Of a stretch of 64,000 nt of DNA, positions 1 through 64,000 are shown one piece after another; the first letter of the stretch is position 1, and every line of letters begins with the position of its first letter. The notes under the pieces are model-generated. The model did not search any database. It saw only the letters and a list, made by a program, of their open reading frames with translations, and was not told the DNA's origin. Location: assembly GCA_030272155.1 (NCBI GenBank), contig CP126195.1, positions 5,191,001 through 5,255,000 of the forward strand. The letters run 5' to 3'. Both the position numbers and the translations under genes were made by a program. This DNA is from Tetradesmus obliquus (Eukaryota; Chlorophyta; Chlorophyceae; Sphaeropleales; Scenedesmaceae).

Positions 1-178
1 TGTTTGCAAAACACTCAGAGCAGCGGGACACTGGCCGGAGGCAATGCCATAAAAGCTAACTGCTCCCTGCTTCACTGAAGCTGGCCTTGCTTTGCTTTGC
101 TGCAATGCTCATATCCTTCGTGCTGACTCTTTCATCTGCTGCGCTGCTGCTGTTCTTGCCCCTGCTGTGATCCTGCAG

Positions 179-1454
179 GTGTTCACAAAGCACAGGCTGT
201 GGTGAGTGACAGTTGATTGGCTGTGAGGCCTGCTTTTACTCAATTTGCAGCAAGGCCATGCACCATGTTGCATCCTGCAGCTGCGGTCACAGCCTTCGAG
301 TACTATTGCGCTTTTCGCCTCCCTTCAGCAACAGCCATTGATGCCCCGCACACATGTTCTGTGCTTGTTAAACAGATGTTATGTGCTTGCAAGCACATGA
401 TAGTGGATCAAAGAAGCACCTGCTGCTGCTGCTGCTGACATCAAATGTTTAAAAAAGACAAAACCTTTTTTGCTGTTCAGGCACCCGCTGGACCACCACG
501 ACAAGCAGGAGTTCAAGCTCACCCCAGGCAAGGGCCTGCTGGAGCCCCCAGTGCTCAACTCCAAGCTCAACGAGAACTACAGGTGGGCCGCATGAAGGCC
601 TTCCAGCAGCAGCAGCAGGGGCCTGCAAGCAGTGACATGTGCGCTAGTGCAGCAGTAGGGTCTTGCAAGGGACGTGCACAGGCAGCTGGCAGCTGGCAGG
701 AGTGTTGAGTCAGCAGCGTGTCTGGCGCGCTGGTTTCTGCATGAATGGCCGAGAATTGCAGCGAAGGCAGCAGTTGCTTGTTTCGTATCTCACTGAGCAA
801 CCTGTGGCACTGCCAGCTCGCTGCCAGCTGCGACCAGTAACGCACATGTCACTGGCACAGCGCACGCTATTTACCTCTGTTGCCAACACCATACCTCCCA
901 TTTTACCATATTGTCTGTTAACGTCTCGCAGGCCCGTGCCTGGCGCCAAGAACCAGAAGCACTACAAGACCAGCCTGTGGGTGGCCGCTAACGACCTGGC
1001 ACTCAACCTGCCCCGCAACCGCTACGTGCTGGGCATGGAGTACCTCGGCTTCCAGGCCTTCACCCTCATCGTGGAGTTCAACGATACGCCTAAGGGCCTT
1101 GTCACATCCGTGGAAGTTATTTTGGGTGCAGCAGCGTCCGGATACGACCCCAAGAACCCTACCAAGGGCGTGCCGAAGATTGCGGCCAGCACCGCTAACG
1201 CACTACTGTTCGAGAGCGTGATGGAGCCTTATCGTAAGAATGGTGATTTCAAGGGTGCCCTGGATGCTGTTACGAGGCACGTGGTGGAAGAGTTTGGAAA
1301 CCTGCAGTGGTTTGTGCCGGAGGCGTGGGGCCGTAGCGTGCAGGGGCAGGTGATGAAGCAGCTGCAGGAGGTGAAGGCCGCACTGATCGCTGCCACCAGC
1401 CGGCCGGAGATGAAGGACATCAACTTTGATGCCAGCCAGGCAGAGGCCAACTAG
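179..1454 (+). CDS. 3' end of an unrecognised conserved protein (5' exons outside the window)
   Basis: Three exons fit one frame: 179-201, 481-582 and 932-1454, with a TAG stop at 1452-1454. The junctions are ...CTGCAG/exon, AG/GTGGGC at 582 and CTCGCAG/ at 931, and the phases close (TG+G gives Trp, AG+G gives Arg). The visible part is about 216 residues and has the look of a globular, well conserved protein with little low complexity. Examples are the segments HPLDHHDKQEF, SLWVAANDLALNLPRNRY and WFVPEAWGRSVQGQV. No signal peptide or membrane segment can be judged because the N-terminus lies left of the window. The short exon 179-201 is the least certain one. I do not recognise the family and give no function. 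TGTAA poly(A) candidates lie at 1791 and 1982. Confidence 0.7.
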
Positions 1455-2114
1455 GAAGCTCCTAGTAGGAACTTCCAAGTGCTTAGTGGGAACATAACAT
1501 ATGTGTGTTGCGCATGCATATTCGTGTAGTCAGGAAAGCACAGAGGTTCAGTGTTGCTCTTGAACAGCAGCTGAGGTTCCAGCAACTCTGTGACGTTTAG
1601 TGCACTAGCAGTAGGTGCCACAAACAATGCGGGGGAGGGGATGTTGAACGGAATGAGTGGGTGTGTCCTGTCAGCCTTGCTGGATAATGGAACCAAATTG
1701 ATGTGTCGTTTGCAGAGGCATGGGTTGGTAGACAGACTGCAACTTGTTGAACCCAGTCATACCTAAAATGTGTGCAGCACCATGTTGATATGTAATACTA
1801 TGGATGCCTTTCGATATGGCAGGTCTGTACTGGGCGCCGCTGCAGGCAGCACCCAACTGCACGCCACCCACAATGCACCAGTTCCAGAACTGGCTTTTGT
1901 GTCGACCCAGCTTCTATGGATCCCATTACGCCAGCCGCCCAAAAAGCTCATCAGCCATGCTTAGACTGGAAGCAATGCAGATGTAACATTTAAGGTTTCC
2001 AGACAGAATCATCAATAACAGCTTGCCCCGTCTCACCCTGCACTGGTCGCCACCAACGCCATCCAGCGCCAAGCACATGCACACAACCTCTACTACAGCT
2101 AGTCTGTACATGTA
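1455..2114. other. Convergent 3' region between the first gene and CFAP43
   Basis: This holds the 3' UTR of the plus-strand gene (stop at 1454) and that of the minus-strand CFAP43 gene (stop at 2115). Short overlapping open frames on both strands are not supported. Two TGTAA motifs on the plus strand (1791-1795 and 1982-1986) could serve polyadenylation of the first gene. Confidence 0.5.
1791..1795 (+). terminator. Candidate poly(A) signal TGTAA
   Basis: TGTAA is the usual chlorophyte polyadenylation signal. This copy lies about 340 nt after the stop at 1454, and a second one is at 1982-1986. Confidence 0.35.
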
Positions 2115-5100
2115 CTACACAGCCTTGCCTGGCCCTGCTGCATTGACAACACGAGCTGCCCCAGGCGCTCTGCCAGGGCCCCCAGCACCCGCAGCAGCAG
2201 CAGCAGCTGGAAGCTTGCCATCTGGGCCTACCACTGCTGCAGCTGCTGCTGGCAGCCTAGCCCTCATCCTGCCCCTGCTACCAGCCGGCGCAAATGCACC
2301 GCCGCCAGACGCCACCACACCGCCACCAAAGTGGGGCGCAACTGCTCGCCCGCCGCCAGCAGCAGCAGCAGCAGCACTGGGACCCAGCCCGCTGCCAGCT
2401 GCAGCCAGACTGATGCCAGCTGCTGCAGCTGATGCCATGCTGGCTGCAACGCTACTACTGCCGCCAGCGCCAGTTCCACTTCCAGCACCAGCAGCTGCAG
2501 GCAGGCTGGGGAAGCAGCGCTGCTGCAGCCTGGCGAGCTCTGCGCTGGCTGCCTCAATCTCTGCTGCCTGCGCAGTCGCGATGTCCAGCAGCTGGCGCTG
2601 CATGCGCAGGCTGCGCGCGGTGCGGTCGCTGCCGGGGTCCCCTGCTGCTGCTGCGCCCTCCAGGCGGCCGCGGTCATCCAGCAGCTTCTCCAGCCCTGCA
2701 ATGCATAGGGACAATGCATGGTCAACATCAAGTTGGCGTCATTATCACAGATACACCGAGCAACCACGCATTTGTTTGTATACGGATTATATATTACAGG
2801 GACTCGTGATGTCGTTGCACAGCAAGCAATCACATGGGCTGTACAAGGCCTTGCAACTCGTGCTTGGATCCCGCCACGCATGTTTGCAGCCTCTAAGCTC
2901 ACCCGTGAGGTGCAGCGCCACTGACGCGTTCTCCGCCTCTTTGGCTGCAATGTGCGCCTCAATGCGCCGCAGCTGGCTGCGCTTCTCCTCCACAGACTTG
3001 GCCTGCAGCGTCTCGCGCACCTGCTCCAGGCAAGCAGCGGCAGCGGCACCAGCAGCACGAATGCAAGAGTCAGCTTGAGCTCGCTCGAGCGCTGTGCGTT
3101 GGTGTCAGAGCATACGCAAGCTGCAAAACCTGCCTGTCGAGACTGCCGGGCAAAAGCTTGTTGGGTTGGTGACAAACAAACACCGCTTCCTGCCAGTGAT
3201 GGGCCGGCTGCTGGTGTCACTGCACTGGCTGCAGCCAGCTGCAGTTGCCACCCACCTTCATCAGGTTCTCCAGGCTTGCTGCCTCCTTGTTGGCCTGCCC
3301 AGCGCCATTGCTGCCGCCAGCAGCCCCACCACCACCACCAGCTGCTGCTGCAGCAGCGGCAGCAGTGCTGACGGCTCCAGCACTGCCAGGTGCTGTGCTG
3401 CTGGCCTTCACCAGCTGCTGGAATTCCTTGGTGACGTGCAGCAGCTGCAGCTGCTGCGTCAAGTGCGTCACATCTTCAGCCTGCGGCCGGATCATGCGCA
3501 AAGGGATGGCAGGAGCAGGCATTTGCCGATCAACTTCAAGCACGCGGTGAGCGTGCGGATCAAGGGGGTGAACGTATGCATACATCACACGACAGCTGGC
3601 ATCTTCAAGCAGCGCTGCGCTCCATAGGAGGGCATAATTATGCGGGCGGCACAAGTACTCAAACCAAGTGCCGCAGATAATCTGCTTGTCTTTGTGCTGC
3701 CTGTGGGCATGGCCTAACAACATGCCCAAACAACATGTAAAGCCCAGCAAACGCAGCAGCCCGCGACGTACCTCCATGTCGCACTTCCTGTTCTCCCACT
3801 GCAGCGTGTAAAAAGATGCCCCAAGCAAACTCAACAGAAAGACCCCGAAACAGTACAGCATACCCACCCACACAGGGCACGAAGCACACCCCAGCGAACC
3901 TCCATGTCGCACTTCCTGTTCTCCCACTACAGCGTGTACATCGATGCCCTCAGCAGAACGCGACAGAAGGCTGATCCATGGGCCCCCCCCAAAAACAGAG
4001 CACACACACAACAAGGGCAAGCAGAAAACCCCAGCGCACCTCCATGTCGCACTTCCTGTTCTCCCACTGCAGCGTGTACCAGCTGGACCCCAAACCAACA
4101 CAGCACACCCACTCACAAAGGGCACGCAGCAAACCCTCGTCTAGCGCACCTCCATGTCGCACTTCCTGTTCTTCCACTGCAGCGTGCATATAGATGCCCC
4201 AAGCAGAACCCGACAGAAGGCTGATCCATGGGCCCCCAAAAAACAGAGCACACCCACTTCAGAGAGGGCACGCAGCAAACCCTCGTCTAGCGCACCTCCA
4301 TGTCGCACTTCCTGTTCTCCCACTGCAGCGTGTACATGCTGCGCTTGAAGTCCTTCATGGCGCGCAGCGCCTCCAGCTTGGCGGCGCCCTTGGAGGCGAT
4401 GACGCCGTTCAGCCCCGCCACCTGGCCCACGCCCACCAGCAGCGCGTCAGGCAGCGACCCACACACGCCAGCAGGGGGCACCTCCACCTGCAGCGCAGTA
4501 GCATCACAATACAATACGATACAACGTGCCTCAGGATTGAAATCTGCCTCAGGCACAAGCCCCGCCACCTGGCCCACGCCCACCAGCAGTGCGTCAGGCA
4601 GCGCGCCACACACACCTGCGGGGGGCACCTCCACCTGCAGCGCAGTTGCATAACAACAATACAGCATAATATAATAAGCCTCAGGATTTTGATCTGCCTC
4701 AGGCACAAGCCCAGCCACCTGGCCCACGCCCACCAGCAGCGCGTCAGGCAGCGACCCACACACGCCACCAGGCGGCACCTCCACCTGCAGCCGACAGACA
4801 GGGTGGGGGCAGCAGAAGGTGGGCAGTCGATGAACGCGGATAGCGGCCCACACACGCCAGCAGGAGGCGCCTCCTCGTCTGAGGAAGCTGCTACGTATTA
4901 GAAGGTTGACATGCAGTTGTGCCTATGGCTCATGACGCTGTAGGTGACAGAAAAGCCCAGCACAGCACCTGGCTGCCACGCGCACCTGCCCCTGCTTGAG
5001 CCTCAGCTGCACCTCCACGTCATACGCTGCTGCCGCCCGCTGCGTGGTGAGCGCCTCCAGCCGCTCCGCTGCTGACCCAGCCTCGCCAGCCAGGCTGGCC

Positions 5101-6443
5101 TGACGCGCCAGCAGCAGCTCACCCTGGCGCTGCAGCGACAGCAGCTGCAGGTACGGCAGCGGCAGCAGGCGTGCACACACCAGTTGTGAGCAGTAGTTGC
5201 AGGCGGGCAGTGAGCAACAGGACCCATGCTTGTGACTCTGACAGCCTGGCTGTCTGTTGTGTCGTGAAGCGTGTTGCTCCCCTAAAACACTGCGCGGCAC
5301 AGCCTCCCCATACTTTGCGTGCCATGCGCTGCAACTCGTTCTCTCCCTCTGGCCCTTTCACCACCACCACACCCAAACACCCACTTGCATTGAGTTCCAG
5401 GCCTCACCTGTGCCGTCAACAGTTCCAGGCCTCACCTGTGCCGTCAACAGTTCCAGGCCTCACCTGTGCCGTCTGCTCCCGCACAGCCAGCTCCAGCCGC
5501 CCCCGTGCAGCCCTATACTCCACAAAGCGCTCCCACAGCCCCAAATCCAGCCCATCAGGCCGCTGACTGTCACTCAGCACTGAAACCTCAACCGCAGACG
5601 GCCCCAGCGGGCCCCGCAGGTCAAACCCTAAGCCACTGTCCCCGGCGCCAGATGATGAGGCTGCGGCGGCGGCGGCTGCCGCTGCGCCGCCGCCGCCTGC
5701 GGCGCTGGTGAGTGCAGCGACGGCTGCGCAGCTGTAGGGCATTGGCGCAAACTCCAGCTCGGCTGAGCCTGGCGGCAGCACTTGCGCTGCTGCTGCTGCT
5801 GCTGCTGCTGCTCCGCGTGGTGTTGCCCCAGAGCCACTGGATGACCCTGCAGCAAAGAAGCTGCTGCTGCCGGCAGCTGCTGCTGCTGCTGCTGCTCCAG
5901 CAGGCACCAGCCTCGCCTTGTACAGAGCCACCAGCCGCGGCAGGATGGCGCTGTCCACCTCTGCAAACTCGCGCTTGAGGCCCCTGTCTGCTGCGCGCTC
6001 CTCTGCGTGCAGCGCTGCCAGGGCCTCCTGCTGCTGGTCGTGCAGCTGCTGCGTCTCTGCCAGCTCCTGCAGTCAGCACGTGACACACCTGGAGCTGAGG
6101 CAGTTGAGCCGCTCGCCTATCACATGATACCACTAGAGGAACAGGTGATGCTGCACCAGCCTGTGCATGCCAGCCAGACATGCAGCCAACATCGGCGCGA
6201 ACAATGCACACATGCATGCACTCTGCAAGACAGCTGCAGCCGCAACTGCTTTGCCTGCGCAGCTTGTTCCAGCCAACGCCTAACCCACCTTTTCCACTGC
6301 TGCCAGCTGCTCCTGTGCCTGCTGCAGCGCTGCGGCCGCCTCCGCCTCTGCCTGCCTGCCTGCCGTGACAGTGACCACCTCGTGGTCTGCCAGCAGCCGC
6401 AGGATGCGCCCCTCCAGCGCAGCAACCTGGCCACACACATGAT

Positions 6444-6477
<34 letters not shown>

Positions 6478-9400
6478 GTTGGACCATTGGTTGGCTCAAG
6501 ATAAGCTGTGGACAGAGAGGAAATACAGTGCCTTATGGCATTCATCCCGCTCATGTTGCTCGACTTTGGTGAACATGCGCTGTGCTGGACGTGCAGTGTA
6601 CGGACCACACTTCATCTGCATGCTTGTTGTACCCAGCCCGCGCACCTCCAGCTGCACTTCCAGGCGGCGCCCCGCCAGTGCCGCCACCGCCTCATCAAAC
6701 TTGGCCGCCACCTCCTCAGCGGATGCCTTGAGCGTGCGCAGCTCAGTCTCCTGCAGGGGCCAGCAGCAGCGTGGCAGGCAGCGACAGCAGCAGCCACATT
6801 GCTTTAGCCAGAGTCTCACTGAGGGTCGGAGGTTTGATGGTTGTGCAGACACACAGGCAAGCCTTCCGGCTCTCTGGAGATTTGCATCCGGCAAAGCAGA
6901 CATGTGCATAGCAGGATAGCAGCAAACACATCATGCTTCCCAACATCACAACATCGCGCACCATGACCGCCTTGCGCTTCATGCGCTCCTCAATCGCAGC
7001 CGCCTCGCGCGCCGCGTGCTCCTTGTACAGCCGCAGCTGCTCCTCACTGAAGCCCGCGGGGTCGCCCGCCATCCACGCGGGGCGGCCCGCCACCAGCTCC
7101 GCCACCTCATCGCCGCTGCGCTCCAGGCGGCCACCCATCATCTGCGAGTATAATGCAGGTTTCATAAGAGGTACGCAGGCAGTGATGGTCAGTACTCATG
7201 ATGCTGGAGTCATCAGCAAGCTGGCCCGCCACCTCATCGCCGCTGCGCTCCAAGCGGCCACCCATCATCTGGCAGCACAGGAAACGACGGGTAGTGAAAC
7301 AAGCAGGCAATGGAGCAAGCAGATGTGGCTCGCTGGCGGTCAGAGGGTGTGACGAGCTTGAGCAATCAGAATCGTGTCTGGCAGGTCGACCACAAGAGAT
7401 TGCAGCAGTTGCTGCACAGTCCTGCACCCAAGCAACAACAGTACTGCATTCCCCTCTGGCTCAAAAGCACCAGCAGTATTGGCTTGTGTTGGTTTCAGCT
7501 GCAGACGCTCCGTGAGCGCCCGCGCTGCAGCAGCTGCGGCACTCATGGACTCCCACCTGCTTTAGTGCCCTGTCTGCTGAGTCGTCTGCTGCGGCCTTGC
7601 GTCGCGCCTCCTCTGCAGCGGCAGCCTCAGCAGCCGCCTTGGCACGCTCAGCTGGGGACAGGTACGGCACAGCCTGCAGGTCATATGCAGCAGCAGCAGC
7701 AGCGGCTGTTACATGCCATGCTATGTGGTGCACATTTCTGGCCGAAGGATGCCTGAATGGCGGTGCACAAGGCCACATGGAACAGCATCAAGTCCTGCTT
7801 TCACACGGGGCGATTTGGCTCATTGGGCCGGTGCCTGACGTAGGGCTCAGCCCTGGCGTTGCACTGTATTGTGCTCGCCACAAACAAGCCTCGACACGTT
7901 GATTGCTCATCACGGCAAGGTGTATCACCCTGATGTCTCGCATCCATGGGCTGCGCCAGCTGTATCGCTATCCTTGCATGTGCCCACATGCACTCTCCCT
8001 GCCACCAACATCAATCACCCAGCCTCACCTGCACCTCCTCGGGCTTCACCTCCAGCAGCTGCTCAAGAAGATGCACCGCATTGTACTTGCCGCAAGCAAG
8101 CCTTGAGACATCGATTATTGATGCACAGCACCCAACACCCAGGCTCACCTGCACCTCCCCGGGCTTCACCTCCAGCAGCTGCTCCTCCAAGTCTTCCATG
8201 CAAGCCTGAAGACACTGATTGATCATCACAACAACCAACATCACGGCTCACCTGCACCTCCCCTGGCTTCACCTCCAGCAGCTGCTCCTCCAGCTCCTCC
8301 AGCGCGCTCCAGTGCGCCACCAGCCGCCCAGCCCCCAGCTGCGCCACCAACTCAGCCCCACCCAGCTCGCCCTCACTACCGCCACCGCCACCACCAGCAG
8401 CAGCAGCAGCCACACTGCTGCTGCCTTCGCCGCCTTGTGCCAGCCCCTCTGCCCCTGCAGTGAGGCTAGAGGCCTGGTCTGTGACGGCCGAAGAAGAGGG
8501 CTGCGCTGCTGCTGCTGCTGCTGGTGCCAGCATCAGCTGGATCTTGGCCAGCTCCTTGATGAGCTCGTCCATGCGGCTGGCCAGATCGGCCAGGCGGTCC
8601 GCGTCCTTGTGCTTCTGCTTGACCAGCTGCGCAAACTCCTCGTTGAACCTGAAGCAGCAGCAGCGGCAGTATGTGTTGCAAATGCAGATACCATCAGGAT
8701 GACGCATCCAGCAGCCAGTCGATTACAGTCAACCATCAGCTGGTAATATCCTCAACCAGGCAGCAGCAGCAGCAGCAGCGGGGCCTACTCACTGTGTCTT
8801 CATCTCCCACACCATGCGCCTGTACAGCTCCGCCTGAGTGAGCTTCCGTGTCGGGTGCGTCACATCCAGCTCCGAGTACAGCAGCGCAGCAGCCTTGCAG
8901 CTAGCAGCGGCGCCGCTGCCAATCGCCGCCAGCACAGCTTGGCCTTCTGCGGCTGAGCCAGCGCCAGTGAGACCAGCAGCAGCAGCAGCAGCAGCAGCAG
9001 GGGCTGCGGAGCCGTCCAGTGTGCCACCACCCATGCTGTTGGCGCCTAGGTTTCTAGTGAGCCCCAGGGTGTCCCCAGCATCACCGTCCTCTGCAGGCTG
9101 AGGCATTGCTGCTGCTGCTGTTGCTGCAGCTGGTGCTGCTGCTGTGCTGGCTGGCGCTGCTGCTGCTGAGACTGCATCGCCGTCGCTGCTGCGGTACAGC
9201 TGGTCGCCGGAGGGCAGGCCTTGGGCTGCTGCCTCGATCATCTCGATGCGCCGCAAGTTGGCAATCTGCAAAACAGCATGTAGCAGCCACGAACACGGTT
9301 GGCAACAAGCGGTCCAGGTAACAACACGACGGAAACAGAGGATAACGACTGAAGCACCATTGGGCTAGTCACCACTTTGCAGGTAAATGTCTGATGGTCA

Positions 9401-11102
9401 GCATACTCGGGCTACAGTCGTGGCTGTCACACCTCTGTATACCTCCACAAGGCGTCATACCGACACGGGCTGACAAGCCGTCCTCACCTTCCCCCACTTG
9501 GCTTCATCTTGTGCTGGCAGTGGGAAGTTTGACACCTCCACAGCACCCGACTTGAGGCCTGTGCACAGCGCAGGCTTGGTCTGCAGCAGCACACAGCACG
9601 GCAGCATTAGACCCACCGGTAGTCATAGCTACAAGCCGCTGTCCAGCATCTGCTTTCAGGATGATCCCACACACCACACACAACATCACTGCTTCCAAAA
9701 CGCCGGTTAGCTCCTGCCATGCACAGTATGCAGCTTCAGTTGCCACCCAAGCAGGTTTGTTGAATGCATCCTATTGTTAGCTCTGCCCAGCCGCCGCTAC
9801 GCTACGCTCCGCCCCTTACCTGCATTGCGTCCCAGCACATCGCCTTGATGCGTGCCGCACGAATCTCCTGCGCCTGCGTCTCGCGGCCGCTGGCAGCCAG
9901 CAGCGCCGCCACCTCAGCGCCCACAGCGCTGCGCAGCGCCTGCAGCCGCGCCACGTCCACCACCAGCTCCGCCTCCGACAGCCGCTGGCCCTCAGGGGCG
10001 GCAGCGTTGGCCTCGAGCACCTGCGGTAACACCACCACCAGCAGCAGCAGCAGCAGTGAGGTTCTGTATTGCCAGCAATGCCTGCGTTTGAGCAAAGATC
10101 ATTACGAGGTCCTGAGCCTGTAGTGCATGCAGATGGACAAGACTGCGGCGGGTGTATGCGGACCAAAAGAAAAGACAATCATACAGAGGTGTACTAAACG
10201 TGGCAGCCGCCCAGGTGTCAGTGCATTTCAAGGGTCTGCCTCACCTCATACAGCCGTGCTTGCAGGGCGGCCAGCTTCTGCAGCGCAGCCTGGCGCACTG
10301 CCGCCCCGGCATTGCACGCTTCCGTGGTGGCTGCTGCCGCTGCCGCGTCAGGCAGTGTGGCGGCTGTGGCGTCATCGGGGCACTCCTGGTCAACAACGCC
10401 CTCACTGGCAAGCGGCAGCGTGCGCGGCGGCTGACATAGGTGCTCTGTGCCTGCAGTGCGGCACAGCACAGCGCGGCGATTTTACAGCACCTACCATGCT
10501 GCTGTCTGCATGAAGTCATGGTCAGGGGCGCAGGGGCCTGGAAGGCATCCAGCAACTAAGGCTGGTGCTGTGCAACACGGCATTTGCAAGGCAATGACGA
10601 GTTGTGCTGGTTTGACCGTCCACAACACATTGCTTCGTGTGAGGACGCCACACATGCGACACATCTGTGCTGCCACACATGCCCACCTGCTACGCTGTGC
10701 AGCAGCAGGCTGCCATCTGCAGCAGCACTTGCTGCCCACCGGCCACTAACACTCCAAGCCAGAGCTGCAGCATGCCGCCCCTCAGCCCCACTGTGCGCCA
10801 GCACAGCTGCGCCACCTGCGCCGCTGCCACCACTGCCCAATGCTGCAGCTGCTGCAGTGGCTGCTGCTGAACCAGCTGGCAGCACACTCAGGCTGCCATC
10901 CTGCCCAGCCAGCAGCATCAGCTGCCCCCCAGGGCTGACTGCAACAGCAGCAGCTGCAGCAGCCAGCTGCAGCTTTGCGGCGCTGCGCAGCACCTTGCCT
11001 TTCAGTGCTGCCCAGCCAGCAGCATCAGCGGGCAGCAGCAGCCTGTGCAGCATGCCATTGCTGCTCAGGCCCAGTACATGCGCTCCTGCAAGCTGCTGGC
11101 CA

Positions 11103-11133
<31 letters not shown>

Positions 11134-14100
11134 TGTTTTGTGGTGGTACGGCTGCCAGGTGTAGCAGCGGCACCTCACTTGTTGTCAGCTGCCATTGCAC
11201 CTGAGACGGCGACAACTCCAGCGCTGTGGTAGGATCTGCTGCTGCTGTAGGGCTGTTACTGCTGTGGGTTTGCGATGGTGGCGTACAGCACAGCAGGCCC
11301 CCGCCCTGCAAGCTTATCAGCAGCTGCGCCTGGCAGGAAGGACTGCTGCTGAACCAGCACATGCTGGCAAGCGGCTCTGCAATACACCGACAGCAAACAC
11401 AAAGTAAGGTTAGCGACTACTCTGTGTATGTCTGCCGCCGTGAAGCACCACACCGCAGGCATATCGCCCATATTTGCCAGTCTGCCTGAAGCAGACAGGA
11501 AGCAGCTGCATATGCTCTGCCTAGGTGTCGTACCCTTCTGCAACAGCAGTACGCTTGCTGCCGCGATGCTGGCAGTGCTGGCAGCCTCACCTGGTGTGGT
11601 GATGTACCCCAGCATATCAACCTGCTCGCAGCCCCGCAGGCCCAGCAGCGCCACCCGCCGCTCCTCTGCAGCAGCAGCGGCCAGGCAGCCGCCACCCGGG
11701 CTGAACGCCACGTGTGTGAGCGCCGAGTGCGTGAGGCGCGCCCGGTACATCACAGGCAGGTGCTGCAGATCTGACAGAGCCAGTAACCTGACAGAACAAG
11801 GTAGGTGGATGGCAAAAGCCACAGCAGCATACACAGTGGGTGTGGGCATGCTTGGAGTAAATGTCATACGGTTGGCTGGATGGCTGGCACACGCAGGCAT
11901 GAGCTTTTCACTGCATTGATGCCATCACTCCAGTGGAGCAGCACATATGTCATCAGCAGGGCGGCCGCTCACCTCAGCACACCAGCCTCCGACCCAACTG
12001 CCAGCACAGGCTTGCTGGGCGTGTCTGCTGCCCCCAGAGCAGCAGTGCAGCAGCTGAGCCGCCCCCCAAGGTCCCGCTTGCCTACCAGCTGCCCTGCTGT
12101 TGCTGCCCACACGCGCACGCTGCCATCTGAGCCGCAGCTGAGCAGGTGCTGTCCGTCTGGCGCTGAGCAGATGCCGCTGATGGGCCCAACATGGAAGTGC
12201 GCCAGCGGCTCAATCTGCACATGCAAAACACACACCACAGTCAAAACACAAAACATCTAACTAATGATTAGGGTACTATGTGTAACATGCACGTGCCGCA
12301 CAAAAGCACGCTGGTCTAGGAGCATGTTACAGTCATGCCCCATGCTGCATGCGCAAACACTAAGTTGCAACGGGGTGTGCGAGTGTGTGTGTGGCGCACC
12401 TGTACATCAGACGGGTTGCTGCTGCTGCTGCTGCGTGATAGCAGCAGGATGGAGCCGTCAGTTGTGCTAGCTACCAGGTCCTTGTGAAGCGGTCCCCCAA
12501 AACACAAGCTGGCACATCCTGCAGCAGCAACAACAGCCACAGCATTAGGGCCTGCACCAACAGTTGCAACTCATTACAGGTAGACCAAGGGGCACAGCAT
12601 CACATCCCGCAGCAAGCTGGGCCAGGGTTTGCAGCATGCGTGGGACTGCTTGCTGGTTGGGTTCACCCAACATGTTGCATACAAGGTTGCCTGCATGCCA
12701 AACGTTGCGCTTTTGAAGCTCACCCTTAGAACTGGCGCGTACACTGCCCAAAAGCTGCATGCCTTTGCCTGTCTGCTGCTGCTGCTTGCCTGACAGGCTG
12801 CTTGCAGTGCACCTGCTGTAGAAAGTCAGCTGTGGTGATTCGCTCCTGCACGCCACCACAGCCTCCCTGTTCACGGCAACGCTGCTGACAGCTGCTGCTT
12901 CTGAGCCTGTTTCCAGCGCCGCTGTTGTGCCCAGCACTGCTGATGACTCAGGGTCCACACAGACGATGGCACCGTTTGTGCAGCCAAAGTATACGCCCTG
13001 CAAGCACCAGCGTCATGACAACCCCTCAGTTGCAGCTGCTGCTGAAAGTACCACTGCTTCACTTGGTCGTTCTGCTTGCACAGCAAGGTACACAGACTGA
13101 CACTTCGTACGGTGTGCTTGGTGTCTAGGTGTGCTTGCAAGGTACACACATTGACACTGTGTGATGTGCTGTGGCATTTTGCAGCAGAGGCCACTGCTGC
13201 CCACCTCAGGTGCCCAGGCATGACAAGACGCGAGACAGCTTGCCGGCAGCTGCAGAGCTTTTGCCTGCAGCTCATGCCGATCCCACAGTTTGTCCAGGCG
13301 CCATAACTGTACGCATGGCTGGCCGTCATTGCCATGCCCCTTGCCACTGCTGCTGCTGCTGCTGCTGCCGCCGCTGCTGCTGTTGTGTTCTGCTATGGTC
13401 AGCAGGCATGATAAGTCAGCTGGCTGGAAGCTAACGCTTGCTACGGTCTGTGTAAGCTGTGCAGCAGCCAGCTTCAGTCCCTGCAGCGCAGTAGTGGCAC
13501 CACAAGCACCAGCGTCAACAATACATGTTGGCGAGGCTGCGGGCTGATCAGCAGTGTCACACATGTTGAGCACATTGCTGCTTTTAGACAGCAAGCACTT
13601 GCTGGGTGAGCGGATGGTTGCTGCAGTGGGCAAGGTCATGCAGCACCCGCACAGCCACTTGAGCACCCTGTCAGCAGCTCAGCCATGAAAGGAAACTACA
13701 GCTACTGCATTCATGCAAGTAGTCTTTGCAGGATTTCCACTGCCACTCACTTTTCGCCATTGCCACACAGACAGCTGCTGGTCGGGCGCACCGCTGCAGA
13801 CTGCCAGCAGCTCGCCATCGCCTGAGAGCCCAACAGCTGTGTAACCGAACTCGGCCCCTGCTGGTATTGTTTGCAGGAGCTGCAAGTCTGCTTGTCTGTA
13901 GATGGAGACCCTTGGCTGGTAGCCCTGTGGATGCGAAGCAGTAGGGGCTTAGGAGGAGGCATTGTACTTGCACACAACGTATGTGCAAAACAGGACAGCT
14001 GCTGAGCACAGTAAGGCGCGCCATCCCATAGTTTACCTGCTCTGCTACGGCAATAATGCCTGCTTTGACGTTGCAGGCATAGCATTGGATGCCATGCCCA

Positions 14101-14350
14101 CTTCCCACCAACAGCCTCTGCAGCAGCAGCAACAGAAACCACTGCTAGATGAGCAGGGCAGCTGGATGAAGCAGTGATGCGAATCCTGGTGTTGCTGAAG
14201 TATTTTCACCTGTTCCTGGCTGTGCACATCTACCAGCACGAGAGTGTTGCCGTTCTGCCTGGCCACTTCAGCAGCTGATGCGTACTGCACAGCTGCTGGG
14301 CAGCTGCAGCCGCACCCGAACCTAGGATCACCGATGTTTGTGTTCAACAT
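2115..14350 (-). CDS. CFAP43: CFAP43-type ciliary protein (WD40 plus coiled coil), 24 exons
   Basis: Exons 5' to 3': 14350-14210, 14117-14037, 13924-13751, 13480-13205, 12997-12724, 12518-12400, 12214-11973, 11787-11591, 11376-10687, 10450-10245, 10020-9820, 9580-9488, 9265-8793, 8648-8252, 7673-7557, 7141-6953, 6750-6646, 6426-6289, 6066-5464, 5129-4986, 4487-4296, 3480-3256, 3020-2903, 2695-2115. They sum to 5976 nt, 1991 residues, with phases closing throughout. Residues 1 to about 730 are WD40-like (LSVWQWRK; HAWAPEGVYFGCTNGA; LLSCGSDGSVRVW). The rest is coiled coil with Ala-rich inserts. Order and motifs match CFAP43, which with CFAP44 forms the tether/tether head of the inner-arm dynein f (I1) motor domains in the axoneme. 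Algae have several FAP43/FAP44/FAP244 members, so orthology inside that group is not settled. It is longer than human CFAP43 (1665 aa) because of Ala/Ser/Gln insertions. Several introns hold exon-edge copies. Confidence 0.85.
3777..4335. repeat. Five copies of the 3' edge of a CFAP43 exon
   Basis: A roughly 40-bp block starting CCTCCATGTCGCACTTCCTG recurs at about 3777, 3900, 4039, 4149 and 4296. The last is the end of the real exon 4296-4487. The others lie in the intron downstream (minus strand) and keep a GT at or near the donor position. Spacing is 110-147 bp. Confidence 0.9.
4412..4790. repeat. Three copies of the 5' edge of the same CFAP43 exon
   Basis: Blocks at about 4412-4487 (real exon), 4558-4637 and 4706-4787 share the acceptor and the segment encoding VEVPPAGVCGSLPDALLVG. 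The two outer copies lack the rest of the exon and have no donor. The exon therefore has ghost copies on both sides. Confidence 0.9.
5393..5475. repeat. 28-bp triplication at a CFAP43 donor site
   Basis: Three direct repeats beginning GTTCCAGGCCTCACCTGTGC. On the minus strand each contains a CAG/GTGAGG splice donor. Only the copy at 5464 continues into the large exon 5464-6066. Confidence 0.9.
7090..7268. repeat. Duplicated acceptor edge of CFAP43 exon 6953-7141
   Basis: A segment at 7218-7267 repeats the first about 45 bp of the exon (encoding MMGGRLERSGDEVA) together with its AG acceptor, one substitution apart from the real copy at 7095-7141. Confidence 0.85.
8025..8292. repeat. Three copies of the donor edge of CFAP43 exon 8252-8648
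   Basis: Blocks at about 8027, 8147 and 8249 share the sequence encoding EQLLEVKPGEVQ followed by GTGAGC on the minus strand. Spacing is about 100-120 bp. Only the 8252 copy is continuous with the whole exon. Confidence 0.9.
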
Positions 14351-14356
14351 CGGTGA
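14328..14356 (-). promoter_or_regulatory. Perfect 11-bp stem-loop over the CFAP43 start codon
   Basis: TCACCGATGTT (14328-14338) and AACATCGGTGA (14346-14356) are perfect inverted repeats with a 7-nt loop. The proposed ATG of CFAP43 (14348-14350, minus strand) lies inside the arm. In mRNA the hairpin would cover the start codon. A regulatory role is inference. Confidence 0.45.
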
Positions 14357-14784
14357 ACGTAAAATGTGTAATCAGCGGTGGGTTTGGTGTATCGATGACC
14401 CTCACTTCTGGTCAACACCACAGCACTGCATGGTTGCATCACAGCAGGGATCATGAACTCAATTTCGATGTCTCGCGTAACATGAAAACTAAATTTCTGG
14501 GTTAGCGGGATATCCGGCAGAGGATCATAGGCTCAGCATGTCATCAAACCCTAGTTCGAAGTGCTCAGCTGTGGTGCTGTGCTGGTCCCGTAAGGTGTGT
14601 CTGAGCTTACGCCAGTGCGTCTGTTGTTAAGGGTACATGTGCCTGGGTCAGTGACCAGGGCCGCACTCGCTGGGTCATTCAGCTAATGAGATTTGCAGCA
14701 CTGCTTGAAACAAGGGCGCTACCACAAGGCAGAGTCGTGGTGTTGCCACCAATCAAGGACTACAAACACAACGCACATGCAGAG
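14357..14784. other. Intergenic: CFAP43 upstream region and CCDC112 3' end
   Basis: No supported coding sequence. It should hold the CFAP43 promoter or 5' UTR. I cannot point to a clear TATA box or other named element. Confidence 0.5.
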
Positions 14785-14789
14785 TTACA
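14785..14789 (-). terminator. Poly(A) signal TGTAA for CCDC112
   Basis: TTACA on the plus strand (TGTAA on minus) 57 nt after the CCDC112 stop at 14846. Distance and motif fit chlorophyte polyadenylation. Confidence 0.55.
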
Positions 14790-14845
14790 TACTAAATTTT
14801 GGCAATGATGCCAACACCCACTGACGCACGTGCTGCACCGACCGC

Positions 14846-17504
14846 CTACAGCCGCATGCCGGATGCCCATGCTGGCACTGCCTTGTGCCCAAGGTGCAGC
14901 ACAAAGCCACCACCCATGCTGCCACGGCCCGCTGCTGTGCCCTCTGCTTGCCGCTGCCGTTCCTCTGCTTCAGCAGCAGCAGTGGCTGCCCGCGCTGCAG
15001 CCGCTGCCGTACCTGACAGCAACCGCCCTGGATCCCTGGCTGCCTTTGGCGTAGCAGCATCCTGCAGCTGCTCAAGTAGCTGCTGCTGCGCCTTCTCCCG
15101 CGCGGCTAGCTTCTCCTCTTTGGCTGCCAGCAGCTGCTGCTTCCGAGCCATGGCAGCGGCATTGCGCTGCGCTACCCGCTGCTCAGCCAGTGCCTGTGCC
15201 TGCTGCTGCTGCTGTTGCTGCACCGCAGTCAGCTGACCTGCCCCAGCCTGGTAGCCAGCCTGCAACCAGCGGCAACAAAGTTTGATGGTCAGAAACTTGT
15301 CCCGCTGTACAATAGCACATATGGTGACAATGACACATTCATAGTAACTACGCTGCTTGCCAGCTGTTGGCACCTTCAGTACGCAAAAATGCAACAGTGT
15401 GCATCACAAAATTGTATGCATGGTGTTGTGACCACCCACCTGGGTAGCAGCTGCCGCAGCTGCTTGCTGCTTTGCTGCCTTGGCCACCTCTAGCTGCTGC
15501 TTCAGCTCAGCCCGCTTCCGCTGCAGCTGCTCTGCCTGCTGCTGCCGCTGCCAGCGCTGCCGCTCTTCCTCTAGCCGCTGCTGCTGCGCTTCCTGCTCGG
15601 CACGCTCCGCCTTCCACTGCGCGACCGCCTGCTTCTGCAGCGCCCGCACCTCCTTATCAAGCTGGTCAGGCGCCTGCAGCTGTGCCTGCAAGGGATGCAT
15701 CACACACGGAAGCAACAGTTCTGGAATGATGCGTTTGTGATGCTACTGCTAGCTGAGTGGTCATTTTATGCCATTACCGGGCAGCAGGGACGGCACTAGG
15801 CAGCCAGAATGCTTCCTCGTCAACTGCCAACACAGAAGATGCTGCTCAAAGCTGCTGGCGGCCTGCAATGCCACATCATCACCTGCAGGGTAGCCTGCGC
15901 ATCCTGCAAAGTGGCCGCCTCAGCCTGCCGCGCTGCCTTCGCCGCATCACGCGCTGTGCGCCAGTTCACCAGCGCCACACGCCTGCAGGACAGCACACAC
16001 CCAAGCATCAGACAAGCAGCTGCAGCGCGCTCTGGGCCCCTGACCTCTCGCACGCCTCTCACCGCCAGTGCTGTGCTGCAGCTGCTACGAGCCAACTCTG
16101 CCGTCAAACCCATGGGCCTATTGTATCCCTGCTACTGCAGGCACAGCGATGCCTCTGCATGCCTGTTCGGTGCTAGGCAGAATCAAGACAGCTGCAGACC
16201 ACACGCTTGCGCTGGCAGGCCATTCACCAGCACTACCACACCTGCGCATGTCGAGCTCCGTGAGGTCTGCGTGCCAGCGCGAGTGGGTGATCACGGCCTG
16301 CCTGCTCTTGCCTGGCAGCGCGTCCACAATGGCGGCAAGCGCGGCGCTGTAGTCGCCCCTGCAGGTGTGTGGCATACGGCAAGCGGCGGTGGCGTTGTGT
16401 TCAGGAGCTACCTTTTGTCACGGAAAATAAAGGAAGACAGCAATGCTTGGCTGCAAGCGTTCAAGTTGTGCAGCATGGCATGCTGCCACGGCTGTTAGGT
16501 TTGCTATCGTGTGCTGAGTGTTACCTGCTTCGCCGCAGCAGTGCCACAAACGTGTTGTGGTCGTCAGGGTGCCAGCCGCCTGTTGCTCCATGCTGTGCCA
16601 CAAACTCATCATACGCCACCACTTCTGGCAGCAGTGTGCTGCTGCAGCTGCCACTGCTGCTGCTGTCCCTCCCACTACCTGCAGCAGGCGCTAGACTGAT
16701 TCTGCTACTGTTGTTACTGCTTCTTCTTCTTCTGCTGTTAGTAGATCCAGGCACATGCTGGGCGTTGCTGGGTGCAGCCGTTGCTGTGCTGGGGCGTGTG
16801 CGTGACATGCTGTTGATGCTTTTGCTGCTTTTGCTGACGCTTCCACCTGCATTGCGCTGCCTACGCAGCTTGCTGGGAGAGTCTTGCCTGCATGCTGCTG
16901 AGCTGAATGAGTCCTGCAAGCAGCCATCATCATTGCCGCTGTTGTAGCTGCAGCTTGCGCTGCCTCCCAGGAAACTGCCTGCTGCGGTTTGGCTGCTGCT
17001 TTCTTCTATGCTGTCAACACATAGCTGCAGAGTGCCTAGCTCGTCCAGCAGCTGCTGCTCTTGCTGCAGCAGCGAGGCATACTGCTGCCGCTGCTGCGCC
17101 TTGAGTGAGTTCAGCAGCTCAGTGAAGCTGCCGATGCTTGCTGCCAGGTCCTGGATGAAGGTTGGAGCAGGCGGTTGCTGCTGCTGTCCTTGATGCACCT
17201 GCATGTGCCAGGCACGGCAGGGAAATGTTTGGTTTCTCAACGCATGCCGCCAAAAATTGTACAGAGCAAGCAGCAGCACGTCATGACGGCTTTGTATCAA
17301 GCAATCGCCAAGGCTTGTGCAAAGATGTCACAACAGCAATGATTCTGTTGCACTGCTGCACTCTCACCTGCTTCTGCAGAGCAGCAAGCCGCAGCTTGGC
17401 ATCTGCCACTGTTGCAAACAGGGCACTACACTGCTGATGAGAGCCAAGCCCAGCTGCATCCAAATTGCTCAACTGCTGGGAGGCATCCGCAAGCTTTTTG
17501 AGTT
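14846..17504 (-). CDS. CCDC112: CCDC112 homologue, centriolar satellite coiled-coil protein (first exon unresolved)
   Basis: Exons: 17504-17368, 17198-16525, 16358-16242, 15982-15883, 15685-15440, 15259-14846 (TAG stop), giving 562 residues from the first secure exon. A core segment, EFVAQHGATGGWHPDDHNTF, then DALPGKSRQAVITHSRWHAD, corresponds to the CCDC112 GGW..YDHQNF...LPGK motif. The C-terminus LHLGHKAVPAWASGM matches the family's terminal IPHRAIPTWRQG motif, preceded by a DPGRL box. Between them lies an Arg/Gln/Glu-rich coiled coil (15440-15685 and the last exon). CCDC112 is a centriolar-satellite and basal-body protein in animals. The first secure exon needs a partner ending in phase 1. 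An open frame with an ATG at 17965 could hold it, but I could not place the donor. The neighbour CFAP43 is also ciliary. Confidence 0.85.
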
Positions 17505-18119
17505 CTGGGATGTGCAACAATCACATATGGTTAGGCCACGGGTCAGCAGCTGTGGTAAAGGCTTTGAATGTAGCTGTTGGCAGTGAAGCAGCATCACCTG
17601 CTGTTATGCGTGAGCTGGTTACGCACAGCCCCTTATTCGTCCTGAACCATTCTGATTTTTCCATGTGACCTTATCAGCGAGCCATAAACACGATTATGCT
17701 GCCCAACCAGTGCGTAATCACGGTCTCTGTTGTTGACTTCGACTGACTCCTGAGCGGGACCAGAACTAGGAATTGCAACCGCTGTTTGATTGGAGGTGCA
17801 CAAGGGCAAGTAATTTTCATATCCCACACTTGACCACGTTTGCTTCGCCAAGCTCAAAACCCTAGATGGCAGCACTGTACTTGTTGTACGACACCAGCAT
17901 GCACCTGCAATGCTCGTGCCTTGATCTTCTGGCAATGGAACTTCTGGCAACACATGGTGAACCATGACATACTCATGCACAGGACAACCAAGTGAATGGG
18001 GATGGGCAGCTGCACCCAGCATCTGGCTGATGCCTAGGGCAGATCCTGGTGCTGTGCCTGCCGCCAACTGTGCTGCATACTGTGCACAGCAAGCCCTTCT
18101 CAGCTTCAACACTACTTCC
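17505..18119 (-). other. Probable 5' region of CCDC112, with a candidate first exon
   Basis: The minus strand is open from above 18119 down to 17633, with an ATG at 17963-17965 followed by a non-repetitive, protein-like stretch (MVHHVLPEVPLPEDQGTS...). It lies just after the stop of the exonuclease gene (18120). It may be the CCDC112 N-terminal exon plus 5' UTR. No donor of the required phase was confirmed. Confidence 0.35.
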
Positions 18120-21100
18120 CTAGCTGCTCTGAAGCTGCTGCTGTTCCTGGTCGCCTGCCTCCTGCTCCGGCTCCTGGGGTTCAGGGTTTGACAAGTCATC
18201 CACAACCCCAGGGCTCATGCTTTGCGGTGCAGGGTCCACTATGCTCCATCCATCAGGGCTGCCATTGCCATCAGGGCTGCTGGACCCTGACGCTGCTTCT
18301 GCCTCTGCTTCTCCTTGTGTCTCTGCTGTTCCCTCTGCCGCTGCTACTGCTGCTGCTGCTTCTGCTGCAGCTTCTGGCGCTGCCCAGCTGTCTGCACTGT
18401 TTCCCCACTGCGCAGTTAAAGGATCGCCAGGGTCTAACGCAGGCCATCCAGCAGCAGCAGCAGCAACACCCTCAGCAGCAGCAGCAGCAGCGCCAGAATG
18501 CACATCAAGCCGATCCACGCTGCTGGCTGCTGCTTGCTGATCCCGCTCGCCACTGCTAGCTGCTGCAGCAGCCGAGGCCTGCGGGTCTAGCTCCTGCTGC
18601 TGTTGCTGCCGCCTGCTGCCAGAGCCCCTGCTGCTGCTGGCTCCTGAGCGCTGCTGCTGCTGCTGCTGCTGCTGCTGTGGTTCAGGCCCGAAGTCGAGTG
18701 CTTCCCAGCCACCAGCCTTTGTTGGCAGCAGGCCCTTCAGCGCCTGCCCAACCAGGATGAGAGACTCGTCACTGAAGTCCTGCAGGGTGCAACAAGCACA
18801 GCAACAAATAGAGGTGGATCAGCTAATGAAGAGACAAAAACACAGCAAAAAGCATGGCAAGACACGTCCAGCGACAGCGATACAAGGAGTGCTAGCAGTA
18901 CAGATACGGGTTGGAATCAGCAGAGCACGCACGGCATGCATGTCACGAATCCAGCAGCATACGCTGAAGCGCGCCGCAGCTATAGGCTGTGTAGCAGACA
19001 CCCCAGCGGCAATGGACGACGCATGTGACACACGGTGTCGAACCAGCGTGCAGGAGTATGCTTGCATTCGCCGCTGCAGCATTTCCCCGCTGCAGCATTT
19101 CCCAATCAGTTTGCATCAAGTGCTGCATGCAGCTCACAGCAGGCAAGTGTCATGCCTTCAACTTGTGTTTTCTTGCTGCAAGTAAACCCCCCACCTGGCC
19201 AGACATCCAGCGCAGGTAGTCCTGGTGCCGCGCAATCAGCACAGCCAGCGGCTCGCCTGGCCGCAGCAGCAGCAGCAGCAGCAGCAGCGTTGAGTGCCAA
19301 ACACACAGCAAGCAGCTTCTTCAAGAGCAGTGACAGAGAGCACCGCGCGATGTGTTATGTACAGCACACAAGGCAGCAAGCTTGCAGCCAAACCACCCAA
19401 CCTGGGGTGACGGTCAAGCAGATAGGCAGCGTACAGCAACCAAGCCAGCTCAAACTATAACCTGCATGGACCAACCCCGCACATGCAGTTTAGCATTTAA
19501 CACAGCACATGCAGTCTAGCATCCAATTCGCACACCACGAGATCAGCATGCACTCATTCCTACAGTGTCCACATCGTTGGCACATGTTGTGCAGCTGCGC
19601 AGCTGTGCTGTTCCGAACTCAATCCAAACTCACCTGCATACTTGCCGAAGGCCAGGATAGGCACCTCGCCCCTCCACTGGAACTTTCCATCTCCTGTGAT
19701 GTCCTGCGCCCGGCCGGGTGCCGCACACAGCGCAGCTAGCCCTGCCACATCCCGCGGCAGCGCAGGATAGCGCCGCAGCTGCGGCAGCAGGCAGCAGCAG
19801 AAGCACATGTAAGACAAGCCTACGCACCAGCAACAACCAGAGCACTCGCAGCAGCATACATAGCAAACAGCACAGCTTTCAAAGACCGCCAAGCTTTTCA
19901 GACACGGCTCACCTGCTCTACCAGCACCGCCAGTGTGGCCTGTGCATCAGCCAGTGCCGAGTGTGCCCCCGCATGGTTGCGCCCACAATGACATGCCACT
20001 GCATTCAAACACAGCAGAACTCTTTTGAAGAACAGCTCACCTGCTCCACCAGCACTGCCAGTGTGGCCTGTGCATCAGCCAGCGCCGAGTGTGCTCCTGC
20101 ATGGCTGCGCCCGCAATAGAAAGACACTGCAGCCCCCAGGTTGCGCTGCTCCTGCAAGCAGAACAGGCGGAAGGAGTCCACCACAGTGGCCCCCAGCGGC
20201 GGAAAATTCAAAACGCCCGCGCGTTTGAACTCGTTCCTGCAAGCGGTTTCAAAACAGCACACGAACAAACACAGAGACCGGTGTCAGCTGCAGTAAAATA
20301 ACCGTGAAACAAAAATTGTGTTGCCTCTGTTCACAGCAGTCCTCCAGCTGCGTTGCTTTGGTGCAGTGTGAGCAGTGATGCATGCACCCCACGTTACACA
20401 GGAAAAAGGCATACAAGGTGTTTTAACCTCTGATCCCGCCATCACCTCAGGATGGGCACATCCAACTTTTTTGCGTTGTAGCCGTGCAGGTCGCAGCCCT
20501 GCAGGAACTGCCCCACCCACTCCTCGGCAGCCTCCTCAAACCTCGGGCAGCCCGCCACGTCAGCATTGCTGATGCCGTGGATGGCCGTAAAATGAAACCC
20601 ATGCAGCCACAAACCCTAGCCTGATCCCTGTACTACACCTTTCCTACAGCTCTACTGCAGGCGCAAACTGAGCAGCAACGCTGCTCTTGCAAAATCGCCA
20701 TAGCGCCTGCAGCACACCCACCTCAGAATGGGCACGTCAAACTTCTTCGCGTTGTAGCCGTGCAGGTCGCAGCCCTGCAGGAACTGCACCCACTCCCCAG
20801 CAGCCTCCTCAAACCTCGGGCAGCCTGCCACGTCAGCATCGCTTATGCCGTGGATGGCCGTCACTTCTGCTGACATGGCGATGCCGGGGTTGAAGCGCTG
20901 CGGGCCCATCACCTGCACCTGCAGGGGCAAGGTAGCAGACATATTAAAAAAATTCCTTGGTAAAATTACACCTGTACTTGATGCAATGTTTGGCAAATTC
21001 ATGAACTTTGTAAAGGTCAAAACAAAAAACATAAAAAGAATTCAATAAAAATTAAAGGGTTGCATTGCATGTTGAAGCTTGCAGCCAGACTAACGACCCT

Positions 21101-22233
21101 GTAGCTTGGCGCTGCTTGCTCAGTTGGCGGTAAAGAACACTGACGCATGCGTGCTCAGCATATTAGCTTGAACTGCGCCGTACTAAAAATAATAGCTTTA
21201 GCAGGTACCGTATTGTTGTCTTGCAGTAACAGTGACATCGTTAGTTCGGCAAGCCAATACTTGCTGCACCTGATGCCACTGTAAAGCCTCCATCAGCTCA
21301 CACTTGGCGGCAGATCCATATGCTGTGTTGAGATCAAGTACCACGGTTACCTCTTTCACGCCTGCTGCTGCTGCTGCTGCTGCTTGCGCTGCCTGCTGCA
21401 CCCTCACCGTGCCATCTGGCATGAGCTTGACTGCTGCGATCTCCACGATTCTGTCACGTGTTACATTTGTGCCTGTTGACTCAATGTCAAATGTAACAAG
21501 CGGCCTGCTCAGTCTCAGAGGACCTGGCAGGCAGTACAAGCACACATGACAGAGGCAGTACACAAGATGGTCAGGCGGTACCGGCACAAATAGCAGAGGC
21601 TGTTTAGTGGATGTTGTTACAAAGAAGATTGCTTGCGTGCCTGCCTGCCTGCATGGTAGCTGCGTGCCTGCCTGCTGCTTGCTTGCATGTCCACTGCTCG
21701 CAGGGCTGTTGTGCAACTGGCAGCGTATCATGCGAGCAGCACTGTGATGCGCTGTGCAGCTGGCTAGGCATTGAGACACGCTGCGAGGGAGTTGAGACAA
21801 AGCTTGCTGCATTGTGCAACCATGCTGTGCTCACATTGCAGTGCTTGCAAGGCTAGCGCTCATGCAAGGCAGTGCACAGAGGAGTGTGGGCTGAGTGCAG
21901 CTGAAACATGATATTCGGCTGCACTCCACGAGTTTAACAGCAACGTACTTATTTTACAGAGCCGCAGGTCTCTGCACAGGCATTGCGATAACAAGGGAGT
22001 GTACTGCTGTTGCTGCTGCTGCTTTGGCGTCGTCCCCGCGCGATCTATGCAGCATGGGCATGAAAGCCCCACCTCGTCACGTCATATACAAATAAACAAT
22101 ACTCACTCATCGGCCAAAGCCATTGCACGACCTGCCTCCGAGCCCAAGTTGCGTAGTTTGCTGTTCCCCAGCCAAACAGAACTCCTGCCCCCAACCATAG
22201 CCAGTGGTTCGTCCACGACTGCTGTTGCGGCAT
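18120..22233 (-). CDS. DEDDh 3'-5' exonuclease with ExoX-like C-terminal region and N-terminal hydrophobic segment
   Basis: Exons: 22233-22107, 21523-21408, 20918-20722, 20236-20041, 19778-19634, 19256-19195, 18779-18120; 1503 nt, 500 residues. Exo I is DIEST (about residue 55), Exo II HGYNAKKFD (142), Exo III HSALAD (196-201), so all catalytic acids and the His of DnaQ/RNase T-type DEDDh nucleases are present. A second segment follows, VPILAFGKYAGEPLAVL, then DYLRW and DFSDE, as in the C-terminal region of bacterial ExoX-like exonucleases. The last about 200 residues are Ala/Gln/Ser-rich and look unstructured. The N-terminus has about 20 hydrophobic residues (WLWLGAGVLFGWGTANY), either a membrane anchor or an organelle signal. 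The ATG is real and joins in phase (A+GT gives Ser). Substrate is unknown. The domain pair resembles bacterial enzymes more than the usual eukaryotic ones. Confidence 0.85.
19915..20112. repeat. Duplicated donor edge of the exonuclease Exo III exon
   Basis: 19917-19985 repeats about 70 bp of 20041-20110, including the coding for HSALADAQATLAVL and the CAG/GTGAGC donor. The downstream copy lacks the first half of the exon. Confidence 0.9.
20445..20875. repeat. Duplicated exonuclease Exo II exon
   Basis: 20446-20590 and 20721-20870 share about 145 bp including the Exo II motif. The downstream (minus strand) copy has a donor-like GT but no acceptor, so it is a ghost of the real exon 20722-20918. 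Confidence 0.9.
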
Positions 22234-23850
22234 AGCTGATGCAATGCTAAACCGAAGTGCGGCTGTTGCAAGCGACTGTGGATGGAGACGCTCAGATCAT
22301 GCTGCAGGAATGAGCAAGTACGGTCACCGGATGCAGAAGGCGTGTGCGTGCGTCGCAGGTGGTTCAGTGCTGAAGAAATACGTCACATACGGGTGAATGG
22401 GTGGTGATGCGGCCATTCGCTGCTTGTAGGTCCCAGCAAATGTCATTGACGATCCATGTCCCGTCATCAGTTGTTATGGTTGGTTGCCGACTGCTCTGCT
22501 TGTCCCGGACAGACCTGCTATTTAAAAAACATCACAACTGCATAAACCATGGTTCAACAGGAGGCTTCAGGTGTTGACTGCTGCCATTGCAAGTTGTGCT
22601 CAGGGTCGGCTGCAGCGGGTCATTACCCTTACTTGGTGGCTGGTCTGACCACTGTGGCAGGATCTGCCACGCACACACAGCTGCTATGGCACGCTGCTGT
22701 AAATGTGACATGCATGTGACATCAAGGCGCACATTTTGCAGCGGTTGAAAGCGTCCAGAGTTGCAACTGCTGCATCATATGATGCAATGCAGTGCAAAAC
22801 AGCTGTCCTTACAAACATTGGACCAGCAACTCTGCACCAGCACCACATGCACGCTCGCGGCACCGTGCCCTGCAAATTTGCTTTGTGTGTACCAACCAGA
22901 TTGCAGGCCAATGCAAGCTGGTCAAACCAGGTCAACCACCAGGTCAAACCTGGTCAAACTCACACATGGCTGGCCACACCAACAACTGCCACCGCCCCAC
23001 CAAGTGCGCCACCAAACAGCTGTACACAATGTCCAAGCGGCAGGTGCTGATGTGCCACACTGCACCAATTGCAATGGCACTGGCAGCCCCATGCAAGGTG
23101 CTAGAGCTCCTGCCGCCACAGCTGTGTTGCAACAAGGGCATGCACACACAGCACGGTGGGCGACACACGAAACACACTACATTGGCAGCGCGTTGCTCAA
23201 GTCCCACCTGACCCTCAACTTTCAAGTGCAGCCAACCTGTCAGGCACAAATTGTGCAGCTGTCCTGCAGGGCGCAAAATTTTCTTCAAGGTTTGCAGTGC
23301 CAGAATACCGGCTTGGCCAACACGAGCAGTGGCTGCCTGCAGGTGAAGGCCTCCCAGGCGTTTCCGCAAATGCGTAATTGCAAACAACTTGTCCAAAACA
23401 AGGCATGTGTGTATGCTGGCGTACAAACATGTTGTGCGATGAGGGCACATCACATCATGAGTGCACACAGGTCACTGGGGCAAGCAGCGCCAGGACAGCT
23501 CTTCGGCAGCGCAGTCTGCTTTGCAGCAGTCTGCTGCTCCAGTGGCCATCCTTGCAGTCGATTTGCCACACAATACGCACAGCACCGACGAGCAAGTGCA
23601 GCAGAATGCAGCAGCAGTCCCTGCATCAGAGCTCACACCAGAACAGCCTGGCCCAGAACTTCACAGCTGAACTTCAACCTCCAGCAGAACTTCAGAACTT
23701 CAACTAGCAACTTGCAGCTCGACAACTCTGGGCCATGCTGGCAACTAACCTGAACCTGCCTAAGGCCTCTTGCCTTCACACCAAGCAAACCTGTCCAGCT
23801 GCTGCTGCCACTGCTGCTGCTGCTGCTGCTGCCTGGCTACAGCACCAACA
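22234..23850. other. Intergenic between exonuclease and alcohol dehydrogenase
   Basis: Holds the promoter side of the exonuclease gene and the 3' side of the dehydrogenase. Several long open frames exist on both strands (22761-23753 plus, 22944-23468 minus) but overlap one another and show no domain or splice logic. I see nothing that can be named. Confidence 0.5.
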
Positions 23851-24070
23851 CCGCTCAGTGTGAGCTTCACAGAATGATGCTCATGCTGATGTCGATGACA
23901 AACTTGAACTTCACGTCGCCCGCCTCCACACCGGAACTTTGCAGCAGCTGCTGCTGCTGCTGCTGCTGCTGCTGCAGCTGCACCGCCGGGCCTTGTCACC
24001 GCAGCTCAGTGTGAGCTTCACAGGATGAGGCTCTTGTTGATGTCGATGACAAACCTGAACTTCACGTCAC
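23850..24070. repeat. Duplicated last exon of the alcohol dehydrogenase
   Basis: 23852-23940 repeats the end of exon 24018-24119 (encoding [12 protein letters not shown]...) downstream of the real stop, with substitutions. It lies in the 3' UTR or flank. Confidence 0.85.
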
Positions 24071-24118
24071 CCGCCTCCATGCGCACCATGGCCTCGTTCA
24101 CGTAGTCAATGTCAATCA

Positions 24119-24154
<36 letters not shown>

Positions 24155-25028
24155 GGCAGCAGCAGCAAGCGTTACAGTCATTGCTGCGTAGCAGCAGCTG
24201 TCGAGATAGCGAGGGCAGAATGCTGCTTTCGTGCTGGCTCTGATCCAAGTGTAACGCATTCCCAAACCTGAGACACATCAGCTACCAATGCTTGCTGAAA
24301 CCCGACTACGCCACCCTTCTGTGACCATATCACATCAACCATCAGTAGCTGCTGCACTGACACATGTATTCAGGGTCCCTCACCTCCACATCCGCGGTGA
24401 TGCCGTGTGCACCACAGAAGTCCAGCATCTCCTGAGTCATGGCCAGGTTGCCGATCACGCTGCCAGACACAGTCAGGTTCCTGCAGGACAGAAGCAGCAG
24501 CAACACAAATTGGAACTTGATTGAAGTTTGTTTGAAACCCCAACAACACGTGGGGCCAAGTCAGCGGCCACAGCAGCGCCGCGCACTGCAGGCTCATGTA
24601 AAAATGGCCGGAGTGAGCTGCTGCAAAGGGGACAGGACAGCCAACCCCAACCCTTCCACACAAATTACGGCAATCTAAGAACCATGAACATCCCATTTGG
24701 ATTGACTGTCATCAGATGACAATGTAACGCACCTGAGGATCATGTCGAAGTGGTTGAGCGTGGGCTGCTGGGGAGGCAGGCCCACCATGACCAGATTGCC
24801 ACATTACATCAACCAATGACGGATATATAACAATTTATCATAGATACATAACAACATGACACCTGAACGCACCTGAGGATCATGTCGAAGTGGTTGAGTG
24901 TGGGCTGCTGGGGAGGCAGGCCCACCATGACCAGCCGCCCGCGTGGCGCCAGCAGCGAGGTGAGCGCGGTGATGTCGTGCTTGGCACTGACGGTGTCGAT
25001 GATGCCGTCCAGTGTGCCTGCAACCACA

Positions 25029-25066
<38 letters not shown>

Positions 25067-27792
25067 TTGCAGCCCCAATGTGAGCGCGGTGATGTCGTGC
25101 TTGGCGCTGACAGTGTCAATGATGCCGTCCAGCGTGCCTGCACGTCATACAACAGCGGGTGCAGCACATTGCAGCACGATGAGTGCACGTTGCAGCAAGG
25201 CGGACACGGTGTTGAAGATGCCATCCAGCGTGCCTGTGCGTTGCATCGAAAGGCAGGTGGCAGCTGCAGCAGGCATGCTTGATTACAGGTAAAATGAAGG
25301 CAGTTGTATCACACGCAGGTATGCTGTACTGCGGATTGTTGAGTGACATGCGGCGGGCTGTGCGCTTCATTGTCAGACGCGCATTGCAGCACTCGCAAGC
25401 TTGCAAAACCCAGCCACAGACGCCGCGCTGCATTGCGGCTGCTGCCATTGCTTCCAGCACTGCTGCCGCTCTCATCAAGCGCAGGCTACGGCGCGCAGTG
25501 CTGCTGCTGCTGCATTGGTCTCACAGAGTTTCACCGCACCCCCCTCCTCCCTCCCCATTCATTCTTGCGCACCTGCAGCCGCCTTGAGTGCGTCTGCGTC
25601 GCCTGAGGGGATGATAGCCTTGGCGCCCATGGCAATGGCCTCAGCCTCCTTGGCCTTGCTCCTGCGATTCGAAACAGGAAATGATAGTTTGAAATGAGTT
25701 TGAATTGCATGTGAGTGTTTACTTGTCAGCCTTGGCGCCCATGGCAATGGCCTCAGCTTCCTTGGCCTTGCTCCTGCAGTTGGTAGATAGAGGGGGTGAT
25801 GGGAAAAGGAACTCGAACGTGTTTCAGTGCTTGCGGGGTGTCAGCGACCGTCAGCCGGCAGTGCAGAAATCGCCTCAGCTTCGCTGGGCTTTGCAAGCAC
25901 TGTACTGCCTTCTTTTATGATATTCTAGGGCCAGGATAAGAGCCAGATGCACAGTTAAAAATGCTTGAGGTCAATACAGCCTCCAAAGGCACTTCAAAAA
26001 GGTCTATTGAAGCACACATATTCATCATAGCCGCACCTGCTGATGACGTACACCTCGCAGCCAAAGGCCACACCAAACTTGACAGCCATGTGGCCCAGCC
26101 CACCCAGGCCCACCTGGCAGCAGCAGCAGCAGCAGCGGCAGCGGCGGCGCAGTAGCCATGGCAACAACAACACAATCTTACAGCTGCGTTCTCCTCCTAC
26201 AGCATTGTATGTTGGCCGTGCAGCTGCCGCAGCACAGCCAGCTGCATGCAACAAGTGCATGCAACAAGTGCAGCAATCGTGGCTGCACAATGAGCCGGAG
26301 CGCAGCTGCCTACTACGTCTTGACATAAAAAAACAAGGCTGACACCACACGTCTGTCTTAGGTGCAGATAATAGATGTCAGCAGGTGCGCACCACTCCGA
26401 CCTTGAGCCCAGGCCTGTCCAGGCCGTGGTCCTTGTAGGGCGCAACAGCTGCCAGGTACACATGACACTTGATACAATGTAACATGATGTAACATGACAA
26501 GAAATAACAAGTCGCGCGCGCCACTCCGATCTTGAGCCTCGGCTTGTCCGGCCCGCGGTCCTTGTGGGGCGCAACAGCTGCCAGCTACACGTGACACTTG
26601 ATACTATGTAACATGCTGTAACATGACGAAACATAACATAAAATAACAAGTTGTGCGCACCACGCCGATCTTGAGCCCTGGCTTGTCCAGGCCGTGGTCC
26701 TTGTAGGGCGCGTAGGTGGTGATGCCCGCACACAGCAGCGGCGCAACGCCCGCCAGGTCAAGGTTGGCGGGGATGGTGTACGCGTGGCTGCAAAGGCCAA
26801 AAAACAACAGCCGATAGGCAAGAAATGGCGTTGGTTGATAAGCATTTGACCAATGGTTTGGAAAGAGGGCGGTAGCGGCCCCACACCAGCTAGGTCCAGG
26901 TTGGCGGGGATGGTGTACGCGTGGCTGCATGGCAAGGAATCATCAAACATGGCAGCAGCAGCAGGTCAGCCGCGCACGATAAAGCAGCTGCTGCAGAGAC
27001 CAGCAAACACACTGATCACAGTAGCTAATATCCATTGCCAGTAGGGTCTGCGCAACTCACTCGTCAGCGATCACCACGTGTGTTGAGTAGCCGCCCTGCG
27101 CCAGCAGGCTGTCATAATGCGTGGCATCAAAAAAAGATTCCAACCAGGCCACCAGAAACATTTGGCCAGCCGTCCACAATCAAGCAGCTGCTACAGAGAC
27201 CAGTAAACACACTGATCACAGCATTATAACTCATATCCATTGCCAGTAGGGTCTGCGCAACTCACTCGTCAGCAATCACCACGTGTGTTGAGTAGCCGCC
27301 CTGCGCTGGCAGGCCATCGTAATGCGTGGCATTATACGTGTATACCAGCTTGGGGCAGAAGATCTGCTCGCCCTTGCCGCACTGCGCGCAGCTGCGGCAG
27401 CTGTCCACAAACACGCCCACGCCGGCCCTGTCACCAAGCTTGAACTTGCTGACGCCGCTGCCCACCTCGGTCACGATGCCGACGATCTCGTGGCTGCGGC
27501 AGCAGCAGCGGCAGCAGCGGGTGCGGCAGCAAGACGGGGATCAGCGGGCGTGAAGGGCGTGAAGACGGGTGCAGCTGCTGTTACCTGCTGCTGTGCTAGC
27601 AACTACACAAGAAGGGTTGCGGGCATGCTGCTGCAGCAGCTGATGATGTTGATGGCGGTTGCATGTCATCATGAAGTTCACAGTGCTATTGCGTCTTCCC
27701 GCCAGGAGGTTCCCACTGCTCACCCTGGCACCACTGGGTACTTGGCGGGCCCCCAGTCACCCTTGATGGTGTGCAGGTCACTGTGGCACATG

Positions 27793-27841
<49 letters not shown>

Positions 27842-29819
27842 TTGTTAGCAGAAACACGTGACAAGACACCTGTGGCGTGCCAGCATTGCAGGTGCTGGTG
27901 GTCACTGTGTACCATGGCTTGGCGGCATCTGCCCACAAACAGAAAGCAACTGTGTAGTTCTGTATCCTGCCACCCAATCTGCTGCTGTCTACCAGCATGT
28001 CTGCAACCCGGCTGTTGCTGTTGCAGCAGCCGCTGCTGTTGGCCAGCAGCTGTGGTGCTGATGCTTCTGCTCCCTCTACTGTTGCCACTGCCCCTGTTTG
28101 TACCATGCTTCCCACAGCTGGCCCTGCCTGCCTGTTATGTGATGATCTTATTGTCAGCCAAGATGCTACAGCTGCCGCTGGCTGCTAGCAGTCCTGCTGC
28201 CTTGTGTCCCTCACCTGCCTGCATGTGATTCTGAGGACCACACTGCTGGCTAAGCTCATGCATCTGCTGCTGCTGCTTGTCAGCACTCCTGCAACACCAA
28301 AGCCCTCCCCTGCTGCCGCTGCTGCCACCGCCGTCGCTGCTGCTGCTGCCATGGAGTTCCCTGCCCCCGCGCCCGCCTGCGTGCGTGATCTTGATCACAA
28401 CATCAATGGCCAAGCTGCTGCTGCTGCTGCTGTCACCATAAATTGATGGCTATCCAAGCCCCCTGCTGCCCCCACCTGTGTGTGTGATCTTGATGACCAC
28501 ATCATTAGGCTGCGCTGGCACAGCTGCTGCTGCTGCTCCCCAGCACTCCTGCAAGCACGCCCCTGTTCCGGCTGCCGTCGTCACTGCCGCTGCTGCTGCT
28601 ACGCCATATTATCCCGTGCACTCCCCTTACTTGCGTGTGTGATCTTGATCACGACATCATTAGGCTGCCGCCGTCACTGCCACTTCTACTGCTACGCCAT
28701 ATCATCCCGTGCATGCCCTTTACCTGCGTGTGTGATCTTGATGACCACATCTTTAGGCTGCAGCTCCCGCACTCCTGCAACCACATCCCTCCCCTGCTGC
28801 CGCTGCCGCCATCGCTGCTGCTGCTGCTGCCATGAAATTTCCTGCCCCTGCCCCACCTGCGTGTGTGATCTTGATGACCACATCATTGGGCTGCGCTGGC
28901 ACAGCTGCTGCTGCTCCCCAGCACTCCTGCAAGCACGTTCCTTTCCAGCTGCCGCTGTCACTGCCGCTGCTATTATTATGCCATATCATCCCGTGCATCC
29001 CCCAACCCTGCGTGTGTGATCTTAATGACCACATCATCAGGCTGCAGCTGCCGCACTCCTGCAACCACATCCCTCCCCAGCTGCCGCTGACGCCATCGCC
29101 GCCGCTGCTGCTGCTGCTGCCATGAGATTCCCTGCACCTGCCCCTACCTGCGTGTGTGATCTTGATGACCACGTCATTAGGCTGCAGCTCCCGCCGGCTG
29201 AATTTGTAGGGGGCCAGAGTGCCGCTGCTGTCACGCGCAGCCCAGCCCAGGCAGTTGCCCTCGGCACCCTCCACTAATGCAGACTGCAGATAGGGAAAGC
29301 AGCAGCAGCAGCATCAGCAGCAGCAGCAGCAGCAGCAGGTCAGGTGGATGTTGAGCCGCCCAGCCCAGGCAGTTGACCTCAGCACCCTCCACTGACGCGG
29401 CCTGCGGCAAAAGGAAGGCAATGCATGACAAGGTATACAACATCCGCACATGCATGCAATTGCATGCAACGAACAGCACAAGTGCTGCCTGGCTGCTGCC
29501 GGTTTGCCGCGCTGTGGCAACGTGCAAGGATACACCAGGCGGTCCTGAGTGCAAGAGCTGCAGCAGCAAAAGCAGCACTGGCAAGCAAAGAACACATAAC
29601 AATTAACCAAAGGTAGCGCTGCTTGTATTGAGATGCATGTTTGCCTGCTTGGTTGCAGCAATTGTGTGGCTGGCAGTACGCGCCAAGTGGGGCCATGACT
29701 GGCAACTGCTGCTTGCAACCAACCTGGCTAGGCTTGGCGAACGCCTTTGCAAACGCATCAAACTCGACCGCATCTGCGATCGAAACAATTGACAGCGATG
29801 AGATTGGCTGTCCCGCCAT
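24018..29819 (-). CDS. Zinc-dependent alcohol dehydrogenase, cinnamyl-alcohol dehydrogenase family
   Basis: Exons: 29819-29724, 29283-29148, 27793-27724, 27493-27266, 26787-26661, 26113-26037, 25661-25573, 25017-24873, 24480-24384, 24119-24018; 1167 nt, 388 residues, phases closing. Landmarks in order: GMCHSDLH (catalytic Zn Cys), PGHE, four structural-Zn cysteines in [26 protein letters not shown] (third Zn ligand), Rossmann [11 protein letters not shown], and DVKFRFVID at the end. This is the MDR family of plant CAD and bacterial YahK, NADP(H)-dependent reductases of aldehydes to alcohols, usually cytosolic. The first exon (32 residues) is longer than family norms. Its ATG at 29817-29819 lies close to an AG that could instead splice it to upstream exons. 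Almost every exon has decayed copies in the flanking introns. Physiological substrate cannot be told. Confidence 0.93.
24733..25240. repeat. Ghost copies around dehydrogenase exon 24873-25017
   Basis: The donor-edge part (encoding [15 protein letters not shown]) is repeated at 24733-24790. The acceptor-edge part ([15 protein letters not shown]) is repeated at 25085-25137 and, more decayed, at 25205-25237. The exon thus has ghosts on both sides. Confidence 0.9.
25605..25775. repeat. Duplicated acceptor edge of dehydrogenase exon 25573-25661
   Basis: 25728-25773 repeats the segment encoding [14 protein letters not shown] with a better CTGCAG acceptor than the in-place copy, but has no donor. 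Confidence 0.85.
26385..26930. repeat. Ghost copies around dehydrogenase exon 26661-26787
   Basis: The donor edge ([15 protein letters not shown]) recurs at about 26391-26450 and 26520-26580, spacing about 130-140 bp. The acceptor edge ([13 protein letters not shown]) recurs at 26885-26925. Confidence 0.9.
27050..27330. repeat. Duplicated donor edge of dehydrogenase exon 27266-27493
   Basis: 27036-27120 and 27241-27325 are near-identical (about 205 bp apart) and include the [12 protein letters not shown] coding and GTGAGT donor. The intron segment between them is duplicated as well. Confidence 0.9.
27797..27836. repeat. (CAG)n, sense-strand (CTG)n before a 3' splice site
   Basis: About 13 triplets immediately upstream (minus strand) of the acceptor of exon 27724-27793. 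Confidence 0.9.
28375..29215. repeat. Seven-copy array of the donor edge of dehydrogenase exon 29148-29283
   Basis: The block encoding [14 protein letters not shown] recurs at about 28382, 28480, 28631, 28725, 28860, 29010 and 29150 (real). Spacing alternates between about 95 and 150 bp. Units also include about 60-100 bp of intron with (CTG)n. Confidence 0.9.
29223..29405. repeat. Duplicated acceptor edge of dehydrogenase exon 29148-29283
   Basis: 29340-29403 repeats the segment encoding [14 protein letters not shown] with its own CCGCAG acceptor. A (CAG)n run lies between the copies. Confidence 0.85.
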
Positions 29820-29824
29820 GGCAT

Positions 29825-30894
29825 CATGAGTGGTGATGCTGCTGCCGGGTGAGCAGGTGCTGCTGCTCCGTGCGTACCGCTGCCCTCCACCAGGCTCTTC
29901 ACAGATGCTGCGTCTCCGTAGATTGCAGAAGCTTCAACCAGTTTCTGTGAGGAAAACGGGGCGCGTTGAGCAATTGCTTCTGGAAACGGCTTCCACTGGT
30001 AATCCGGACCCAGCAAAAGCACACCTCTGACTCGATGGAATCTGATCCACCCAGCTGATGCAGCAGAGCAAATTCACGCGGGAACGCCTTGGCGTCCGCG
30101 TTCTTGACTTGCACGCGAGGCATCCTGAGGCAGTAACTTGCGTTCTGGTGTTCGTAAGCAGTGACTGTGTCAACGCAATACGTGCAACAAAATTTGCCAG
30201 ACTTACTGATGCTTGCGTGAGAAAGGTGCCGTGAAGCATCCTGCTTGCTGCTCATCGGTGATGCTGCTGCGTTATATATGTGTTTCAGGGCGCAGCAGCT
30301 CCCAGGCAGCCAGCACTCGCCCACACCAACCAAGCTAATAAAACAGAATTGCTCGAAGACGCATCCACCATAGCACCGGTGCTGCGGCTGTGCCTTACGC
30401 TGTCACTTGACAAACAATCCAAGGTTGCACTCTAACTTAGAGGAAGCCGCCTCACTGTGAAGCTGCTCATATAAAGAAAGTTGCCGAATTGCATTCATTA
30501 CAAGCATCAGCATCATGCAACATAATGCGCACTCACATGGCAAGAAGTGGTCCCCCGAAAGGCCACCATGGCTGCTGAACCTCAGATTAGCATGTGCAGC
30601 TCCTGCTTCTGCTCCTATGTCGTCTAGTATTACCTGCAATCATAACAACACCTGGTCAGCGCCGTCCCGAAGAGCCACGATGCCCTTCGGGGGCAACGGC
30701 ACTGACAGTCTTCGATCCTCTTGTAGTCCTTGGTAGCCTGGGTAGTGACACCTTGTCAGTGACTCCACTTGGTTGACACCGTAGCTCAGATTGAAGTTGA
30801 AGTTTTCCTCGCAAGAAGCAGGAGTGGCAGTAGTGTAAATTGCATGTAATGGGGGAGTGTGTATGCCTGCTTTACCGTTTCGTACTACTGTCAT
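29825..30894 (-). CDS. Unrecognised multi-exon coding region upstream of the dehydrogenase
   Basis: Protein-like minus-strand segments with plausible splice sites: 30537-30633 (VILDDIGAEAGAAHANLRFS..., GTGAGT donor), a segment starting at the ATG near 30274 (MSSKQDASRHLSHASIS), a segment near 30123 (MPRVQVKNADAKAFPREF) with donor GTGTGC, and a segment from about 29942 (KLVEASAIYGDAASVKSL). A further open stretch 30640-30894 begins with an ATG. Some junction phases fit only with weak donors. No domain is recognised. It may be a separate gene or 5' exons of the dehydrogenase, since the last piece can splice in phase to AG/CCAATC inside the dehydrogenase first exon. Confidence 0.35.
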
Positions 30895-32111
30895 TCAAAG
30901 TTGACTGTCCTAGTGACCATGTATGGCCTGTTGTCAATTTTGTCGTCCTTTATCAGACGACGGGCGCTCAGCGCTCCCCATCGTCACGTGCGAGTGATCG
31001 TATGGGATGTGTTATATGCATTGAGGATACCTCTTTGGTGTATGAGCACCTACTTTTCCCCTGACAGTATAGGCATGTGTTTAGTTCCTTATTATATAAC
31101 AGTAACTCCTAGTTCATGAGTGCGTCAGTACAGGCAAAATGTAAGGTGTAACGTGTAGGTTTGAAATAAATCTCGCGTACATTGTATGGTGAGTTGCATG
31201 TGGTGAGTATCTTGCACGAACGTCATGTTAACTGGATGATGTTGTGATGATCGGCTATGACAGTTTTGGTTCTGCTTATGTGAAATGTTTGTGAACAGTA
31301 TCACATCCACATATGCTCCACCAGATGCAAAATGACCAATTCTACGCAAAGCCAGGATCCCGAAGGACGCTGTTCATGCACAGCTGCGCACCTTCAAGCA
31401 ATGCTAAGCCAGAAGATGCATGACGCACAGCTGCACCCAACACTGGCCCTATACATCTGGCAAGTGGCTCGACATGACTTCAGCTGTGTTGCAATCAGGC
31501 AAAAGTCAGCTCAGAACACGCCACGGTGTGGCCATGCCATGGCTGGCCAGCACAGCCCTGTGCACCCATCATCATGTCTACTCTACAAGTATGCCCAACG
31601 TCCAACTCGCTCTCTTCTGCCGGTGCCACCTAGAGTGTGCAGTGCACACATGCCGGTGCATACATGCCGCCAGCCTCTCTCCTGCACTACTCCAGCTGCT
31701 CTTCCAACATACAACTGCTGTCCCAGTCCGCCACCTGCTGTTGGCATTCTCTCTGCCCGACAGCTGGGGCCCAGCTGCTGTCTTTTTCCCAGCTGCTGTT
31801 TCACCAAGATGCCGCCCCGGTCAGACCCTTGATGCTACGCCAGCTGCTTGTCTGCAACCACAATGCAGTCACATGGTGCCAACCTCTGAAAATACAGTTT
31901 TTTTGTTACCAGGGGGGAAGGAATCCTACTGGCTCGCTACCACAGCACAATTGGGCAAGCCCAATTGTCGGGAGCGGGAGGCAGTGCCACACCAGCAGAA
32001 CACGTCACAACACCCTATACAGGAGGTGCCCAGCGCTCGGACCAAAAAATAAGCGGGGGAGTTGAAAAGACAGTTTTACGCATGGTAAATGGTGCTATTC
32101 TCTCTTGCACG
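30895..32111. other. Intergenic, AT-richer than the surroundings
   Basis: Contains the 3' flank of the RraA-family gene (stop at 32112) and the upstream side of the doubtful gene at 29825-30894. Overlapping plus-strand open frames at 31332-32065 lack any domain or splice pattern. Nothing else is recognisable. Confidence 0.5.
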
Positions 32112-33229
32112 CTACTCCAACTGCTTCCTGGAAATCAAGATGCCGTCCCTGTCAGCATATACCCAGTCACCCGGCCGCACATCCACGCCCTGCACCGTCA
32201 CCGGCACCTGCGCCTGGCCCTGGTCTGCTGCCGCCTTGTCACTTTTCAGGGGGCAGGTGCCCAGTGCTTTCACCCCCAGGGCCATGCCGGCCATGGCCTG
32301 GCTGTCTCGGATCGGGCCATCCACCACTATGCCCTGCATATGGGGTTCGAAATCAAGTTACAACACAGGGTTTGAGGGCGGGATGAAACACAAAGCAGTA
32401 ACAATTGTCAGCCACCCCCCCCCTGGGCCATGCTGGCCATGGCCTGGCTGTCTCGGATGGGGCCATCCACCACTATGCCCTGCAGGGGGGTAAATTGAAA
32501 TATTAAATAACAAAGCAGTAAAGTAAGCAGTCACAAATGTGAGCGGCCACCCCCAGGGCCATGCTGGCCATGGCCTGGCTGCCACATAAATTTTTACAAG
32601 TGTCACTGCTTCGTGTTAACATTTGTAAGCCGCCCACCCCAGGGCCATGCTGCTCATGGCCTGGCTGTCACAGATGGGGCCATCCACCACTATGCCCTGT
32701 TCAGCGGATGAAAGAGGTCGATGCAATGCGAAGCGATACGTAAGCAAAACAGTATAAGCCAACAGGGCAATTGCCATGCTGGCCATGGCCTGGCTGTCAC
32801 GGATGGGGCCATCCACCACTATGCCCTGCAGGGGGGGTGGGGGGTGGGGGAAGGTGGGTCACACACAGGGTTGAAGGGGCGGATAACTTAAAAAGCAGAA
32901 TTGGCCCAACAAAGAAGACCTTCAGAAGCCGCCCTGCACTGCTGCTACAGAACAACTGCAAGCAAGTTTGACCATGTCATTGGTTTTCGGCTCACCGCCC
33001 AGCCGTGCTTCACGCCCAGCTCCCCCAGCCTGCCCTGCACTGCTGTGATAAACTCACTGCCACAGGCTGTTAAAAAATAATAATCCATGTATAATCTTGG
33101 AAAACAGGCAGCTCACCGCCCAGCCGTGCTTCACGCCCAGCTCCCCCAGGGCGTCGCCCACCAGTGCGCAGCGCAGGCCGCCGCCACCCGCCACCACCAG
33201 CACGCGGCCCTCACCAGGACCCTCCAGCG

Positions 33230-33314
<85 letters not shown>

Positions 33315-33728
33315 TAAAGGATGATTGGGGTTGACAGTGCAACAAACGCACACCATGTGGCAGCAGCTACCTCTCCCTCACGAGGACATTGCACTACAGG
33401 CTGCACCAGACGCCACCACGCCACACTATAGGCATAACAGTAAATGCACACGCATGCAAGCTGAGGCTGTATTCCTGCACCTAGATGCTGAGCTGCGGAC
33501 ACTGGTTAGCTGGTACTGTTCAGCTTGACTGTGGTATCAAACAAATACTGTCAAACGTGTCAAGTGCACAGCACAGCATGAGGCGAAGGCTGCTGGCTGG
33601 GCATGAGGCGAAGGCTGCTGGCTGGGCATGCAAGAGACGACTGCTCTGCTCTGCAATCAGCTTGATACCCGGCCTTTCCAGCGCTGTTGGCTAGCTGGTG
33701 CTGGGCTAGCCCTGCTGCTACCCGTACA

Positions 33729-33765
<37 letters not shown>

Positions 33766-34696
33766 GAGTCCGATGCTGCTCACCTTCCTGACCAGCGTGT
33801 TGCATTCGTGACACTTCACAGTGGACGCTGGTCCCGAAAATGTTTTGTGGCCACCGTAGCACCTACGCAGCATCGGAAGCACGCTGATCAGTCATCCCGT
33901 TGCTGTTGCCACGTAAGGAGCAGCTCGACCGCTGCCTGCTGCTTTCCCGACAACGTGACACGCACAAAGGGTTGATATAAAAGTATAACACCTCGTTGAC
34001 GCTGAGTTGCACGGATGATGTTGAGGGCGAGCAATGCAGCTGCCGATTAGGAGAAGTTATGCTCACTTGAATACGCCTGGCAGCACTGCCACGGACTTGT
34101 CTCCAGCTAGATAAGTCGCAATATCACCTGCATTTGCAAGCTTTCATGTTCTGATCTGATGCAGGGGCGGCCACGACAGTACAGACTCAGTGCTGCTGCT
34201 GCTTGTGGGACTACTGTTGCTGTTGCTGGCGGTGTGAACCGCCTATTTGCACAAGAAGATGCTCACCAATGTGTTTGTCACATAAGTCAGCAGTTTGAGC
34301 CATTCTGGGCTGTGTCTTGAGAAATATGACCGACTAGGATCACACGGTGCCTTGCAGGATATGCAATGTAGGTAGAGGTGCAGCAGCAAAGTCGTGTTGA
34401 GATGCAATGTAACCATTTGAGCGTTTTGAGTAGGACAGATAGTTGGATCCTTACAGCAAGGTGCCCCACCACAACCCTGGTGTGTCAACACTTTCAATGT
34501 CACTGCTGTTTCGGGTTCTCCAGGTGCCACCCTTGCCCCGGCCACTTCAAACTTGCTGTGATGCTTTGGAATGCCTTGTGTCGTGTTTTGTAACTGTATG
34601 TTCCGCATTCAGCACCTGCACGTCGCTCACGCAAATGTCCCACCGTCGGAACTTTGGCTCACACGAGGCACATGCCTCGCTTCCAACATCAGACAT
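32112..34696 (-). CDS. RraA-family protein (aldolase/decarboxylase-like fold)
   Basis: Exons: 34696-34616, 34563-34455, 34127-34067, 33862-33784, 33230-33117, 32333-32112; 666 nt, 221 residues, phases closing. Family landmarks in order: [80 protein letters not shown]. RraA-like proteins include HMG/CHA aldolases with oxaloacetate decarboxylase activity, and the E. coli RNase E regulator RraA. The active-site pattern D-x20-R-D is intact, but the acidic residue expected three positions after that Asp is Ala here, so aldolase activity is doubtful. The N-terminal about 60 residues (two Cys-rich exons) are an extension and less certain. The ATG at 34694-34696 is chosen because upstream sequence overlaps the kinase first exon on the other strand. 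Confidence 0.82.
32275..32835. repeat. Five copies of the acceptor edge of the RraA last exon
   Basis: Blocks encoding [15 protein letters not shown] with the acceptor occur at about 32280-32333 (real), 32430-32485, 32560-32590 (partial), 32640-32700 and 32775-32830. Only the first continues to the stop codon. Confidence 0.9.
33000..33165. repeat. Partial duplication of RraA exon 33117-33230
   Basis: 33000-33035 repeats the segment at 33117-33150 (encoding [10 protein letters not shown]) downstream of the real donor, then diverges. Confidence 0.8.
33235..33312. repeat. Pure (CAG)26 microsatellite next to an RraA acceptor
   Basis: 78 bp of uninterrupted CAG on the plus strand, i.e. (CTG)26 on the sense strand, ending 5 nt from exon 33117-33230. 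It is the longest pure triplet run in the window and likely length-polymorphic. Confidence 0.95.
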
Positions 34697-34768
34697 CCTT
34701 GTTTCATGACTATCCTCAAGTTTTCTCAAGCTGCGTAAGCCAGGCAGTGGCATCAGCTGCAGGTCACT

Positions 34769-35172
34769 ATGGAATCGAGTGAGGAGCTCCTGGAGGATGA
34801 CTTGCACCACGATCCTTACGATCATAAGCCTCCGCCTTTGCGAAGCGAGAGCAAGCGGACACGTGGGTGCCAGCTCTCGCGCAGCAGTCCCAGTAGACAG
34901 CATGCAGCTCAACAGCACAACACCACACCCAGATGCGAGCAGGTTTCGAGGCTAAATGCCGTGCTGCGTTGCTGTGGTCACGCAGGCAACCGAGGCGACA
35001 TAAAGCGGGTCAAGAGCGGGGGATCACTGGTGTCCAAAGCGAGTTGCCTCAGCAGCAGTGACAGCAGCAGCAGCTGCTGTTCCCAGCAACCAGCATATGC
35101 AGCTGTCTGAGCCCTGCATGCCAGCTGCAGTGCTGCCAGCTTTGAATCCTGCCTGCACTGAGCCACACAACT

Positions 35173-35232
<60 letters not shown>

Positions 35233-36331
35233 TGGTACTTCTCTGCAAGAATGGCAACCCATGCAACACTCTGTTCCCTATGGTGGTGTGCAGCTTGCCT
35301 AGCCTGACAGGCTTCTGCATGCTGCAATACCCCCGCAACAGCTGAGCCTTTGCACCTCAGTCATACAATAACAGTGATTATGCATGCAAGCTGGCTTTGA
35401 CAAGTAGCGCAGTGACTCTTTAACTATGCAGCACAGACACAAACGTATGCTGCTGCTTCAAAGCAGCTCAGCTCTTCCTCTTCTGGCCCCGCCTGACGCA
35501 CCTCCTCATCCAAGCCTGCTGTTATGCTCGACCATGCTGCTGCTTTTACTGCTGTGACTCCAAACACACACATAACTCCTGCAAATTTTCTTTCTCGCAG
35601 CTGCCAGGTCCCCACAAGCTGCTGAGAGGCGCAGCTGGGCCACAGCAGCAGCAGCAGCAGCAGCTTGCAGCTGCAGCAGCAGCTGGTCAACATGTCAGCA
35701 GCAGCAGCGGGGCCTCGCAGCATCACGGCAGGCTGCACCACCGCAAGGCCAAGGGGGCCAAGCAGAAGGCCATCCTGCAAGCAAGGGCCTTCAAGGTGCG
35801 AGTGGTGTGAGTTTTGGGTGTCGTGGGTTAGGACAGGTGGTGGGCGTGGGTTGTGAGTGCAGCAGTGGCAGCAGAAGTAGCAGCAGCATCTCTGTGTCGC
35901 AATCCTGCAAGCAACAGTTGTTGATAGGGATCATATAGTGGGGTTGAAGTTGGAAATACCATCCTATTGGTGCAGCAGCACGCATGCCAGCAGCAGCAGC
36001 AGCAGCAGCAGCAGTAGACAGGCCAAGGGAGCCAAGCAGAAGGCCATCCTGCAAGCACGCGCCTTCCAGGTGTGTTAGTGCAGCAGCAGCAGCAGCACTG
36101 TGGCGCAATCCTGCAAGCAAGACAGCTCCTGTTGTCAAGATGCATGTTGCAGCTGAGGGTCGCCGTAGAAGATGCGTGTAGTGGCAGCAATGGCATCACT
36201 GGCAACAGCAGCAAAGGTAGCAGGCAGCAGTCTCCAGCTCCCACCAGTAAGAGCCGTTAAGATGAATGTTACAGCTGAGCGTTGCAGGTGAACCAGCATC
36301 CTGCTTCTGTAGCTGACAGTAGCAGCGCAAG

Positions 36332-36381
<50 letters not shown>

Positions 36382-36940
36382 AGCAGCGTACCGCCGCCTC
36401 GCCAGTAAGGCTGCTGTGTCAGTGCTTGGTGGTTGCAGTGTGCTGCTCATTGACCACGCTCACCTGAGCTCACCGCTGCTGCTGCTGCTGCTGCTGCTGC
36501 TGCCGCACCCCGCAGGAGCTTGACATGACCATCGAGCTGCTGGGCATTGACAGCAGCAGGCACGCAGCAGCAGCAGGCCTCATCGGCGCGCCGCTGCCCG
36601 ACAGGCTGGCAGCAGCAGCAGCAGGCTTTGCGCCTGGCCTGATTACCGGGCCACTGTCTGCAGGCACGCTGTCTGCTGCTGCTGCTAGCCCGGGATGGGC
36701 CACACCGCCAGCTATTGCATCAGCTTGTTACACACCACGAGCAGTAGCAGCAGCAGCAGCAGCGGGTGTGGGTGCGGCGTACGGTGTGGCTGGGATTGGG
36801 GTTGTTCCTGCAAGTGGGCGGGCCAGCCGCAGCAGTAGCGTGGGAAGCGGAGCGCTGCTCGGGCGGGCTGGCAGCAGGCTGGCAGCAGCAGCAGCAGTAG
36901 CAGTGGCGGCGGCTGCAGAAGGATGCAGTGCTGCTGCCTG

Positions 36941-36971
<31 letters not shown>

Positions 36972-37320
36972 TCGTGGGCGTCAGCAGTGAAGCAGCCGCC
37001 GCGCCGCAGGCACCGGCACAACCGGTCAAAGTCAGAGTCAGCAGTGCATGACGTGAGCAGCGCTGGCAGCAGCAGCAGCAGGCGCGGGGCGGGCAACCAG
37101 CAGCAGCAGCAGCAGCAGCAGTATGAGCAGCCGCCGCCGCCTCCACACCAGCAGCAGCCCATGCAGCAGCGGCAGCGGCAGCGGCAGCAGCAGCAGGTGC
37201 AATTTGCTGTGCCTCCTCCTCCTGCAGGGCATCGGCCGCCACCCCTGCACCCACCACCACCAGCAGCAGTAGCAGCAGCTGTTGGCAGCGGCAGCAGTAG
37301 TGCGCACCCCTACCCACCCC

Positions 37321-37352
<32 letters not shown>

Positions 37353-37657
37353 TGGCAAGGGCTCAGATCATCGCCGTTTTCTGCACACGCGCAGCACCCC
37401 CACGAGCAGTGTCAGCCGCATCAGCAGGAGCCAGTGTTGCCGCAGCACCTACAGCAGCAGCAGCAGCAGCAGCAGTATCCCATAGGGGTGCTGCGGCGTG
37501 GCAGCAGCAGCGGCAGCAGCGGGTCGCTCATGATGCCACCGCCGCCGCCGCCTGTTGCTGCTGGGGGGCGGCCTCACAGTGTGAGCTTAGGTGTCGTGGC
37601 ACGCCAGAGAATGCAGCAGCAGCAGCAGCAGCAGCAGCCTGCAAGGGTGGGCAGTGG

Positions 37658-37699
<42 letters not shown>

Positions 37700-40206
37700 C
37701 CACCAGCAGCAGCACCTGCAGCAGCATCACCTCCAGCAGCAGCAGCAGCACGCTGATGCCGCCGGGGTTTACGCTGGCGGTGCATCAGCCAGGGTTCAGC
37801 CGGCCAGCGGTTTAGGCCGCCAGGGTTCAGCCAGCTCAGCAGGATCTGGAGGCTCTGCTGCTGCTGCTGCTGCTGCTGCTGAGTTGGTAGGTGGCAGCAG
37901 GGCGATGACTCAGCACCTGAGCCTCACACGCCGCAGCGGCAGCAGCAGCCCGTTTCCGCGCAGGCGCGGCGGCAGCAGCAGCAGCAGCGGCGGGCCGGGG
38001 CTTGGCGAGGCTGCCGCTGCTGCTGCTGGTGGTGGTGGTGGTGGTGGTGGGCTGGGGGTGCCGCCTCAGTATCAGCCTGGCAGGGCACTGGAGAAGCTGC
38101 AGCAGGACAGGTGAGACTGCAGACAATTGTCACAGTCAGCAGGACTGTAACAAGGACTACTCAAATGGCATGTTAGTAGCACTGCAAGACGCTGCATGAC
38201 GCAGCTGCAGTGCTGTCAGTCACGCTCGCTCGCGCAGCAGGTGGACGTCACTGCACAGCAGCCATCAGTTCTTGCTGTTGGTGCTGCTGGTTCGCCGTGC
38301 TGGCACCCCACACACCACCTCCCTGCATGTTGCGCTTGGTGCTGCTGTGTGCTGCTGGCTCACCCTACACTGCGCTCTGTTGCTGCTTTGGATTGCTGCT
38401 TGGCGCTGCTGTCTCGCAAACATTTCTCGTGCTACACCACAGGGCGGAGTGGCGCAGTGCGCTGCACCACGTGCTGGAGGGCCAGGCTCCCCTCAGCGCT
38501 GAGGACCTGGCAGGCAGCCTGGACGATGCAGCGGGGCGCGCTGTTGACCTGCAGGTGTGGTTTAAGGGTTTAAGGGTGTTAGTGCAATTTAGGGTTTGCA
38601 GGTTGTGGTTCAGGCAATGTATGTTTTCGCAGGCCGTGTGCAGGTGGCACCGTAGTGGGCTGCTTTGCTGTCGCTGCTGCTGTTGGCGACGTTCCTGGCT
38701 CCTGCTGTTGCGTTGGCCTTGCCCAATTGTCGTACATGTTATTTAACATGTTATTTTTGCGGCGGCTGTCTGCAGGTGGAGATCCTCAGCCTGGTGGCCA
38801 GCGCTCAGGAGGCAGGCGACTGGCGCAGCAGGGAGCAGGTGCGGCTGCGATGTGGCTCTTAAAGATATGTCAGCTTGCTGAAGCAAAAAGGGGCTGACTT
38901 GCTGATTGCATCAGCTGCTTGCCTTTGAAAGCACTTTAAGATTTGGTGTGCTTTGGCAAAACATGTGATTGCATACATGCCCAGCAACTGCAACACATTC
39001 GCACTGCACTCAAGACCGTTTTGCAAAGCGGTTTACCTGGTTACTTTGGTTATGGAACGTGCTAACCCAGCCTCCGCTCGCCATCCCCAAACCGTGGTGT
39101 AAGCGCTGGGCTGAGGAGGCGTACAAGCGCCAAGCACGCCTCAACTTCTTTCTGTATAGTCGTTATGCACTAAACCGCACCTGCAATGCATTTCGTTCTC
39201 AACCCTGGCGCAGGTGCTGGGGTGGGCTGAGGAGGCGTACAAGCGAGCCAAGGGCATCCTGAGGGAGCTGCGCAGCACACTCAGCCTGGTGCAGGTGCGG
39301 CTGCCAGGGTTGTTACTGTTGTTATTTGTTAAATTAGTTTGTTTGCACACATCAGCAAATGACAGCATGAAACACAGTTGTCTGACCGCAGCAGCATTGA
39401 AAAGTAGCATTCGCATGGAAGCACATGTGTGGCTTTGAGAGACAGACGATCACATGTGGGGCTGGGCACCATCTGACATGCTCAAGCAAAGGTGCCTGTA
39501 CGTTGGTTGATGTGCTGTTGCTGCTGTTCCCTGCTGCTCACTCTGGTGTATCTCTCCTGGTATGGCTTCAAAACTATATGCTATCGCTGCTGTTGCTCGC
39601 TGCTGCTGCTGCTGCTGCTGCTGCCCCAGTCCTCTGATGCATCAGGCACCTACAGCAGCATCATGAGTACCCTCACACCCGCCCTGGCCACCCTGGCAGC
39701 AGCACTCGCAAACAACGTCACAGCAGCACTCACACCAGCTAGCCTGCAGCAGCAGCAGCAGCACGAGCAGCAGCAGCAGCAGCAGCTGCCGGAGGCAGCA
39801 GTTGGCGAGGCAGGGGCAGTCGCGCGCGGCGCGGCAGCAGCAGCAGCAGGTGGCAGCGATGGTGCTGCTGCTGCTGCTGCTGCTGCTGTGCCGCTGCCGG
39901 GTGGTGAGGAGGAGGCTCGGTCTGCCTTCAAAGTTGTGCGGCACCTGATCGAGCTGATGCGGGACATCAAGGAGCGCTGCAGGTGGGGCGCAGGGTTCGA
40001 GGCTTTGTGCTTTGTCGTCTTAGGGGTTGACAGGTTTAGGGTTTAGGCAGACCCCTAGCTGGGGCAACACGATAGAGCTGATGCGGGACATCAAGGAGCG
40101 CTGCAGGTGGGGTGCAGGTTTCTGGGGCTTTGTGGTGTGCACATGGTCAAATAGACGTCAACTTAAAGTGGCAGAAGCGCAGCAAATACACTTGCTGATC
40201 CCCATC

Positions 40207-40238
<32 letters not shown>

Positions 40239-43200
40239 CGAATGTTGCAGGCTGAACGCACAGCAGGTGGCAGCAACTGCCGGCTGCTGCGACGCAGCGC
40301 AGCAGCAGCTGCAGGGAGCAGTGTCGCGGCTGCTGGCAGGGGCTGTGTCTGCTGCTGCCTTCCTGCAGGCCCGGCTGCTGCAGTCTGCCAGCTTAGGGGG
40401 TGCCAGCTTTGCTCACCAGGTGCGTGGTGAGGCTGACTTGACTCCGTTTTTGGTTTGTGGTTTCAATAGAATTTGGAACATTGATGCTTGTGTACCGCAC
40501 ACTGTGATGCTTACAACAAAGCAGTTTGCACCGCGTGTACTTTCGTGTGTTGTACTGCAGGTGTGTTTTGAGATGCATGCAGCAGTGCTGTTGGGGCTTT
40601 TTGACCGGTAATCATTGCAATGCATGCTGCACCACACATACTGTACTGCACAATGTACTGCACAATGTACTGTATGCTGTACCGCACATGCACGTTGTAC
40701 TGCACACTGTACTGCACACTGTGCCACACATCGTACTGCACATATCATACTGCACACATTATACTGCACAGGTGTCCAGTGACGCCCGCATGGTACATGC
40801 CATGTGGTGTACCACACATTGCACTGCATGCTGTACCGCACATTGTACTGCAAGTCGTACCCAACAATGTTTTTCGTACCGCACACTGTACTGCACAGGT
40901 GTCCAGTGACGCCCGCATGGTACAGGCCATGTGGCGGTACTGCCAGGAGCTGTGCTCAAAGGTGGGCCGCCACTTTGACGGCCTGCGCAGCATCGCGCTG
41001 CTGCTGCTGCTGGAGCTCTTCACAACAGCAGCAACAGCAGCAATCGACATGCAGCGCAGCGCCGCTGCTGCTGCTGCTGCCGCCGCCATCGTCCCAGCAG
41101 CAGCAGATCAACAGCAGCAGAAGGTTGGCGGCGGCGCTGGCAATGCAGCAGCAGCAGCAGCAGCTGCCGCAGCATTGATTCAGCGCGCCGGCAGCAGCGG
41201 CAGCGAAGGCGCCAACAGCAGCGTTGCCGGCAGCAGCAGCAGCGTCGGCGGCCGCTCTGCTGCTGCGCTGTCTGCTGCTCTTGGTGACATTAGCGATTAC
41301 GAATCTGGAAGTGACGAGGAGCCAGCACCTGGCGCAATGGGCAGCTCAGTGTGGGGCGGTCAGGGCCAGGGCGGGCCAGGGTTTAGCCGGCAGGGTTTAG
41401 CTGGTGGCTGCCGCAGCGGTTTAGGGCTTTGGACGCCGAGGGACGAGGATGTGCAGGCTCAGGCATGGCTGCCGCAGCTGCTGATCAATTTGCTGCACTG
41501 GTCAAACGTCACCGCACGGCAGGTGAGGGCTTGCAGTGTGTTGCTGTTAGCGTTCTTTGACCAATGTGCACCAATGAGAGGGTAGTTATGCGCGTCCTGG
41601 CACTATTTTTGACTTGATCCACAACATGTTGAGCACATGGTGTGAGACCATAAAGTAGGCGATAGAATACCGTACATTACGGTGCACAGTTCTGCACGCC
41701 AAATCTCTCTTGCTTCTCTCTTTCTTACTTGATTCAATTCCGCTCCAATGGGCCGGCCCTCGCTGCTACACCCTGAACCCGCAGACACATACTGTAATAT
41801 AATCAGCGCCATAGCTCAGCTCGACAACTCAATCAAGTCACCCCCAAACACTGAACATAAATTTTTCTATGTTTGTATGTTGTTGTGTCATTTCTCAAGT
41901 GCATGAGGAGCTGGAGCCGGGTGCTGCCTACTGTGAGGCGGGCAGTACTGCCCCTCACCCCTACACCCTGAACCAATGCACACATACCAAGGCACAGTTC
42001 AATCCTTAAGCACACCAAACCCCAAACTTTGAATGTTACTACTGTTGTTGTTTGTGTCGTGCCCCAGGTGTATGAGGAGCTGGAGGCTGCTGCGGCCTAC
42101 TGTGAGGCAGGCCTGCCTGGCCTGGCCAGTGAGGTGGAGGAGGCACTGGGGGAGGGGCTGGAAGACCTGCAGGTGGGCTTGTTAGTGAGTGCAGGGTTTA
42201 TCACCGTAGGTTTTAGGGCTTACGGATCCAAATCCAGGGTCTGAGGGTTTGGTTGAAGCTGTAGCTAGGGCCAGTGAGGTGGAGGTGGCACTAGCGGAGG
42301 GCTTAGAAGACCTGCAGGTGGGCTTGGGGTTTTGAGGTTCAAGCAACATGCTGGGTTTGTTTTTGGGGTCAATGTGGGTGTGTTGTCTGAGCTCTAGTCA
42401 ATGCCACGGCTCAAATCCAAGTTTGGGGCAACATGTATGTGGTTTGCTTGCTGTTTGATGTCACGCAGGAAGCGTTTTTCTACCTTGCGCTGACCAACAC
42501 GCGCCGCGTAGCGAGGCTTACGGCAGCCCCCGAGGGCCTGGCCTGCTGGGCACTGCTTCACTGCTGCTGCGCTGCCATTGCAGAAGCCACTCTTTCCGCT
42601 GGCGCTGGCCAACCCCACTGCACTGCAGGAGGTGTTGCTCTATGCAATGCCACAGCGCAAAACCTAGTTTAGAAAAACCCTCTGTGGTTTGCTGGCTTTT
42701 CGATGTCTCGCAGGAAGCTTTTTCCTGCCTTGCGCTGACCAACACGCGCCGCGTGGCGCGCCTAGCAGCAGCCCCCAAGGGCCTGGCCTGCTGGGCAATG
42801 GAGATTACGCCTGGCGGCAGCCCAACAGTTTAATCAAAGCGCCTGACTTTGCTTCTGCTGTTCTCACTGACAACTGCAGGAGGCGTTCTTCTACCTTGCG
42901 CTGACCAACACGCGCCGCGTAGCAAGGCTGGCTGCTGCCCCTGAGGGCCTGGCCTGCTGGGCACTGGAGATTGCAAAAGAAGCCTGTGAGAGCGCGCTGA
43001 AGCTGGTTCAGGACTATGACACCAGCGCGCTGGGGCTAGGGCAAGTTCTGGAGGGCAGCGTCAGCGAGGACCAGGTGCGGGGCCTAAGGTTTTAGGGTGT
43101 TAGGGTTCGCTTTTGTGCTCAGCGTTCAGCATGTTTGGTTGTTGGTTGGTGTGAGAGCGCACTGAAACTGGTGCAGGACTATGACATGAGTGCGCTGGAC

Positions 43201-43880
43201 CTTGGGCAGGTCCTTGAAGGCAGCCTCAGCGAGGACCAGGTAGGATTTTGCAGGGTCTGGGGTCTAGGGTTCAAGTTTTGTGGCTGAGGGTTCAGGTTGT
43301 TTGGTTAGTGGTGTGCGAGAATGCGCTGAAGCTGGTTCAGGGCTATGACACAAGCGCTCTTGAGCTGGGACAAGTTCTGGAGGGCAGCGTCAGCGAGGAC
43401 CAGGTAGGGTTTTGCAGGGTGCAGGTTTTCAGGGCTCTTGTGGCTTAGGGTTCAGGGTTTCGAGTTGTTGGTGTGAGAGCGTGCTGAAGCTGGTTCAGGA
43501 CTATGACACCAGCGCGCTGGGCCTGGGGCAAGTGCTGGAGGGCCGCGTGAGCGAGGACCAGGTGCGGGGATCAAGGGTTCAAAGTCTGGGTTTTTAGATG
43601 TTTTAGGTTTCTTGTGTTTTGCATCTCACGGTTTTGCTATGATTTGTGATCAAGCTGCAGGTACCAAGGTGCAGCAGCTTCCCAGAGTGGTGTTCTTGCG
43701 ATGCACTGCAGTCACAGAGTAACATGTCACTCATGTTACTTTCTTATGTTACATGCAGGGTGCGCGGCTCTTCAAATCCCTAAAGCGCGCCACGGACTCT
43801 GTCATCAACGGCCTGCTGCGGGTGAAGCGGCTGCTGAAGATGCGGCGCAGCGACAGCGAGGCAGCAGCAGCAGCAGCCTC

Positions 43881-43915
<35 letters not shown>

Positions 43916-43976
43916 TCCGTGGCCGGCAGCAGCTGCCAGCCAAGCAGTCGCAACCGCTGCTGCAGCAGCAGCAGTG

Positions 43977-44055
<79 letters not shown>

Positions 44056-44171
44056 CAGCAGCAGCAGCATGTACTGGTTGCATTGGAGCGTGTGCTGTCC
44101 TTCAGTGGTGACGATGAGCCAGCAGCACCACTGGCAGCAGCAGCAGCTGGCAGCAGCAGCTTGCGCAGCAG

Positions 44172-44204
<33 letters not shown>

Positions 44205-44285
44205 CCGCGTGCTGAGCGGCAGCAGCAGCGGGGCCATCAGCAGCTGCAGCAGCGGCAGGGCAGGCATAGACATATCATCACCAGG

Positions 44286-44318
<33 letters not shown>

Positions 44319-45392
44319 GCCTGCCAGTCCTGTGCCTACCAGCAGTAACATGCCTCTAGGTTTTAGCCCACCTGGCGCCCTCACCGCAGCAGGTTACAAG
44401 CACCACCCACATGACGGTGTTAGTAACAATGTTAGTAACAGCGTTAGTAACAGACAGCATGCTGCAGCTGTACTGCCCAATTTGCTTGTGGACTCCCCCA
44501 CTGGGTCCCCTACACTGCACCACTCCCCGCCACTGCTGGCAATACTAGGCAGTACTCCTTCTGCTGCTTCTTTCAAAGCAAATGCAGCACAGGTGCTGTC
44601 ACCTTTAGGAGGTGCATTTGCTGCTGCTGCAAGTGAGGCATCAGCTGGATCTAGCAGGGCGGCAGCAGCAGCAGCAGCTGCTGCTGCTGGCATGTCTGGC
44701 AGTGGGAAGTTTCCTGCCAGGCCACAGCAGCAGCAGCAGCAGCTATCGCCGTATTCAGCAGCTTCAGCAGCAGCTGAGCAGCAGCAGCCTAGCCACACAG
44801 CAGCAGCAGCAGCAGCAGCAACGCCGGGTGACAGCAAGCAGCGCCCTGCAGCGCCCATCTTCTCGCCATTTGGTGCTGCTGCTGCTGCCAGCGCTGTGCC
44901 GTTCAGTCCGGCACCTGCTGCTGCTGCCGCACGGCAACCACCCCCATGGGAAGCAGCAGCAGCAGCAGCAGCAGCAACAGCAGGCAAATCTGCAGCAGAT
45001 GATGTAGAACAACAGCAGCAGCAGCAGCAGCTACAGCCAGAGTGGTCTGCAGGTGGCAGCAGCTTTTTGAGTGCTGCCAGCTTTGTGTTCCCTAGCTCTG
45101 GCAGCAGCAGCATCAGCAGCGTGCCACCGCTGCTGCCTAAGACACGCAGCTGGAAGGATGTGGTCAACAGCAGCAGTGAAACAGCCGCCGCCGCTGCTGC
45201 TGCTGCTGCTCCTGCTGGCACAGAGCAGGGCTCCGGCCCTCCCACTCCTGCACGGATCTGGTCACCATTTGACAATGACAATGAGCCAGCGGCAGCAGCA
45301 GGGAGCGTGCAACAGCAGCAGCAGCAGCAGGAAGCAGCACAAGGCAATGCTGGAGTAGATGCGGATGCAGCAGCAGAAGCACTGCTCGTCCT

Positions 45393-45460
<68 letters not shown>

Positions 45461-45594
45461 GGCAAACTGTCAGCAGCGGCGGCAGCAGCAGTGCGCAGCT
45501 CCCAGGCATATACAGCACCAGCACTAGTGCAGGGGCAAGCCTCACAGACTCTACTGCTGCTACTGCTGCTTGGTCTGTTCCGAGCAGCTACGCT

Positions 45595-45626
<32 letters not shown>

Positions 45627-48600
45627 GCTGGCGTCACTGGGAAGTTCACTAGGTGAAGTGCTGCCACCTGGCTGTGGTGGTACCAGCCCCGGTGACGTGG
45701 CACTTGCTGCTGCTGTGCTAGCAGGAGCCAAGGGTATTGCTGCTGCCCGCGCAGCAGGCGTGCTAGGGTCTGCTGCTGCTGCTGCTGCTGGGATAGAGGA
45801 GGATGATCTGGATGTTGCTGCTGCTGCTGATGCGTTGGCTGATGCCAATGCTGGGGTGGGTGGCAAGGGAGGTGCTGCTCAGGTGGTGCTGCCTGCTGCT
45901 GTGGCCATCCTGAGCATGATTCAGGTGGGTCCAGTGAGAAGATATTGAGCATGATTCAGGTGGGTCCAGTGAGAAGATATTGAGCATGATTCAGGTGGGT
46001 CCAGTGAGAAGATATTGAGCATGAGTCAGGTGGGTCCAGTGAGAAGATATTGAGCATGATTCAGGTGGGTCCAGTGAGAAGATATTGGAATTTAAGCTTT
46101 GAACTGCTGGCAGCGCTTGCAGGCATGCCAGTAACGCAGGTACAGCCTGTGGCCATCCTGCGCATGATGTGGGCTGGGGTTTTGGAGGGCTGGGTTTTAG
46201 GCCGCTGCCTGATGTACAGTGCTGTGGGCTGCTGGGGTGGTGCAAGCTGCATTCCCTGTCTCAAGAATGTACACATAACCCTAAGACCTGTTTCAACTGC
46301 CACGGACCCTAAACCACACTGCCGCACGTTTCAGACGATGAGTTCCGGAAGATCTCTGGGCCGATCTGGAGACTGGTCTGCTGCGCAAGCTGCCTTCCCT
46401 GTTTTAAACCTGCACACTAATCCCTATTGCTGCGTCATTTTGCTGCAAAACCCTTATCCACACCGCTGTAGGTCTCAGATGATGAGTTCCGGAAGATCCG
46501 CTGGACAGATCTCGAGCCTGGCCTGCTGCGCAAGCTGCCCTACTACACGGACACATTCGTGTTGTACTAAATCCTTGTTCCACGCTGCTGCAAAACCCTA
46601 ATCACCGCAGGTGTCGGACAATGAGTTTTGGAAGATCCGCTGGGCTGACCTGGAGCCTGGCCTGCTGCGCAAGCTGTCTTGGCCATTGCTGGTACTAAAC
46701 CACAGGCTCAAACTGCTGCAAAACCCTGCTTGCTGGCCACAGGTTTCGGATGATGAGTTTTGGAAGATCCGCTGGGCTGACCTTGAGCCTGGCCTGCTGC
46801 GCAAGCTGCCCTACTACGCGGACACATTTCGTGTTGTACCAAACCCTTATTCCACGCTGCTGCAAAACCCTAATCACCACAGGTCTCGGATGACGAGTTC
46901 TGGAAAATTCGCTGGGCGGATCTGGAGCCTGGTCTGCTGCGCAAGCTGGGCAATGGCAGCTACGGGCAGGTCTTCCAGGGCACCTACCTGAATGCACAGG
47001 TGGCAATCAAGGTGCTCAACATCGATTATGACGACCCTGCAGGTGCGGTTCAAGTGGATATGGTTTAGGCTTTTGCATCACACTGGGGTTGGGGGTTTGG
47101 GCTACAGGCAGGTCCTCCAGGGATCAAGGTGCTGAACGTGATGACCCTGAAGGTGCTGTGTTACGGATCTAGGGTTTGATATTGCTGTGGTTGAGGGTTT
47201 AGGGCACGGAAAAGTCTTTCAGGGGACCTACTGCGAATGCACAGGTTGCGATCAAGGTGCTGAACATCAACTATGACGACCCCGCAGGTGCGATTCTGCA
47301 GCTGTGGCCTTTGGGGTAGTTGCTGGTCAAGGCCGAGGTGGACTTCCAGCGCAAGCTGTGCCATCACCTACATGCTGACACCCGTCCCGCTAAACCTCGT
47401 GCCCCTGCACTGCCTAAACCATGCAGGTCTTTCAGCTGAAACCCTAATGCACTTCAAGGCTGAGGTGGAGTTCCAGCGCAAGCTGTCCTACCACCCCTGC
47501 TTCACACCCACAAACGATATTCACCTGAACCACTAAACCCTGCACTGTGCCAAACCCTGCACTGTCAAAACCCTGCAGGACTCTCAGCAGAAACCCTCCT
47601 GCGCTTCAAGGCCAAAGTCGACTTCCAGCGCAAGCTGTCACACCACCCCAACTTCGCACTTGCAAACAATATTCACCTGATTTACTATCCCCTGCACTGT
47701 GCTGAACCCCGCACCGCCTACACCCTGCAGGCCTGTCCGCTGAAACCCTGCTGCGGTTCAAGGCCGAAGTCGACTTCCAGCGCAAGCTGTCCTACCACCC
47801 CAACTTTGCACCTGCAAACGATATTCACCTAATTTACTAAACCCTGCACTGTGCTCAATCCCGCACTGCGCATAAACCCTGCAGGCCTGTCTGCTGAAAC
47901 CCTGCTGCGGTTCAAGGCCGAAGTCGACTTCCAGCGCAAGCTGTCCTACCACCCCAACGTGGTGCGCTTCATCGGCGCCTGCTGCGAGCTGCCAGCTGGC
48001 CTGGCAGATGCTTTAGCAGAGGCAGCACATGCTGCCGCAGGCCCTGCTGCTGCTGCTGCTGCTGCTGGGAGTGCGGCTAGCGGCAGCGGTGGTGCAGCAG
48101 CAGCAGCAGGTGTGCGGTATGTGGTGCCGCCTGGCCTGGTGCGAGGTGTGAAGCTGGCGATTGTGATGGAGCTGTGCCACCTTGGGAGTTTGTTCTCCAT
48201 GATTGGGCAGGTGAGGAAAAATGGTTTAAGGTGTTGGTCAAGGTTTAGGGTTTAGGGGTTCCTGACCAGGTGTCAGGGTGATGTAAGCTGGCGATTGTGA
48301 TGGAGCTGTGCCACCTTGGGATTTTGTTCTCCATGATCGGGCAGGTGAGGAGAGATGTAGGGTTTTAGTGTTTGGTCAAGGTTTAGGGTTTAGGGGTTCA
48401 TGACCAGGTCTTAAGGGTAGTATGAAGCTGGCACTTGTGATGGAGTTGTGCCACCTTGGCAGCTTGTTCTCCATGATCGGGCAGGTAAGGACGCTTGAAG
48501 TTCCCGTGCACTTGGGTGGCAGGGGCAGGAGCCTGTCCATTCAGCCCCTTTTAAATGTATGGCCGGTTTCCAGCAACTATCTGCGTGTGCCTCTGTGCTG

Positions 48601-49622
48601 CCCTGCCTCAGCTGCACCTTTCACACGCTCCTTATTTGCACTGCAGGCACGTCGCGTGCGCGCTGTGGCTTGCCAGAAGGCCAGCTGCGGCACCGGCTGT
48701 GGCACGGCGGCCGCAGTTCTGCTGCATGCCGTTGTTTTTCCCGATCCTGGTGTTGTTGATCAAGCCTGATCAAGCCTGCGGCCCTTTCACATCAGCCTCT
48801 TTGTCCCTCCGCACTGCATTGTGTCATGTTTTGCAGGCGCGGCGCGTGCGTGCCGGCTTGGCAGATGGCCAGTCACCTGCCGAGCTGTGGCGGGTGTGGC
48901 TTTATGGCAGCCAATTCTGCTGCATTGCATAATTCAATCCATCAAAACCTGCGGCCCTGTTACATCGACCTCTTTGTGCTGCTGCGTTGCGCTGCACTGT
49001 ATCATATACACTTGCAGGCGCGCCGCGTGCGTGCCGGCTTGGCGGACGGCCAGTCTGCTGCCGAGCTGCGCCGGCTGTGGCCGTACGGCAGCCAGTTCTG
49101 CTACATCGCATAATTCAATCCATCAAAACCTGCGGCCCTGTCACATCAAACTCTTTGGCGTCTGTGCTGCACTGTGTCATATATACTTGCAGGCGCGCCG
49201 CGTGCGGGCAGGTTTGGCGGACGGCCAATCCCCTGCTGAGCTTCGCCGGCTGTGGCCGTACGGCAGCCAGTTCTGCTGCGACTGGCTCACTCGGCTTGAA
49301 GTGGCAAGGGGCGCAGCAGCAGGCCTGGAGTACATGCACCAGCACGGCGTCATCCACAGAGACCTTACAAGTTATAACCTGCTGCTAGACTTCGGCAAGC
49401 CCTGGCAGGTGGGTTTAGCTCGTGCAGGGTTTAGGTTTTGGTGTGTTTGGGGTTGAGACGGCCTGTTGCAGCTGCAGGCCTGGAGTACATGCACCAGCAC
49501 GGCGTCATACACATGGACCTGATCAGCTACAACCTGCTGCTGGACTTTGGCAAGCCCTGGCAGGTGGGTTCCATCTGTCTTCCATCTGTCCCGCATGGTG
49601 GCGCAGCAGGCTCACCTTCTTG

Positions 49623-49673
<51 letters not shown>

Positions 49674-50876
49674 ACCGCTGCTAAACCCCACCTCAGGTCA
49701 AGGTGTGTGATTTCAACCTCAGCCGCATGGTGGCGCAGCAGGCTCAGCTAGCCAACAGCGGCAACCCCAACAGCCCCGGCTGGCAGAGCCCTGAGATGCT
49801 CGCGGGGCAGCCCTATGGCAAGGCGGCTGATGTGTTCAGCTTTGGGGTCGTGCTGTGGGAGGTGATGACGCTCAAGGAGCCCTGGAGGTGCGGTTTAGCG
49901 GATTTAAAGAATCAAGGGGTTTGGGCTTAAGGGTTTTGGTGTTTTGGCAGCATTATGGGAAAGCCGCGGGCGTGTTCAGCTTTGGGGTGGTGCTGTGGGA
50001 GGTCATGACGCTCAAGGAGCCCTGGAGGTGCGGTTTAGTGGACTGTTCCGGTCCAGGGTTTAGGGTTTCAATGGTGCAGGTTTTAGGGTTTTATGGGGGT
50101 GAGGTTGGCCGGCAACCCCAACAGTCCGGGGTGGCAGAGCCCTGAGATGCTCGCAGGGCAGCCCTATGGCAAGGCCGCTGATGTGTTCAGCTTTGGGAGG
50201 TCATGACCCGCAAGGAGCCCTGGAGGTGCGGTTTAGCGGCGAAATCACCCACTGGTAGCTTGCACAGCAGTTCATGTTGGTAACGCTGGCTGCTGCTGTC
50301 TGTATCTGCCACGGAGACGCAGGGTTGCACCTTGCTGTGCGACTTCATGAGCTTCAAATGGCAAGCCAGTTACAAGCTTTTGTCAAGGTGTTGAGACCTC
50401 CTTTTGTTGGAACCTGTTTGATTTCACTGCAGGGAGGAGACCGAAGGCCGCACCGCGCTGTACTACATCACGACTTGAATCACACACCACATGCAGCTCG
50501 CACAGCACACATCATGTTGCTGAAGCCTGTTGCTGCTTCATCTGCTTGCAGGGAGGAGACGGAGGGCCGCACCGCGCTGTATTACATCATGAACTGCGTC
50601 ACAGCAGGCAGCCGCCTCAGCCTGCCTGAACCCTGCGAGCTGTGCGAGCAGGGTTTAAGCCCCGAGGCCGCGGCGCAGCTGCTAAACCTCACACGCAGCT
50701 GCTGGCTGCAGCTGCCGCTGGAGCGTCCCACCATGCCTGAGGTGGCAGCAGCGCTGGGGAATCTGGTGAAGCTGCTGCGGCAGGAGAAGCGAGCAGCAGC
50801 AGTGGCTGCGCTGGCTGCCGCGTCAACGGGAGGCGGCGCAGCAGCAGCAGCAGCAGGGGTGAACGGCGGTTCATAA
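34769..50876 (+). CDS. Giant TKL-type protein kinase, 18 exons, about 2388 aa
   Basis: Exons: 34769-34942 (tentative), 35601-35795, 36288-36404, 36516-38110, 38443-38554, 38776-38838, 39214-39294, 39630-39982, 40251-40419, 40899-41522, 42068-42172, 42880-43074, 43759-45924, 46883-47042, 47885-48210, 49193-49408, 49697-49887, 50552-50876 (TAA). Sum 7167 nt with phases closing. The first about 1980 residues are Gln/Ala/Ser-rich with short ordered segments (ALTNTRRVARLAAAPEGL; LFKSLKRATDSVINGLLRVK). The C-terminal kinase shows GNGSYGQV, VAIK (Lys about 2026), FKAEVDFQRKL (Glu), HRDLTSYN (about 2200), VCDFNLSR (DFN instead of DFG) and GWQSPEML. An Ala-rich insert sits after the alpha-C region. 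This resembles Raf-like/TKL kinases common in green algae; the substrate is unknown. Nearly all introns from exon 7 on carry exon-edge ghosts. The first exon is antisense to the region upstream of the RraA start. Confidence 0.88.
35174..35230. repeat. Pure (CAG)19 microsatellite
   Basis: 57 bp of uninterrupted CAG inside the first, tentative intron of the kinase gene. It is in CAG rather than CTG orientation relative to that gene, unlike the intronic runs near acceptors. Confidence 0.95.
35735..36070. repeat. Duplicated donor edge of kinase exon 35601-35795
   Basis: 36019-36069 repeats the coding for KGAKQKAILQARAF and the GT donor of the real exon end, about 275 bp downstream. The copy has no acceptor. 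Confidence 0.85.
36940..37750 (+). repeat. Poly-Gln coding microsatellite cluster in the kinase N-terminal region
   Basis: Many CAG runs (about 36945-36971, 37102-37121, 37322-37350, 37451-37475, 37614-37638, 37663-37698) read as Gln in the long exon 36516-38110, interspersed with Pro- and Gly-rich stretches. They are translated, so length changes alter the protein. Confidence 0.9.
39090..39275. repeat. Ghost of kinase exon 39214-39294
   Basis: 39094-39150 resembles 39214-39260 (WAEEAYKRAK) but has lost the acceptor and the second half. Confidence 0.8.
39943..40106. repeat. Duplicated donor edge of kinase exon 39630-39982
   Basis: 40066-40104 repeats the coding for IELMRDIKERCR plus GTGGGG, about 122 bp after the real donor. 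Confidence 0.9.
40625..40930. repeat. Degenerate short repeats and duplicated acceptor edge of kinase exon 40899-41522
   Basis: A run of GTACTGCACA-like decamers fills 40630-40890. Within it, 40763-40812 copies the acceptor and first codons (VSSDARMV) of the real exon at 40899. Confidence 0.85.
41895..42318. repeat. Ghosts on both sides of kinase exon 42068-42172
   Basis: 41897-41950 copies the exon start (YEELEAAAAYCEAG) and 42269-42316 copies the exon end (ASEVEEAL...LEDLQ with GTGGGC). Spacings are about 170 and 145 bp. Confidence 0.85.
42465..43565. repeat. Five ghosts flanking kinase exon 42880-43074
   Basis: Upstream copies with acceptor at 42469-42553 and 42712-42800 (start of exon, FYLALTNTRRVARL). 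Downstream copies with donor at 43153-43239, 43317-43403 and 43475-43561 (CESALKLVQDYDTSAL...SEDQ/GT). The downstream units are 158-165 bp, each an exon tail plus an intron head, still open in frame. Confidence 0.93.
43865..45700 (+). repeat. Poly-Gln and poly-Ala coding microsatellites in kinase exon 43759-45924
   Basis: CAG and GCA/GCT runs code Gln and Ala tracts. The longest is 45394-45459, 22 CAG codons in a row. Others are at about 43880-43912, 43970-44066 and 45596-45624. Confidence 0.9.
45911..46088 (+). repeat. Five tandem 36-bp units, each with a splice donor
   Basis: The unit starts TGAGCATGATTCAGGTGGGT and repeats five times (about 45911, 45947, 45983, 46019, 46055), nearly identical. 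The first contains the true exon end ATTCAG/GTGGGT at 45924. Use of later donors would read into an in-frame TGA. Confidence 0.95.
46335..46945. repeat. Five copies of the acceptor edge of kinase exon 46883-47042
   Basis: Starts at about 46335, 46474, 46610, 46742 and 46883 (real), spacing 132-141 bp. Each carries CAG acceptor, SDDEFWKIRWADLEPGLLRK-like coding and then 30-60 bp of intron ending in AAACCCTAA-type sequence. Confidence 0.95.
47095..47290. repeat. Two decayed copies of the donor edge of kinase exon 46883-47042
   Basis: 47100-47153 and 47203-47288 resemble the sequence coding YGQVFQGTYLNAQVAIKVLN with the terminal GT donor. Each has small deletions. Confidence 0.85.
47337..47965. 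repeat. Five copies of the acceptor edge of kinase exon 47885-48210
   Basis: Copies at about 47337 (partial), 47426, 47577, 47729 and 47885 (real), spacing 151-155 bp, coding LSAETLLRFKAEVDFQRKLS. Introns between them end in AAACCCTGCAG. Confidence 0.95.
48150..48487. repeat. Three copies of the donor edge of kinase exon 47885-48210
   Basis: Units at 48149-48210 (real), 48283-48343 and 48422-48485, coding KLAIVMELCHLGSLFSMIGQ then GTGAGG or GTAAGG. The intervening intron pieces contain GGTTTAGGGTTTAGGGG. Confidence 0.95.
48645..49290. repeat. Four copies of the acceptor edge of kinase exon 49193-49408
   Basis: Starts at about 48647, 48838, 49018 and 49193 (real), spacing 175-191 bp, coding ARRVRAGLADGQSPAELRRL and WPYGSQFC. 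Confidence 0.95.
49318..49565. repeat. Duplicated donor edge of kinase exon 49193-49408, including the catalytic loop
   Basis: 49474-49564 repeats the catalytic-loop end of the exon with GTGGGT donor. The copy reads HMDLISYN where the real exon reads HRDLTSYN. Confidence 0.9.
49627..49671 (+). repeat. (CTG)15 before the DFN exon acceptor
   Basis: Pure CTG run 25 nt upstream of exon 49697-49887, in the orientation typical of intronic runs here. Confidence 0.9.
49785..50232. repeat. Three copies of the donor edge of kinase exon 49697-49887
   Basis: Real end at 49887; copies at 49950-50028 and 50112-50227 (coding QPYGKAADVFSFGVVLWEVM...EPWR with GTGCGG). The third has an internal deletion that breaks the frame. 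Confidence 0.92.
50432..50600. repeat. Duplicated acceptor edge of the last kinase exon
   Basis: 50434-50478 repeats CAGGGAGGAGAC and the coding for EETEGRTALYYI found at 50551-50590. Confidence 0.9.
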
Positions 50877-51811
50877 TGCTGCTGCATTTGCTGCGGCAAG
50901 CTGCAACAGAGGGCGCAGCAGCAGCATGTTGCAGCAGTATGTTATGTCAGCTGCAGCTGCCGCTGGAGCGTCCCACCATGCCTGAGGTGGCAGCAGCATT
51001 AGGGAATTTGGTCAAACTGCTGCGGCAGGAGAAGCGAGTAGCGGCAGTGGCTGCGCTGGCTGCTGCGTCAACAGGGGGCGGGCGGCAGCAGCAGGGCTGA
51101 ACGGCGGTGCATGATGTTGCTGCATTGGCTGCGGCAAGCAGCACACAGGGCGAAGCAGCGGCATGTTGCAGCAGTATGTTATGTCAGCTGCAGCTGCTGT
51201 TAATGTGTCCCACCACGCCGGAGGTGGCAGCAGCGCTACGCAACCTGGTGAAGCTGCTGCGGCAGGAGAAGCGGGCAGCAGCAGTGGCTGCGCTGGCTGC
51301 TGCATCGGCGGGTGGTGGCCCAGCAGCAGCAGCACCTGCAGCAGCAGGGCTGAGCAGCGGTTCATAATGTTGCTGCATTGGCTGCGGCAAGCAGCAACAG
51401 AGGGCGCAGCAGCGGCGTGTTGCAGCAGCGTACTTTGTCAGCTGCAGCTGCCGTTTAGAGCGGCCCACCATGCCTGAGGTGGCAGCAGCACTAGGCCGGT
51501 GCAGCACTACGCCGGTGCAGCAGCAGCAGCGGCAGGGGTGAACAGCGGTTCATAATGTTGCTGCATTGGCTGCGGCAAGCAGCAACAGCGGGCGCAGCAG
51601 CAGCATGGTGCAGCAGCATACTTTGTCAGCTGCAGCTGCCGCTGGAGCGTCCCAGTATGCCGGAGGTGGCAGCAGCGCTAGGCGTTGCGACCTGGTGAAG
51701 CTGCTGCGGCAGGAGAAGCGAGCAGCAGCAGTGGCTGCGCTGGCTGCTGCATCATCTGGTGGTGGCCCAGCAGCAGCAGCAGCAGCTGGAGCAGGCACTG
51801 CTGGCGTGTAA
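50684..51811 (+). repeat. Five-unit array of the 3' end of the last kinase exon
   Basis: Units start at about 50700, 50950, 51187, 51437 and 51630 and code LPLERPTMPEVAAALGNLVK...LLRQEKRAAAVAALAA. The first belongs to the CDS (stop at 50876). The others follow in the 3' UTR, several ending in a similar stop. Frames are shifted or interrupted in some units. Confidence 0.93.
51807..51811 (+). terminator. Candidate poly(A) signal TGTAA of the TKL kinase
   Basis: First convincing TGTAA after the terminal-exon array, about 930 nt from the stop. If used, the array is transcribed as 3' UTR. Confidence 0.4.
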
Positions 51812-53430
51812 TGGTCGTGTTGAGGGTGAGCTTTGATAGGACATCTATCCGAGTTCTGGGGCAGCTGCCTGTAGTTGTTGCCATGCTGGCAATTCAAGGC
51901 AAAGGGCGTGGTGATGGGGCACACGCTTTGTGTGCTTTTCAACAGGCATATGTCAGCGGGCATAGGCCTACCTAGATGCCAGCGGTATGTAGCGCAGACA
52001 GACCAAACTAGTTTGTCAGGTATGCAGGGGACTGCCATCACTGCTGGTGCTGGCTGCTGGTGTGTTAGCTGTACATAAACGCAGCAGTGATAAGCAGTAG
52101 GAAGCAGTAAGAATAGGCTGGGCAGTAAGAATGCAGAGCTGGCTAGTTTGGAGAACCCCTAGGCAGATCAACTGTGTACTGTCATTTCTGAGCTGTGTGG
52201 TGCTCGCTGCGGCTGCGTGTTTCGGCAGCTGTCAATGCGTCTCAGCTGCTGCGTGATTGGCAGAAGCTCCTTGCGCCAGCAAACTAGATATGTTTGCTGG
52301 TTCGTTGCCTGCTTTCATTGCAAGCTCGTTTACGTTCAATTTCCTGTTGTGGTTTGTGGCATGTGGTTCATGGTTGAGGTTTATGGTTGTGGTGCTTTGG
52401 CGTGTACACGCACATGTGCACACGCTCAACGCGCGCAAGGCATCTCTATGCAAATTCTGCTCTGGGAGTCCGCTGTAAGTAGTGAATGTGTGCTAGATGC
52501 AACGTAGCAACATGCCGTTATATGGTCAGGATCATGTCATACTTCTATGTATATACGCCATCATTCAGCCAGCACAGCAGAACTATCCAGACCACTGAGC
52601 ATCTGGCAGTTTCAGATGACTGCTCACATGCCAGCCTCCGTCTTTCGCGCAGAGTCTGGTGCATGTATGCCACGGCCCTGCATTATCCTCAGGCTAGCCG
52701 CTGTTCGTGGGTACGTTATTTCCGTACTGAAAGTGTTACAAAACACATGGCGGGTGTCTTGTGGGCGTTCCGATGCGTGCCAGCTGCCTGCTGCTATTTA
52801 AGGTGGTAGTGACGTCACCATATGTGCATGTGACGGCATGCATTGTTTCGTGCAGATGCCGGCATGCGCTGTGCATACCTGCCTGTGTACATCTTTATGT
52901 TGTTGGTTGTTACTAGGAGGCCCTGAGTGGTCAATGAGTGTTGCTGCCACAGTAGATGTATTGCACCAGTTTGCTGCACTACCAGGCTAATGTGATGGCA
53001 TGCACGATATGTGTCTGTGTGTGACACCGCATCACGTATGCATCTGGAGATGGTGTGTGTAACTTGAAGACAGTCCATTGCCGTTGTGTGCTGCTGCCAC
53101 TAGTGCTGAGGGTTCTGTGTTCTTCTAGCTTGTCTGCTTTTATGAGGTGCAGGTTTGAGTCTGATTTTGAAGGGCTGATTGTGCAGCGTGAGGGGCAAGC
53201 TGATGAGGCTGATTTATTCTTAAATCTTGACTCTTAAGGGTTTTGTTGTGACACATGTATCAGGCGCAGGGGCAGGATTACTGTAGTGCGGCCACCAAAC
53301 GCTTCACTTTCCCTGTTCTGGCAACTAGACCCAGCTTGTTTTACGTCCTCAACTGCCTGTGCTGTTGGAAAGTCGCTGAAGTGTCTGGTGCTGCTCACTG
53401 TTCACATCTGCTTTCGCCCGTTTGTTCACC
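51812..53430. other. Intergenic between TKL kinase and SUGP1
   Basis: Few or no triplet runs. One plus-strand fragment at 53147-53237, after a GTGCAG acceptor-like site, reads FESDFEGLIVQREGQADEAD and ends in TAA. It looks protein-like but I could not attach it to any gene. The SUGP1 promoter should lie in the right part. Confidence 0.45.
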
Positions 53431-54460
53431 ATGAGCAGCAAGCCAAAGCCCGCGGTCAATGATCTGTTTGGTGATGACAGCGACGATGAGCTGCCCCGCC
53501 AGCAGCACGGCAAGCGGCCACGGAGCCAGGAGCCCGCCCCTGCACTGCCAGGTTGAAAGCTCTGCTGCGTACAGACATGCGCCTGCACGTCGCTGTATGG
53601 CTGCCTCGTGTCGATCCCATACTCACGGCATGCCTCAGTTTCTGCTCCTGCGGCAGCCTCCTCAATTGACCCGCAAGTACGGGAGGTGGCAGACAAGCTG
53701 GCAGACTTTGTGGCGAAAAATGGGCGCCACTACGAGGACATGACGCGTGACAGGAACCCAGGAAACACGCCATTCAAGTGAGCTGGGGCGTGCGGGCGAT
53801 GTGCAGCTTGGCAGTGGCGTTCAGGCTGGGACATGGCTGCATGCTGCAGCGCAGCAGCTGCTGCTGCTGTAGATGCCTGCTGCATGCACAGCAGCCTGGT
53901 CCCTGCTTGTGTCTTGCCGTGGTAATCATGCTTACTGATCGTACCTTAATCTGCATGCAGGTTTCTTTGGGACAAGTCCAGCAAGGAGTACAGATACTAC
54001 CAGGATAGGCTGAACTCGCTGTTGCCTGCAGCAGGTGTGTGCGGGGGTGCTGCTTGCTGACACTTGTACCACGTCTATGTCAGCAAAAAAGGCGATTTCT
54101 ATAGTATTTGAACTTTTGTTAGCTTGGCTTCTTTCGCAGGACAGGTGTGCCCAGCGGCAGCAGCCTTACCACAGCAGTTTGTAGCAGAAGTGCTGTGCAC
54201 GTGACGTGCAAGCAATTGAGATTGCGATACTGCAAGTTATTGCTGCTGGTTGTATGCGTTGTTGGCGTGTCACTCTCCTGTTGGCGTGTCACTCTCCTGC
54301 AGGGTCAGCAGCAGCAGCAGCAGGCGCACACCATGCAAGCAGCAGCGGCAGCAGGCACCGCGAGCAGCAGCAAGACGCGCACAGGCATGCAGGCAGCCAC
54401 ACCAACAGCAGCAGCGGCAGATACCCTGGGCCACCTGCAGCCAACCACCCGCCGCATCAC

Positions 54461-54491
<31 letters not shown>

Positions 54492-54592
54492 CTTACGCCA
54501 GCAGCAGCAACCCCTCAGCAGGCTCAAAGCGCAGCCGATGGGAGACAGGACCACCCCCAGCAGCAGCAGCACCCCCAGCAGCAGCAGGACCC

Positions 54593-54630
<38 letters not shown>

Positions 54631-56655
54631 GCCAGGCGCCAGCCGCCCAGCAGGCACGCTGAGTGCCATGGAGGAGTACATGAAGCGGCTGGATGCTGCG
54701 GCAAGGCAGAAGCAGCGAGATGATGAGGCGGCAGAAGAAGAGGAGGAGCGGCGGCGGCGCGCGGCGGCGCCACTGCTGAAGGAGACCGCGTTTGACCGGC
54801 GCAAGGTGAGGGTTGGTGTTGTATGATCTTTTTCTTATTGTTGTAATGGTAATATAGTGCATGTCAGCTGAGGAGGAGGAGGAGCAGCGGCGTTGCTGCT
54901 GGAGGAGACGGCCTTTGACCGGCGCAAGGTGCGAAATGTGGTGTGTTTTTGTGTTATTGTTGAAAATTACAGCGCGATGACGAAGCGGCAGAGGAGGAGG
55001 AGGAGCGGCGGCGGCGCCGGCGCGCGGCGGCACCGCTGCTCAAGGACACGGCGTTCGACCGGCGCAAGGTGCGTTGTGCTGTTGTTTTGTTGTTAGAAAC
55101 AGCGTGTGGTGGCGGTGTACAAGGATGAGGGCGCGCGGCGCACTCTTTTGTCAAGCCGTTGATACATATACTTTTTAATTATTAATGTGACCACATGCCA
55201 GTGGTGCGCTGAATTTACCATATGTTGCTGCAGGTGGTGGGGAGTGTTAAAGGATGACGGTGCGCGCGGGCATGACATATCCTGACAACTAAATGACAGC
55301 CTTTTTTGATACGTTGCCGCAGGTGGTGGCTGTGTACAAGGATGACGGCGCGCGGGGCCACCACATGGACGACTTCATCCCAAAAGAAGAGCTGGCCAAG
55401 TTTATGGCTAAATGTGGTGATGACAAGCTGGCGCAGCAGGTTGGTGATCACTTGAATATTGTTTGTTGTTTGTTGGATATTGGCAATTTTTCCAAGGTAG
55501 GAGCTGGCCAAGTTCATGGCCAAGTGTGGTGATGACAAGCTGGCGCAGCAGGTGTGTAGTTTGATTGATTGTTGGTTGTTAGGTATGAGGTATGAGGTTA
55601 GGATGTTGTTGGGTAATTGTTAGGCATGAGCAAACTTGTCGAAGGAGGAGCTGGCCAAGTTCATGGCGATGACAAGCTGGCGCAGCAGGTGCGGGGTTTG
55701 ACGCTGACTGGCAGCGGTTTAAGATTGAGGGCTCAATCAGTGCGGTGCCAACCTCACACTGGGGTGCGGTCAACCCAAGCTGGGTTGACTTGCTTAGTGG
55801 AGCAGGTGTTAGTACTCCCTGCATTTGATGACATGCTCATAACCTGTTTCTTGTAGCCAGCCCCTTTAACAGTCGAAATTACTTTGCACTGTTCTTGTTG
55901 CAGGTGGAGGCGCAGTCAGCCATCGGCGCCGACAACATCGGCCACAAGCTGCTGCAGAAGATGGGCTGGAAGCAGGGCAAGGGCATCGGCGCCAAAGAGG
56001 ACGGCCGCACCGCGCCAGTGGCGGCCGCAGGCGCCGGCGCTGCTGCTGCTGCTGCTGCTGGTGGCAGCCGGCAAGATACGCTGGGCCTGGGTGCTGCTGC
56101 GCATGGCGCAGTGGAGGAGGGCGATGATCCTTTTGAGCAGTACCGCAAGCGCATGATGCTGGGGTACAAGTGAGTGCGGGGTTTTGGGCGTGCACATGCA
56201 GGGATTCAGGGGCAGCGTTTTGTGGCCGTGGCAGTTTGTTAAGGATATGGGCAGCACCGCAACGAATATGATGCTGGGATACAACTGAGTGCAGCTCCCT
56301 GGGGTTGCCTTGAGGCAGGATACGCTCGGGCTGGGGGCTGCTGCGCATGGCGCAGTGGAGGAGGGGAATGATCCCTTTCAGCAGTACCGCAAGCACATGA
56401 CGCTGGGGTACAAGTGAGTGCAGTTTCAGGGGTTGTGGGGAGTAGGCAAGTCGCTTGATTGGCAGAAGTTGCGCGTGAGTTCATGGTGCTCATAACACTA
56501 CCTTGGTTCAAGACCATCTGCTCACCCAGATGTCTCAGTGTGCAGCGCTGCGTCCATGCAAGCGGTTCAGCAAGTTTGCGTCTGTTTGCGGCGGTTACTT
56601 GCTGGGTTGCATAGCCTGTGCAAGCTTCAGCAATGTGCGTCTGACACTGCCTGTC

Positions 56656-56694
<39 letters not shown>

Positions 56695-56754
56695 GCCGCC
56701 GCCGCCAGGTACCGGCCCAACCCCCTGGGCAACCCACGCAAGCCGTACTACTAG
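53431..56754 (+). CDS. SUGP1: SUGP1 homologue, SURP and G-patch splicing factor
   Basis: Exons: 53431-53551, 53657-53777, 53961-54034, 54303-54805, 55323-55439, 55904-56169, 56709-56754; 1248 nt, 415 residues, phases closing at each junction. The SURP module spans exons 2-3 (VREVADKLADFVAKNGRHYE, then NPGNTPFKFLWDKSSKEYRY). A Gln/Ala/Ser-rich linker follows, then DRRKVVAVYKDDGARGHHM, the G-patch in exon 6 (IGHKLLQKMGWKQGKGIGA), and the diagnostic C-terminus FEQYRKRMMLGYKYRPNPL ending NPRKPYY. SUGP1/SF4 is a nuclear spliceosomal protein that, in animals, works with SF3B1 in branch-site recognition and activates the helicase DHX15. It is shorter than human SUGP1 (645 aa). Exon edges of exons 4, 5 and 6 are copied in the following introns. 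The start has an N-terminal acidic motif NDLFGDDSDDELP and no in-frame ATG nearby. Confidence 0.95.
54700..55078. repeat. Three copies of the donor edge of SUGP1 exon 4
   Basis: Real end at 54805; copies at about 54865-54928 and 54972-55068 coding DDEAAEEEEERRRR and ETAFDRRK, each followed by GTGCG-type donors. Confidence 0.9.
55095..55350. repeat. Decayed copies of the acceptor edge of SUGP1 exon 5
   Basis: 55102-55142 and 55233-55270 resemble the start of exon 5 (VVAVYKDDGARG) at 55323. Confidence 0.75.
55385..55692. repeat. Three copies of the donor edge of SUGP1 exon 5
   Basis: Real end at 55439; copies at 55500-55552 and 55645-55690 coding ELAKFMAKCGDDKLAQQ, each with a GT donor. The third lacks five codons. 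Confidence 0.92.
56070..56416. repeat. Copies of the donor edge of SUGP1 exon 6
   Basis: 56315-56413 repeats the DTLGLGAAAHGAVEEG...YRKHMTLGYK part with GTGAGT. A shorter remnant (MMLGYN with a GAGTGC tail) lies at 56250-56290. Confidence 0.88.
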
Positions 56755-57581
56755 CGCAGCGGCGGCAGTTTACCAATGCCGTACTGCGCTGGCTTCTTGA
56801 CAGGCGGCATGTGGCTGATTGGTACTGTCGATGCCTACTGCCAGCAGTTGTGACAGAGACACTGGGCGCATTCATTGACTTTGCGCCGGAACCAGGTTGA
56901 AAGGTCGAGTGGCCAGATGTCAGGGGTTGAGGCTCTGTTGCTACTGCTTCGTACCTGCAGCGCCGTGTGAGTTGCCTTGTATCAAGTGCAGCGCACTTGA
57001 TTGACGGTGGCCACCGCAGCATGGTATTTGCTGGCACCAGCGCCACACTGGCAGGCTGTCACTTGGCCACATGACGCTCACTAGCTGCCGCAACTTGCTG
57101 CCAGCAAGGTAGTGCTGGCTGGTGCACGGTTGCTGCTACCGCTCCGGCCTACGTTCAGTAGTTGTAGAACATCCTTTCAAATCATTGTTCAAGCACACTG
57201 TAAACTAATTGGCTTCGGGCTGGTGTGTCATCCCGGCTGTGTCAGCATCAGCACTGCTGAGCAGCAGTGTTGTGTTGTGCTGCCACTCTGCACTGTCACT
57301 GTCGTGTAAGCGCCTTGATGAGCACGTCTATAGAGATCTCTTTTCTTGAATGCTGCAACGGTCTGTTTTTGTTCAGTTCTGCTGCTTTGGAGCCACATCG
57401 AATCCTTCCCGCAACTGGCTATCATGCAGCAGAAGCTTGCATCTTTCTGGGAACGGCCGTGATCCGGTGAAAAACGCATACACAAGTTTTTCAAGGTTAA
57501 GGATTGCGTCTACCATGTTGAATAGTATAGGTTAATCATGACGGAGCCCCACCGAGCACGGATCCGCAACAGCAAGGCTTA
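56755..57581. other. Intergenic: SUGP1 3' UTR and receptor-kinase promoter
   Basis: No supported gene. A TGTAA at 57199-57203 is a candidate SUGP1 poly(A) signal, about 445 nt after the stop. The 5' end of the receptor kinase starts at 57582. Confidence 0.5.
57199..57203 (+). terminator. Candidate poly(A) signal TGTAA of SUGP1
   Basis: First TGTAA found downstream of the SUGP1 stop at 56754. Confidence 0.4.
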
Positions 57582-60500
57582 ATGGCCGGCTTCAGGTGTT
57601 TTTTGTTGCTGTTTTGGTGTATCAGCAACATCATCGGTGAAACAGCCGCAGCCGAAGAGGGTCAAGGCGCTACTGCTTTCGTCTCTCAGCCCCTCAGGGA
57701 CAACACCACAACGACCTTGGCAGCAGCGCTGAAGGACCAGCGTGTGACCAGAATCGTTCTGTTGACCAACTACACTGCGGAGAAGGACACATGGCCCAAC
57801 CAGCAGCAGCTGCCAGGCACCTACCTGGCCATCAACAGGTGAGCATGTCAGTGCAGCTGCTCAACTGGCTTGCTACCTAGCCTGCAGCTGATCGTATTTG
57901 CTGGTCACGCAGTTAACATGTAAACAGCAATACAATAGTGGTGATGACGGTTTAATGCTGTCTGGTCTACTTGCTGCTGGCTGGCACCCTGGCTTGCAAC
58001 TGTGGCATTTGCTGTGATGCCACTCTCACAGCTGAGCTGGCACATTACCGCCAGCCGCACCATCAGCTGGCTTAGCTTCTTTAAATACACTGCAACGTCA
58101 CGCCCGTTTCGTGCCTGCGTCAGCATCAGCAGTGGCAGCTGCAGCAAGGAAACTCATAGGAGCTGCTCTGGCGGCACTGCTGTGAGTGCCCGTGCTGCAC
58201 ACACGCACAGCAGCAGCGGCAGCTGCAGCCTGAGCATCAAAAGAAGCTTCCACTGCTTGGCACTGCTTGGCATGCATGCAAAGGCATGCACCCTTTCATT
58301 ACACGATTACATGCTTGCAGGAACCTGGCCACGAGCGTATGCATGGCCACCTGTGCTATGTTTCACCCAATCTCCAAGCATGTGCCCTTGCTTGGCTTGC
58401 ACCCTCACATGCTTGCAGGAACCTGACCATCACCGGCGCACAGGGCACTGTCACATTGCTAGAGCTCTGTTCTCAGCCCTGTGCCCTGCTTGGTTGCTTG
58501 CAGGAACATGACCATCACCGGCGCGCAGGGCACCCAAACGGTACTGGACATGGCCTTCAAGCTGAGCGCGGCGCTGCTGTGCGGCAGCTGCAGGCTGACC
58601 GTGCACAACCTGACAGTCACCAATGAGCGCAGGGGCAACGGCAGCCCATGGTGAGCAGCTGCGCACAGCAGTAGCAGCAGCAGCAGCGGCAGCAGCTGCA
58701 GTGGCAGCAGCTGCGGCGGCAGCAGCAGCAGCAGTGGCAGCAGCAGCAGATGGATGTTCCAGCAAGGGGTGTGTCTGGCCTGCATGCCGTGTGCCGCCCT
58801 CGCGTCAGTGCTGAGCTCTTTCACATGGTACGGGCAGCAGCAGCAGCAGCTGCTGCCATTGCAGCCTGGCTGCAGCACAAGTGCTACAATCAATCGATGC
58901 CGCTAGCAACGCAAGTAGTATAGGTGCACAGAAGCCAAGTGCTCAGTCTTGCTGCGCTGTCGGTCACAATCGCAGCTGTGGGTGAATGCGGTAGCTGGCC
59001 TGCCGTGGGAAGTGCAGCAGCAGTCGGGCTACGGTGGAGTTTACCGCGGCTGCTGGCACAGCTGGCAGCCAGCAGCTGCCAATAAGTAATAGATATCAGA
59101 TAAAAATTGACAATCGAGGCGCAATATCCGGCCTGCTGCTGCTGCATCCTGGTGTTTTATGCTTTTCAGGGACTTCTTTGTGGGTCCTGCAGGCAGCAGC
59201 AAGGCAGCCGTCATCATGAAGGACATCATCAGGTAAGCAGGCAGGCCCTGTGCTGTACAGCAACATGCACTGCTGTGCATGCCTTGGTACGCTTTCGTGC
59301 TATTTTGGGGGCATGCAGTCATGTGTCCAATTGCTTGCGTGTGCATTGCATAGCGTGTCAAATGCCATCATCATGCAGGACAACGTCAGGTGGGCAGCAG
59401 AGGCCCCCTGCATTGCAACCCGATGCTCTGCCGTGCCTGTACTGTAGCCCCACACTGCATTGCAGAGCATACCACACTGCACTTCTGGCAGTGGATACTA
59501 ATACAGATTCTCATTGCAAAGCAGTACGTATCGAGGCCGGTGTATCTGCATTCATAAGTGTGTCGTGTGTGCTGCATGCTGCGTGCTGCGCCTGCTGCAG
59601 GCTGCGCTACGGGTGCACTTCTGCCAATGCCAGCATTGTTGTGGCGGCTGCCCTGAAGCGGCCTGACTGGCTGCCCGGCAGCAGCAGCGGCTTGCAGGAG
59701 TTCAGGGTGGAAGACGTGGACTTCCAGGTGTGAACCTGAGTGTGAACTTTCTGCGGCTGCCAGGCAGTGACACATTACCGCGGCAAATGCTTGTGGTTGT
59801 CTTTCAGTTTGTCGGCTGTGCGGTGAAGTTCAGGTTGCATGTGGCGATTGCAATGTATGATTATGATTGCATGTGGCGGAGCTGTATCTTTTTAACTCCA
59901 TGATGCGGCTGCACTTTGCATGCTTTATTTCTCAAACATGTACTGCTGTGTCTTGTGTGTGCTGCCATGGATACACCGCAGGGCCACATGTATCCACAGT
60001 CCTTGGTTTCCCTGGACTATGCCGCGGGTGAGAGCAGCACCACCAGCACAACAAATTGGTGACGCAGCAACGGCATTTGGCAGCAGAAGCTGCAGGCATG
60101 TCACTGAGAAGCAGAAGCACAGGCATGGGTTGTCCACACTGCAGCAGCAGCATTTGCAGAGCTTTGATGCTGCATTGACAAACGCACACGGCCTTCAAGC
60201 TGATTGCTGCTGCTGTTTGTGCTGCCGCAGACATCCCACGCACCGTGCAGGAGGGGCGCGGGGCGTTCGGTGGCTATGCAGTGGTGAGCCGCACAGCTGA
60301 CTGCTGATATGCTACACGCCAGTTTGGCCAGTGTGGCAAGTTTAAACAGCGGATAACACATCATCGCTGCTTGCGTGATTGAATCAGGGCCGACACGGGC
60401 AATCTGCTTTGACCCAGATCTAATCAGCCACGCGCCATGGCTGACAGGCATGCTCTGATCAAGCTGCTCAGCGTTGCTCGTCACGTATGCGTGATGCCGG

Positions 60501-60632
60501 CAGCTGCTCGCACCATCGCCTAATGCATTGTTCAGCCACGTCATGCGCAGCCATGAAGGCAGCTCTCATGGGGTTATCTGCAGATGCATGACAAGCTCAT
60601 GTTGTCTGCTGGCATCAGGCCATCAATGCTGC

Positions 60633-60684
<52 letters not shown>

Positions 60685-61683
60685 GTGTCCCTGCAGTGGT
60701 GCCTCAACGTGACGCAGCTGTGCATGCGCACAGTGGCCACGGCCTGCCTGGAGACAAAGAGTGTGGATGTGAGTGCGGGCGCTTCCTGCAGAATCAGGTG
60801 TCAGCTGCCTGCTCTGATTGTATACGGCAGGCTCACACAGAATCTGAAAATGATTAGTTTGCGTACCATCTGCCTGCTGCAATAGTACACGTGGCGCTGT
60901 GGTGTGAACGTGCTTTGTTCCTTGCCTTGCCCGACACTGCGTCATCCGGACGACAAAATAACAAAGCAATTTGACACCACCTTGGTTTTTTTTTTTGCAG
61001 GCATGTGTCAATGATCTCATTGATCAGGCACTCGCAGGCGGCCAGTCAGCACAGCAGCAGCAGCAGCTGCCGCTGGGCCTACTGGCAGCAGCCATTGCAG
61101 TCCCGCTGCTAATAGCCCTGCTGCTGGCGCTAGCAGCCGCACTATTCATCAGCCGCCGCCGCAAGCAGCAGCAGCAGCAGCTGGATGCTCTGAAGCAGCA
61201 GCAGCAGCAGCGGCTGCTCCAGCAGCAGGACAGTGCGAAGCAGCAGCTGGTGACGCCGGGGGGCAAGTCAGGGGCGTCAGTGGGCGGGCAGTACGGCACT
61301 GATGCAGATCCAGAGGCTGGGCTGCCGCCTGGCCCTTAGTGAGTGGCATTGCTTTGCATTGTAATAAGCGTATGACAACAATGCACATCACTAGCCCTTA
61401 GTGAGTAGCGGTGCCCTGCAATGCAGTAACCGTATAGCATCAATGCACATCACTAGCATTTAGTGAGTGCCATTGCTTTGCATTGTAGTAAGCGTATGGC
61501 ATCAATGCACATCACTGGCCCTTTGTGAGTGGCGGTGACTCGCAATGCAGTAACCGTATAGCATCAATGCACATTAGTCCAATGCATCGAATGGCATCAA
61601 CCCAAGCTCACATCATATCATCACACACAACGCAGCCTGTGCCCCAAGCTCTGCTTGCCTGCTGCTGCTTCTGCATTCATGCC

Positions 61684-61716
<33 letters not shown>

Positions 61717-62163
61717 CAGGCGTCTGCTGGTGCCCGCCAAGCGACAGGCGCATACTGCTAGCATGCAGACACAGCTGCCTGCTCATTTTCACACTCATTC
61801 ATGCCCAAGCTCATTACCTTGCTTTCCTTGTCCTGCTGCTACGCTGATCATGACGCCTGATTTTTTGGGTGCTGCTGGCAGTGCTGCTGCTTCGCTGCAT
61901 ACTTGCTGATGCCCAAACTCACTGCCTGTCTTTCTCTGTCACGCTGCGGCGCTGATCACGGCACCTGTTTCTTATCATCTTATCACTGCTGCTGCTGGCA
62001 GTGCTGCTGAGGGCTGCGCCAGCGTGCTGTGCCAGGGCCTGCTGGCTGGCGGCACGGGCTGGCACAGCTGTATGCTTTGCTGCATACTTGCTGATCCCTT
62101 GATTTACTGCCTTGCTTGCCTTGTCCTGCTGCGGCGCTTATCATGGCACCTGTTTGTCTGATC

Positions 62164-62195
<32 letters not shown>

Positions 62196-64000
62196 CAGTG
62201 GTGCTGAGGGCAGCGCCAGCGTGCTGTGCCAGGGCCCGCTGGCTGGCGACACGGGCTGGCAGCAGGCCTGCCTCACCTCGCCCATTGTGGGCTCGCTGGA
62301 TAACCAGGAGGTGCAGTTTGGTGAGTTCCCAAGGGACTCTTTTGAAGTATGTTCGGTTTGTTGAATCTTTCGGCACGTTAATGCCTCACCTCCCCCCTGG
62401 TGGGCTCGCTGGACAACCAGGAGGTGCAGTTTGGTGAGTTGCCAAGGGGCGCTTGTGAAGTTTGTCTGATATGTTTGGGCACGCTATGCCTCACCTCGCC
62501 CATTGCGGGCTCGCTGGACAACCAGCAGGTGCAGTTTGGTGAGTGTAGTGTGTTCACGGTTGCTTGCTTAGTGCGTCAGTGCTATGATGTCCAATGTCAA
62601 GGTGGTGCGCCAGAGCTGTAACACTTCAGGTTGCCCAGGGTTTGCCGGTGCCCGAGTTCGACCACACATGCTGCTGCTGCTGCTGCTGCTGCTGCATGCT
62701 GTCATGTGGTAGCTGATGCCGGCACTGTCTGCCGTGATGTGCTGGTTCTGCTCCGCCACCACATGCCTTCTCTCTCCTGGCATAGCTTGCCTGCTGTTGC
62801 TGCCGACAGTGCTGCTGCTGCTGCTGCTGCTGCTGCTGCAGGCAAGCTGCTGGGCCAGGGCTCCTTCGGCAGAGTCTACAGGTGCGCTGGCTGGCGTCTG
62901 CGCTGCAGACAGCCCCAGACATGTGCAAAGAAATGCTGCCATTGCTGGCCTTGCAGCGTTATCATGTGCCTGGGCTACGTGACTGTGCATGTTGGGTAGT
63001 TATCCATGTGATGTGCTGTTGCGGCAGGCATTGCGGTTACTGGCATCCTCACGCTGCTGCTGCTGCTGCTGCTACTGCTGCCCTGCAGGGCTTACTGGTG
63101 AGCATGGCACACTCCACAGCCGCCAGCAGCGTCTCAAAACACTTCAATGGCAAGCGGTTCAGCATGCATGCAGCAGACGCACAGCAGCTGGAAGTGTGTG
63201 GGACGTAGCAACACCAACAACGCCTCATGCACTGCTGCTCAATCCATCATTGCAAATGCTGTACTGCTGTCATATCTGACTGTTGCGCTTTGCAGCCTGT
63301 CACTGTTCTATACACCATTGTCGATGCTTCCACAGTATTGCCTGCTATGACAAGCTGCTGCTGTGTGGCTTTTTAGCAGTTTTTGTTCACACTGCCACCG
63401 CCACATCGTGTACTGTGGCTGTTGCATCTCAAACATGGCTCTAACATTGTAACAACTTCTAAACTGCTGCCAAGCAGGGCTGGCCGTGAGGTGGCTGTCA
63501 AGGTGATCGACCATGACAGCGAGGCGCATGCTGCTGTAGCAAACGAGGTGGAGCTCATGCTGTCCTTCAACCACCCTAACGTAGTGAGTGCAAGCATTGT
63601 GCAACATCCTTGCATACCTTTGCACTTAGTATCCTTATATAGCAAGACAAGGTGGAGCTCATACTGTGCTTCAACCACCCCAACGTAGTGAATGCGCGAC
63701 ATTGGCACAAATCCTTGCTTGCATATCCTTGCAAATAGTATCATGAGGTGGAGCTGGTGGAAGCAAGCTGCGCAGCACTGCTGCCTTGACTGAAGTTGGT
63801 GCCAGTGTGTGGCCGCCTGCTTTCGAAGTAAGTAGGTAGTTGACCGGCCAGCTTCCTGCTGCTTTACGAATGCCTCGCAGGTGCGCGCCCTGCACTGCGT
63901 CACATGGACACACGTGCAAAAGGACGACGCAGCAGCAGCCGCAGCATCTGCAGCAGCCACAGCAGCAGCAGCAGCTGCCGCTAGCCAGTGCTCAGCAGGG
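57582..64000 (+). CDS. Receptor-like transmembrane protein kinase with probable beta-helix ectodomain (3' end outside the window)
   Basis: Exons: 57582-57838, 58504-58650, 59170-59232, 59601-59727, possibly 59808-59822, 59982-60027, 60231-60283, 60697-60768, 61001-61338, 62199-62320, 62842-62881, 63478-63583, 63881 to the window end. Except for the ambiguous 59728-59981 interval (skipping or including the 15-nt exon gives the same phase), phases close. A signal peptide is clear (MAGFRCFLLLFWCISNIIG). The ectodomain has repeated NLT/NMTITG and LTVHNLTVTN motifs and the order W...INR..TI.G, as in pectin-lyase-like beta-helix ectodomains of algal receptors. A transmembrane helix (LLAAAIAVPLLIALLLALAA, near residue 290) is followed by RRRK. 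The cytosolic part begins a kinase N-lobe: GQGSFGRV, VAVKVID (Lys), NEVELM (Glu), HPNVVRALHC. The catalytic loop lies beyond the window. Ligand unknown. Exon edges are again copied in introns. Confidence 0.85.
58315..58560. repeat. Copies of the acceptor edge of receptor exon 58504-58650
   Basis: 58417-58462 copies CTTGCAGGAAC and the coding for TITGAQGT. A shorter copy of the acceptor is at 58314-58330. Confidence 0.85.
59205..59395. repeat. Duplicated donor edge of receptor exon 59170-59232
   Basis: 59363-59391 resembles 59205-59232 (IIM.D..R with GT donor), about 159 bp downstream. Confidence 0.75.
60627..60683 (+). repeat. (CTG/TTG)n run before receptor exon 60697-60768
   Basis: About 18 triplets, CTG with two TTG interruptions, ending 13 nt from the exon. 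Confidence 0.9.
61331..61565 (+). repeat. Four tandem units of about 60 bp starting at a splice donor
   Basis: Each unit begins with (C)CCTTAGTGAGT-like sequence and ends near ATCAATGCACATCACT. The first contains the donor of the membrane-segment exon (CCCTTA/GTGAGT at 61338). Units alternate between two slightly different versions, suggesting a dimer was duplicated. Confidence 0.9.
61870..62545. repeat. Ghosts on both sides of receptor exon 62199-62320
   Basis: Upstream copies with acceptor at 61990-62060 (and a shorter one near 61868) coding GS/AEG.ASVLCQG. Downstream copies with donor at 62380-62436 and 62485-62539 coding CLTSP..GSLDNQEVQF/GTGAGT. Confidence 0.92.
63535..63692. repeat. 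Duplicated donor edge of receptor exon 63478-63583
   Basis: 63647-63690 repeats the coding for VELMLSFNHPNV with GTAGTGA, about 107 bp after the real end. Confidence 0.88.

Follow-up and report, generated by a model that had tools for sequence, protein, structure and literature searches.

What process has placed extra copies of neighbouring exon edges, splice site included, inside the introns of many genes of the green alga Tetradesmus obliquus? The pattern itself is real. The copies, here called ghosts, repeat about 35-130 nt of the exon edge and occur one to several at a time; donor-type ghosts carry an exon end with the GT and intron start, and acceptor-type ghosts an intron end with the AG and exon start.

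Exon-edge copies in the window and across the genome

Self-BLAST of the window, meaning the whole 64-kb stretch analysed, yielded 87 local direct repeat pairs (at most 1 kb apart) covering 20.9% of its bases, with no direct pairs beyond 1 kb, no inverted pairs, and no pairs at all in a shuffled copy. The pairs cluster into 46 local arrays. Forty-one, in line with the estimate of about forty in an earlier note on this DNA, touch an exon edge predicted by our final gene models, which disallow introns under 55 nt and are imperfect (three of the 41 do so only by fully covering predicted exons); three arrays are intron-only and two exon-internal. No Rfam match at gathering score was found within the window.

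On the minus strand, the CFAP43 gene contains an array of exon-end (donor) copies (3751..4341) and one of exon-start (acceptor) copies (4411..4874). In a PDB search, the first gene of the window matched FAP43 in one frame, and two other frames gave no match. Further donor-type arrays lie at 8006..8301, 19871..20131, 20443..20861 (exonuclease gene, RNase_T), 23853..24079, 26385..26711, 26964..27332 (dehydrogenase gene) and 28281..29194 (several copies), and acceptor-type arrays at 29237..29405 and 32271..32836 (several copies). The zinc dehydrogenase gene has a donor-type ghost at 24726..24934 (98.6% over 69 nt, with similarity stopping 7 nt inside the intron) and an acceptor-type ghost at 24960..25142. 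Acceptor-type ghosts are also found at 7099..7271 (98% over 46 nt, with similarity from CAG onward), 25616..25777 (98% over 50 nt) and 26737..26929, and the donor-type ghost at 32990..33149 is identical at 39 of 39 nt and is followed by apparently unrelated intron. The exon-internal pair at 10901..11029 falls outside the rule.

On the plus strand, donor-type arrays occupy 35747..36072, 39947..40134, 42985..43563, 46962..47296, 49759..50239 (kinase gene), 54761..55095 (between the Surp and G-patch exons), 55383..55701, 56071..56435 (adjoining the G-patch exon), 62269..62544 and 63537..63742 (a second kinase gene). A tandem array with a 35-bp unit (45911..46087), classed as donor-type, is a young full-unit duplication. 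Acceptor-type arrays lie at 41878..42112, 42391..42972, 46242..46948, 47327..47958 (kinase gene), 50428..50603, 55106..55366 and 61801..62261, single ghosts at 42124..42326 (donor-type) and 58410..58533 (acceptor-type), and an array at both edge types at 50705..51683. The kinase exon that ends at 48210 (IGQ, then GTGAGG) illustrates the arrangement by eye, as two copies of exon end, GT and intron start follow it (array 48130..48491; ghosts 48285-48344 and 48420-48484). Upstream of the kinase exon start at 49193, copies of intron end, AG and exon start lie near 48647 (seen by eye only), 48838 and 49018 (array 48772..49279; ghosts 48837-48913 and 49018-49095). The kinase catalytic-loop exon has a donor-type ghost at 49489-49563 (within 49313..49570), which Pfam also matched, in a different frame. 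Outside the rule are the intron-only arrays at 40613..40934 and 61329..61574 (tandem, unit 124 or 62 bp) and the exon-internal pair at 39107..39252; the array at 49591..49749 is classed as intron-only by the gene models.

Of 20 stretches of 10 kb drawn at random from this 104.7-Mb genome, 16 contained local repeats and 15 junction ghosts; their array density (62 per 200 kb) was lower than that of the window (46 per 64 kb). In about 327 kb, ghosts occur at 148 predicted junctions, with up to nine at a single junction. The habit does not extend to every gene, as the earlier note had it, since five of the 20 random stretches lacked a junction ghost and all seven tested edges in two kinesin genes were ghost-free.

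Anchoring at exon-intron junctions

The rule that ghosts lie on the intron side of the edge they copy held at every edge for which both sides were covered. Eighteen exon edges from genes matching protein families were each searched for 1.2 kb on both sides: 11 that had been chosen for visible ghosts gave 20 ghosts on the predicted side and none on the opposite side, and the seven kinesin edges, added afterwards, gave none on either side. Anchoring at junctions was likewise borne out by counting: 60 of 78 single-pair arrays lie at a predicted exon edge compared with about 29% under random placement of the same pairs, and 11 of 78 are intron-only compared with 31%. Repeat coverage is highest on the exon side of the junction, and amounts to 1.6% in predicted intergenic DNA versus about 17% in exons and introns. 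Donor and acceptor ghosts share an intron somewhat more often than by chance (19 versus 10.3 expected). The idea that one insertion split an exon into left and right ghosts was rejected (3 of 24 versus 2.0 expected), though the arrangement looked striking in two chaperonin exons.

Adjacent copies are spaced 80-159 bp apart in 153 of 222 pairs across all loci, with a mode of 120-129 bp and an even distribution modulo 3; the BLAST count gave no spacing under 70 bp, and some shorter units do appear in the Tandem Repeats Finder output for the window. The alignment covers less than 0.8 of the spacing in 152 of the 222 pairs, and complete recent tandem units at 88% identity or above number seven in about 327 kb. 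A few pairs at loci L012, L014 and L030 resemble whole-exon copies. When loci L002 and L003 were compared for ghost gain, a 35-nt DNA match was all that they had in common.

The similarity often ends where the intron begins. In 59 of 105 close ghosts the ungapped similarity breaks off no more than 9 nt from the splice site; at 85% identity or above, it reaches at most 9 nt into the intron in 33 of 56 donor ghosts and at most 7 nt in 26 of 49 acceptor ghosts. Among 128 pairs whose exon parts are at least 80% identical, intron similarity is absent even with gaps in 47, kept in 57 and partial in 24. Since the flanking intron can be unrelated next to a closely matching exon part, some of the copies are not recent tandem duplications of a whole unit. 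The 57 pairs that keep intron similarity, together with inner edges that sibling ghosts share to within 3 nt in 82 of 167 pairs (null 10.6%), point to in-register duplication of a unit for another part. The simple repeated tandem duplication and decay proposed in the earlier note does not explain the 47 pairs without intron similarity, the scarcity of young units or the synonymous bias described below. Whole-unit duplication with neutral decay was rejected as a complete account, since similarity often lasts longer in the exon part than in the intron part and complete young units are few.

The decay with distance claimed in that note is weak at best. Differences per codon from the exon are flat from the first to the fourth nearest ghost above the score cut (0.235, 0.239, 0.238 and 0.251 for 136, 68, 31 and 12 ghosts), but in families with at least two ghosts the nearest differ less than the farthest (0.301 versus 0.367). 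Among 107 adjacent ghost pairs, a ghost is closer in sequence to the exon than to its sibling in 76, the reverse holds in 17, and 14 are ties; a slowly evolving exon would produce the same result.

Silent differences between ghosts and exons

The ghosts look non-functional, yet they differ from their exons mostly silently. In 20 curated ghosts (450 codons), 109 differences are synonymous, 23 nonsynonymous and nine multiple; the synonymous share in these conserved genes, 0.83, is above every simulated value. Five overlapping counts gave shares of 0.64-0.72, and the ratio of third- to second-position differences is 3.7-5, compared with the 1.54 that an equally old neutral ghost should show. Simulated neutral ghosts reached shares of 0.42-0.45 in asexual populations and 0.58-0.69 in sexual ones of high silent diversity, for which about 0.07-0.27 per codon was needed. 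The GC/AT direction of the synonymous differences (208 versus 166), assuming a neutral GC of 0.56, assigns about 19% (±9) of them to change along a neutral ghost lineage; this share predicts about 243 nonsynonymous single differences, and 237 were seen. Ghosts of 70-80% identity look neutral (share 0.41), and the synonymous excess is therefore not uniform. Recombination of ghosts back into the exon, as a form of second-order selection, was rejected as its source, as it did not raise the simulated share; small runs of that simulation were noisy (0.30-0.54).

Changes private to single ghosts (122 synonymous, 98 nonsynonymous) and differences between ghosts (213 and 160) are also more synonymous than the 27% expected at random. 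Interior indels number 27 in 254 ghosts and 66 per 568 substitutions in intron copies, so that they are several-fold rarer per substitution in ghosts. Taken together, these two biases and the few indels make some constraint on the ghosts possible.

Origin of the ghosts

The reading that we tentatively favour, while holding it to be short of probable, is that ghosts are junction-anchored local duplications that are hidden by splicing and neutral afterwards, their sequence coming from, or being exchanged with, functional alleles of a very diverse sexual population. Each ghost would arise by a local duplication anchored in the exon, and would survive because use of the first donor or the last acceptor in splicing leaves the mRNA unchanged; duplications internal to exons would be purged by selection. 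Many of the synonymous differences would have arisen earlier, on functional gene lineages, and the copied sequence would therefore have come from or been exchanged with other alleles, drawn from a large sexual population with deep silent diversity. The most likely route may be break repair between diverged homologues. Strand invasion would require the conserved exon, synthesis would cross the splice site into the diverged intron of the partner, and the second end, lacking homology, would be end-joined, leaving the partner's exon edge and intron start next to the resident one. Such repair would put duplications at exon-intron borders, with the splice site often the limit of similarity.

For this allelic origin speak the excess at junctions, the near-absence from predicted intergenic DNA, the similarity limits at splice sites, the synonymous bias, the agreement of predicted and seen nonsynonymous differences, the greater closeness of ghosts to the exon than to their siblings, the simulated shares with sex and the few recent full-unit duplications; the frameshifting indels, the spacing even modulo 3 and inner edges mostly without splice sites indicate that ghosts are not simply coding. 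Against it, a silent diversity of about 0.07-0.27 per codon is high for one species, the curated share exceeds all simulations, and private and ghost-ghost differences are synonymous-rich as well. The intron similarity kept in 57 of 128 pairs, the common inner edges and the somewhat greater difference of far ghosts in one count also speak against it. It does not predict the 120-bp spacing, and donor and acceptor ghosts co-occur only somewhat above chance.

Ordinary tandem duplication with concerted evolution is possible, if somewhat doubtful. Slippage or unequal exchange would duplicate units of about 125 bp at random in genes, selection would remove exon-internal copies, and short gene conversion would keep the edges alike while introns drift. 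The retained intron similarity, the common sibling edges, the seven young complete duplications and the weak distance effect in one count all suit this account, and conversion with sex gave synonymous shares of 0.54-0.65 in larger simulated populations, although small populations or the absence of sex gave 0.29-0.44. It would, however, lead one to expect junction and intron-only arrays in about equal numbers rather than 60 and 11 of 78, and it does not predict the near-absence of repeats between genes.

That ghosts are functional, with splice sites active in some transcripts and selection on the encoded protein maintaining the copies, is unlikely. The strong synonymous excess, the few indels, a single stop in 2516 aligned codons at 80% identity or above, and the GT kept in 91 of 96 and the AG in 66 of 75 ghosts at 85% identity or above would fit, but 24 of the 27 interior indels shift the frame, stops occur in wider sets (12 in 3891 and 6 in 4808 codons), and spacing is not in multiples of three. 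Sites scoring like real splice sites (above 3) are present at only 4-31% of ghost inner edges. Around the inner edge of acceptor ghosts, donor-like sites (12-31%) are more frequent than in intron between copies (0-3%), though not more frequent than at the corresponding position of the exon (19-38%). Usable GT/AG pairs between copies show no excess over the reverse order (17 versus 17 and 15 versus 13), so that splicing from the GT of one copy to the AG of another was rejected; a weak first count had found splice-like sites in both copies of 146 of 212 strand-assigned pairs and in 553 of 1060 random segments given simulated copies. A reading of ghosts as independent exons or as in-frame read-through was also rejected, given the mostly missing inner sites and the spacing; of the stretches that separate copies, just 19 of 66 and 23 of 62 are open. 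We know of no means of joining a ghost to the remainder of its exon. Quite unlikely, too, is an assembly artefact, in which sequence from a second haplotype or strain would have been joined in next to the first at the transitions from conserved exon to diverged intron. It would explain exon-limited similarity, and synonymous differences as allelic divergence, but of the 59 arrays with at least two ghosts, 24 contain three or more copies, any two of which differ at no fewer than two synonymous codons; this exceeds the alleles of one diploid unless copies mutated after copying. Up to nine ghosts per junction and the regular spacing also argue against it, as does contig C5, which starts with TTTAGGG telomere repeats, suggesting a chromosome-scale assembly (the last 180 bases at its other end lack them). 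Creation of introns by tandem duplication of AGGT-containing exon pieces, raised in the earlier note and described elsewhere (PMC3443670, PMC2891723), is highly improbable here: ghosts adjoin existing splice sites, and by the imperfect gene models none of 467 predicted introns begins like its downstream exon and one ends like its upstream exon. Extension of introns through ghost copies, also raised there, is plausible.

Relation to known systems and intron growth

Within the allelic reading, a more specific version, which we regard as doubtful, is that, in a hyperdiverse sexual alga, repair or recombination between homologues anchors in conserved exons, fails at diverged introns and deposits exon edges of other alleles at exon-intron borders, so that introns would become a growing archive of past alleles. 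Minisatellites with inter-allelic conversion also form tandem arrays, and an exchange of units between alleles is proposed here as well, but one unit of a ghost array is the edge of a coding exon, and the copies are few and have diverged. Introners, too, reflect a genome-wide process on introns, but they are similar elements spread over distant loci, whereas ghosts are local and gene-specific as far as tested: the window has no inverted repeats and no direct repeats between distant positions. Tandem exon duplication and mutually exclusive exons involve whole exons, unlike ghosts, whose inner edges mostly lack splice sites.

ATP2A1 and potato RdRp (PMC4974935) share with ghosts a local tandem copy that carries exon and splice-site sequence, which in potato spans an intron-exon boundary; here existing introns are lengthened, the limits often lie at splice sites, and the differences are allele-like. 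In Chlamydomonas and Volvox, also green algae, a survey of 1-50 bp units reports an enrichment of tandem repeats near the ends of introns and lists GT/AC among the abundant intron dinucleotides (PMC3887541), and the copying of exon edges is a feature of the present arrays. The tandem 90-bp exon arrays of Tetrahymena LRR genes are described as exon-intron units multiplied by unequal exchange (PMC6564038); there whole exons are coding, whereas here partial exons stay in introns. Our search of titles and abstracts of the open-access literature found no description of systematic copying of exon edges into introns.

Transposons and repeats are known causes of intron lengthening; here the neighbouring exon itself seems to feed the intron. 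If confirmed, this would be a route of intron growth whose rate can be measured, possibly a record of old alleles, and a supply of decoy splice sites, which gene prediction programs will mistake for exons, as happened in the present analysis. The allele-like silent differences could make this hidden mode of intron growth testable. The mean intron of T. obliquus is listed as 462 bp, compared with 230, 302 and 284 bp in three other Sphaeropleales and 270 bp in Chlamydomonas (PMC5966456, Table 1); growth fed by exon edges would, if confirmed, fit the long introns of this species.

Local repeats in the window and across the genome

The window belongs to an assembly of 104,662,953 bases in 17 contigs; a table in one source gives 108 Mb and a GC content of 57% for Tetradesmus obliquus (PMC5966456), and GC per 4 kb of the window is 54-62%. 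It covers positions 5191001-5255000 of contig C5, which has TTTAGGG-type repeats at its start and none in the last 180 bases of its other end. Outside 32-36 kb, Pfam and PDB were matched against the first half of the window on its minus strand and against the second half on its plus strand. This returned a zinc dehydrogenase, an RNase_T exonuclease, CFAP43/FAP43, a kinase at 49-50 kb, and Surp and G-patch domains, with a second kinase near 63.5 kb under Pfam's own cut-off (E 4e-5). Many CAG/GCA trinucleotide runs occur all along the window.

A BLAST search of the window against itself found 87 local pairs in direct orientation, with no inverted pairs and no direct pairs more than 1 kb apart, and a shuffled copy gave no repeat pairs. 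For twenty random 10-kb stretches of the same genome the numbers were 128 local direct, 6 farther apart and 6 inverted pairs, and their shuffled copies gave none. At least one local pair was present in 16 of the 20, and in 15 there was a ghost, an extra copy of an exon edge and its splice site within the adjoining intron, at a predicted junction. The distance between adjacent copies was 80-159 bp for 153 of the 222 pairs. In a genome-wide Pfam run, a kinesin exon corresponds to model positions 263-326 and has three more matches upstream within 260-289, while a chaperonin exon (model positions 40-101) has two partial copies upstream; these matches are independent evidence for the repeats.

The earlier note had placed ghosts in every gene, and this was too broad, as genes and stretches that lack them exist. 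Its proposal that ghost duplication creates introns finds no sign in the predicted introns, and the decay of copies with distance that it described appeared weakly in one count and not at all in another. The random stretches L013, L018, L019 and L024 have no local repeat. Predicted introns number 18 in L013 and 26 in L019, so either ghost density differs among genes or these stretches do not hold ordinary ones. A nearly perfect array of a 35-bp unit (5.1 copies, 98%) lies at window positions 45911-46087, the usual spacing being 120 bp.

Exon edges and the content of the copies

Exon edges were predicted with a small hidden Markov gene finder trained on homology-supported exons and iterated over 35 sources (326,937 bases); its splice consensus was clear, mostly (C)AG|GTG.G and TGCAG|G. 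Of 154 arrays in all loci, which include six chaperonin and kinesin gene loci (L029-L034), some picked for visible ghosts, 130 were at a predicted exon edge, 15 intron-only, 4 exon-internal and 5 intergenic. The 20 random loci alone had 47 of 62 arrays at edges, 8 intron-only, 2 exon-internal and 5 intergenic. Arrays of a single repeat pair (n = 78) were at edges in 60 cases, intron-only in 11, intergenic in 3 and exon-internal in 4, where random placement would give about 29%, 31%, 22% and 18%, respectively. Repeats covered 1.6% of predicted intergenic sequence, 16.9% of exons and 17.4% of introns. Around junctions of exons of at least 90 nt (254 donors and 252 acceptors kept after exons more than half covered were dropped), coverage peaked on the exon side and was 4-6% at -50 to -20 before acceptors.

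A search with 45 nt from each predicted edge, at 70% identity or more and on the expected side only, left 148 junctions with ghosts (76 donor, 72 acceptor) after removal of those posing as exons; 79 had one ghost and 69 had two to nine. In ghosts at least 85% identical, exon-side identity was 0.9 or more at most positions, the compared segment being selected for such identity; 91 of 96 retained GT and 66 of 75 retained AG, and over the first 8 nt of the intron their mean identity fell to about 0.5. Ungapped intron-side similarity extended 9 nt or less in 33 of 56 donor ghosts and over 100 nt in 5, and 7 nt or less in 26 of 49 acceptor ghosts and over 100 nt in 3. With gaps allowed, among 128 pairs of at least 80% identity, intron similarity was kept in 57, partial in 24 and lacking in 47. 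The inner edges of ghosts mostly lack strong splice sites, and donor-like sites at the inner edge of acceptor ghosts are commoner than in the intron between copies.

Telomere-like words also occur in introns, at window positions 42100-50000 and in other loci. TTTAGGG, also the type of repeat with which contig C5 begins, was found 28 times in sense and 5 times in antisense (13 and 6 in shuffled introns). In predicted introns of at least 150 nt, the sense-strand frequency of GGGTTT is highest over the 50 nt that follow a donor, and that of AAACCC over the 75 nt leading up to an acceptor.

Silent differences and the origin of the ghosts

Codons differing once between ghost and exon were scored in the frame of the exon or, for curated ghosts, the frame read from the protein. 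Synonymous and nonsynonymous differences numbered 180 and 86 in 62 pairs, 541 and 306 across every ghost at the 148 junctions, 383 and 149 in 128 nearest ghosts (where some pairs enter twice, once from each edge), and 109 and 23 in 20 curated ghosts. The synonymous share expected is 0.27 for random single changes and, by arithmetic, about 0.40 for a neutral ghost and a constrained exon of equal age. Ghosts predicted as non-exon behaved alike, with shares of 0.64 at 80-90% identity and 0.71 above 90%; at 70-80% the share was 0.41. Without a split by identity, the ratio of third- to second-position differences was 2.4, and 2.0 outside CpG, nearer the neutral 1.54. Stops were few among ghost codons in three counts (1/2516, 6/4808 and 12/3891). 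Interior indels were present in 23 of 254 ghosts, 24 of the 27 shifting the frame, and per substitution they were several-fold rarer than between intron copies.

The GC/AT direction of synonymous differences was near symmetry (208 vs 166); by this measure most of the differences arose on functional lineages with codon bias, and a smaller share on a neutral ghost lineage. That share was 19% ± 9, a wide error, with a neutral GC of 0.56 assumed, and the nonsynonymous number predicted from it matches the observed one. A ghost that is now neutral yet holds synonymous differences from a functional past would most simply be a copy of another allele, or the product of exchange with one. Simulated populations agree with this reading: the synonymous share was 0.42-0.45 without sex and 0.58-0.69 with sex and high silent diversity, and gene conversion with sex gave 0.54-0.65 in populations of 400 and 0.29-0.44 in smaller ones. 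The share of 0.83 in curated ghosts exceeds every simulated value, so either the diversity is even greater or part of the ghosts are under constraint.

One mechanism by which ghosts may arise is repair between diverged homologues, which would be anchored in the exon and completed by end-joining in the intron. Such repair would explain the anchoring at junctions, the direction of the copies, their splice-site limits and their rarity between genes. Recent complete tandem units are rare (7: 4 at junctions, 2 in introns and 1 intergenic); ordinary unit duplication also has a part, since some pairs keep intron similarity and sibling ghosts share inner edges. That the assembly produced the copies artificially is opposed by the 24 of 59 arrays that hold at least three distinct ones.

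Ghosts in gene models

The gene finder often called ghosts exons, which makes predicted intron lengths unreliable; of 145 donor ghosts, 106 fall past the next acceptor that it predicts, and of 122 acceptor ghosts, 69 fall past the predicted donor. Key counts were therefore redone on exons recognised by protein sequence. In a kinesin gene on contig C2 (L029, 600-1760), one exon start has several upstream copies, seven counted by eye, which are separated by CTG-rich spacers and take up about 1 kb, and the gene finder reads one long open frame; a false repeat protein could result in annotation. At window positions 49468-49551, a ghost matches positions 111-138 of the Pfam kinase model, which the real exon matches too; this illustrates that ghosts may lead annotation astray.
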